In this document: positions 1 through 64,000 of the stretch, piece after piece
Layout: the number at the start of each line of letters is the position of its first letter
Numbering within the stretch: the stretch's first letter is position 1
Assembly: GCA_963681505.1 (NCBI GenBank)
Contig: OY811985.1
Span: 4,857,183-4,921,182, forward strand
Reading direction: 5' to 3'
Length of the DNA: 64,000 nt
From: Eunapius fragilis
Lineage: Eukaryota; Porifera; Demospongiae; Spongillida; Spongillidae
The notes under the pieces: generated by a model
What the model was told of the DNA's origin: nothing
Seen by the model: only the letters and a program-made list of their open reading frames with translations
Databases searched by the model: none
Program-made: the position numbers and the translations under genes

Positions 1-22
1 TGCAACAGATCCAGTCAGTAGC

Positions 23-24
<2 letters not shown>

Positions 25-63
<39 letters not shown>
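25..63. repeat. (TG)n microsatellite
   Basis: A run of about 19 TG units lies in the intron upstream of the RPL10A terminal exon. Open frames reading Cys-Val repeats across it are artefacts. Confidence 0.95.
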
Positions 64-66
<3 letters not shown>

Positions 67-185
67 AGCTTGCTTTGTACCTTGAATGTGTTTGTGTGTG
101 GGACAAAGATGAGCAGGCTTTATGACAACTGCTGTTCTTTTATTATTCATATGGGGGGATATTCATTGATCTTGCCTTGTTACAG

Positions 186-356
186 GTTTTGTGCCTTGCT
201 ACACCAGTTGGCCATGTTCAGTTATCGGAAGATGAACTAGCTGCAAATGTTGGCCTCTCTGTCAATTTCCTTGTCTCCTTATTGAAGAAAAACTGGCAGA
301 ACGTCCGTGCCTTGTACATCAAGAGTACTATGGGGAAGCGACAACAGTTGTATTGA
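186..356 (+). CDS. RPL10A: Ribosomal protein L10a (uL1), terminal coding exon
   Basis: This is the C-terminal 56 residues of the large-subunit protein L10a (uL1), which forms the L1 stalk of the cytosolic ribosome. The exon follows a TTGTTACAG acceptor, opens with [11 protein letters not shown] and ends with [23 protein letters not shown] before TGA. This closely matches the animal L10a C-terminus. The stretch [24 protein letters not shown] is essentially invariant in animal proteins; it is present here, cited as positions about 27-50 of the exon product. The start lies outside the window to the left. The exon is short and has no ATG, so an ORF caller misses it. It is in phase 0, intact, and conserved enough to mark a functional housekeeping gene. 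Confidence 0.95.
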
Positions 357-2240
357 AACTGTTGAACCTGTCTTGTTATGAAGATGCATTTTCCTTGTAC
401 GCAAGTGCTTTGTGGAAATTCGAATTAATTGGGCATATTAGAGGTGTGTTTGTGGATCCAATAATTCTGTTCAGTGCCACAAATTTGTGGCACCAATCAG
501 AATGCAGGCTTGTCTTGTTACTAGGCCTCAAAAGCGGGGGGTGGTCGTGGTAGCATTAATAGCGTAACACTTCAATAAGTAAAGGCGATGGGACCGCTTC
601 TGATCATAGAGGGGTTGAAACGCATCACGGGAGCTGGCAATCCTCGGGGGGGGGGGGGGGGGGGAGGAGCTAATGAACAAGAGGCAGTGCAACTGTCCCG
701 TCTATTAGAAATAGTCTGCAGCGCTAATTGAGATACATGTGAAGTTACAATTTAGCTATTCTGCGGGACAATGTACGTTGCGGCGAAGCCTTCGTTATCA
801 TCGACCTGTGTTTGCTGTGGGCATGAGCGCGATTCTGTGAGACAGGACATTATCCTTGGTGGTGTGATGCCAGGGATTGAAACTTTGCCATGATGCCAGC
901 GGAGTGAACTCTTGCCACCAGTTGTTAAATTCACCTACTCTCAGAAAGCCAAAGCAACTATTGAGTTGTGAGTGCTGCATTTGAGCATAGATTATTTAGA
1001 GGAAACGGATCACGTGATACAATCATATTGTGCACCCTTCGGCCCGTCAATGTAGTATCAATAACACTTACTTAGCGACCAGGTTACTGGAACTTTTTTG
1101 AGAAAACGTAACACAGGTCTTTGTCTAGTTTGAGGCTTTCTCTTGTGTCCTGCGACTTGCTTCAGAGGTATGGATATTAGGAAACGTGTGTTTCTGACTG
1201 GAAATGTATTTAGACGCGAGTTTTTCATCAGACCAGCGTTCCGTGTGTTAGAGATGCTTTTGTGGGCGTGTAGGAAACGTTATTATTCTCATATTGACTA
1301 TTTTTGTGTATAATCGAGTGGCGCTTACTAAGACCAGAGATAATATATTAGATAGTTTTGTCTACTTGTAACAGAGTCGCCAATAACCTTTTGGACATGT
1401 GTACGGTTGTGGGCGTACAGCGTGCGCTGATATGTAAAATACAACAAAGTTGAAAATGGTTCAGCATGGCTGACATGCCAACCTTACCTGAAGCCCAAAT
1501 GGTTACTGCTAACTGAAGATGGGGTTAAAAAAGGCTCCCAGTTAATAGTCTGATGCTCAAATCATAGATTATTTAGAGGAAACGGGGCTTGTTAACACCA
1601 ATCAACAGGTTACTGAGTAGTAGGAAATAAAATGGCGGAATAAAGGGAGGGCGATGCTGTAACTGCTTTAGGCACTTTCTTAAACAAAGAGTCCTGCGTA
1701 GGGGTGACAAATGCATTTCCTATATCTATATAGACGGAAAGTACATCCCATCAAGTTTTAGAAGACGCTTCATTTCGAACGAAATCACCTGTTGCAATAC
1801 AAGCGTGGCAAGCGGCTGTACAGATGAATGAATGGTGCAAAAAGGACGCCAATGAATCCATTTTGCAACAGTTTTCTCAGAAACTAGTCACAAAGCTAAC
1901 GAAGACTTTGCGAATCGACGCGCACGGAATCCCGAATAGATACGTACAAACTGTGGGAGCTTTCAAACCTAAAATGAATAATTATCATTAGTAACAATTA
2001 AGAATTATTGCGAAGTAAAGTGGCTGAAATTCTACAACTGCAGCTCTGCGAGCAAACAAATGGCAAGGCAGTATCATGACATTATGTAGTGTTGTGCGCA
2101 TGATATAGTGAAAAAGCGTTGGCGGCTAGGGCTCCGCCCTAGACCCCCTCCCACACTTCATGAATATTAATTAACAACCCCCCCATTTCTGAAATCTAGA
2201 TCCGCCCCTGTGTATTATACTATTCGCTCATCAAAGCAGT
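357..2240. other. Intergenic region after RPL10A
   Basis: No supported gene. It contains a G18 run near 647-664. A 22-bp sequence (TAGATTATTTAGAGGAAACG core) occurs twice, near 987 and 1566. An open frame lies at 1734-1991. The segment at about 2105-2215 ends in CTAGATCCGCCCCTG, which looks like the right end of a hAT-type miniature element; a similar end recurs near 16080-16097. No matching left end was found. Confidence 0.5.
1734..1991 (+). CDS. Open frame of unknown status (85 codons)
   Basis: An uninterrupted 85-codon frame runs from a TAG to a TAG. Its first ATG is at 1824 (MNEWCKKDANES...). The product is mixed hydrophilic with alpha-helical character around QQFSQKLVTKLTKTLRI. No family is recognised and no clear splice sites flank it. 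It could be an exon, a piece of a transposon protein, or chance. Coding status is uncertain. Confidence 0.15.
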   Translation, partial: TESTSHQVLEDASFRTKSPVAIQAWQAAVQMNEWCKKDANESILQQFSQKLVTKLTKTLRIDAHGIPNRYVQTVGAFKPKMNNYH

Positions 2241-2479
2241 TCACTCTCCCAGCTTATAACCAAGTTTGATGATGTTAAGCACACCTTCTCTTAGTTCTGG
2301 AAAATCCTGCATCCATCCCTGAGGAGAGACTAGATGTTTCAACTTGAAACAAAGCTGTTCCAAGGTTGTAGCTGGTTTTTTCCACATAGGATTGTAAAGG
2401 GAGATAAACCAGCTTCTTTCTTTCATAGTTCTTTGTACTTGTGAGTCGCAATCGGCGATGTCCACCCGGCCATTCACAC
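2241..2479 (-). CDS. Candidate terminal exon, unknown protein
   Basis: On the minus strand a pyrimidine-rich tract and TTAG acceptor precede an open stretch of about 79 codons ending in TGA. The product begins VNGRVDIADCDSQVQ and ends IIKLGYKLGE. The entry phase (two bases before the first codon) does not match the phase-2 exit of the gene A tail exon at 3762-3848. Either an exon is missing between them or this belongs to another gene. No family is recognised. Confidence 0.3.
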
Positions 2480-2484
2480 CTAAG

Positions 2485-3761
2485 TTTCAATTAGAAAAAA
2501 ATAGAGTAGGCTATCTAGTGTTACGTTATCATTACCCCAGTTCGTTCACACAATCAGTACACAGCTAGAAAAACGAATAATATAATTGCAAAATAGGTCT
2601 ATAGTAGTAGTTTTTGGAACACCAATGGTTCGATGAGTTGATTGATTTACACATGTAGTGAAGCTCTTTGATATTTTGCAGTTAAGAGTTTCAAATACAT
2701 GTGTATTGTATGAGTGAGTGAGTGAGTGCATTAGGATAAGTATATGTTAGGTTGTGTTGTTGTTAGCCATATGTGTATGTATTCTATATAATAATTATTA
2801 TATATTATATACATAAAAAAATCTTGCAATACCTGCCAGAATGAGTTTCAGCACAGCTTCTCGCGTTTCTTTTGTATTTAGTAGCTTCTGTAGTCGTTTG
2901 TGTGTGTTTTGTGTGTTATTCTCTTGTATCTTGATATGTTTATTTATATTGCAATAGATTACATGATACACATATCAGTAAGATAAATATATATATAATT
3001 AAAAAATAATTGTTTGACATTATAAAAGAATAATTTGGCCTGTACAAAGATGTCTACAATTGGTTACAAGTCACACACATGCATGTTCACATCACTGCAA
3101 ACAGCAGTTATTTTGGAGCATCATACGTGGGTTCGTTTATCACAAGGGAATATGTAGAAAATATATCAGTGCAAGGCACTGTAGCAGTTTCCACCAGAGG
3201 TTGACTAGATTTAAAGATAATGAATGCATGCAGTATATTGGCATAATCAATCAATGCCTTGCATTACCTTCCAGTGAATTTAGTTTCTGCGATTTTTGGC
3301 CTATTGTAGAATAAACATAATACATTACTACCTCTGCAGAGAAACATTTATTTATTCGTATTTCTCACTTTCCAGAATGCAGAGAGTTTGTCTTTGTTGA
3401 TCCTGGTTTAGTTCTGCTATTGTCCATCTGTTGCATAGCTACTTCTGGTACATGGCTGCAGTATTCAATGCAAATGTGTGGATTGTAAGGGCAATACAAG
3501 TATACCTTTCATTGTGCGGAAGACTACGAAATGTCTCTGCAGATTCATACATCTGGTTGGAAATCTCCACAGTTGTGTGCACATGGTTTGCACCGCTAAT
3601 TTAAAAAAATGCATTAATTTTTTTAAGTGAAAGGGTACACTTGCCTTTGTTTCACAGTACTGATATTTTGAGGTCCACACTCTTCATATGTGTCATTGTG
3701 TCCTTGGTTACTGAATAAGAGCCATTTTATTTTAATTTTAACACTATCGGGGCACGGCTAC
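2485..3761. other. AT-rich interval downstream of gene A
   Basis: Strongly AT-rich stretches occur at 2780-2820 and 2980-3010. The 3' end of gene A should lie in or left of this interval. A possible short tail exon near 3620-3690 would need a GC donor, so I do not call it. The other open frames here have no splice or family support. Confidence 0.4.
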
Positions 3762-3848
3762 CTTTCAGTGAGTGCTGCACTGTTACTAAGCGTAAGAGGT
3801 GAAGCTGTAACTAAACCATACGTCATATTTTCAAACCCATTTTCATGA
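3762..3848 (-). CDS. Gene A cytoplasmic tail exon 2
   Basis: An 87-nt phase 2-2 exon with a TGTGCAG acceptor and an AAAG/GTAGCC donor. It encodes HENGFENMTYGLVT followed by a Ser/Thr-rich stretch. It holds one tyrosine in a MTYGLV context, a possible SH2-type site. The Val-Thr and Leu-Asn-Ser pattern resembles the first tail exon of gene B (25120-25215), suggesting shared ancestry. Confidence 0.5.
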
Positions 3849-6800
3849 CTGCACAAGAAATAGGTTAGTGTTATTCAAGTGACATACAAATAGTCATCTA
3901 CCTTCCTTCTGCAGCCTCCACTTTTCCCCCTTCATTACCAACTGCGTATTGCCTAATAATAATAAAGCTCTTGTTTATAATGATCTGATGACTTAGAGTT
4001 AGGCATGCATACTTCACATACTTTGATTTTCTTCTCCTGATGAATATTATTACTGTTGTAATCAGCACCACAACAAGAAGTATGAACACAAACTCAGCAG
4101 CAAGAGAACCACCAAGGAGCAAAGGCAATGAAATAGTTGTGCTTGCCTGTGTGCTTACAGCAATGGCTGGGTGTGGGAAGAGGCTATAATAATCAACTGT
4201 TCAACCCAGATGAATGCAGGCACAAGGAATGTTCCATACTTGCACCCATTCCCAACCATCAAGTGGGAGTTACCTGGATTAATTATAGGAGAGTCAGCGC
4301 CTGATAATGACACATTGCCAGTGTAGGATTGCCCGTTTACACTGACTTCAGCTGTAACACTGAATCGATACGTCTGATAATACACTAACCCACCAATGAC
4401 CCCTAGTGTGACTCCAGCTGGAAAGAATTGGCTGTAGTCATTTAATTGCCTCGTTGTAATGCTTTGAGCTGATTGGTAGTATACCCGGTATCCCATAAGA
4501 GTCCCGTCTAAAGGGATAGAAACAGCCGTCCACGATACTTGCACTGCCGTCGCATTGAGAGCAAGCACAGCCACACCAGTGACGTTTGCTGCGGAACGAA
4601 GGTCAGATCAAATCTACCAGTAAAGCTTGATGTCAAGTCTGTACTCACGAACTGACGCCGTACTGGCTTGCAGCATAGTGGTCTGCCCAGCCCCAACTAA
4701 AGTCCAGGCTGCAAGGGTGAATGTATATGTTGTGGCCACATCTAGTCCAGTTTTGACTAAGTATGGTGCAGTCAGGTTGTTTGTTGTTGATGACCCTGTT
4801 GAGACCTGGTACAGTACTACCACTCCATTTGGTATCAGAGGAGGTTGCCACACCAACGAAAGAGTAGTGAAGCCCCTGTTTAGTAGTTTTAACTCGGTGA
4901 TGGGACCTGGTACTGCAATGAAATAAGCAAAGAAAAAAAATAACCTTATTTGCATTCCTGGATACAACACACAAAACAGCTTTCTACAAACGTTGTACAA
5001 ATTTCTAGTGTGGCCGTAAGCTGATGGTAGGTTTTTTAGATCAGAGCTAGAGTAAAGTTGTCTTTATTTCTCCCATAAAAATGCACGCCACAATGAATAT
5101 ATTTATTTTCCACATGCTGATAAATACAAATTAGGTAAAACTATCAAGCTATTAACATAAAGTACCTGATTCACTGGTTTGACTTGTGGCAATTATAGAA
5201 CGATTGCTTGCTCCCACTGATGTATTAGCAGTCACATAGCAACTATATTGTGTGTATGGGCTGAGTCCACTCAGTGTAGCAGCCAGTGTTGTCCCATTCA
5301 CTACAGATCTAATGGTGGGCACATTTGACCCAATCATTTGCTCTGGATATGATTGATTAGCAGAAGTGTTGCAGTACACAGAGTAACCAGTGATGATACC
5401 ATTCCTAGGTATGGGTACAGACCAACTAGCAGACAGCTGAGATGGTGAACCAGCAACGGGAGACAGAGAGAAGTTCTGAGGCAATGATGGAACTGAAAAT
5501 AGTGATATTATGCTAAAAGCACATGTCAGGATACCATGTTTAATAGATTTTAGATTTAAGTAATGGCAAAGAGGTTACCTGATTGAGCAGTAAGTATTGT
5601 AAATATAGCTGATGGATTTCCTTCTCCCACTGACGTATTAGCAGTCACATAACAACTATATTGTGTGTATGGGCTGAGTCCACTCAGTGTAGCAGCCAGT
5701 GTTGTCCCATTCACTACAGATCTAATGGTGGGCACATTTGGTCCAATAATTTGCTCTGGATATGATTGATTAGCAGAAGTGTTGCAGTACACAGTGTAAC
5801 CAGTGATGATACCATTCCTAGGTATGGGTACAGACCAACTAGCAGACAGCTGAGATGGTGAACCAGCAACAGGAGACAGAGAGAAGTTCTGAGGTGATGA
5901 TGGAACTGAAAAGAAATCATTCCTGATTTTAACCAGTTGTAACATGATATAATTTACTCTTAGGTACATGTGCAACTACTGTATTACATAATAGCATTTG
6001 TCATTTAAAGTGTGGATATAAGTTACCTGACTGAGCACTTAGAGTTGTGAGTATAGCTGAAGGGCTTCCCTGTCCCACTGATGTATTAGCAATCACATAA
6101 CAACTATATTGTGTGTATGGGCTGAGTCCACTCAGTGTAGCAGCCAGCGTTGTCCTATTCACTACAGATCTAATGGTGGGCACATTTGACCCAATCATTT
6201 GCTCTGGATACAATTGATTAGCAGAAGTGTTGCAGTACACAGAGTAACCAGTGATGATACCATTCATGGGTATGGGTACAGACCAACTAGCAGACAGCTG
6301 AGATGGTGAACCAGCAACAGGAGACAAAGAGAAGTTCTGAGGTGACGATGGAACTGAAAATAAATCATTCTCAAATTCAAACATAATACTGTTTACTCTT
6401 AGGTACATGTGCGACTACAGTATAACATAATAGCATTGTCATTTAAAGCGTGGATATAAGTTACCTGACTGAGCACTTAGAGTTGTGAGTATAGCTGAAG
6501 GGCTTCCCTCTCCCACTGACGTATTAGCAGTCACATAACAACTATATTGTGTGTATGGGCTGAGTCCACTCAGTGTAGCAGCCAGTGTTGTCCTATTCAC
6601 TACAGATCTAATGGTGGGCACATTTGATCCAATCATTTGCTCTGGATAAGATTGATTAGCAGAAGTGTTGCAGTACACAGAGTAACCAGTGATGATACCA
6701 TTCCTGGGTATGGGTACAGACCAACTAGCAGACAGCTGAGATGGTGAACCAGCAACGGGAGACAGAGAGAAGTTCTGAGGCGATGATGGAACTGAAAATA

Positions 6801-9800
6801 GTGATATTATGCTAAAAGCACATGTCAGGATGGCATGTTTAATAGATTTTGAATTTAAGTAATGGCAAAGAGGTTACCTGATTGAGCAGTAAGTATAGTA
6901 AATATAGCTGATGGATTTCCTTCTCCCACTGACGTATTAGCAGTCAAATAACAACTATATTGTGTGTATGGGCCGAGTCCACTCAGTGTAGCAGCCAGTG
7001 TTGTCCCACTCACTACAGATCTAATGATGGGTAGATTCGGTCCAATCATTTGCTCTGGATATGATTGATTAGCAGAAGTGTTGCAGTACACAGAGTAACC
7101 AGTGATGATACCATTCCTAGATATGGGTACAGACCAACTAGCAGACAGCTGAGATGGTGAACCAGCAACAGGAGACAGAGAGAAGTTCTGAGGCGATGTG
7201 GGAACTGAAAATAGATCATTCATGATTGTAATCAGTTGGAACATGATATTATATCCTCTTAGGTGATATGGAACTGAAAATGAATATTAATAGTGATATT
7301 ATACTAAAAGCAGATGTTGGGATAGCATGTTTAATTGATTTTAGATTTAAGCAATGGCATAACAGTCTAACAGGTTACCTGATTGAGCTGTAGATATCAT
7401 GAATACAGCTGATGGATTTCCTTCTCCCACTGATGTATTAGCAGTCACATAACAACTATATTGTGTGTATGGGCTGAGTCCACTCAGTGTAGCAGCCAGT
7501 GTTGTCCCATTCACTACAGATCTAATGGTGGGCACATTTGGTCCAATCATTTGCTCTGGATATGATTGATTAGCAGAAGTGTTGCAGTACACAGAGTAAC
7601 CAGTGATGATACCATTCCTAGGTATGGGTACAGACCAACTAACAGACAGTTGAGGTGGTGAACCAGCAACGGGAGACAGAGAGAAGTTCTGAGGCGATGA
7701 TGGAACTGAAAATAAATATTAATAGTGATATTATACTAAAAGCAGATGTTAGGATAGCATGTTTAATAGATTTTGAATTTAAGTAATGGCATAACAGCCT
7801 AACAGGTTACCTGATTGAGCAGTAAGTATTGTAAATACAGCTGATGGACTTCCCTCTCCCACTGACGTATTAGCAGTCACATAACAACTATATTGTGTGT
7901 ATGGGCTGAGTCCACTCAGTGTAGCAATCAGTGTTGTCCCATTCACTACAGATCTAATGGTGGGCACATTTGATCCAATCATTTGCTCTGGATATGATTG
8001 AATAGCAGAAGTGTTGCAGTACACAGAGTAACCATTGATAATACCATTCCTAGGTATGGGTACAGACCAACTAGCAGACAGCTGAGATGGTGAACCAGCA
8101 ACAGAAGACAGAGAGAAGTTCTGAGGTGATGACGGAACTGAAAATAGTGATATTATGCTAAAAGCACGTGTCAGGATAGCATGTTTAATAGATTTTGAAT
8201 TTAAGTAATGGCAAAGAGGTTACCTGATTGAGTAGTAAGTATTGTAAATATAGCTGATGGATTTCCTTCTCCCACTGATGTATTAGCAGTCACATAACAA
8301 CTATATTGTGTGTATGGGCTGAGTCCACTCAGTGTAGCAGCCAGTGTTGTCCCATTCACTACAGATCTAATGGTGGGCACATTTGATCCAATCATTTGCT
8401 CTGGATATGATTGATTAGCAGAAGTGTTGCAGTACACAGAGTAACCAGTGATGATACCATTCCTAGATATGGGTACAGACCAACTAGCAGACAGCTGAGA
8501 TGGTGAACCAGCAACGGGAGACAGAGAGAAGTTCTGAGGCGATGATGGAACTGAAAATAGTGATATTATGCTAAAAGCACATGTCAGGATAGCATGTTTA
8601 ATAGATTTTGGATTTAAGTAATGGCAAAGAGGTTACCTGATTGAGCAGTAAGTATTGTAAATATAGCAGATGGATTTCCTTCTCCCACTGATGTAGTAGC
8701 AGTCACATAACAACTATATTGTGTGTATGGGCTGAGTCCACTCAGTGTAGCAGCCAGTGTTGTCCCATTCACTACAGATCTAATGGTGGGCACATTTGGT
8801 CCAATCATTTGCTCTGGATATGATTGATTAGCAGAAGTGTTGCAGTACACAGAGTAACCAGTGATGATACCATTCCTAGGTATGGGTACAGACCAACTAG
8901 CAGACAGCTGAGATGGTGAACCAGCAACAGGAGACAGAGAGAAGTTCTGAGGCCATGATGGAACTGAAAATAAATATTAATAGTGATATTATACTAAAAG
9001 CAGATGTTAGGATAGCATGTTTTATAGATTTTGAATTTAAGTAGTGGTATAACAGCCTAACAGATTACCTGATTGAGCAGTAAGTATTGTAAATACAGCT
9101 GATGGATTTCCTTCTCCCACTGACGTATTAGCAGTCACATAACAACTATATTGTGTGTATGGGCTGAGTCCACTCAGTGTAGCAGCCAGTGTTGTCCCAT
9201 TCACTACAGATCTAATGGTGGGCACATTTGATCCAATCATTTGCTCTGGATATGATTGATTAGCAGAAGTGTTGCAGTACAGAGAGTACCCAGTGATGAT
9301 ACCATTCCTAGATATGGGTACAGACCAACTAGCAGACAGCTGAGATGGTGAACCAGCAACAGGAGACAGTGAGAAGTTCTGAGGTGATGATGGAACTGAA
9401 AATAAATCATTCTTGATTTTAATCAGTTGTAACATGATATAATTTACTCTTAGGTACATGTGCGACTACACTATAACATAATAGCATTGACATTTAAGCA
9501 TGGATATAAGTTACCTGACTGAGCACTTAGAGTTGTGAGTATAGCTGAAGAGCTTCCCTGTCCCACTGATGTATTAGCAGTCACATAACAACTATATTGT
9601 GTGTATGGGCTTAGTCCACTCAGTGTAGCAGCCTGTGTTGTCCCATTCACTACAGATCTAATGGTGGGCACATTTGATCCAATTATTTGCTCTGGATATG
9701 ATTGATTAGCAGAAGTGTTGCAGTACACAGAGTAACCAGTGATGATACCATTCCTAGGTATGGGTACAGACCAACTAGCAGACAGCTGAGATGGTGAACC

Positions 9801-12800
9801 AGCAACAGGAGACAGAGAGAAGTTCTGAGGTGATGATGGAACTGAAAAGTAATCATTCCTGATTTTAATCAGTTGTAACATGATATAATTTACTCTTAGC
9901 TACATGTGCGACTACAGTATAACATAATAGCATTGACACTTAAAGCGTGGATATAAGTTACCTGACTGAGCACTTAGAGTTGTGAGTATAGCTGAAGGGC
10001 TTCCCTGTCCCACTGATGTATTAGCAGTCACATAACAACTATATTGTGTGTATGGGCTGAGTCCACTCAGTGTAGCAGCCAGTGTTGTCCCATTCACTAC
10101 AGATCTAATGGTGGGCACATTTGATCCAATCATTTGCTCTGGATATGATTGATTAGCAGAAGTGTTGCAGTACGCAGAGTAACCAGTGATGATACCATTC
10201 CTAGGTATGGGTACAGACCAACTAGCAGACAGCTGAGATGGTGAACCAGCAACAGGAGACAGAGAGAAGTTCTGAGGTGATGATGGAACTGAAAAGAAAT
10301 CATTCCTGATTTTAACCAGTTGTAACATGATATAATTTACTCTTAGGTACATGTGCGACTACAGTATAACATAATAGCATTGACATTTAAAGCGTGGATA
10401 TAAGTTACCTGACTGAGCACTTAGAGTTGTGAGTATAGCTGAAGGGCTTCCCTGTCCCACTGATGTATTAGCAGTCACATAACAACTATATTGTGTGTAT
10501 GGGCTGAGTCCACTCAGTGTAGCAATCAGTGTTGTTCCATTCACTACAGATCTAATGGTGGGCACATTTGATCCAATCCTTTGCTCTGGATATGATTGAT
10601 TAGCAGAAGTGTTGCAGTACACAGAGTAACCAGTGATGATACCATTCCTAGGTACGGGTACAGACCAACTAGCAGACAGCTGAGATGGTGAACCAGCAAC
10701 AGGAGACAGAGAGAAGTTCTGAGGTGATGATGGAACTGAAAAGAAATCATTCCTGATTTTAACCAGTTGTAACATGATATAATTTACTCTTAGGTACATG
10801 TGTGACTACAGTATAAGATAATAGCATTGACATTTAAAGCGTGGATATAAGTTACCTGACTGAGTACTTAGAGTTGTGAGTATAGCTGAAGGGCTTCCCT
10901 GTCCCACTGATGTATTAGCAGTCACATAACAACTATATTGTGTGTATGGGCTGAGTCCACTCAGTGTAGCAGCCAGTGTTGTCCCATTCACTACAGATCT
11001 AATGGTGGGCACATTTGATCCAATCACTTGCTCTGGATATGATTGATTAGCAGAAGTGTTGCAGTACACAGAGTAACCAGTGATGATACCATTCCTGGGT
11101 ATGGGTACAGACCAACTAGCAGACAGCTGAGATGGTGAACCAGCAACAGGAGACAGAGAGAAGTTCTGAGGTGATGATGGAACTGAAAAGAAATCATTCC
11201 TGATTTTAACCAGTTGTAACATGATATAATTTACTCTTAGGTACATGTGCGACTACAGTATAACATAATAGCATTGACATTTAAAGCGTGGATATAAGTT
11301 ACCTGACTGAGTACTTAGAGTTGTGAGTATAGCTGAAGGGCTTCCCTGTCCCACTGATGTATTAGTAGTCACATAACAACTATATTGTGTGTATGGGTTG
11401 AGTCCACTCAGTGTAGCAGCCAGTGTTGTCCCATTCACTACAGATCTAATGGTGGGCACATTTGATCCAATCACTTGCTCTGGATACGATTGATTAGCAG
11501 AAGTGTTGCAGTACACAGAGTAACCAGTGATGATACCATTCCTAGGTATGGGTACAGACCAACTAGCAGACAGCTGAGATGGTGAACCAGCAACGGGAGA
11601 CAGAGAGAAGTTCTGAGGTGATGATGGAACTGAAAATAGTGATATTATGCTAAAAGCACATGTCAGGATAGCATGTTTAATAGATTTTGAATTTCAGTAA
11701 TGGCAAAGAGGTTACCTGATTGAGCAGTAAGTATTGTAAATATAGCTGATGGATTTCCTTCTCCCACTGACGTATTAGCAGTCACGTAACAACTATATTT
11801 CGTGTATGGGCTGAGTCCATTCAGTGTAGCAGCCAGTGTTGTCCCATTCACTACAGATCTAATGGTGGGCACATTTGGTCCAATCATTTGCTCTGGATAT
11901 GATTGATTAGCAGAAGTGTTGCAGTACACAGAGTAACCAGTGATGATACCATTCCTAGGTATGGGTACAGACCAACTAGCAGACAGCTGAGATGGTGAAC
12001 CAGCAACAGGAGACAGAGAGAAGTTCTGAGGCGATGAGGGAACTGTAAATAAATCATTCCTGATTTTAATCAGTTGTAACGTGATATAATTTACTCTTAG
12101 GTACATGTGTGACTACAGTATAACATAATAGCATTGACATTTAAAGCGTGGATATAAGTTACCTGACTGAGCACTTAGAGTTGTGAGTATAGCTGAAGGG
12201 CTTCCCTGTCCCACTGATGTATTAGCAGTCACATAACAACTATATTGTGTGTATGGGCTGAGTCCACTCAGTGTTGCAGCCAGTGTTGTCCCATTCACTA
12301 CAGATCTAATAGTGGGCACATTTGATCCAATCATTTGCTCTGGATATGATTGATTAGCAGAAGTGTTGCAGTACACAGAGTAACCAGTGATGATACCATT
12401 CCTAGGTATGGGTACAGACCAACTAGCAGACAGCTGAGATGGTGAACCAGCAACAGGAGACAGAGAGAAGTTCTGAGGCGATGAGGGAACTGAAAATAGA
12501 TCATTCATGATTCTAATCAGTTGGAACATGATATTATTTACTCTTAGGTGATGATGGAACTGAAAATGAATATTAATAGTGATATTATACTAAAAGCAGA
12601 TGTTAGGATAGCATGTTTAATAGATTTTGAATTTAAGTAATGGTATAACAGCCTAACAGATTACCTGATTGAGCAGTAAGTATTGTAAATACAGCTGATG
12701 GATTTCCTTCTCCCACTGATGTATTAGCAGTCACATAACAATTGTATAGTGTGTATGGGCTGAGACCACTCAGTGTAGCAGCCAGTGTTGTCCCACTCAC

Positions 12801-14380
12801 TATAGATCTAATGGTGGGCACATTTGGTCCAATCATTTGCTCTGGATATGATTGATTAGCAGAAGTGTTGCAGTACACAGAGTAACCAGTGATGATACCA
12901 TTCCTAGGTATTGGTACAGACCAACTAGCAGACAGCTGAGATGGTGAACCAGCAACAGGAGACAGAGAGAAGTTCTGAGGTGATGATGGAACTGAAAATA
13001 AATAATTCTTTTGATTCTAATCAATGGGAACATGATATTATTTACTCTGAGATACATATATGTGAGCATAAGCATTCAGTGTCCTTGTAGTCTACAGTAT
13101 TACATAATAACATTTCTATTTAAAGCATGGGAACGCGAAGTACATGGCTAAGAATTGTGATTAGAGTAGTTTAAACTTTAAGCGTACTTACATTGTTGGA
13201 GTAACATCTAATACTATAATTTCCATCGTACGTACGTACGTACGTCCGTACGTACGTACGTCCGCGTAACTCATTTATATACTCGGCCTAGCGCCTATTG
13301 GTTGCTAGGTATGTACGCGTACCTAGCTACCAATAGAAACGACCACCTCCCACACAAAAGGCGGTCGCAATGACAGCTGGTTTCCACTTCACATTTAATA
13401 TCTAAATTTTTTTTCAATATTTCTTGAATTCAAAGTGGGCGGAGAACTGCATAAGTACCGAAAGAATAAAAGCAACGCTATTGTGGTTCGCTCTCAAGTC
13501 TCATCGAACAGGCCGAGAACATGTAGTTACTATCTGAAATTGCGCGGGCATGTTATAGAGGCTGCGTAGTAACCGTATGTTAGAACAGGTGATAGATTAT
13601 ATATGCAACATTTGGTAAAACAGCCGGTAAAAAAAAAAAAAAAAGAAGCTAGGAGGTAGACCAACTGTTCATCTGGCAAATGAATAGCGAGACGAATAAC
13701 AGCGAGACGAATAATCAACCCGTGATTTTTCACGGGGACACGCTAGTTTATATATATTAATGATTTTCTTTTTTTAAAACATGAAAAATGCGTTGCTCAA
13801 TGTTACCTGATTGAGGTGTTTGCTCAGTAAGTATATTTGAAGGATTTCCTTCTCCCACTGACGTATTAGCAGTCACATAACAACTATATTGTGTGTATGG
13901 GTTGAGTCCACTCAGTGTAGCAGCCAATGTCGTCCCATTCACTACAGATCTAATGGTGGGCACATTTGGTCCAATCACTTGCTCTGGATATGATTGAGCA
14001 TAAGATGTGTTGCAATACACAGTGTATGCTGTAATCGTTTGATTGATATCTGGTTCTTCCCATGATATAAGGAGTTGAGTTGGAAGATCAGAAACAGTAG
14101 AAACCGTAAGGTTTATAGGTGATGGGATTGCTGTATCAAAATAGAGGGAAAGACATTGTCATATATCCCACATGGCGTTTACTACAGTGTCGCAGGGTTA
14201 TATGCAGCGTGACTCTCAGTCCTCAAAAGGTGTGTAAGTGTAATGGGATTGCCCACGTCTCATTAAATTAATGCGTATGAAGATAAATAACTTACAATAC
14301 TGTGCTTCAACAGTGATGATCTGAAGTTCTATCCAGGAATAAATATAAGGATGTGTCATAAGTACAGTTATTAGGCACAT
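3762..14380 (-). CDS. FN3-repeat transmembrane receptor, gene A (21 FN3 domains)
   Basis: Predicted type I membrane receptor. In order 5' to 3': candidate start exon 14296-14380; FN3 exon 13807-14130; eighteen near-identical 327-bp FN3 exons (first 12665-12991, last 5166-5492); two divergent FN3 exons 4649-4912 and 4274-4588; transmembrane exon 4022-4166; tail exons 3902-3952 and 3762-3848. All junctions use AG acceptors and GT donors, and phases fit throughout. Each FN3 shows the GLSPYTQYSCYV strand-F signature and a conserved Trp near residue 23. The ectodomain would be about 2300 residues. The 3' end beyond 3762 is unresolved. The tail differs from that of B and C. Ligand and function are unknown; adhesion or self-recognition is an inference. 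Confidence 0.75.
3902..3952 (-). CDS. Gene A cytoplasmic tail exon 1
   Basis: A 51-nt phase 2-2 exon (KQYAVGNEGGKVEAAEG) between a TTATTAG acceptor and an AAG/GTAGAT donor. It joins in frame to the transmembrane exon. Very small; called on phase and splice consensus only. Confidence 0.4.
4022..4166 (-). CDS. Gene A transmembrane exon
   Basis: It encodes a short juxtamembrane stretch, then LLLGGSLAAEFVFILLVVVL and further hydrophobic residues, then a basic stop-transfer (RRRKSK). The 145-nt exon enters in phase 1 after a CACACCCAG acceptor and leaves in phase 2 at AAA/GTATGT. The GGSLAAEFV motif aligns with AGSLVAEFV in genes B and C, which identifies all three as one family. Confidence 0.75.
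4274..4588 (-). CDS. Gene A membrane-proximal divergent FN3 exon
   Basis: A 315-nt phase 1-1 exon encoding one FN3 domain (TAVQVSWTAVSIPLDGTLMG early, strands F-G near AEVSVNGQSYTGNVSL). It is the orthologue by position of 27694-27990 in B and 41701-41997 in C, sharing the SIP-DGTL-GY-VYY pattern. It differs strongly from the homogenised repeats. Confidence 0.75.
4649..4912 (-). CDS. Gene A second membrane-proximal FN3 exon
   Basis: A 264-nt phase 1-1 exon for one FN3 domain. It contains WQPPLIPNGVV and a strand-F segment YTFTLAAWTLVGAGQ. Gene B and C counterparts are also exactly 264 nt and share PGP, WQPPL-PNGVV-YQV and AWT-G-GQ. It does not use the repeat-unit sequence, so it escaped homogenisation. 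Confidence 0.75.
5166..12991 (-). repeat. Array of 18 homogenised FN3 exons, gene A
   Basis: Eighteen exons, all exactly 327 bp and phase 1-1: 5166-5492, 5579-5905, 6027-6353, 6465-6791, 6878-7204, 7379-7705, 7811-8137, 8224-8550, 8637-8963, 9069-9395, 9515-9841, 9962-10288, 10409-10735, 10856-11182, 11303-11629, 11716-12042, 12163-12489, 12665-12991. Each codes one FN3 of 109 residues beginning (V)PSSPQNFSLSPVAGSPSQ and ending near the G strand with LTAQS or LSAQS. Introns of about 86-175 bp are also near-identical. Sequons NFS, NTS, NQS, NGT and NTS and two cysteines (VYCNTS, YSCYV) recur in nearly every unit. No stops or frameshifts were seen. The unit nearest the membrane (5166-5492) has a divergent C-terminus. 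Confidence 0.9.
13207..13746. mobile_element. Non-autonomous Helitron-like element
   Basis: A 540-bp insertion in the gene A intron. It begins TC directly after a host A and ends CTAG directly before a host T. A short hairpin (CCCGTG/CACGGG, loop ATTTTT) sits just upstream of the 3' CTAG. There are no terminal inverted repeats and no target duplication. All of these are Helitron hallmarks. The paralogous intron of gene B (around 34498-34506) lacks the insert and gives the empty site. No RepHel protein is encoded. The element carries an (ACGT)n run and an internal imperfect hairpin near 13295-13335. Confidence 0.7.
13227..13263. repeat. (ACGT)n simple repeat
   Basis: CGTA/ACGT tandem repeats with two C interruptions, inside the Helitron-like element. 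Self-complementary, so able to form cruciform structures. Confidence 0.85.
13807..14130 (-). CDS. Gene A N-terminal FN3 exon
   Basis: A 324-nt phase 1-1 exon. Its first half is divergent (IPSPINLTVSTVSDLPTQLL, WEEPDINQTITAYTVYC). Its second half (PEQVIGPNVPTIRSVVNGTT and GLNPYTQYSCYV) matches the repeat consensus. The gene B counterpart 34554-34877 is also 324 nt. This suggests gene conversion has overwritten the second half of an older first FN3. Confidence 0.75.
14296..14380 (-). CDS. Gene A candidate start exon
   Basis: ATG at 14380 opens 28 codons (MCLITVLMTHPYIYSW...) and ends at ATT/GTAAGT in phase 1, as the next FN3 exon requires. The gene B counterpart (35044-35128) is conserved in length, frame and donor. 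The N-terminus is hydrophobic but a weak signal peptide. The frame stays open further upstream, so the true start or an extra exon may lie higher. Confidence 0.4.
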
Positions 14381-15444
14381 GACTGCACTGCTTATTAATA
14401 CACCATTCTCCGAAATAATTTTGATGACAAGTAAAAAAAAAAGTTATAGTACACACCTGACCCTGTATAGTGTGTGGAATGTGAGCTTGTTTACCCCCTA
14501 CGCACATCCATGTATTTTCTGCACTTACTATTGAACTGAATTAGTAGGCTCAAGAGAAGCTGCATTACTGGCGATATCTGTACAAGAGCGTTCGAAAAGT
14601 TACGAGGCGCATCGATTGCAATATATATATATATATATATATAATCTATATGCAGCGCATGGTAACTTTTTTTTTCTTCTTCTCTTATCAAATGCCAGTA
14701 GTACACAAATTCAAAACGTCATCCCCCCACCGCCTCCTTCCTCCCTCCCTGGCAACGGCAATCATGTACCTGGCATGACTTGAGCGGCAGCATCCCAAAG
14801 TAGGTTATATCCAAGGCTGCCACCTGCGTATATACTATACAAAACGTAAATCGAGAGTGCGCGTAAAGTACTGGCTGTATAGCTAAGCCTCACCTGATAA
14901 GCGGATTGACTTTGTTATATTAGTATGTACGTGTACAACAGGAAATCGGAATATTAAATGGAAGGGGCGGGGCATGCAAGGTGGGTAGGGTACAATGGGA
15001 GGGGCATGCAAGGTGGGTAGGGCACAATCTTGTATCTGTGATTCTACTTAAGGAATGTGCGGGGGGCTAGCCCTAAACTATACCCCAATCCGCGGGCAAA
15101 TATGTGCTTGCTATAGTTTGTAATGATATGTAAGAACGCCCGGCTTGACTATCTCGAGACCTGGTCGGCGGGTTGTTCTCAGCATACACGTTTTACAACA
15201 ACGAATTAACTCATAATCACGTGCACTAACTGTTACATTACAATTCTCCCTTTTTAGAAGTTCAGATTTTGACATAGTCGTTGTATCGTTTTGGCTCTCT
15301 TACAGCTCTTCTACTTCTTGACCTGTATTCAACCTTAGAACCATCACTTGTGACATTCATGTGCCCCTGCAGAGTAGTAATTCATCCTTTGAATCATGCC
15401 CATCATCTGAACTTCCTTGTGTACCCCCATCTGTTTGTGGTGTA
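14381..15444. other. 5' flank of gene A, shared with gene B
   Basis: Sequence to about 14925 is closely repeated at 35129-35692 upstream of gene B, then identity stops at TTATATTAGT. It includes an (AT)n run at 14622-14643 that B lacks. A 30-40-bp tandem doublet (GGGGCATGCAAGGTGGGTAG core) lies at about 14962-15028. Promoter elements of gene A would be expected here, but I cannot point to one. No other gene is seen. Confidence 0.5.
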
Positions 15445-15452
15445 CTATCCAC

Positions 15453-16183
15453 CAGTGGCGCAGCGAGGGGGGGGGGGGGGGGGGGGTAATTATCAGATAA
15501 TTATCGCGTTAAACGCGAACGGGCCCGCGGGCGCATCTTGAGTACTAGTCTTGTTAACAAACATCTGCACTCGATCTGCACGCAAACTTTTAAATTTATT
15601 TCTAATCACCGACATTGAAGATACGGTATCCAATCGTCACCTCCATAATCTGTTGACATTGCAGTTCCAACTTCAGGATTATCGCTCGCTGCCATTGTGA
15701 GCCTGTTATGCACAGGCTCACAATGGCAGCGAGCAGTTATCCATTATCGTACAGACAGGTACACATAGCGCCAGTCATAGCACGAGGGTAGTTTTGCGGG
15801 GGCGGATACTCCCCCAAACTAAATTTCCTAATGTAAACGATTGAATGTACGTGTGAAGGCATAGCTTGCTTGCGGAAGCAAATGCAGTGTATTAAATTAT
15901 TGTCTGTTAATACGAAAGTATCATGTTTTTGTGGCTTAAAAAGTGCGAAAGTTGCAAAGCGGTTGGAGCGGAGCCCCAGACCCCTTTGGGTGAGCTTTAC
16001 ATACCCCCTTGCTGGGATGATCGAGGTCCGGCATATCCCTCTCCGCCCTTGCGGCTGCCTACCAACCCTCGATGCAAAATCCTAGATCCGCCCCTTTAAT
16101 TGTGGGGGAGGGGGGGGGGGGGGGGGGGGGGCGCCATTATTGCATTATGTCCCCGGGCGCTCAACAACCACACTACGCCACTG
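15453..16183. mobile_element. Non-autonomous hAT-type element
   Basis: 731 bp flanked by a perfect 8-bp target duplication CTATCCAC (15445-15452 and 16184-16191). The ends are CAGTGGCGCAGCG and, on the other strand, CAGTGGCGTAGTG. An 8-bp duplication with CAGTGGCG ends fits the hAT superfamily. No transposase frame is seen. Inside are two G-runs, a 23-bp perfect hairpin at 15684-15734, and a second GGGGCGGAT/ATCCGCCCC pair near 15795 and 16085 that suggests a nested element. Confidence 0.7.
15684..15734. repeat. Perfect 23-bp hairpin
   Basis: GCTCGCTGCCATTGTGAGCC plus TGT is followed by a 5-nt loop and its exact reverse complement. It lies within the hAT-type element. Confidence 0.9.
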
Positions 16184-16191
16184 CTATCCAC

Positions 16192-16762
16192 CACGTTATC
16201 TTGGCCTGTGTTCTCAACTTTGTTAGATATATGTGCGCATGTGCAGTGGACATTCAGTATGCATTAATTAGAATGGGATTTGGCCGATTGTAAAAAATTC
16301 ACGGCTGTTCCGTACGTGACAATAGGTTTTGAAATTAGATCGTAAGGATTGAATTACGGTATGTCTAAAAAAAATGGTCGCCATAAAGCTCATTAACTGA
16401 CACTTAACTTCGGAGGTTGCCTGCACTTGGCCTTTGGTACCAATGCGAAACCCATTAAGTAATTTATGTTTAGTAAACATCTGAAATATTAAAGGACTAT
16501 TTGCGAATTGAATACTATTACGACTACGATGTACTTGTGGCCACGCACAGGCTCTTCTCAACATAACTAAAAATGCCATGAGTTCGATTTCATACTGTAA
16601 AAAATTGCTCTTATTAAATGAGCTGTAAAATGCTCAGAAGAAAGAGAAAGGATCAGTGAATCATTTGATGAATTCGGCTTCGTGCTACGCGCCTGCAACT
16701 AGGCGTAAGAGCTCGTACAAAACCGTGAATAATTTGCACACCGCGAGCAATCTACAGCCACA
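16192..16762. other. Spacer between hAT-type element and zinc-module frame
   Basis: No supported gene. A 20-nt word ATTTGGCCGATTGTAAAAAA (near 16275-16294) recurs at about 36449-36468, next to the truncated retroelement copy. This hints at a shared rearrangement junction. Confidence 0.4.
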
Positions 16763-18042
16763 ATGGAACCTAAGCACAAGTGTCAGTTGGATGATTTGTG
16801 CTGGTTATGTGGTTGCAGGCCATCTAAACAAGCAACAATTCATAAAGAGCTACTGTCAATCTTTAATATTGACACACAAAAAGACAGTCCTGAGCAGGGT
16901 TGCCGAAAGTCAGGCCAGGGTCCGGCCTGTGACCTGAAGGTCAGGCCAGGCCTCCGGCCCGTGGCCCGAAAGGTCGACCCGAAAGATGCAGTTATTAAAT
17001 TTCACTTTAAAATTATTAAATATTATTTTACAATATATGAGACAAGTAACGTGACGCGCGTGACGTTTATTCATTCGTTAGCGCCGTCACTAGGGCTACG
17101 AATACAGCTTCAGGTGACTGTGGTGGGACTGGTGGCTCCTCTGTAGCAGATGTGTATCTCATAAGCTTGTGTCTCCTATAAACCCAGACCGCTGGGTTTA
17201 TAACACTGATGAGCTTATCAGGTACCCGCAACGACGCAAGCAACCCTCCGTGGTGTGGGCACATTTCAAATTGTACAAATGTCATGAAAAGAGAGGATAT
17301 GAAGGGTTTACTGACAAAGCTTGGTGCAACCACTGCCACAAGCCCTTTGTCGAACGACCTATATACGTAGAGAAGTTAAGGATGAGTTCGATGCTTGGCT
17401 TTCAGTTCCCGAAACACGACAAGTGAATGCTACTTCTCCTATAGATCATAGATAGTACTATCTATGTATAGATCCGCTTGCATGGTGGAAATTGCACGAC
17501 TCGCGTTTTCCAAGAATTTCTAAGCTTGCAAGAAAGTACTAGCTTGGCCTCTTCTGCACCATCTGAGCTGGTATTTCTAGAGCCAAGCTTATTCAACAGC
17601 GTCAAAGATGGAATCTTCTTCCCCAGCAGCTGGAGGCGTGCATAATGCTTAAGCACAATGCATCGGTGCTGAACAGTTAGATTAGTTACGTCTGGACCGG
17701 TCTCGGCGGTCTGGTTCATCTTCACAACTTACTGATGTATGCGGCATATCGTGTGACTGATTAATTCACAGTGATTGTATATAATCTTGAGATAATATTA
17801 TTTAATAATCTAATTACATCTTTAATAAGTGGCCTTTCAGGCCGGGTTCCGGCCTGAAGGTCAGGCCAGAAGGTCCGGCCTGAAAGGTCGGCCTGAAAGG
17901 TCGGCCGGCCTTCGGCAACCCTGGTCCTGAGATCCAACACCCATGCAAGTTATTCACGTTCAAGTACTGCGTGATGATGAAACATGTAACAGTTGCATCA
18001 CGAAGCCAAACAGTTTTACACATGTTTGTTAGAGCCACATGA
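16763..18042 (+). pseudogene. C2-C2 zinc-module reading frame split by a hAT insertion
   Basis: ATG at 16763 (context CACAATGG) opens MEPKHKCQLDDLCWLCGCR, then HKELLSIFNIDTQKDSPE, where a hAT element interrupts it. Across the 8-bp target duplication the frame continues (IQHPCKLFTFKYC) to TGA at 18042. The pattern CxxCG, then F-x-ID-x3-D, then HP and a late Cys resembles the C2-C2 zinc module of ZAD proteins and the region upstream of the RAG1 core found in RAG1 N-terminal-like proteins. One expected Cys appears to be missing. It could be an old exon of a DNA-binding or transposon-derived gene. Identification is tentative. Confidence 0.35.
16895..17923 (+). mobile_element. Defective hAT transposon with BED and hATC relics
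   Basis: 1029 bp with ends CAGGGTTGCCGAA and its inverse, flanked by a perfect 8-bp duplication GTCCTGAG (16887-16894, 17924-17931). Subterminal GGCCTGA-type repeats cluster at both ends. On the plus strand 17169-17426 carries a BED-finger-like segment (VVWAHF, then AWCNHCHKPF). From 17471 DPLAWWKLH...FPRISKLARKY is a clear match to the hAT C-terminal dimerisation domain; it then frameshifts near SSAPSE. The catalytic core between these is missing. So it is a relic of an internally deleted autonomous hAT. Confidence 0.85.
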
Positions 18043-20828
18043 CTGGTGCAACCATGCCATCAGTACCTGTAAGGTAGTGTGCAATTAAAAAAATTCTTTC
18101 ACAATTCAGTCCTTCCTCCTTCATCATAGAGTATGTAATGTCCCCTTTTACGTGGCTCAATGGTGCAAACCTGAAGCATGTGGCAGTACCCCAGCCAGTT
18201 GATACTGTACAACATATTATAAGGCTATAGCACCACAAAAATTGCATACAAAGTTGTCATCTACACAGATGTAATCTGCAAATAATGAGTTAATGTGTCT
18301 AGGACAACCAGTCCAATTCCCCTACAACATGCAGGTTTCTATGTGCCACATGCCTTCCATTTGACTGCTGCATTGTGTCATTCTACAACACCACACTGAA
18401 CAGCAAGAATATTCAAGAATACTCCTGCATGATGGGGTGGTGTGTTGCAGGTCATGTGACAGAAACATCAAAGCTATCGAATATGTTGTACTGATGTAAC
18501 CAGCCAAGAGAGGCAACTTGTCAGCAAGGTAGTGCAAACAGTGTTTGATGCTTCCAAGGAGAGCTTCATTCATATAAATTCTGCTGAAATTCTCCAAATG
18601 CCATTTACTTATGACAGTACAGTACACAACACAAGTACCATACAAAAAACTTGGTGTTTGCATACCTGTTTATGTAAGTGGTTGTTTAGGTACTAAACTT
18701 GCATGGTTTAATGTTTTGGTGAATGAGTGATACTCTACACCCCCGTAGCCTAAAGCCTGGGAACATCCCAGCACTTCCATTAAACCCCGAGCTTAAAGTC
18801 TGGGGGCTGAAATGCCTCACCTCCATTTAGTCAACCCAATCTAACTACACTCTGATCCCAAACATATTGACACCTGACAAGGTTCCAGGTCAAACATGTA
18901 GAAAAAGGATGGTGGCAGGCTGTTTACAGCTAATTGCTAGCTACATTGCATACTCATCCCAACTCCACCTGTGCAGTGACTGTACTTTGTACATGTATTG
19001 CTGTGTTCTTGCTTATACATCAATGGCAGGCGGCACCCTTCGGGCTTCTACCCCTGATCTAGCCACCATACCTTGACCAGTGTCATGGGGTGAGCTGACT
19101 AAAGGGGACCAGCATCACCTCTTGGTTCCAGTCAGGCTCAGGGCAAGGGATCAGCACCCCTATGCACCTGACTGGATGGTTGTTGCCTGCTCCCTTTTAG
19201 GCAAACAATCAACTCAAACACAATTGGAATTAAACCAAAAGAAAGCTATAGCATTCAGACAGCATTAATGTAATTCTTGTGAGCTATTCCTAATAAGTCA
19301 GGCCATCAAGTGAGGACCATGCACATGTTGGAATGGGAATCTACATACCACTGTGGTCTAATGGGGGAGCAAGGTGCTTAACCATACATGCTAAATTCAA
19401 TTCGTCAAAACGCACCTACACGGCTACACTGGAATCAGAAATACTATATTGCTTGGCTTAAAAACATTTTGCAAGACCATTACCTTAACATTTCATCACA
19501 CATGTCAGCTGCAGTACCACCGCCTAATAAAAGAAGAAAGAATACATAACTCTCTATTATCATCATCATATCCACAGGAGGCGCGTCATTAGAGAACCCA
19601 AAATGGCGCTATATTTCAACCGACTATAATGGACAGACGAAGCCGCGTAGCAAACGTAAAAGCTACTTGAAACGCAAGATCAAACCCTTTACTTTGTTCA
19701 AGGCGTTTCCTGTCGAAAAATATAAGAGCAATTTTTAGAAAACATAAGCACCGTTGACCGCACCCTCGACCGCACCCGTTAAGACCTCGTGAGTGTTTGG
19801 CAGTGTGGCACGTGTTCGCCAAGGTATCATTGCTAGAAATTAGCACTGTCGGGTGGCGAAGTCCTTACTGCATATGTAGGTTGCGCTTTAAAGTGAAAAC
19901 TCCGACGATATCTTCATGTACACAAGCCTCTTTCAACCTGGTAGTCGTTACTATGGAAGTAATGAGCCCTGTTGCTAGGTACTTAAAATTCATAGTGGGC
20001 GCGGACTGTTGTCCAAATACACTTTCCTGTCGTTTGAAAGTACTGTATTGAATTAGACAGGAAATATGCTCCCGCCTAAATAGGGACGGTAGTCATGGTA
20101 ATGAGAGGGATGTATGGCAAGGCGGGGTTGTGCAGGGTTATTGGCGGGGGGCAGCTGGATTCGCCAGCTGGGAATGAAGATATAAGCAGTTGGTGGCAAC
20201 TGCTGGGTCATTCTGAGCGTTCGTGCACGCAACTTTTGGACACCAATTTGCATTTTTGGTGTATGGTGGTGTTGAAATTGTATGTTTGTGATCACATGAG
20301 CAGATTCCTTGACTGTTGACAGATGAGCCCTGACATGGAGCTGCGGCTACGGACTTTTGTGTGGAGTTGTGCTGTATGTATGTGTTGTATGTGGCTGGGC
20401 AGTGCTAGATAGCCGGTTTTCCCCCCGTTATTTATGTGGATTTCCCTATTAGAGGTTTGCCACAGGGGTTTTTTCCGTAAGGAGATGTGGGCTCATCTTC
20501 CTTTAAAATATAGGTTCGTGTTGAGCCCCCTGCCCGGCCTTGTGTGTTGTGTTTATCGTGTATTCAGTATGGATGTTGGTGGTGGCAGTGTGATGTTACC
20601 GTTGTGTACTCTGTACTCTGTACTGTATTCTGTTTATCGCTGTATACTCTGTACTCTGATCTGTTTATTAAGTTGGCGTGCAGGCGACGCTACACCAATG
20701 GTTATGTGATAGGGAAGGGTGGGATTACCATGTAAGGCATGTGGCGGGAGATTTCAATGTAATGTAACAGCCGTGAAAAGAGGAGTTCGTTCTTTGCAAT
20801 TATGACAATTTGGTGTTAAGACTTTACA
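18043..20828. other. Spacer upstream of the retroelement
   Basis: No supported gene. Open frames here lack splice, codon or family support. The segment 20060-20828 has a retroelement leader or LTR character (GC-rich boxes, repeated TACTCTGTACTC). Because no 3' LTR remains, its boundaries cannot be set. Confidence 0.4.
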
Positions 20829-23222
20829 TTGGCGATGAGGGTGAAGCAATGGTACAATTGGACAATTGAGCGAATTTCAACCAGAGGCCGAAAAGGCATC
20901 GGCATACTTGGAGCGAGTGAAGTTGTTTTTGTTGGCAAATAGTGTAGGTGACGATAAGCACGTTGCGGTTCTCCTGACAGTGATTGGCGCAAAAAATTTT
21001 TCGCTGCTTAAGGACCTCTTCTTACCAGAGGATGTAAAGGCCAAGTCGTTTGAACAAATTTCAAAGGTATTGGTTGGAAACTTTGAACCAAAACCGCTAG
21101 TTATCGCAGAGCGTTTTTGGTTTTATCGAAGAACGCAAGAAGAGGAAGAGTCCGTGACAGAGTTCATGGCTCAACTACGACGCTTAGCGACACACTGCCA
21201 GGTTGGAGCCTTTCTTGAAGAGGCTTTACGAGATCGGCTGGTTTGTGGTTTGAGAAATCACAACATTCAAAGGAGACTGCTGTCAGAGTCTAATCTGTCA
21301 CTGCAAAAGGCTGTGGAAGTGTCCACGGGAATGGAGGCTGCTGAATTGAACAGCAAGACAATCAGTACGTCTTCAGTGATTGAGGAGGTTAAGCAAGTAT
21401 CCTCTAGTACATCTACATCGGTAAATGGGCCGAAGAAGAAATCTGTTTGTTTTAGGTGTGGTGGTCCTCATCTAGCAACTAGTTGTCATCATCAAAAGGC
21501 ACAATGTCACAAGTGTGGTAAAATTGGTCATCTTGCTAAAGTGTGTCGAAGAGCTCAAGTCCCACGGCGTAGACAGGCCCCAAAGTCTGCAGACACCCAG
21601 TGGATTGAAGTCGATATTGATCAGTCTCAAAGTGTATTGGTGGTGGGGCAAAGGAACAGTTGTCCTTTTTGTGTTGAGCTGGGTATCGAGGGAAGGAAAG
21701 TTCAGTTCGACATAGACACGGGATCTGCTGTGACCCTTGTTTCAGAGAGAACCTGGAAGAAGTGGAACTTGGATGTCAAGTTGAGAAACTCCAGGGTGTT
21801 ACTAAGGACGTATACAGGTGATCCCATTTCAGTGGTGGGTGAGGCAATAGTAGCAGTGAGTTATAATCAGCAATTGAGTACATTGGTGCTGTATATGGTC
21901 AAGGGTACAGGTCCAAGCTTGCTGGGACGTGATTGGTTAAGGCACATCAAGCTTGACTGGAAAACAGTGGGTCAGGTTGCCAGTGTTAACCGTGTTACGA
22001 TGCTAGACTCCTTGTTGAAGAGATACGAGTTATTCCAGGGTGGGCTGGGAACCCTAAAGGGTGTACACGCCAGGCTGCAGGTTAAGCCAAATGCAGTACC
22101 GAAATTCTTCAAACCGCGTACTGTACCTTTTGCGTTACGAGAGGCTGTGGAAAAGGAATTGGATCGCTTAGAACAGGAGGGGGTCATAAAGAAGGTGGAT
22201 CGTATTGAATGGGCAGCCCCAATTGTTGTAGTTCCAAAGGGTGATGGTCAGATAAGGATCTGTGGGGACTATAAGGTTACTGTAAATGGGGTATTAGACG
22301 TGGACCAGTACCCCTTACCTAAACCTGAGGACCTGTTTGCGAGTCTGGTGGGAGGGCAAAAGTTTTCTAAGCTTGATCTCTCCCAAGCTTATCAGCAAAT
22401 TATGCCTAGAAGAGGAGTCACAGAAATTTGTGACTATCAATACCCATAAGGGTCTGTACAGGTATACACGCTTACCTTTTGGTGTGGCATCGGCTCCGGC
22501 TTTGTTTCAGAAAACCATGGATGTTATTCTTCAGGGCATGAAACACGTTATGTGTTACATTGATGACATTCTGGTAACCGGTTCAACTGAAAAGGAGCAT
22601 TTTATCCAGTTAGAGGAGGTTTTGAAGCATTTACCGCATCATGGTCTTAAGGTTAAAAAGGATAAATGTGCCCTATTTCAAGATTCTGTTCCGTATCTTG
22701 GGCATAAAATTGATGTCTCTGCATGGAATCCATACCACAGATAGTAACGTTGAGGCAGTAGAAAACGCTCCTGCACCTAAAAATGTCCAAGAATTGAGGT
22801 CGTTTCTGGGATTGTTGCATTATTATGGAAGGTTTATTCAGCAATTATCGACATTATTGCACCCACTGAATGAACTCTTGAAGAGTAATAGAAGATGGAA
22901 ATGGACTTCGGAGTGGATTTGTTAAGGCAAAGGAACGTTTGGTGTCTGCTCCAGTACTTGCACATTATGATCCAAGCTTACCATTAAAACTTGCTGGTGA
23001 TGCTTCCACTTATGGTATCGGGGCAGTAATATCTCACACTTACCCAGATGGACAGGAGCGTCCCATAGCTTTTGCTTCTCGGACACTTTCTGCAGCTGAA
23101 CTTAGCTATTCGCAAATTAAAAAGGAATCCTTATCTCTAGTATATGGTGTAAAGAAATTCCCCCAATACTTGTATGGTTGTAAGTTTGTCCTGGTTACTG
23201 ATCATATAAGCCCTGGTCGTTA
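20829..23222 (+). mobile_element. Gypsy-like LTR retrotransposon, 3'-truncated, degenerate
   Basis: TTGGCGATGAGG at 20829 resembles the primer-binding region at the LTR/internal junction of Gypsy elements. The gag-pol frame (from about 20854) lacks an in-frame ATG; the ATG at 20849 is one base out of frame. Domains in order: gag-like region; two zinc knuckles (CFRCGGPHLATSC and CHKCGKIGHLAKVC, about 21447-21545); aspartic protease with FDIDTGSA (about 21706) and LLGRDW; reverse transcriptase from FALREAVEKELDRLEQEGVI to YIDD (22558). A frameshift lies near 22400 and another near 22725. RNase H starts (LKLAGDAS, about 22988) but stops at FVLVTDH near 23205. Integrase and 3' LTR are absent. Confidence 0.85.
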
Positions 23223-23689
23223 GTTCGTACAGCATAATTCTCCTCAATAGAACTGAATGGATGAACCATGAAGTAGCTTGAATTTAGACTATGACACGGG
23301 ATTTACAACCAATTTTTTGCTCCATCAAGCAATGAAGTTTTTTATATGCCTGTATATTACTGGGGGGGGGGGGGGGACACCATCTTCAATGAAATTTTAT
23401 TATGCATGATGTAGTCATGCAGAGATAATGTATAATATAGGATCGTAGCAACGAAAAGGAGTATAAAAATTTTCCAGGAAAGAGCATCAAAGTTGACGCG
23501 TGCAATTAAAATGTACGCATAATTAAAAAATTCAGGCCACTGTAACTCCATGATGTACAGACTAATTTCAAGTGCGTAAGAAAGAATTTGTAGAGGACAT
23601 AGGTGACTCTTTGAATATGAAATAATTTGAAAACTTGAAAAAATATGCACTAGGTCCCTTTTTGCAGCCACGATCCGTATATAATTATA

Positions 23690-23902
23690 CAGGGTGATTG
23701 GAAAGTCGCGCAAAATGGTATATAACTCCAGAATTGAACATTTAAATAAACTGAGCAGTAACTTTTAAAACCACTAATTAATAACTTTATATTAATCACT
23801 GGCATATTTTCTGGTTCAATAGCTTAATTTTTCAATGCTCATCTATGGAGTTTTGCCAGTTCTACCAATTCAAAGATATTGCATGACTTTCCAATCACAC
23901 TG
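23690..23902. mobile_element. TA-inserting miniature element, family 1 (copy in B block)
   Basis: 213 bp with ends CAGGGTGATTGGAAAGTC and its inverse (one mismatch), flanked by TA on both sides. The ends and TA duplication fit a Tc1/mariner-type miniature element. The same insertion is present at 37850-38062, so it predates the B/C duplication. Confidence 0.75.
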
Positions 23903-23904
23903 TA

Positions 23905-24121
23905 TATGGGACAGTGTCTATCAATGAATTTCCGTAAACTCCATCCAAAGACCTTCTATCAAATGGTCGTTACGCATCCAAAATTGGGCTATCCAACATA
24001 AAGTTGTTAAGCACTGAATTTATAATTAGCCATGCAAGCTTTACTTTTCTTCTTTTGCTTGTCCTGGAAATTTTTAAAAAGTGTCACAAAGGTGCATGAT
24101 TATGCTGGACACTGTCCCATA
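23905..24121. mobile_element. TA-rich-end miniature element, family 2 (copy 1)
   Basis: Starts TATGGGACAGTGTC and ends with the exact inverse GACACTGTCCCATA. It abuts the family 1 element. Related copies lie at 25955-26191, 38065-38265 and (deleted left end) 40070-40301. No coding capacity. Confidence 0.65.
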
Positions 24122-24297
24122 TAGTGCTAGAAAAGGGAACCATTTAATAATTAAATCTAATATATAGTGTGACTGGTACATCCAAGGCAGAAGAATTGTA
24201 TAGCGTAGTAGGACGACGGAAAATTGAGTAGACGCATGGCGAAAACTAAAACAGCAAGGAAGTTGACTCATTTAGCCAAATCGTAGAGTATATAAGC

Positions 24298-24303
24298 TTT
24301 AAT
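24298..24303 (-). promoter_or_regulatory. Candidate polyadenylation signal of gene B
   Basis: ATTAAA on the minus strand about 67 nt after the gene B stop. The same hexamer sits at the matching place after gene C (38454-38459). Confidence 0.4.
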
Positions 24304-24369
24304 GTTTCGCCATGCAAAGAATTATATGCATGTCAGACTATGTATTACAAGCAGAAAATGCAAGTCAAT

Positions 24370-24457
24370 TTACACAGAGTCATAAATACACTCGTTTTCG
24401 ATATTATCATACACTTCAGAAGTTTCGTACGCCTCAGGTATCCCATCACTTAAGCCG
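24370..24457 (-). CDS. Gene B terminal tail exon with ITAM-like motif
   Basis: It encodes GLSDGIPEAYETSEVYDNI followed by ENECIYDSV and TAA. YDNI and YDSV are spaced by five residues, close to the ITAM form YxxI/L-x6-8-YxxI/L. YDNI is also a pY-x-N type site, the class bound by Grb2 SH2. Acceptor TTTTTTAG is strong. Gene C has a 2-nt deletion that moves its stop. Confidence 0.7.
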
Positions 24458-26930
24458 CTAAAAAATGGAATGCATACATGCATGCAGAATCCGAGTTATG
24501 CACGTGTATACGATACGAAAACATATACCTCTCTCCGAAGCACGCATCGCCGGCCGTATTACTTTCGTAGTAGGTATCTCCGACATTATTTTTGCTATGA
24601 CTATCTCCGACCGCATTACTTTCGTAATCCGTACCTCCGGCATTATTATCTGCATTACTTGCGTAGTACGTATCTCCATTACTTTCGGCAGGAAGAGCAG
24701 CATGTGCTTGACTTCCCGCTAGGTTGGGTCTAATTGCATGTGATAATAAAGAATACATGCACTGTATTTATAAGCTAGGAGTTCTCTTATTTTTTATATA
24801 GTGTCCGCGTACCTGTCGGGTCTGTGATGTTCATTGTCGCATTCTTGATACATTTCTTCAGGCTCTACTTCTCCTACACCCTCTGGTATTTCCTCCAATG
24901 TCATTGTTTTATCGCTACTGTGCATCGTTATAAAAAATTCAGTAATAACTGCAATGATTGTGCGACCCACATACTTCAGACTTCGCATGGTGCGATCATT
25001 ATACGGCGGTAGTGTAAGAACTGCTTCTTTGTACCTTCTTTCGGCGATGACGGTTCCTGACAGGTTCCTGCCAGTTTATGCATGAAAATAAATACGTGTG
25101 TACACACATATATATATACCTTTCAACCGAGCTGTCGTCGAATGCACTATTGAGCACAGTAACACCTTCCGAGGCACCGCCGTTCCTTCCTATGTTTCCT
25201 AGATCGTATTTCCGCCTGTGAATGGTCGAGAGCATGCACTGCATGTGAACAAACACCGCGAGCCTTTTGCAGCACTTACTTCAGATGCTTTTTCGTGACC
25301 AAAAAGACCATCAGTACAACTAACATCATGATGAGAAGAAGGACAACAAACTCCGCAACGAGGGAGCCGGCAAGCAAAACAGGCGACCCGACGTTTGCGG
25401 TGGTCGGACCGTTTATGACGGAGACGGCTTTGCCGGAAGGAATTGGATATACGATGTTAAAACAACAATTGGTGTTAAGGCAGGTTACACCTCAATAAAG
25501 CCACTGAACAACCTAGAAAAAATGCATACTTCAGTGTCTTTTACTATACTCATGCCCTGGCCAAAGTTTTGATACTTCTGAGTTATTTGATCAGTTGCAG
25601 ATCAAATTAGTTAGTCTTTACCATGGAAACAAAACAAAATTGCGCGGTGTACAGTGAGGTGTACGGTCATGCTATTATTTTTTGCAATTGATAGAAAATC
25701 CGGATCGTCAAAGCTCTTTTTTTTCATCTAAACTGTATATATATAATTTAGATTTAAGATGTTTCTAATTGTGGGTGCTATTTTTCTTTCGCCACTACTG
25801 CAATTATGGCTTTTATAAACAAAAACAAGCAGAAATTTTGTAGTGCTGCTGATACTTCTTATGTTTAAGATGGCCTCATCGCGTAATGTTGAATCAAAGT
25901 CACATAATAATACAATGTGATAATTAGCTATTCATTGTACATAATAATAATAATATGGGACAGTGTCCACCCTTCTGGATAGTTTTTCAAGTTTTCAAAT
26001 TTTTGGATTTTCCGTGAACACCCAAGAGTTTCTATCAAATGGTCCTTACGCATCCAAAATTGGACTATCCATCATAAAGTTATAAGGTACTGAATTTATA
26101 ATTAGCCATACATTTCAATGTGAGCGTTACTTTTCTTTTGCTTGTCCTGTAAATTTTGATAAGGGGTGATTTTGCTGGACATTGTTCCATATCATGATAA
26201 AAATCTTAAAAGTGTCGTAAAAATTTTGTTCGCACCTGTATATCAATTCATGCGGTCATATTATCCCATCCAATGGTAATGTTATACAGAAGCTTTCTTG
26301 TTACCGTTTGAAGAGACGATCGTGCATGGTAAAGTGGGATACATTAATATTAGTACAGGACCATATCATGGCTTGATGTCGGTTACTCCGACAGTGTTAC
26401 ATACATGTATGTACGGTAGCGTCTGACGTATAACAGGATGGTTTTCTTAGCTAACCTTATCGATCCAATAAATAAAAACCTTCTTTTGCTTCTATGAATG
26501 TAATATATGAATATGAATGTAATTGTACGCGCTGCTTCTCAGCCATTTAGATATCCTTGCATTACTGCTGGAGCTATATATGCCGTCTATATACACTTCG
26601 TGTATAAGGCTTAATGAAATAAATATTTACTTTTAAACAGATGGCAGAAGCAACCAACTACAGCTTTGGGAGTCATTTCCCAAACTATATGTACAAAAAG
26701 GGTGTGTGAAAACATTTCCTCAAATACACAACACATAAACACACAACTCACATGTGAGTTCAACACACACAAAAACAACACCAGTAAACAGGCACAGTCC
26801 TGTACAAAACGGTATCTGTTTTTGTGCAGCACTGTGTCTGCTTCCAAGTGTTGTTTTTGTGTGTACATGCATGTGTTGAACTCACATGTGAGTTGTGCGT
26901 GTACATGTGTACGTGTTTACATGTTGTGCC

Positions 26931-26977
<47 letters not shown>

Positions 26978-29900
26978 AATAGAACACACGCGTAGGCCTA
27001 CGTGTATAGGCACAAAAAAGCATGCGCGCGCAGTCAAAAACGCGCACACATGCTCAAAACCAAGCGATATAACACACACACACACATGCACACACACAAA
27101 TCGATAGTATAAAATACATAGAAGGAATGAACAGAAAAGACCCGTACCATGGTACAACCTCAACGAATTTCATAAAAATGTTCGCCATTTACGCGCGCAC
27201 CCCATATACGAATGTTGCTAGGCGCCTGACGATAAATTGTTGAAACCTGCCTTAATACCCCTGCCCTAATACCCCTGAGTGATCGAGTCAAAATAATCAA
27301 TCACTGCAAAAAAAAAAAATGCATTCGTATGTCAAAGTAATAATACCTCACGGCAGGTATAATAAAAATACTTTTCTTTTTTTTTTTGGGGGGGGGGGGG
27401 GGGGGTCATTGGAACACTGCATGCAGTGCAGGTAGGGTTGTACTTTATAGCCGTGCAGTTTCTTTATCTCCCAAACTGGCTATAAAGTACATTTGATGCC
27501 TAGGGCTGCATGCAAATTGTGTGAAACAAGACAATAATACATCACTACAAGATAACAGTGCAAGTACAATACAACTTAAAATAATAATTTTAAAGGCTTT
27601 CCTACGCCACATCAGTTATAATGTGGGCCAGAATAGGTACATCAAATACTATTTTGGCAGAAGATTAATTATTGTAAACATTATGTCCGTTACCTGAATT
27701 TTGTCCTGACAGGAGAAGTACTGTACCATTGTAAGTTTGTCCCATCACACTGACCACAGCTGCTACATTAAACTGATAATCCTGAGGATTCGGTGTGCTA
27801 ATAACTCCTTGCGTGACATCTCCCATAAAGAACTGGCTATAAAGTACATTTGATTGTCTTTCTCTGCCTCTGGTCCAGTAATACACATTGTACCCAACAA
27901 GGGTTCCATCTGAAGGAATTGAAATACCTACCCAAGACACTTGGACAGTAGTTGTATTGTAGGCTGTCACAGAGATCCTTGTCACATTGGCTGTGGATTA
28001 GAGTTGATAATATTATGAATCTTCAGCCATGCCATGCAGCACAAGTTCCATAATTTAAATGTGAGGGAGCCATATTATATAATGTGGACATTTTATGATA
28101 AAACCAGGTTTGGGCTATTTTCAGTAAAACCACTATACAATAGCAAACCCACATTCCTTCCGAGCTGAATGACCCATTGAATGCATGGAATCTCTTCTAA
28201 AATATAGACTGGCGTGAAACTACTGGGAAATTGGTCTGACTTTCATCATCTGCAATATCGATTAAGTAAAAATCAATGATCTGCAGATTCCGATAGCAAC
28301 AGGACTGCTTGCAATTTTGACGCTGGAGAGATTATAGATGCTCCTTCGTTCAGTTTTACGTGTTTTTAACCCTTAAGGTTACCAAACTTTGGTATGGACG
28401 AGTGTAAAGGGTTCATAGTGTGTAAAAATAGAATTAAATACAGAACTGATTTAGCAATGTGTCAAAGGACGTGGGTTGTTCAGCTTGGAGGATATGTGGG
28501 TTTGAAATTGATGCTGTTCTATACAGTTTTATTGAAAAAGCACGTGCAAGCCTGGTTTTGTCATAAAACATCCCATACATAATATAGTGCTGTATTAAGT
28601 CATACTCACGAATGAATGCAGTGCTGGCTTGTAGGGAAGCTGGCTGCCCCGGTCCTATTATAGTCCAAGCTCTAATGTTGAACAGGTACATTGTGGACAC
28701 ATTTAACCCAGACACTATTGCCAATTGTTCGGTCACGTTGGCTGTTGGCAACAATCCTGACATCACCTGGTACTGTGTCACTACTCCATTAGGCATTAGG
28801 GGTGGCTGCCACTGAAGGGTAATAGTTGTGAAGGTCCTCTGAAGAATTTTTACACTTGCAACAGGCCCTGGAACTGAATTGAGGGATGTGCAGCAAAGTT
28901 ATACAGTCATAAGCATTTCAAACCCTTTTAACATGTGACATCATGCATAACCTCAAGCCAAAGGTGCTGTTTAGCATTTCAACCTCTTTACGTATGGCAT
29001 CATACACAGCATCAAGCCAAAGGTGCTAACCAGTCTATAGGGCTGGCTTGAAACCATTAGAGAGAGAGCAGATGCAAGGGTCAAATTCATACTTGATGAG
29101 ATTTTTGAGGACAGTATGTTATAGTCACATGTAGTATGTGTAGCTGATGATCGTGATTGCTTTCTGTTATTGGCACCAGGCAGTGATACATTAAGATGAA
29201 CAGATATCAATGATATGCCAAGCAAAGATCGCAATGATTTAAAAAGAGATGAAAGACTTAAAACTAAGGCTGAAGGAACTGAAACTGGTGCCATGAAAAA
29301 GTAGGAAGGATTGCGTTTGGTTTTTCAGCCGAACAGTGCTAGCCTGACAACATAGTCTGGAACTAGTGTAAATAGGTACTGAATGTAATGAAGCTTTGGA
29401 GCTTATACAAAACTCGTATACATCTGATGATCCAATTTAAACTGTAGCATGAGACCAGAAATACAATGCAGAAAATCCATCAGCTGCATGTGACAGGTTC
29501 TACACTACCAAGTCTTCCAGTTTACAAAATTCAAAAGCAATTTTATTTACAAAAACTAAATGAAGATTTGATTGATACAAAAGATCTCAAATGATCATGG
29601 CAAATATCCTTGTGGAATGAAGATAAATTGTTTCTGTTGCAACTAACATTGATGGCTTGTAATGACATCAATCAATACATAATGTACATGTATGTGCGTA
29701 ACAAGCAATAATATAAATGTGTAGTCTGATGAGGTGGAAGGTCACAATAATGTGATAATGGAAACAAGTCTATTAAGGACAGTTCTTAAGGATGGTTCTG
29801 GATGCCCTGCATGTGACAGGTGTATATTGGCATGTTTTGTACGCCATTATCTATTAACTATTGACATGATATTGCCTAACACAGCACACATATTCCAAAA

Positions 29901-32900
29901 TGTCTTACCGTCCTGAGCTGTGGTGACATTGACAGGGTAGCTGGAGCCATCCACGTTTGTCCTGGCAGACACAATAATAAAATACATGGTGTATGGCCTC
30001 AGCGCAGTCAGGCTGACATTTGTGTTGGTGACACTGATGATGCTCCAAGGAGCACTGTTACCAGGTGTGTAGCTGACTGTGTATCTCCGCAGTATCCCAT
30101 TCAACCGAAGTGGTGGCTGCCATTTAGCAAAAATAGAAGTGGATGTGATATTGTATACTGTCACATTTATGGGTGCAGATGGTGCTGCAAAATGAGGAAA
30201 CAACAGTTTTATTGTGCACTGAATAAAGAGCAAAACTTATATGCGAGTTTATCTAGAGCAACACAATAAAAGGTCTCAGAAATGCAGAAACCTATTCCTT
30301 AATTTTTTTATAAGGCTATCGAAAATGATTCTATTTGTAAATCAACTGCTGTCTACAATTCAGCTGTCTACAATTCAGCTGACTTGAGATCAAAAAACTA
30401 ATAACTAAATGGAACATGACATAACTAAACCATGGATACCTGCTTCTCCGGTTTGCCTAGTGACAAGAGCTGAAGGGCTTCCCTGTCCCACTGATGCATT
30501 AGCAGTCACATAACAACTATATTGTGTGTATGGGCTAAGTCCACTCAGTGTAGCAGCCAGTGTTGTCCCATTCACTACAGATCTAATGGTGGGCACATTT
30601 GGTCCAATCATTAGCTCTGGATATGATTGATTAGCAGAAGTGTTGCAGTACACAGAGTAACCAGTGATGATACCATTCCAAGGTATGGGTACAGACCAAC
30701 TAGCAGACAGCTGAGATGGTGAACCAGCAACAGGAGACAAAGAGAAGTTCTGAGGCGATGAGGGGACTGAAAATAGATCATTCGTGATTCTAAACAGTTG
30801 GAACATGATATTATTTACTCTTAGGTGATGATGGAACTGAAAATGAATATTAATAGCGATATTATACTAAAAGCAGATGTTAGGATAGCATGTTTATTTG
30901 ATTTTGGATTTAAGCAATGGCATAACAGTCTAACAGGTTACCTGATTGAGCAGTAAGTATTGTAAATACAGCTGATGGATTTCCTTTTCCCACTGACGTA
31001 TTAGCAGTCACATAACAACTATATTGTGTGTATGGGCTGAATCCACTCAGTGTAGCAGCCAGTGTTGTCCCATTCACTACAGATCTAATGGTGGGCACAT
31101 TTGGTCCAATCATTTGCTCTGGATATGATTGATTAGCAGAAGTGTTGCAGTACACAGAGTAACCAGTGATGATACCATTCCTAGGTATGGGTACAGACCA
31201 ACTAGCAGACAGCTGAGATGGTGAACCAGCAACAGGAGACAGAGAGAAGTTCTGAGGTGATGATGGAACTGAAAATAAATCATTCCTGATTATAATCAGT
31301 TGTAACATGATATAATTTACTCTTAGGTACATGTGCGATTACAGTATAACATAATAGCATTGACACTTAAAGCGTGGATATAAGTTACCTGACTGAGCAC
31401 TTAGAGTTGTGAGTATAGCTGAAGGGCTTCCCTGTCCCACTGATGTATTAGCAGTCACATAACAACTATATTGTGTGTATGGGCTGAGTCCACTCAGTGT
31501 AGCAGCCAGTGTTGTCCCATTCACTACAGATCTAATGGTGGGCACATTTGATCCAATCATTTGCTCTGGAAATGATTGATTAGCAGAAGTGTTGCAGTAC
31601 ACAGAGTAACCAGTGATGATACCATTCCTAGGTATGGGTACAGACCAACTAGCAGACAGCTGAGATGGTGAACCAGCAACAGGAGACAGAGAGAAGTTCT
31701 GAGGTGATGATGGAACTGAAAATAGTGATATTATGCTAAAAGCGCATGTCAGGATAGCATGTTTAATAGATTTTGGAGTTACGTAATGGCAAAGAGGTTA
31801 CCTGATTGAGCAGTAAGTATTGCAAATATAGCTGATAGATTTCCTTCTCCCACTGATGTATTAGCAGTCACATAACAACTATATTGTGTGTATGGACTGA
31901 GTCCACTCAGTGTAGCAGCCAGTGTTGTCCCATTCACTACAGATCTAATTGTGGGCACATTTGATCCAATCATTTGCTCTGGATATGATTGATTAGCAGA
32001 AGTGTTGCAGTACACAGAGTAACCAGTGATGATACCATTCCTAGATATGGGTACAGACCAACTAGCAGACAGCTGAGATGGTGAACCAGCAACAGGAGAC
32101 AGAGAGAAGTTCTGAGGTGATGATGGAACTGAAAATAAATCATTCCTGATTTTAATCAGTTGTAACATGATATAATTTGCTCTTAGGTACATGTGCGACT
32201 ACAGTATGACATAATAGCATTGGCATTTAAAGCATGGATATAAGTTACCTGACTGAGTACTTAGAGTTGTGAGTATAGCTGAAGGGTTTCCCTGTCCCAC
32301 TGATGTATTAGCAGTCACATAACAACTATATTGTGTGTATGGGCTGAATCCACTCAGTGTAGCAGCCAGTGTTGTCCCATTCACTACAGATCTAATGGTG
32401 GGCACATTTGATCCAATCATTTGCTCTGGATATGATTGATTAGCAGAAGTGTTGCAGTACACAGAGTAACCAGTGATGATACCATTTCTAGGTATGGGTA
32501 CAGACCAACTAGCAGACAGCTGAGATGGTGAACCAGCAACAGGAGACAGAGAGAAGTTCTGAGGTGATGATGGAACTGAAAATAAATCATTCCTGATTAT
32601 AATCAGTTGTAACATGATATAATTTACTCTTAGGTACATGTGCGATTACAGTATAACATAATAGCATTGACATTTAAAGCGTGGATATAAGTTACCTGAC
32701 TGAGCACTTAGAGTTGTAAGTATAACTGAAGGGCTTCCCTGTCCCACTGATGTATTAGCAGTCACATAACAACTATATTGTGTGTATGGGCTGAGTCCAC
32801 TCAGTGTAGCAGCCAGTGTTGTCCCATTCACTACAGATCTAATGGTGGGCACATTTGATCCAATCATTTGCTCTGGATATGATTGATTAGCAGAAGTGTT

Positions 32901-35128
32901 GCAGTACACAGAGTAACCAGTGATGATACCATTCCTAGGTATGGGTACAGACCAACTAGCAGACAGCTGAGATGGTGAACCAGCAACAGGAGACAGAGAG
33001 AAGTTCTGCGGTGATGATGGAACTGAAAATAGTGATATTATGCTAAAAGCACATGTCAGGATAGCATGTTTAATAGATTTTGGAGTTACGTAATGGCAAA
33101 GAGGTTACCTGATTGAGCAGTAAGTATTGCAAATATAGCTGATGGATTTCCTTCTCCCACTGATGTATTAGCAGTCACATAACAACTATATTGTGTGTAT
33201 GGACTGAGTCCACTCAGTGTAGCAGCCAGTGTTGTCCCATTCACTACAGATCTAATGGTGGGCACATTTGGTCCAATCATTTGCTCTGGATATGATTGAT
33301 TAGCAGAAGTGTTGCAGTACACAGAGTAACCAGTGATGATACCATTCCTAGGTATGGGTACAGACCAACCAGCAGACAGCTGAGATGGTGAACCAGCAAC
33401 AGGAGACAGAGAGAAGTTCTGAGGTGATGATGGAACTGAAAATAGTGATATTACGCTAAAAGCACATGTCAGGATAGCAATGCATAGCATGTTTAATAGA
33501 TTTTGGAGTTACGTAATGGCAAAGAGGTTACCTGATTTAGCAGTAAGTATTGCAAATATAGCTGATGGATTTCCTTCTCCCACTGATGTATTAGCAGTCA
33601 CATAACAACTATATTGTGTGAATGGACTGAGTCCATTTAGAGTAGCAGCCAGTGTTGTCCCATTCACTACAGATCTAATGGTGGGCACATTTGATCCAAT
33701 CATTTGCTCTGGATATGATTGATTAGCAGAAGTGTTGCAGTACACAGAGTAACCAGTGATGATACCATTCCTAGGTATGGGTACAGACCAACTAGCAGAC
33801 AGCTGAGATGGTGAACCAGCAACAGGAGACAGAGAGAAGTTCTGAGGTGATGATGGAACTGAAAATAAATCATTCCTGATTTTAATCAGTTGTAACATGA
33901 TATAATTTGCTCTTAGGCTACAGTATGACATAATAGCATTGGCATTTAAAGCATGGATATAAGTTACCTGACTGAGCACTTAGAGTTGTGAGTATAGCTG
34001 AAGGGCTTCCCTGTCCCACTGATGTATTAGCAGTCACATAACAACTATACAGTGTGTATGGGCTGAGTCCACTCAGTGTAGCAGCCAGTGTTGTCCCATT
34101 CACTACAGATCTAATGGTGGGCACATTTGATCCAATCATTTGCACCGGATATGATTGATTAGCAGAAGTGTTGCAGTACACAGAGTAACCAGTGATGATA
34201 CCATTCCTAGGTATGGGTACAGACCAACTAGCAGACAGCTGAGATGGTGAACCAGCAACAGGAGACAGAGAGAAGTTCTGAGGTGATGATGGAACTGAAA
34301 ATAAATAATTCTTTTGATTCTAATCAATGGGAACATGATATTATTTACTCTGAGATACATATATGTGAGCATAAGCATTCAGTGTCCTTGTAGTCTACAG
34401 CATTACATAATAACATTTCATTTTAAAGCATGGGAATGCTGGCTAAGAATTGTGATTAGAGCAGTTTAAACTTTAAGCGTACTTACATTGTTGGAGTATC
34501 AATTATATATATTAATGATTTTCTTTTTTAAAACATGCGTTGCTTAATGTTACCTGATTGAGGTGTTTGCTTAGTAAGCATATTTGAAGGATTTCCTTCT
34601 CCCACTGATGTATTAGCGGTCACATAACAACTATATAGTGTGTATGGGTTGAGTCCACTCAGTGTAGCAGCCAATGTTGTCCCATTCACTACAGATCTAA
34701 TGGTGGGCACATTTGGTCCAATCACTTGCTCTGGATATGATTGAGCATAAGATGTGTTGCAATACACAGTGAATGCTGTAATCGTTTGATTGATATCTGG
34801 TTCTTCCCATGATGTAAGGAGTTGAGTTGGAAGATCAGAAACAGTTGAAATCGTAAATTTTATAGGTGATGGGATTGCTGTATCGAAATAGAGGGAAAGA
34901 CATTGCCATATATCCCACATGGCATTTACTACAGTGTCGCAGGGTTATACGCAAGCATGACTCTCAGTCCTCAAAAGGTGTGTAAGTGTAATGGGATTGC
35001 CCACGTCTCATTAAATTAATGCGTATGAAGATAAATAACTTACAATACTGTGCTTCAACAGTGATGATCTGAAATTCTATCCAGGAATAAATATACGGAT
35101 GTGTCATAAGTACAGTTATTAGGCACAT
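24370..35128 (-). CDS. FN3-repeat transmembrane receptor, gene B (complete model, 13 FN3)
   Basis: Nineteen exons sum to 4827 nt and 1608 residues with every phase matching: start exon 35044-35128; FN3 34554-34877; nine 327-nt FN3 exons (33968-34294 down to 30440-30766); FN3 29909-30184, 28610-28873, 27694-27990; transmembrane exon 25280-25427; tail exons 25120-25215, 24813-24917, 24529-24729, 24370-24457 (stop TAA). Extracellular exons are phase 1, tail exons phase 2. The tail is about 163 residues with roughly ten tyrosines and no catalytic domain, so signalling would need recruited kinases or adaptors. No frameshift or stop is visible. The start exon is the least certain part. Confidence 0.75.
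24529..24729 (-). CDS. Gene B tail exon with repeated tyrosine motifs
   Basis: A 201-nt phase 2-2 exon. A degenerate repeat of about 13-16 residues gives GDTYYASN, GTDYESN and GDTYYESN, with a fourth unit GDSHSKN lacking Tyr. Acidic residues precede each tyrosine, typical of tyrosine-kinase substrates. Plus-strand frames here are shadows. Confidence 0.7.
24813..24917 (-). CDS. Gene B acidic tail exon
   Basis: A 105-nt phase 2-2 exon, very acidic (LEEIPEGVGEVEPEEMYQEC), ending HHRPD at a GACAG/GTACGC donor. One tyrosine in EEMYQEC context. The gene C copy is identical in length. Confidence 0.65.
25120..25215 (-). CDS. Gene B first tail exon
   Basis: A 96-nt phase 2-2 exon (RKYDLGNIGRNGGASEG, then VTVLNSAFDDSSVE). 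Acceptor TTCACAG, donor AAAG/GTATAT. It follows the basic juxtamembrane KKHLK and has one tyrosine. Confidence 0.65.
25280..25427 (-). CDS. Gene B transmembrane exon
   Basis: It encodes AVSVINGPTTANVGSPVLL, then a hydrophobic helix (AGSLVAEFVVLLLIMMLVVL, then MVFLV) and basic TKKHLK. Phase 1 in, phase 2 out (GAA/GTAAGT). Homologous to gene A 4022-4166. Confidence 0.75.
25955..26191. mobile_element. Miniature element, family 2 (intronic copy, gene B)
   Basis: Starts TATGGGACAGTGTCC and ends GGACATTGTTCCATA with mismatches. The body resembles 23905-24121 (shared words CCGTGAAC, TCTATCAAATGGTC, GAATTTATAATTAGCC). It lies in the gene B intron between the transmembrane and last FN3 exons. The gene C copy has lost about 10 bp of the left end. 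Confidence 0.6.
26934..26973. repeat. (GT)n microsatellite, gene B intron
   Basis: About 20 GT units. In gene C (41034-41072) the tract is interrupted by ATGT and ACGT. Confidence 0.95.
27694..27990 (-). CDS. Gene B membrane-proximal FN3 exon
   Basis: A 297-nt phase 1-1 exon, one FN3 domain (TTVQVSWVGISIPSDGTLVG early; VAAVVSVMGQTYNGTVLLL late). Donor TTCAG/GTAACG. Counterpart of 4274-4588 and 41701-41997. Confidence 0.75.
28610..28873 (-). CDS. Gene B second membrane-proximal FN3 exon
   Basis: A 264-nt phase 1-1 exon, one FN3 (WQPPLMPNGVVTQYQVMSG; YLFNIRAWTIIGPGQPASLQ). The gene C copy at 42600-42863 is nearly identical. Confidence 0.75.
29909..30184 (-). CDS. Gene B third membrane-proximal FN3 exon
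   Basis: A 276-nt phase 1-1 exon (APSAPINVTVYNITSTSIFA, then KWQPPLRLNGILRRY and LTALRPYTMYFIIVSA). Canonical FN3 Trp and Tyr positions. It is present in B and C but has no counterpart in gene A. Confidence 0.75.
30440..34294 (-). repeat. Array of 9 homogenised FN3 exons, gene B
   Basis: Nine exons of exactly 327 bp: 30440-30766, 30942-31268, 31389-31715, 31802-32128, 32249-32575, 32696-33022, 33109-33435, 33532-33858, 33968-34294. Sequence and introns match the gene A array. The membrane-proximal one ends ALVTRQTGEAG, shared with gene C. All are open and in phase. Confidence 0.9.
34554..34877 (-). CDS. Gene B N-terminal FN3 exon
   Basis: A 324-nt phase 1-1 exon (IPSPIKFTISTVSDLPTQLL start). 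Counterpart of gene A 13807-14130, same length, with the same repeat-like second half. Confidence 0.75.
35044..35128 (-). CDS. Gene B candidate start exon
   Basis: ATG at 35128, 28 codons plus one base, donor ATT/GTAAGT. With it the 19-exon model sums to a multiple of three. A weak hydrophobic leader; the frame is open further upstream. Confidence 0.4.
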
Positions 35129-36138
35129 GACTGCACTGCTTATTAACACACCATTCTCCGAAATAATTTTGATGACAAGTAAAAAAAAAAAGTTATAGTA
35201 CACACCTGACCCTGTATAGTGTGTGGAATGTGAGCGTGTTTACCCCCTACACACATCCACGTATTTTCTGCACTTACTATTGAACTGAATTAGTAGGAAC
35301 AAGAGAAGCTGCATTACTGGCGATATCTGTACAAGAGCGTTCGAAAAGTTACGAGGCGCATCGATTGCGTCATTAAAATATATATGCAGTGCATGGTAAC
35401 TTTTTTTCTTCTTCTTCTCTTATCAAATGCCAGTAATACACAAATTCAATACGTCATCCCCCCCCCCCCCCCCCCCCCCCCCCCTACCCACCCACCGCCT
35501 CCTTCCTCCCTCCCTGGCAACGGCAATCATGTACCTGGCATGACTTGAGCGGTGGCATCCCAAAGTAGGTTATATCCAAGGCTGCAACCTGCGTATATAC
35601 TATATAAAACGTAAATCGAGAGTGCGCGTAAAGTACTGGCTGTATAGCTAAGCCTCACCTGATAAGCGGATTGACTTTGTTATATTAGTGTTACACTGCG
35701 TAAAAAAACGGGTTTACGCAAGCGGTAAACACGATGTAAACATGAGGTAAAACTCAGGTTTACACATATTTACTTATGTTTACAACGAAGTAAACCTGAT
35801 GTTTACGCTATAGTGTAAATGTGGTAAAGGCTTGGTTTACGCGTGTTTACATATCGCAAATATGATGTCAAATGTTACATTTGGTATAGCTTTACACTTC
35901 CTCGTAAAAGTCAGATCTATATTTGGCACTATTGAGTGTGACAGCTTTTATTTTTAGATCTACAGCTAGCTAGCTACTCTTAATTTTAATTCATCACTTC
36001 AAATTGGTTAGCGTTGTGATGAATTGCAAAAACAAATAGTAGTAAATAGTAGTATAGTAGCATTCGCTGTTATGCATAATCAGTAGGCTTTCATAGTTTG
36101 TGCAGGTACACCTACTGATATATTTCATCGCGTATACG
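35129..36138. other. 5' flank of gene B and GTAAAC-rich segment
   Basis: To 35692 it copies the gene A flank (14381-14925), except for a C-run of about 26 bp at 35459-35484. From 35700 to 35870 the words GTTTAC and GTAAAC recur about nine times in both orientations. No gene is seen. Confidence 0.5.
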
Positions 36139-36393
36139 ATGTCAAAGTCTTGTAGGATTTGTGACAGTGTTTTGTCTCGTACACATTATGTCGCACTTTT
36201 TTCAAGGGAATCTTTGCAATCAGATCTTGCAAACAGGCTCAGCAAGGTTGCCGATGTCCCAGTGGCTTCTGAGGATGGTTTGTCCAGGTTCATTTGCATA
36301 CCTTGCAAAAACAAACTTGCTTCGCGCGGAACGGTATACGGAAAGGTTTACAAGCTAAGTATACGATTACGTTGGCCAGCGCATGCGCACTAA
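36139..36393 (+). CDS. Candidate first exon, C2-C2 zinc module (ZAD-like)
   Basis: ATG at 36139 opens MSKSCRICDSVLSRTHYVAL, then ANRLSKVADVPV and GLSRFICIPCKNKL. This is CxxC, about 46 residues, CxxC, with an LF-type hydrophobic core between. That matches the ZAD class of protein-protein zinc modules at the N-terminus of C2H2 factors, and similar modules in transposon-derived proteins. A donor probably lies near 36330-36350 (AACG/GTATAC or AAAG/GTTTAC). No downstream exon is seen because a retroelement fragment starts at 36467. Confidence 0.4.
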   Translation: MSKSCRICDSVLSRTHYVALFSRESLQSDLANRLSKVADVPVASEDGLSRFICIPCKNKLASRGTVYGKVYKLSIRLRWPAHAH

Positions 36394-36466
36394 CATAGTG
36401 GCAATAGGTACCAGGCCGTTTTAATTGACGGCCTGGGGACGAGGCTAGATTTGGCCGATTGTAAAA

Positions 36467-37320
36467 AAGAGGAGTTCGTTCTTCGAAAAGCGGGGGAGTG
36501 GGGGGGGTGCTGTATACTACAGGTCAATACCCATAAGGGTCTGTACAGGTATACACGCATACCTTTTGGTGTGGTATCGGCTCCGGCTTTGTTTCAGAAA
36601 ACCATGAATGTTATTCTTCAGGGCATGAAACACGTTATGTGTTACATTGATGACATTCTGGTAACCGGTTCAACTGAAAAGGAGCATTTTATCCAGTTAG
36701 AGGAGGTTTTGAAGCATTTACAACATCATGGTCTTAAGGTTAAAAGGATAAATGTGCCCTATTTCAAGATTCTGTTCAGTATCTTGGGCATAAAATTGAT
36801 GCCTCTGGAATCCATACCACAGATAGTAAGGTTGAGGCAGTAAAAAACGCTCCTGCACCTAAAAATGTCCAAGAATTGAGGTCGTTTCTGGGATTGTTGC
36901 ATTATTATGGAAGGTTTATTCAGCAATTATCGACATTATTACAGCCACTGAATGAACTCTTGAAGAGTAATAGAAGATGGAAATGGACTTCAGAGTGCAT
37001 TTGTTATAGCAAAGGAACGTTTGGTGTCTGCTCCAGTACTTGCACATTATGATCCAAGCTTACCATTAAAACTTGCTGGTGATGCTTCCGCTTATAGTAT
37101 CGGGGCAGTAATATCTCACACTTACCCAGATGGAGAGGAAAGTCCCATAGCTTTCGTTTCTCGGACACTTTCTGCAGCTGAACTTAGCTATTCTCAAATT
37201 GAAAAGGAATCCTTATCTCTAGTATATGGTGTAAAGAAATTCCCCCAATACTTGTATGGTTGTAAGTTTGTCCTGGTTACTGATCATATAAGCCCCTGGT
37301 CGTTAGTTCGTACAGCATAA
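36467..37320 (+). mobile_element. Second, internally deleted copy of the Gypsy-like element
   Basis: It begins with the leader word AGAGGAGTTCGTTCTT (also near 20778), then jumps to the reverse transcriptase region (THKGLYRYTRIPFG, YIDD) and ends in RNase H at the same TDH breakpoint as copy 1. Gag, protease and the first half of reverse transcriptase are missing (about 1.6 kb). A frameshift near 36755 and others break it. The shared 3' breakpoint shows it was already truncated before the duplication. Confidence 0.85.
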
Positions 37321-37849
37321 TTCTCCTCAATAGAACTGAATGGATGAACCATGAAATAGCTTGAATTTAGACTATGAGACGGGATTTACAACCAATTTTT
37401 TGCTCCATCAAGCAATGAAGTTGGACTAGCCCCTCAATTCGTGCACGCACATTTGCTTCTAATATCATACACTATAAGTATCTATGGTGTATTTTCTATA
37501 TGCCTATATATTACTTGGGGGGGGGGGGGGGAACTCCATCTTCAATGAAATTGTATTATGCATGATGTAGTCATGCAGGGATAATGTATAATATAATTAT
37601 ATGGGATCGTGGCAACGAAAAGAAGCATAAAAATTTTCCAGGAAAGAGCATCAAAGTTGACGCGTGCAATTAAAATGTACGCATAATTAAAAAATTCAGG
37701 CCACTGTAACTCCATGATGTACAGACTAATTTCAAGTGCTAAAGAAAGAAGTTGTAGAGGACATAGCTGACTCTTTGAATATGAAATAATTTGAAAACTT
37801 GAAAAAATATGCACTAGGTTCCTTTTTGCAGCCACCGTATATAATTATA

Positions 37850-38062
37850 CAGGGTGATTGGAAAGTCGCGCAAAATGGTATATAACTCCAGAATTGAACA
37901 TTTAAATAAACTGAGCAGTAACTTTTAAAACCACTAATTAATAACTTTATATTAATTACTGGCATATTTTCTGGTTCAATAGCATAATTTTTCAATGCTC
38001 ATCTATGGAGTTTTACCAGTTCTACCAATTCAAAGATTTTGCACGACTTTCCAATCACACTG
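37850..38062. mobile_element. TA-inserting miniature element, family 1 (copy in C block)
   Basis: Same 213-bp length, ends and TA flanks as 23690-23902; duplicated passively with the block. Confidence 0.75.
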
Positions 38063-38064
38063 TA

Positions 38065-38265
38065 TATGGGACAGTGTCTATCAATGATTTTCCGTGAACT
38101 CCAAAGAGCTTCTATCAAATGGTCGTTACTCATCCAAAATTGGGAAGTTATTAAGCACTGAATTTATAATTAGCCATGCAAGCGTTACTTTTCTTCTTTT
38201 GCTTGTCCTGGAAATTTTTAAAAAGTGTCACAAAGGTGCATGATTATGCTGGACACTGTCCCATA
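38065..38265. mobile_element. Miniature element, family 2 (copy in C block)
   Basis: Inverted ends TATGGGACAGTGTC / GACACTGTCCCATA. About 20 bp shorter than the copy at 23905-24121 because of an internal deletion. Confidence 0.65.
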
Positions 38266-38453
38266 TATATATGTGCATAGTGCTAGAAAAGGGAACCATT
38301 TAATAATTAAATCTAATATATAGTGTGACTGGTACATCCAAGGCAGAAGAATTGTATAGCGTAGTAGGACGACGGAAAATTGAGTAGATGCATGGCGAAA
38401 TCTAAAACAGCAAGGAAGTTGACTCATTTAGCCAAATCATAGAGTATATAAAC

Positions 38454-38459
38454 TTTAAT
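38454..38459 (-). promoter_or_regulatory. Candidate polyadenylation signal of gene C
   Basis: ATTAAA on the minus strand about 58 nt past the gene C stop; conserved with gene B. Confidence 0.4.
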
Positions 38460-38516
38460 GTTTCGCCAAAGAATTATATGCATGTCGGACTATATATTAC
38501 AAGCAGAAAATGCAAG

Positions 38517-38607
38517 TCAATTTACAGAGTCATAAATACACTCGTTTTCGATATTATCATACACTTCAGAAGTTTCGTACGCCTCAGGTATCCCATCACT
38601 TAAGCCG
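38517..38607 (-). CDS. Gene C terminal tail exon
   Basis: Same ITAM-like YDNI/YDSV end as gene B. A 2-nt deletion next to the stop changes TAA to a read-on of one residue (YDSVN) and TGA. It is 91 nt against 88 in B. Confidence 0.7.
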
Positions 38608-41600
38608 CTAAAAAATGGAATGCATACATGATGCAGAATCCGAGTTATGCACGTGTATACGATACGAAAACATATACCTCTCTCCGAAGCACGCATCGCC
38701 GGCCGTATTACTTTCGTAGTAGGTATCTCCGACATTGTTTTCGCTATGACTATCTCCGACCGCATTACTTTCGTAATCCGTACCTCCGGCATTATTATCT
38801 GCATTACTTGCGTAGTACGTATCTCCATTACTTTCGGCAGGAAGAGCAGCATGTGCTTGACTTCCCGCTAGGTTGGGTCTAATTGCATGTGTATAATAAA
38901 GAATAAATTGTACACTGTATTTATAAGGAGTTCTCTTGTTTGTTATATAGTGTCCGCGTACCTGTCGGGTCTGTGATGTTCATTGTCGCATTCTTGATAC
39001 ATTTCTTCAGGCTCTACTTCTCCTACACCCTCTGGTATTTCCTCCAATGTCATTGTTTTATCGCTACTGTGCATCGTTATAAAAATTTTAGTAATAACTG
39101 CAATGATTGTGCGACCCACATACTTCAGACTTCGCATGGTGCGATCATTATACGGCGTTAGTGTAAGAACTGCTTCTTTGTACCTTCTTTCGGCGATGAC
39201 GGTTCCTGACAGGTTCCTGCCAGTTTATGCATGAAAATAAATACGTGTGTACACACATATATATACCTTTCAACCGTGCTGTCGTCGAATGCACTATTGA
39301 GCACAGTAACACCTTCCGAGGCACCGCCGTTCCTTCCTATGTTTCCTAGATCGTATTTCCGCCTGTGAATGGTCGAGAGCATGCACTGCATGTGAACAAA
39401 CACCGCGAGCCTTTTGCAGCACTTACTTCAGTTGCCTTTTCGTGACCAAAAAGACCATCAGTACAACTAACATCATGATGAGAAGAAGGACAACAAACTC
39501 CGCAACGAGGGAGCCGGCAAGCAAAACAGGCGACCCGACGTTTGCGGTGGTCGGACCGTTTATGACGGAGACGGCTTTGCCGGAAGGAATTGGATATACG
39601 ATTTTAAAACAACAATTGGTGTTAAGGCAGGTTACACCTCAATAAAGCCACTGAACAACCTAGAAAAAATGCATACTTCAGTGTCTTTTACTATACTCAT
39701 GCCCTGGCCAAAGTTTTGATACTTCTGAGTTATTTGATCAGTTGCAGATCAAATTAGTTAGTCGTTACCATAACGGCGTACGGTCATTGCTATTGTTTTT
39801 TGCAATCGATAGAAAATCCGGATCGTCAAAGCTCTTTTTTTCATCTAAACTGTATATATATAATTTAGATTTAAGATGTTGCTAATTGTGGGTGCTATTT
39901 TTCTTTCGCCACTACTGCAATTATGGCTTTTATAAACAAAAACAAGCAGAAATTTTGTAGTGCTGCTGATACTTCTTATGTTTAAGATGGCCTCATCGCG
40001 TAATGTTGAATCAAAGTCACATAATAATACAACGTAATAATTAGCTATTCATTGTACATAATAATAATTATATGGGACCCCTTCTGGATAGTTTTTCAAG
40101 TTTTCAAATTTTTGGATTTTCCGTGAACACCCAAGAGTTTCTATCAAATGGTCCTTACGCATCCAAAATTGGACTATCCATCATAAAGTTATAAGGTACT
40201 GAATTTATAATTAGCCATACATTTCAATGTGAGCGTTACTTTTCTTTTGCTTGTCCTGTAAATTTTGATAAGGGGTGATTTTGCTGGACATTGTTCCATA
40301 TCATGATAAAAATCTTAAAAGTGTCGTAAAAATTTTGTTCGCACCCGTATATCAATTCATGCGGTCATATTATCCCATCCAATGGTAATGTCGCGCGGGA
40401 CAACTATACAGAAGCTTTTTTGTTAGTACCGTTTGAAGAGACGATCGTGCATGGTAAAGTGGGATGCATTAATATTAGTACAGGACCATATCATGGCTTG
40501 ACGTAGGTTACTCCGACAGTGTTACATATGTACAGGATGGTTTTCTTAGCCAACCTTATCGATCCAATAAATAAAAACCTTCTTTTGCTTCTATGAATGT
40601 AATGTATGAATATGAATGTAATTGTACGCGCTGCTTCTCAGCCATTTAGATATCCTTGCATTACTGCTGGAGCTATATATGCCGTCTATATACACTTCGT
40701 GTATAGGGCTTAATGAAATAAATATTTACTTTTAAACAGATGGCAGAAGCAACCAACTACAGCTTTGGGAGTTATTGCCCAAACTATATGTACAAAAAGG
40801 GTGTGTGAAAACACTTCCTCAAATACACAACACATAAACACACAACTCACATGTGAGTTCAACACACACAAAAACAACACCAGTAAACAGGCACAGTCCT
40901 GTACAAAACGGTATCTGTTTTTGTGCAGCACTGTGTCTGCTTCCAAGTGTTGTTTTTGTGTGTACATGCATGTGTTGAACTCACATGTGAGTTGTGCGTG
41001 TACATGTGTACGTGTTTACATGTTGTGCCATTGTGTGTGTATGTGTGTGTACGTGTGTGTGTGTGTGTGTGTAATAAATAGAACACACGCGTAGGCCTAC
41101 GTGTATAGGCACAAAAAAGCATGCGCGCGCAGTCAAAAACGCGCACACATGCTCAAAACCAAGCGATATAACACACGCACACACACATGCACACACACAA
41201 ATCGATAGTATAAAATACATAGAAGGAATGAACAGAAAAGACCCATAGTATGGTACAACTTCAACGAATTTCATATAAATGTTCGCCATTTACGCGCGCA
41301 CCCCATATACGCTAGGCGCCCGACGATAAATTGTTTGAAACCTGCCTAAATACCCCTGAGTGATCGAGTCAAAATAATCAACCGCTGCAAAAAAAAAAAA
41401 AAAAAAATGCATTCGTATGTCAAAGTAATAATACCTCACGGCAGGTACTTTTTTCTTTGGGGGGGGGGGGGGGGGGGTCATTGGAACACTGCATGCAGTG
41501 CAGGTAGGGTTGTACTTTATAGCCGTGCAGTTTCTTTATCTCCCAAACTGGCTATAAAGTACATTTGATGCCTAGGGCTGCATGCAAATAATAATTTTAA

Positions 41601-44600
41601 AGGCTTTCCTACGCCACATCAGTTATAATGTGGGCCAGAATAGGTACATCAAATATTATTTTGGCAGAAGATTAATTATTGTAAACATTATGTCCGTTAC
41701 CTGAATTTTGTCCTGACAGGAGAAGTACTGTACCATTGTAAGTTTGTCCCATCACACTGACCACAGCTGCTACATTAAACTGATAATCCTGAGGATTCGG
41801 TGTGCTAATAACTCCTTGCGTGACATCTCCCATAAAGAACTGGCTATAAAGTACATTTGATTGTCTTTCTCTGCCTCTGGTCCAGTAATACACATTGTAC
41901 CCAACAAGGGTTCCATCTGAAGGAATTGAAATACCTACCCAAGACACTTGGACAGCAGTTGTATTGTAGGCTGTCACAGAGATCCCTGTCACATTGGCTG
42001 TGGATTAGAGTTGATAATATTATGAATCTTGAGCCATGCCATGCAGCACAAGTTCCATAATTTAAATGTGAGGGAGCCATATTATATAATTTGGACATTT
42101 TATGATAAAACCAGGTTTATGCTATTTTCAGTAAGACCACTATACAATAGCAAACCCACATATCTTCCGAGCTAAATGACCCATTGAATGGAATCTCTTC
42201 TATAATATAGATTGGCGTGAAACAACTGGGAAATTGGTCTGACTTTCATCATCTGCAATATCGATTAAGTAAAAATCAATGATCTGCAGATTCCGATAGC
42301 AACAGGACTGCTTGCAATTTTGACGCTGGAGAGATGATCAGACGCTCCTTCGTTCAGTTTTATGTGTTTTTAACCCTTAAGGTTACCAAACTTTGGTATG
42401 GACGAGTGTAAAGGGCTCATAGTGTGTAAAAATAGAATTAAATACAGAACTGATTTAGCAACGTGTCAAAGGACGTGGGTCGTTCAGCTTGGAGGATATA
42501 TGGGTTTGAAATTGATGCAGTTTTATTGAAAAAGCACAAGGTTGGTTTTGTCATAAAACATCCCATATATAATATAGTGCTGTATTAAGTCATACTCACG
42601 AATGAATGCAGTGCTGGCTTGTAGGGAAGCTGGCTGCCCCGGTCCTATTATAGTCCAAGCTCTAATGTTGAACAGGTACATTGTGGACACATTTAACCCA
42701 GACACTATTGCCAATTGTTCGGTCACGTTGGCTGTTGGCAACAATCCTGACATCACCTGGTACTGTGTCACTACTCCATTAGGCATTAGGGGTGGCTGCC
42801 ACTGAAGGGTAATAGTTGTGAAGGTCCTCTGAAGAATTTTTACACCTGCAACAGGCCCTGGAACTGAATTGAGAGATGTGCAGAGTCATAAGCATTTCAA
42901 ACCCTTTTAACATGTGACATCATGCATAACCTCAAGCCAAAGGTGCTGTTTAGCATTTCAACCTCTTTACGTATGGCATCATACACAGCATCAAGCCAAA
43001 GGTGCTAACCAGTCTATAGGGCCGGCTTGAAACCATTAGAGAGAGCAGATGCAAGGGTCAAATTCATACTTGATGAGATTTTTGAGGACAGTATGTTATA
43101 GTCACATGTAGTATGTGTAGCTGATGGTCGTGATTGCTTTCTGTTATTGGCACCAGGCAGTGATACATTAAGATGAACAGATATCAATGATATGCCAAGC
43201 AAAGATCGCGATGATTTAAAAAGAGATGAAAGACTTAAAACTAAGGCTGAAGGAACTGAAACTGGTTGCCATGAAAAAGTAGGAAGGATTGCGTTTGGTT
43301 TTTCAGCCAAACAGTGCTAGCCTGACAACATAGTCTGGAACTAGTGTAAATAGGTACTGAATGTAATGAAGCTTTGGAGCTTATACAAAACTCGTATACA
43401 TCTGATGATTCAATTTAAACTGTAGCATGAGACCAGAAATAAAATGCAGAAAATCCATCAGCTGCATGTGACAGGTTCTACACTACCAAGTCCTTCCAGT
43501 TTACAAAATTCAAAAGCAATTGTATTTACAAAAACTAAATGAAGATTTGATTGATACAAAAGAAGATCTCAAATGATCATGGCAAATATCCCTGTGGGAT
43601 GAAGATAAATTGTTTCTGTTGCAACTTACATTGATTGCTTGTAATGACATCAATCAATACATAATGTACATGTATGTGCATAACAAGCAATAATACAGGG
43701 TGTTTGCGAAAGAACGCAACGCTTTAAAACTCCTATAACTCAGGATTGAAATTAATTAACTGGTTGATTTCTTTAACATATGTTGCAGTAGGTAGGCAAA
43801 TACAAACAATCCAATTAGATTTCAATTATTTAGATTTCAATTATTGTAAGCGGTTAAGCAACTATCAAATCCCTCATAAATCAAAATATTCAAAGCCCTC
43901 TATTAACAAAGTTATTCAAGATTGTGGTTTGCGATAATTGATTTTAATAACTAATAATAAGTAACACACGATCTGGATATGCGGTGGAACAGTACTGATT
44001 TCAAGTTCCTAGGTTCAATAGTGAGTTATTAACATTTAAGACCATCATTTGCTTTAAAGTTATTAAGGTTGAAGCTGTTATGTGGTAAATATTTTTAATA
44101 ACCATCATAAATTATTCACGTATAAAATGAAGTACAAAACACTACTTGATTTGGTTATGGATTATTTAATGGTGCGTTATTAAAACTCAAAGTTAATAAA
44201 GACGTAGTGGTCATATAGCTTTTTCAAGTTTGATTTGTTGTTTTGAAAATTAAATAGTAAAACGCCAATCAAATTTCATACTTTTTCAAAGTCTATTCTA
44301 TTCTGCAGTTTATAAATCACGTTATTAATTAAAAGTTGTCGTACATTGTTTTGTCAGTTTAGTTAATTGCAAGCTATTTGATTTTATCTTTTGAACGGCT
44401 AAAGATAAACGAATTATAACAATGCAGTTCGTATTTGACTAAACGTGGTTATTGTAGGCTCATAAATTCATTTAGATTGACAATCCTATTAATGGATTAT
44501 ATTCATTTTAAAGCGTTGCGCTCTTTTGCAAAGACCCTGTATAAAAGTGTAGTCTGATGATGTGGAAGGTCACAAAGATGTGATAATGGAAACAAGTCTA

Positions 44601-47381
44601 TTAAGGACAGTTCTGGATGCCTTGCATGTGACAGGTGTGTATTGGCATGTTTTCTACGCCATTATCTATTAACTATTGACATGATATTGCCTAACACAGC
44701 ACACATATTCCAAAATGTCTTACCGTCCTGAGCTGTGGTGACATTGACAGGGTAGCTGGAGCCATCCATGTTTGTCCTGGCAGCCACAGTAATAAAATAC
44801 ATGGTGTATGGCCTCAGCGCAGTCAGGCTGACATTTGTGTTGGTGACACTGATGATGCTCCAAGGAGCACTGTTACCAGGTGTATAGCTGACTGTGTATC
44901 CCCTCAGTATCCCATTCAACCGAAGTGGCGGCTGCCATTTAGCAAAAATAGAAGTGGATGTGATATTGTATACTGTCACATTTATGGGTGCAGATGGTGC
45001 TGCAAAATGAGGAAACAACAGTTTTATTGTGCACTGAATAAAGAGCAAAACGTATATGCGAGTTTAACTAGAGCAACACAATAAAAGGTCTCAGAAATGC
45101 AGAAACCTCTTCCTTTATTTTTTTATAAGGCTATCGAAAATGATCCTATTCGTAAATCAACTGCTGTCTACAATTCAGCTGACTTGAGATCAAAAAACTA
45201 ATAACTAAATGGAACGTGACATTACTAAACCATGGATACCTGCTTCTCCGGTTTGCTTAGTGACAAGAGCTGAAGGGCTTCCCTGCCCCACTGAAGTATT
45301 AGCAGTCACATAACAACTATATTGTGTGTATGGGCTGAGTCCACTCAGTGTAGCAGCCAGTGTTGTCCCATTCACTACAGATCTAATGGTGGGCACATTT
45401 GGTCCAATCATTTGCTCTGGATATGATTGATTAGCAGAAGTGTTGCAGTACACAGAGTAACCAGTGATGATACCATTCCTAGGTATGGGTAAAGACCAAC
45501 TAGCAGACAGCTGAGATGGTGAACCAGCAACAGGAGACAGAGAGAAGTTCTGAGGTGATGATGGAACTGAAAATAGATATTAATAGTGATGTTATACTAA
45601 AAGCAGATGTCAGGATAGCATGTTTAATACATTTTGGATTTAAGCAATGGCATAACAGTCTAACAGGTTACCTGATTGAGCAGTAGATATCATGAATACA
45701 GCTGATGGATTTCCTTCTCCCACTGATGTATTAGCAGTCACATAACAACTATATTGTGTGTATGGGCTGAGTCCACTCAGTGTAGCAGCCAGTGTTGTCC
45801 CATTCACTACAGATCTAATGGTGGGCACATTTGATCCAATCATTTGCTCTGGATATGATTGATTAGCAGAAATGTTGCAGTACACAGAGTAACCAGTGAT
45901 GATACCATTCCTAGGTATGGGTACAGACCAACTAGCAGACAGCTGAGATGGTGAACCAGCAACAGGAGACAGAGAGAAGTTCTGAGATGACGATGAAGCT
46001 GTAGAGAATAGAAATGTATATTGTAGCACACAATGCAAATCTATGAGCCCATATTTAAACATGTCGTGCAATGGTGTGTAGCATTATCCAACTTACTCAC
46101 TATGGCTACACATGTCATTTTATTTATTAATAGATCCTGGAATGGGTTGATGACTTACTTGATTGGCCAGTTCTTGCAGTAAGTAATAATGAAGGGCTTC
46201 CCTGTCCCACTGATGTATTAGCAGTCACATAACAACTATATTGTGTGTATGGGCTGAGTCCATTCAGTGTAGCAGCCAGTGTTGTCCCATTCACTACAGA
46301 TCTAATGGTGGGCACATTTGATCCAATCATTTGCTCTGGATATGATTGATTAGCAGAAATGTTGCAGTACACAGAGTAACCAGTGATGATACCATTCCTA
46401 GGTATGGGTACAGACCAACTAGCAGACAGCTGAGATGGTGAACCAGCAACAGGAGACAGAGCGAAGTTCTGAGGTGATGATGGAACTGTAGAGTAGAAAT
46501 GTTCTGTATATAGCGCACAAATGCAAATCTATGAACCCATATTTAAACATGTCATGCAATGTGTAGCATTATCCAACTTACTCACTATGGCTACACATGT
46601 CATTTTATTTATTAATAGATCCTGGAATGGGTTGATGACTTACTTGATTGGCCAGTTCTTGCAGCAAATAATAATGAAGGGCTTCCCTGTCCCACTGATG
46701 TATTAGCAGTCACATAACAACTATATTGTGTGTATGGGCTGAGTCCATTCAGTGTAGCAGCCAGTGTTGTCCTATTCACTACAGATCTAATGGTGGGCAC
46801 ATTTGGTCCAATCATTTGCTCTGGATATGATTGATTAGCAGAAGTGTTGCAGTACACAGAGTAACCAGTGATGATACCAGTTGTACTATTTGATGCACAC
46901 CAAGTAGCAGTCAGTTGTGTTGGTGAACCAGAAATTTGTGACACAGTAAAGTTACAAGGTGCAGACGGAACTGTTTGAGACATAAAAATAAAAAGATGCA
47001 TGAAGAACATGCATATTTTCCATGCATGTACAAAGTCATGGAGTTTCTTTTACACATGCCGCTAGAGAAGGGCCACTTATTATGCAATGTATACATTACT
47101 ATGTTCGTATCTTGATAGTCAACAGTTATTACGTATACTATGCAGCCTTGTCCATCATAGAAAGTTTACCATCTATCCTACACTGTACCTGATTGGGCTT
47201 CAGTCTCAATAATGAAATCTGGAACAAAAATAAAGATAAATGCACTCTAAATCTACACAGCCATGATAATACCAGCCACTATATTCAATTAATCCCATAC
47301 ACCACCTTTTAGTCCAAGTTTCATGGCCAGCAATTGCGGACATGAATTATTTGAATTCCGTAATACACGTAATAAAATCAT
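38517..47381 (-). CDS. FN3-repeat transmembrane receptor, gene C (7 FN3)
   Basis: Exons 5' to 3': candidate start 47306-47381; 30-nt exon 47189-47218; FN3 46644-46970, 46159-46485, 45672-45998, 45240-45566 (327 nt each); FN3 44724-44999, 42600-42863, 41701-41997; transmembrane 39427-39574; tail 39267-39362, 38962-39066, 38678-38878, 38517-38607 (TGA). Phases fit and the model totals 2892 nt (963 aa). From 45566 downward it is nearly identical to gene B, so it arose by a recent block duplication. The first FN3 (46644-46970) has its own first half (PSAPCNFTVSQISGSPTQLT). The start exon is speculative. Confidence 0.7.
38678..39362 (-). CDS. Gene C tail exons (three)
   Basis: Exons 39267-39362, 38962-39066 and 38678-38878 are the same lengths (96, 105, 201 nt) and phases as in gene B. 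The tyrosine repeats are kept. One visible change is SHSENN for SHSKNN in the repeat exon. Confidence 0.7.
39427..39574 (-). CDS. Gene C transmembrane exon
   Basis: A 148-nt exon, near-identical to gene B 25280-25427. The juxtamembrane region reads TKRQLK where B has TKKHLK. Confidence 0.75.
40070..40301. mobile_element. Miniature element, family 2 (intronic copy, gene C)
   Basis: Copy of 25955-26191 with the left inverted end partly deleted (GGGAC joined directly to CCCTTCTGG). Confidence 0.5.
41701..41997 (-). CDS. Gene C membrane-proximal FN3 exon
   Basis: A 297-nt phase 1-1 exon, near-identical to 27694-27990 (one visible Thr to Ala change in TTAVQVSW). Confidence 0.75.
42600..42863 (-). 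CDS. Gene C second membrane-proximal FN3 exon
   Basis: A 264-nt phase 1-1 exon, near-identical to 28610-28873. Confidence 0.75.
43696..44539. mobile_element. 844-bp TA-flanked DNA element (Tc1/mariner-like, non-autonomous)
   Basis: Inverted ends of about 34 bp: left CAGGGTGTTTGCGAAAG..., right (inverse) CAGGGTCTTTGCAAAAG..., both continuing to CGCAACGCTTTAAAA, with three mismatches. TA on both sides (43694-43695, 44540-44541). It sits in a gene C intron. The paralogous gene B intron (about 29711) has the empty site, so it inserted after the B/C duplication. It is AT-rich and no transposase is seen. Confidence 0.85.
44724..44999 (-). CDS. Gene C third membrane-proximal FN3 exon
   Basis: A 276-nt phase 1-1 exon, counterpart of 29909-30184. 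LNGILRGY for LNGILRRY and TVAARTNMDG for IVSARTNVDG are visible changes. Confidence 0.75.
45240..46970 (-). repeat. Array of 4 FN3 exons, gene C
   Basis: 327-nt exons 45240-45566, 45672-45998, 46159-46485 and 46644-46970. The first three start in the repeat consensus. The 5'-most one has a divergent first half and the standard second half. The two upstream units end in GQSS at CAATCAA/GTAAGT donors, while the others end at CAG/GTAAC or GCAG/GTATCC. Each unit keeps the Cys pair. Confidence 0.85.
47189..47218 (-). CDS. Gene C 30-nt linker exon
   Basis: A TTCCAG acceptor and an AATCAG/GTACAG donor enclose a phase 1-1 micro-exon coding FIIETEAQS. The last residues resemble the end of an FN3 repeat (TAQS). 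It fits the frame of the next FN3 exon. Confidence 0.45.
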
Positions 47382-47816
47382 TGTACAGGAAGTCTATGGG
47401 TAATTTCTATCAATCGCGCACAGTTTAGTACCACAGACTTGTAGTAAAGTTTATAAACCCTACTACGATACAGGGACAAATAACACATTGTTTGTATATC
47501 TTCTGTTCTGTAAAAATTTGCCCCCATCAATTTCAAAACCGGGTTTTGTTTTACTGCATACATTTAATGGCTGGCATACTTTTGATCACTTTTTTCCCTT
47601 TCCTATTTTACCGCGTGACGATCTATTGCAGATTATAAAGTGGATTCTGAAGACAAAGTTATTTGCATATTTATATGTTCAAATAGCATATCTACCCCAT
47701 GTGCACGTCTATTTCTAGATTCAAGTATGTGAATTGTAGTACCCCGTTCAAGCCATAAATTATTAAAATTGATTTAAACGTCATAACGTTGCCCACTACC
47801 CGGCCAACTCTGAGAC
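47219..47816. other. Candidate divergent promoter region
   Basis: It lies between the 5' end of gene C (-) and the candidate exons at 47817 (+). It contains the speculative gene C start exon 47306-47381 (MILLRVLRNSNNSC..., donor AAAG/GTGGTG). No clear TATA box or CpG-rich block. Confidence 0.3.
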
Positions 47817-48458
47817 ATGGCAGCATACATGCACGACCCCGGTCGTGTGTCCGTGGAGTGTGTTGAAACGATGTTTCCTAGCTTGGTACGTTTTGTTACG
47901 ATAAGCTATAATATTAGTTAAAACTCAGCAACAGCCATCACCAAACAGCGAGACTAGGTTTTTTTTACGCAAAGTATAGGGTATACGTTATAACTGAAAG
48001 CTATGCTGCCTTCTCTGTAAAGATCACGCGCGTGCGTAGGATTTTGATCGAAACACGAAGTGTGCAAGCAACTTCCCACCGCACGTACGATCCATATGAA
48101 TAGGGAAGTCCTAGCTGCTAGAACGCCACAGTGCACCACACGCATCAACGCATAATTCCCACAAACGCGAAATGTAAGGCAACTCTTGTGCGATCGCGTG
48201 TCATAGGTTGTGCCTTCATAGTTGTACCACAATATCTCAGCGAAGAGACGCGCTTGTTTATGTGCCGATCGCGAGTCGATGGTGCATGGTTTCCTTCTCA
48301 GCACATACAACTCGCTGCCCGGTGGTGGAGTCACCAAGATTACATTATATTTATGGTACAGCACGCCACCATTAATTAGTTGCTGATGCAGGAGCTGGAG
48401 TACCGTCTCGAAATAGAGACGGTTATTCCGTATTACTACCAGTTCTTTACTTCGGCTG
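47817..48458 (+). CDS. Two candidate exons of an unrecognised gene
   Basis: Exon 1, 47817-47885: ATG in context GAGACATGG, 23 codons (MAAYMHDPGRVSVECVETMF...), donor TTG/GTACGT, phase 0. Exon 2, 48392-48458: acceptor GATGCAG, 22 codons (ELEYRLEIETVIPYYYQFF...) and donor GGCTG/GTGAGT, phase 1. Phases join cleanly. The family is not recognised and no later exon was found with confidence before 51 kb. Confidence 0.35.
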
Positions 48459-51132
48459 GTGAGTATTACTTGTGATGGACACGCGTTCAGGAATTGATTC
48501 TCTGGCCGCGGCTAGACCATGCTGTGAATAAGGTCTATAAGTTGTCTGTACTTATGACCTATATGTATTGTCTTTCTTGTTACTCCTGTACTATATATTG
48601 TTTTGAATGAGCATGATGTTGCCTGCAGGAGATCATAATGTTTGCCTTCAAACATCCACTGGCCTATGAATGTGATAAAATGGTGCATTCCAACAGATAA
48701 TCATGTACATGTAGCGGGCTTTTCCACTGTACTTTTCAATTTTGTGAACCTGATGTTATAGCAACCAGTTATCTCAGGGTTTTACATGTAGCTGTTCATA
48801 TGTGTGCACGATATGACGCTTTCCTAAATTTGTTTTGTATATTTATCATAAATGTGCATCTCCTTGTAATCACACACGTTACACAACTGCTATGGACTTC
48901 CTTCCTATTTTCAACGCATCATATACTACACATTTGCTGTATGGTAAAATGTATATTGTGGGATCTTGCTTTAACTTCGTGTTTTTATCCCCGAATCCCT
49001 CGTTTATTAAGACCCACTATGGATTTTTGCTGATATGACCAAATTGCACCAGCACATTAAAAACGATACAGATGGGGAAATAATAGCAACAGAAATTTCT
49101 CCACGCGCTGTTTGATAGCTTCGAACGCTTTGGGCCCTTACGTACTCGAACGAAACGGTAAAACACCACTACCATTCTCATTCCCGCCGGATGTATATCG
49201 CGTAGCGATCCCTCGTGTTAAAATACTCAATCGGTTATCATAATTAGTTCCACTATTGTGTCGCGTGAGAAATGCACGAAATGACTTGGTATCTGGGAAC
49301 TAATAAAACGCTCAACTAAATTTGCGCATGGCATGTAGGATATAGTGTTTCGGCAACAACAAAAACATGTCAGGACCTGTTGTTATTATACACTAGCCTG
49401 GCACGCAGAAATTTTAATTTGCGCACTTGCGCTGCATCAATCCACATAAGCGTGGGCGTACGGTAGCTGTATCGTTTTTATTTTTAGCAGAACGGAGGTT
49501 TGGCACAATGTATCGTACTATTTTAATGTTCTCGAGAGCAGAAGTCTCGTGAGCAGACGACACATCAATGTTTAAAAGATGACGCGAGATATTACATAAT
49601 GACATACGTTTATGAATATAATTAATTATGCTTGGTTGTAGTTAATTTATTTCTCTTGATTTTAGTTAATGGATGCTTAATGTTCTTTTCGCGATACACG
49701 TATATCATCATCAGACCGATTTTAGCGAATATTGAATGTGTTTGGAATTCAATTTGATAAAATTAGTTTTAGTTAATTGATTCGAATTAATAATTTCTTG
49801 TCTTGAAACATGATAAATCATTTTAAAATGTGATAAATTTATTGGTGAAATCAGAATTCTCAAATCTCTATCACAACTTTACATATTCACTCATGTCCTC
49901 CATTTCTGGCCATTTTTGATAACTTGTCTCAATGCAAACCAAAAATTCCTGCATCATGTATTTCTAATCATCTTAGAGAAAACAGCATGTCATGAGGCTA
50001 AATTTAGGTCTGGAGGAGGCGATCCCCCTCTGCTTCCTGTTCCCTCAACCTCCCTCCTCTAAGTTTATGCGCCTATATCCGGCATTGATACGTGAGACCC
50101 CCATGGGGATTTGACGCGTGAATACCATTACCGGACACCATTGTCGGAGTGTTATTTGACCTACACGTACGCGTGGGAAACTCGTGTTTGACCACCGGGC
50201 TATCTCCTAACGCCGCCCCCTCCCCCCCACGGGGGGTTTCACGTAACAATTATAGGCGCGTTACTTCGATTCTAGCAGAGATAATATATTATCTCTGCTT
50301 CTAAGAAGAGTTTTCTTGCTTTACCCATGAGACGTTATCTATCCCATAAAGCTAAATGCCAACGCAAGGGTGATATAAATATTCTAAGTATTTGACACTG
50401 CCCACCATATAACGATCCTAGATCATGTATGGTACGATATGTATTATCGAACCATAACAGGGTTTAATTAATAATTATCCATGGATAAGTGAGTGAGACA
50501 TACTTAGTGAGCTCGGTGCGAGGTTATAACTTCTACTCCGAACCTCGCGCCATATCGTTATCGCGCGCGCGCATGTATTAATCATGTACATGAGCATGTA
50601 TAGTATAAACAATTACGAGCGCTTTGCGTACACAGGGCCCACGTATACATGCAATTGCCCACCGTCCACGTAGAAAACTCACAATTTAAGATGAGTATGT
50701 TCACAGCTAGAAGTAGTGCCTGCAAATGAGTTACACACCAATACAATAATTACAGGTTTAAAAATAAATAAATAAATAAATAAAAACACGCCGTTATTTC
50801 GACGAATATACACTCAGGGACTTGGCTAGAATTCTTACCTGCCGTCTCATCTTCGTTCCGACCTCAGTCGCTTGCTTTAGAGAAACGGCTATGCTATTAT
50901 CACACGACTACGTTGGATATGCTAAACGATTCGTGGCATGCAACTCAAATGTTACATAGTGCATGGGTGCATAACCATATTCGTCATTACGACATAGGCT
51001 GCATATTCTAACTATGCATGAGCCTAATACAGTATATAACTTTGAAGTTAGCGGTCTGACGGTCAATAGGTCAAAGTGAATGTATTACTAACTGAAGATT
51101 GCAAAGGACATAACAAGACACATGTGCACACA

Positions 51133-51175
<43 letters not shown>

Positions 51176-51506
51176 GAAGTAAACTGGTGCTTATTTTTAA
51201 CCCCACTTCTGCCTCTTTGGTGCATACATCCCCACCCACCACACCACACCCTCATCTTCATTGCACCTCATAGCTCCTGACCACTACGACGGCCATTCTA
51301 TTAGTAAAGTTGCCTCAAAAATGGGTAACACATTCTTGATTTGGTTTAGTTCATGAAACCATAGATATTTACTTTAATATCTATGATGAGACACACAAAT
51401 GCAATATGGACATCTTGTAAGACGAACCATATGCCATCAAACCACACAAATACAAACACACACATACACACACTGTTCCACATCTCACACCCAAGACTCC
51501 AATCGC
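48459..51506. other. Interval without a supported gene
   Basis: It may hold later exons of the plus-strand candidate, but none is convincing. It contains an (AAAT)n run at about 50763-50784, a (CA)n tract at 51127-51172, a short palindrome AGAGATAATATATTATCTCT near 50277, and a minus-strand MRRQ/GTAAGA start-like segment near 50840. Confidence 0.4.
51373..51378 (-). promoter_or_regulatory. Candidate polyadenylation signal of golgin gene
   Basis: ATTAAA on the minus strand about 130 nt past the golgin stop. Confidence 0.3.
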
Positions 51507-61424
<9,918 letters not shown>

Positions 61425-61435
61425 CTTAGGGAGAG

Positions 61436-61625
61436 GAATTGGAGGAGGAGGAGGAAGAGGAGGGGGGGAGGGAGGATGGGAGGGAAGAAGAGGAGGGGAT
61501 GGAGAGGAGAGGAAAGGAGGACAGATAGGGGAGGAGGGAGGAAGGAAGAGAGAGGAAAGGAGGGAGGAGAGGTGGAAAGGAGAGAAAGGGTTAATGGGGG
61601 AGGAGGGAGGGGAGGGAAGGCAGGG
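61436..61625. repeat. 190-bp polypurine (plus) / polypyrimidine (minus) tract
   Basis: Almost only A and G on the plus strand. It directly precedes the golgin 3' splice site in minus sense and so serves as an extreme polypyrimidine tract. Confidence 0.9.
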
Positions 61626-62800
61626 CAAGTAAGGGCAATCTGAGTGAAAAAGTCATCACTAGATTATAATAAAACTTTGAAGGCAAACGTTTATTACCAG
61701 CCTCTTGTGTGTGCTGATGCAGTACTTAGTCTTATAATTAATGCCACATTACTGAAACAATATCTCCGAAGTACCCTTCCCCTCTCTCGGGGGGGGAAGG
61801 GGGGGGGGGGGGGGGGGGAGTAGGGAGGAGCAGATCATTTAGCCTTCCCCAGATACATACCAGAGCCACCTACACAGATCGACCACACTGAATGACAAAT
61901 AGCCTGGGTTGGTGGGTCACAGATCGACCACACTGAATGGACAAATAACCTGGGTTGGTGGGGCAAACCATACTAAGCCCACTGCTAGTGCCGCCTTGAA
62001 TCATTCCGTCAGTATCTTATTCATTAATGAAGACCCCATTACCGTTCCTGGGTGTTGTTGCCCAGCGACATCTATCACGTGATCCAACCTTTGTTGGACT
62101 AGTTGAAGGCCAGCTGTAAGGGTACTCCACATGTTGCTTTGTTAAACATTGACGGAGCTCACGAGTTCTGAAACCACATGCACATAGAGTGAGTGAGGTA
62201 AAGAGTATGGAACGCAAGTTCATTGGCCACAAAAGCGCGATGACACAAGCACAAACTAACATACACGCGCCAACAACACTCATACACAAGCAGACAAACT
62301 GAAACGCGAGTGAATCTACTCGCAAGGTATACATAGTGATACACAACTACGCCACGTAGACATCCTTACCCGTGATGTATATATTTAACCCCGCCTTAAT
62401 GGTCTGGGGACCTAGATTTTGTTAAATTGCTATATCTATTATTTTTAAATTAATATCGACGTACCGCACCATTTCTAGTCTGTATGCGTATTTAGGTACC
62501 CTCACTTGGGCTGACAGATTCGTTGGGTTGCAAGGTGGTTGGGAAGCCGGTGGCGTAAGGGCTTAAATACGTGCCTTTCAAATACATGTTTGTTTTTTTT
62601 TGTTTTTTTTTTGGAAGCAGAAGTTAAGTTCGGCTGAGGCGCGTCATAAAAGCGTCTGCGTATAGGGATACTCAGTCGTACCCACTTAATTCCGTGTCAG
62701 GCATTAAGTTTATAGACAGGGTGGAATTATTTGGAATCATTGTTTGATATGATAGGCTCAACCTGGTTTCTTGTCAGAGCAAATGCAAGGGCACTGCTAC
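61626..62800. other. Interval upstream of golgin exons
   Basis: It contains a G-run at about 61800-61819 and a 44-bp tandem doublet (AGATCGACCACACTGAATG core) at about 61874-61963. A possible minus-strand exon lies near 61985-62158 (acceptor TGGTTTCAG, product TRELRQCLTKQHVEYPYSW). The missing golgin start may be here, but no ATG exon with a fitting donor is convincing. Confidence 0.35.
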
Positions 62801-63138
62801 TAGTCGGGCGGGCCCTACCACCGCGTTTGGTCGGGTGGTAGGGCGTCACGCCTATACCAAGATTTGTGCTGCTGCAATGGGCATTGCAGCTCCAATCGAA
62901 TTGCAGCGTTCAAGTGGGTTCATTATCACCCAATTGGCGGTTGATGTGAGATAGCCCTACATGTATGGCTTGTGGCCGCTTCTGCCATTTTAGTACGGTG
63001 GTGGTAAACCACATAAGTGTGTATATTATAATATAATGATATTCACAGCATATACTACATAACTGTTCTGCACAAATCTTGGTATAAACTTGACGCCCTA
63101 CCACCCGACCAAACGCGGTGGTAGGGCCCGCCCGACTA
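62801..63138. mobile_element. 338-bp miniature element with 47-bp perfect inverted ends
   Basis: The ends start TAGTCGGGCGGGCCCTACCA and are identical for 47 bp, then similar to about 69 bp. Flanks carry a perfect 9-bp duplication CACTGCTAC (62792-62800, 63139-63147). Long inverted ends and a 9-bp duplication suggest a Mutator-like (MULE) miniature element. The ends contain a palindromic GGTGGTAGGGC/GCCCTACCACC. Confidence 0.85.
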
Positions 63139-63167
63139 CACTGCTACCTCGTTTTTTATTATAATTA

Positions 63168-63957
63168 TTATATAATTATATTTTTTGGCAGTGATCTGCG
63201 AATACTATATAATTGACAAGGAGGCGGGACATGCACTAAAGCTAACAAACGGCTTATGCAGTTTACCCCACCTAATAATATGTTTCCGGAAACATAATAA
63301 TCATGTACACGTATATATGAACAAAACACCAAACACAAACATAAGAAGTTAGAGGGTAAGAGCTCTCTTGCCAGGATGGCTCTGGCAATGAACCGGATCA
63401 GGGCATTATTCAATCGCCCATAGATCTCAGCCACCACTGATGACTTGGGGGAAGACTGGTGAATTGCCAGGTGAGATGCCAGCCTTGAAATGGTATCATG
63501 GGCCTCTTTGCCCCAATTTCCATACGTCTCAACTGCCAATAGAATGCAGGACCAACCTAACTCCTGGCATTTGGGTCCATTGGAGTGTAGCTTATGGGCC
63601 TCTGCTGCAAGGGCTGCCACCCCAGCTTGGTGAGATGACTCACCTAAGATGGCTGGGCAGAGGAGTGATGTGATGGTGATGTCCAGTGCAGCAGGTTTGC
63701 CTCTGTCCCATCCGGCAATAAGAATGTCTGCTGGTCTAGTATGATCAAGGTCTCTAGTGAGGCCATGGCTTCTCTCTACACTAACGTTCAGGTGGGCACG
63801 ACGACAGAGGTCGAAGATCTCATCCCGCAAGCGATTGTGGCATATGACAACATCTCCCCCCATGCCTGCAGGTCACAGCATGATGACCAAGAGGATCTAG
63901 GGTAGTATCGGGGCAGAATGGGCACATGGATCGACCTGAAGTGTCCAGTCCCGGTCA
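63168..63957 (-). pseudogene. Non-LTR retroelement C-terminal zinc finger plus nuclease-like domain, degenerate
   Basis: Minus strand: CPFC ... HHAVTC (CxxC-x-H-x4-C) followed, after an extra G in a G6 run (63851-63856), by GDVVICHNRLRDEIFDLCRR, then RPADILIAGWDRGKPAALDI and GWSCILLAVETYGNWGKEA. The zinc motif plus RPAD...(A)LDI resembles the CCHC finger and restriction-like endonuclease (PD-x-D/E-x-K type) at the C-terminus of R2-type elements. An in-frame TGA lies at 63955-63957. Past about 63350 the frame is probably junk. Confidence 0.7.
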
Positions 63958-64000
63958 CCACTTCATGTCCACTCGTTGTTATAATTATTAATGCAATTAT

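Follow-up and report, generated by a model that had tools for sequence, protein, structure and literature searches.

A fibronectin type III exon family joined to three classes of candidate receptor in the sponge Eunapius fragilis

The analysed window is a 64,000-nucleotide stretch of the Eunapius fragilis genome (contig OY811985.1, positions 4,857,183 to 4,921,182) and contains three minus-strand genes, A, B and C. Each gene combines fibronectin type III (FN3) exons with a transmembrane (TM) exon and a tail. This tandem arrangement, proposed in a sequence-only reading of the window, is confirmed by the exon borders and the open frames. The reading placed the left edge of the cluster at 3762, which lies inside gene A; however, this position marks where the third of eight TM and tail exons ends, and five tail exons lie beyond it, with the stop at about 3108. 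Genes B and C end at about 24370 and about 38517, respectively. The tentative first exons of all three genes, read by eye, are weak, and none has a convincing signal peptide. The window contains no N, and genes B and C are therefore not joined across a gap. The features, in window coordinates, are as follows.

14296-14380, minus strand: gene A tentative start exon (14380-14296), placed by eye; ATG, frame and donor conserved with 35128-35044 of gene B; weak signal peptide
13807-14130, minus strand: gene A first FN3 exon, common to gene B, with a divergent N-terminal half
5166-12991, minus strand: gene A homogeneous FN3 array of 18 exons, from TRF and exon analysis
4274-4912, minus strand: gene A two membrane-proximal divergent FN3 exons (4912-4649, 4588-4274)
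3108-4166, minus strand: the 8 joined exons of the gene A 3' end (one TM, seven tail), open down to the stop
about 4166-4022, minus strand: gene A TM exon; phase-1 acceptor at 4166 picked by eye, exon taken from 4183 in the joined reading
3952-3902, 3848-3762, 3710-3645, 3595-3506, 3455-3369, 3300-3268 and 3204-3108, minus strand: gene A tail exons
35044-35128, minus strand: gene B tentative start exon (35128-35044), placed by eye within the block shared with gene A
30440-34877, minus strand: gene B FN3 array of 10 exons
27694-30184, minus strand: gene B three membrane-proximal FN3 exons (30184-29909, 28873-28610, 27990-27694)
24370-25427, minus strand: gene B TM exon (25427-25280), followed by five tail exons that contain GDTYYESN-like repeats; 6 joined exons open, AG and GT at internal borders
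47189-47381, minus strand: gene C putative start exons (47381-47306 and 47218-47189), frame and phase by eye
45240-46970, minus strand: gene C four array FN3 exons
41701-44999, minus strand: gene C three membrane-proximal FN3 exons (44999-44724, 42863-42600, 41997-41701)
38517-39574, minus strand: gene C TM exon and five tail exons, from exon borders, open to the stop and near-identical to gene B
22437-30778, no strand assigned: duplicated block, copy 1, containing the 3' half of gene B; its main pieces match pieces of 36524-45578 at 93.7-96.5% identity
36524-45578, no strand assigned: duplicated block, copy 2, containing the 3' half of gene C

The FN3 exons number exactly 21 in gene A, 13 in gene B and 7 in gene C, as the earlier approximate counts of 21, 13 and 7 had it. 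All 41 of 41 are preceded by AG and followed by GT, have a length divisible by three, are in phase 1-1 and are free of stops. TRF resolves the arrays into repeat units of 413-485 bp. Representative domains match Pfam fn3 with E-values of 1.5e-26 and 2.1e-26 (92.8 and 92.4 bits; curated cut-off 25 bits), and the repeat unit belongs to the Fibronectin type III superfamily. The nearest solved FN3 sequences are those of LAR-type phosphatases, titin, Dscam and fibronectin.

The TM exons contain the motif GSL-x-AEFV, which reads GGSLAAEFV in gene A and AGSLVAEFV in genes B and C. The tails of all three genes contain tyrosines and are open to the stop; in gene A, the TM and tail exons have AG acceptors and, apart from one GC, GT donors. 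Tyrosine followed by aspartate or glutamate is commoner than in shuffled sequences in tail A (p 0.02) and tail B (p 0.006), in line with the signalling-type tails suggested previously. In contrast, neither tail contains a strict ITAM, and the ITIM-like motif has a single match in tail A, at chance level (p 0.18), and none in tail B; clear ITAM/ITIM signalling is thus rejected. Tails A and B align as a whole better than shuffles, 4 of 2,000 of which reach the observed score. The four aligned Tyr-Tyr columns are reached in 306 of 2,000 shuffles, so that conserved tyrosine positions are rejected as significant. In our preferred explanation, which as a whole we hold to be somewhat better than an even bet, genes A, B and C would encode single-pass sponge receptors with long FN3 rods outside and tyrosine-motif tails inside.

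Gene B is a chimera of an A-like 5' end joined to a C-like 3' end. Its 5' block is 92.2% identical to that of gene A over 1,210 bp, and its 3' end is 94-96% identical to gene C, whereas the 3' regions of A and B have no shared DNA match at E 1e-3. The idea that the cluster changes by recombination is thereby borne out. Genes B and C differ in their 5' ends and FN3 numbers on a single N-free stretch, and at 15 of the 1,500 coding bases compared, too few for their dN/dS of 0.84 to be informative. Retroelement-like pieces are present inside the duplicated block that holds the 3' ends of both genes.

The FN3 repeat of genes A, B and C is part of a genome-wide superfamily attached to different signalling modules. 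It extends leftward beyond the window and is found again on C10, C6 and C1, in adhesion GPCRs and in an adjoining phosphatase receptor, and a private family of three genes is therefore rejected. A 30-mer of the repeat has 119 matches in the genome, and its control has 0. The exon set comprises 183 exons, with hits below 25 bits, lacking either splice site or containing a stop left out; 85 of the 183, scoring 118 or more, constitute type 1. The mean DNA identity of type-1 exons is 0.922 within gene A and 0.915 between gene A and the phosphatase gene, here gene D, and it reaches up to 0.979 between gene A and exons of the C10 GPCR cluster. Receptor-class labels on the tree of the 85 exons are far more clustered than in shuffles, and the starred branches carry label changes numbering at least 4 for GPCR, at least 2 for RPTP and at least 2 for Y-tail. 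Receptor tyrosine kinases were rejected for now as a further module, as among the kinase matches listed (best candidates, E up to 1e-10) none lies in the FN3 clusters.

Gene D is a candidate receptor tyrosine phosphatase gene about 11.6 kb to the left of the window. It has 35 FN3 exons according to the family HMM, one TM exon, and a phosphatase domain that matches with an E-value of 2.8e-86 in hand-joined pieces. One set of PTP motifs was found in 14 kb, and the domain is closest, among solved chains, to LAR/PTPRS. The domain types in the higher-order FN3 unit of gene D are ordered as in the C10 arrays, and a single 5,340 bp alignment of gene D with a C10 array, at 88.4% identity, covers both exons and introns. 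A C10 or C6 exon matches 24 of the 35 gene D exons at 91-96% DNA identity; the other 11 have a weak match (65-76%) or none in the C10/C6 sample. The second FN3 type of gene D has 47 matches at 70% identity or more among the 150 listed, all in gene D (4), C10 (35) and C6 (8). The TM/phosphatase module is not reached by any alignment at E 1e-50. The full-length type-1 exons of gene D are nearest to the Y-tail genes in two of six cases, tied in two and nearest to GPCR-cluster exons in two. This split excludes a best match of all six to genes A-C and suggests that local homogenisation of gene D with these genes is only partial.

Adhesion GPCRs with the same FN3 repeat type are located on chromosomes 10 and 6. 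At C10:5.573-5.591 Mb, a GPS motif (E 4.8e-14) is followed by a 7tm_2 domain (E 1.7e-13) in hand-joined pieces, as in an adhesion GPCR, and genome hits fall within C10:5572477-5573299. In all three sampled C10/C6 arrays, 7tm_2 lies 3' of the array on the same strand within about 3 kb. The C10 region also contains phosphatase exons, at about 5.76-5.80 Mb, and the C10 arrays are therefore not necessarily all GPCRs. A further D-like phosphatase lies at C1:13.62 Mb. The order and strand of the exons suggest how gene D and the GPCRs are spliced. Near-identical ectodomain sequences are found on different cytoplasmic modules; the near-identity concerns exons and multi-exon units rather than entire ectodomains. 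A phosphatase copy at C15:5.44 Mb, which is partial, has no FN3 match within 6 kb (best 3.1 and 1.3 bits) and was ruled out as evidence of ectodomain swapping in a complete receptor.

Starting from the exon structure, the exons and introns shared across classes, the gene B chimera and the identities of the modules, we hypothesize that the FN3 arrays recombine and thereby join a single type of ectodomain to several outputs, in what may be paired receptors; we give this slightly better than even chances. The array would act as a recombination cassette because its FN3 exons are symmetric and nearly identical. Exchange within arrays would alter the domain number and link 5' heads to different 3' signalling modules, with the frame unbroken. 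The same cassette would therefore come to stand on three outputs: the tyrosine-motif tails of genes A, B and C, the receptor tyrosine phosphatase of gene D, and the adhesion GPCRs of C10 and C6. If genes A, B, C and D are expressed, the shared ectodomain may bind the same ligand, or itself. The tails of A, B and C would be phosphorylated, and gene D would oppose this phosphorylation, with the set acting like paired receptors.

It is also possible, if doubtful, that the arrays are adhesive or mechanical rods, serving as spacers or homophilic adhesion stalks, and that their sharing between classes is a by-product of recombination with no common ligand or functional pairing. The resemblance to titin, fibronectin and the other nearest solved FN3 sequences is consistent with such a role. 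So is the near invariance of the repeats of A-C, among which copy number alone varies, in the 28 of 33 type-1 exons compared, which were chosen by a motif that hides variation inside it. The dN/dS ratio is 0.44 within gene A and 0.15-0.88 across all 12-codon windows between the type-1 repeats of A-C, never exceeding 1. However, whole ordered multi-domain units, introns included, stand on different signalling classes, which goes beyond scattered repeat conversion, and tail A is related to tail B, both of them being open.

An allorecognition locus, in which A, B and C would be polymorphic self/non-self receptors as first suggested from the sequence, is unlikely. The tandem cluster, the differences in FN3 number, the tyrosine tails and the chimera would suit such a locus. 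The ectodomain is variable in FN3 number, but its sequence hardly varies. Diversifying selection was not found in the A-C ectodomain in comparisons between repeats, as opposed to alleles, and a dN/dS below 1 in every window, together with the low repeat diversity, is not the pattern of a diversifying recognition surface; the ratio of 1.27 for D-D pairs comes from six exons with few changes. Furthermore, GPCR and phosphatase genes, some of them on other chromosomes, have the repeat as well. That some of the genes are dead copies, haplotypic duplicates or assembly artefacts is very improbable: the closeness of B and C, the mirror-image matches on C10 near 5.81-5.84 Mb, the FN3-free phosphatase copy on C15, and the 802 gaps, 8 removed haplotypic duplications and BUSCO completeness of 60% in the genome note (PMC12616128) would fit it, but neither the window, the gene D stretch nor the C10, C6 and C1 pieces contain N, genes A, B and C have open FN3 and tail exons, and B and C differ in their 5' ends and FN3 numbers along one sequence free of N.

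The ectodomain of Hydractinia Alr is of the Ig kind. To our knowledge, the recognition receptors of sponges are poorly known, and most known paired receptors belong to vertebrate Ig families. The sponge set resembles the paired receptors CEACAM, Siglec-11/16 and CD300A/C, which gene conversion keeps alike (PMC2832619, PMC5701461, PMC12447643), in that similar ectodomains are attached to different, potentially opposing cytoplasmic parts and exchange occurs between copies. Unlike these Ig receptors, the sponge set has an FN3 array as its ectodomain, its outputs comprise entire classes (tyrosine tail, catalytic phosphatase, 7TM GPCR) encoded partly on different chromosomes, and no canonical ITAM/ITIM was found in tails A and B. 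The catalytic phosphatase could take the negative role in a paired-receptor set.

R3-type receptor tyrosine phosphatases, with an FN3 ectodomain and one PTP domain, are known from Amphimedon, whose R3 PTP is reported to have PTPRF (LAR)-like similarity (PMC5336234). The putatively spliced gene D is of similar build, with FN3 repeats, one TM exon and one PTP domain found, the latter closest to LAR/PTPRS among solved chains. However, it has its FN3 unit in common with the C10/C6 GPCR-cluster arrays, and the matching passages of PMC5336234 report no such sharing. In another demosponge, Amphimedon, adhesion GPCRs likewise combine FN3 N-termini with GPS/7TM receptors (PMC4302439); the matching passages mention neither repeat homogenisation nor other receptor classes with that ectodomain. 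Like genes A-C, Hydractinia Alr and Botryllus fuhc/fester are clustered invertebrate receptors with tyrosine-motif tails (PMC12065747), but they differ in their Ig or Sushi ectodomains, canonical ITIM/hemITAM motifs and demonstrated polymorphism. For Botryllus, haplotype variation in gene content and paired receptors are discussed in the same source. Among the matches listed from open-licence PMC papers on sponge FN3 receptors and invertebrate receptor pairing, neither the titles nor the opening lines of the abstracts describe such an ectodomain common to several receptor classes.

More tentatively, we speculate that recombination between genes, and even between chromosomes, keeps one family of FN3 rods alike, and that these rods are coupled to phosphotyrosine docking tails, a catalytic tyrosine phosphatase and adhesion GPCRs, so that one extracellular cue or like-with-like contact might feed positive, negative and G-protein outputs. 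New combinations would arise by array recombination, and the system, in one of the earliest-branching animal lineages, might be a forerunner of paired immune receptors, or a parallel to them, that is independent of Ig. If so, Ig domains are not needed for the paired-receptor principle to arise, and one FN3 ectodomain type has spread over three signalling classes by recombination in a sponge genome, a living genome example of symmetric exons building new receptor combinations. The genes described here are a concrete set for tests of polymorphism, expression and shared binding. An alternate haplotype assembly of Eunapius fragilis (GCA_963681495.1) and an RNA run (ERR11641155) exist (PMC12616128).

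The three minus-strand FN3-rod receptor genes of the window, A, B and C, contain exactly 21, 13 and 7 FN3 exons, in agreement with the approximate counts of the sequence-only reading. All 41 FN3 exons (41/41) are preceded by AG, followed by GT, in phase 1-1 and free of stop codons. Near the 3′ end of each gene, a transmembrane exon of phase 1-to-2 carries the motif GSL-x-AEFV; it is followed by short tail exons, seven in A and five each in B and C. One of the donors in A is GC. The transmembrane exon and short tail noticed previously in each gene are open to the stop codon in A, B and C. Searched against the whole genome, the transmembrane exon of A matched, besides itself, only B and C at E <0.001 (8 matches in total at E ≤1), and the tail of B matched B and C alone (6 matches at E ≤1).

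The genome of Eunapius fragilis is described in the available part of its report as 218.91 Mb in 23 chromosomes and a 28.5 kb mitochondrion (PMC12616128). A genome search with the FN3 repeat gave at least 150 matches, those listed all with at least 69% identity, on contigs C15, which holds the window at 4857183–4921182, C10, C6 and C1. A 30-base pattern with up to three mismatches occurs 119 times genome-wide, and its reversed control does not occur. The tandem family of three proposed earlier is present with its FN3 arrays, but the cluster extends to the left into gene D, and the repeat is also found on C10, C6 and C1. Many of the best fn3 matches lie in an FN3-rich region of C2 (15.45–17.13 Mb). 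The features of C15 outside the window are:

C15:~4826649–4845622, minus strand: gene D, which continues the cluster to the left of the window
C15:5440732–5442818, minus strand: partial copy of the juxtamembrane and phosphatase exons of D, with no FN3 match within 6 kb upstream

Different signalling modules lie downstream of the FN3 arrays. Exons for a transmembrane segment and for a tyrosine phosphatase domain (Pfam E 2.8e-86, joined exon pieces) with the catalytic stretch SAGVGRTG follow the array of D on its 3′ side, and a single phosphatase motif set is present in the 14 kb scanned. The solved chains closest to this phosphatase are those of LAR/PTPRS. The C10 array at 5.575 Mb is followed by a GPS motif (4.8e-14) and a 7tm_2 domain (1.7e-13), and 7tm_2 matches lie on the same strand within ~3 kb 3′ of three out of three sampled C10/C6 arrays. 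Phosphatase exons are also located inside the C10 region, at ~5.76–5.80 Mb. A fourth type of module, with a different single transmembrane segment, occurs on C1 and also at C6:7.957 Mb. Among the kinase matches listed, none is within the FN3 clusters. Phosphatase matches number 192 genome-wide; C10 ~6.98–8.2 Mb holds tyrosine-phosphatase exons in a very large cluster, with FN3 hits interspersed. Opposite-strand FN3 matches with equal or nearly equal scores form mirror-image pairs at C10 ~5.806–5.842 Mb, suggesting that the region was duplicated in inverted orientation or that the pairs are a feature of the assembly.

The exons of these arrays are shared across receptor classes. Type-1 exons, one class of FN3 exon, have a mean DNA identity of 0.922 inside A and 0.915 in the A–D comparison; the A–C10 mean is ~0.85, and the best single A–C10 pairs reach 0.979. 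In the repeating unit of D, the domain types succeed one another as they do in the C10 arrays. Compared with C10/C6 exons, 24 of the 35 D exons have 91–96% DNA identity and six have 65–76%; five were unmatched in that search. Two stretches of D, of 5,340 and 5,305 bp with their introns, can be aligned to a C10 array at 88% identity, and no alignment at E 1e-50 in this comparison touches the transmembrane and phosphatase part of D. Among the 150 matches listed for the second FN3 type of D, the 47 with at least 70% identity belong to D (4), C10 (35) and C6 (8), although the nearest relatives of the D phosphatase part are at C15:5.44 Mb and C1:13.62 Mb.

A tree was built from 85 type-1 exons, and its starred branches force at least four label changes for the adhesion-GPCR arrays of C10/C6, at least two for the tyrosine-containing tails of A–C and at least two for the receptor phosphatase. 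Therefore, the three classes are not each a single clade. The labels are nonetheless far more clustered than in shuffles. For 15 of the 27 C10 type-1 exons, the nearest non-C10 exon belongs to A or B, for 4 to D and for 8 to C6, within an uneven comparison set of 33 exons from A–C, six from D and six from C6. The six type-1 exons of D have their nearest relatives in A–C (two) or C10 (two), or are tied (two).

Gene B is a chimera with an A-like 5′ end and a C-like 3′ end. The first FN3 exon of B, with the region upstream, is 92.2% identical to A over 1,210 bp; further 3′, B matches C in blocks with 93.7–96.5% identity. In the 1,500 coding bases compared, B and C differ at 15. No 3′ DNA match between A and B was found at E 1e-3, and at the 5′ end A and B match C only in an FN3 segment shorter than 200 bp. 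The chimera is simply explained if recombination took place inside the FN3 arrays, before or after duplication of the 3′ block.

We hypothesize that the FN3 arrays most likely constitute a recombination cassette. Unequal exchange between the symmetric exons would alter the length of the rod, and the same symmetry would allow one ectodomain type to be joined to different signalling ends. Amphimedon is known to have adhesion GPCRs with FN3 domains and, separately, FN3 receptor phosphatases, according to the accessible parts of the respective studies (PMC4302439, PMC5336234). Searches of the open-licence literature listed no report of one FN3 ectodomain common to GPCRs and phosphatases.

Tails A and B are, judging from their alignment, distant relatives, with a score reached in 4 of 2,000 shuffles; tyrosines do not align significantly more often than in shuffles (306/2,000). 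Their earlier description as signalling-type holds in that tyrosine followed by Asp/Glu is commoner than in shuffles (p 0.02 for A, 0.006 for B), but strict ITAMs are absent from both scanned tails and the only ITIM-like match, in tail A, has p 0.18. The nearest concept to the FN3 cassette set is that of paired receptors, which gene conversion reportedly keeps alike in vertebrate Ig families. The ITAM/ITIM motifs expected of canonical paired receptors were not found, and we therefore say that the FN3 receptors may work like paired receptors, without classing them as such. Paired receptors are also discussed in the accessible part of a Botryllus study (PMC12065747). The sequences show the sharing of exons, the chimerism of B and the identity of the modules; we infer that the genes are expressed, that the tails are phosphorylated, that a ligand is shared and that D opposes A–C.

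The domain number of the receptors varies; their surface sequence does not. The A–C repeats are nearly invariant in residues, with dN/dS of 0.15–0.88 across all windows, which speaks against a diversifying surface at the recognition or allorecognition loci that the cluster was previously said to resemble. Comparison of D with itself gave a dN/dS of 1.27, from six exons with few changes. The pattern fits a diversifying recognition surface less well than it fits concerted evolution of a rod, or a ligand that is conserved or like-with-like.

The window also contains the following features:

20845–23223 and 36394–37320, plus strand: gag-pol-like reading frames with zinc-knuckle, protease and reverse-transcriptase-like stretches
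52854–55412 and ~56400–61650, minus strand: long reading frames that look coiled-coil-like by eye
57696–58669: minisatellite of ~1 kb with short units (CATGTCCCCAT...)

The gag-pol-like frames lie between the receptor genes, partly within the duplicated block, and presumably represent an LTR-type retroelement. The 853-residue coiled-coil-like frame has no Pfam match, and another frame, at 61089–61652, has a sub-threshold Cep57-like match.
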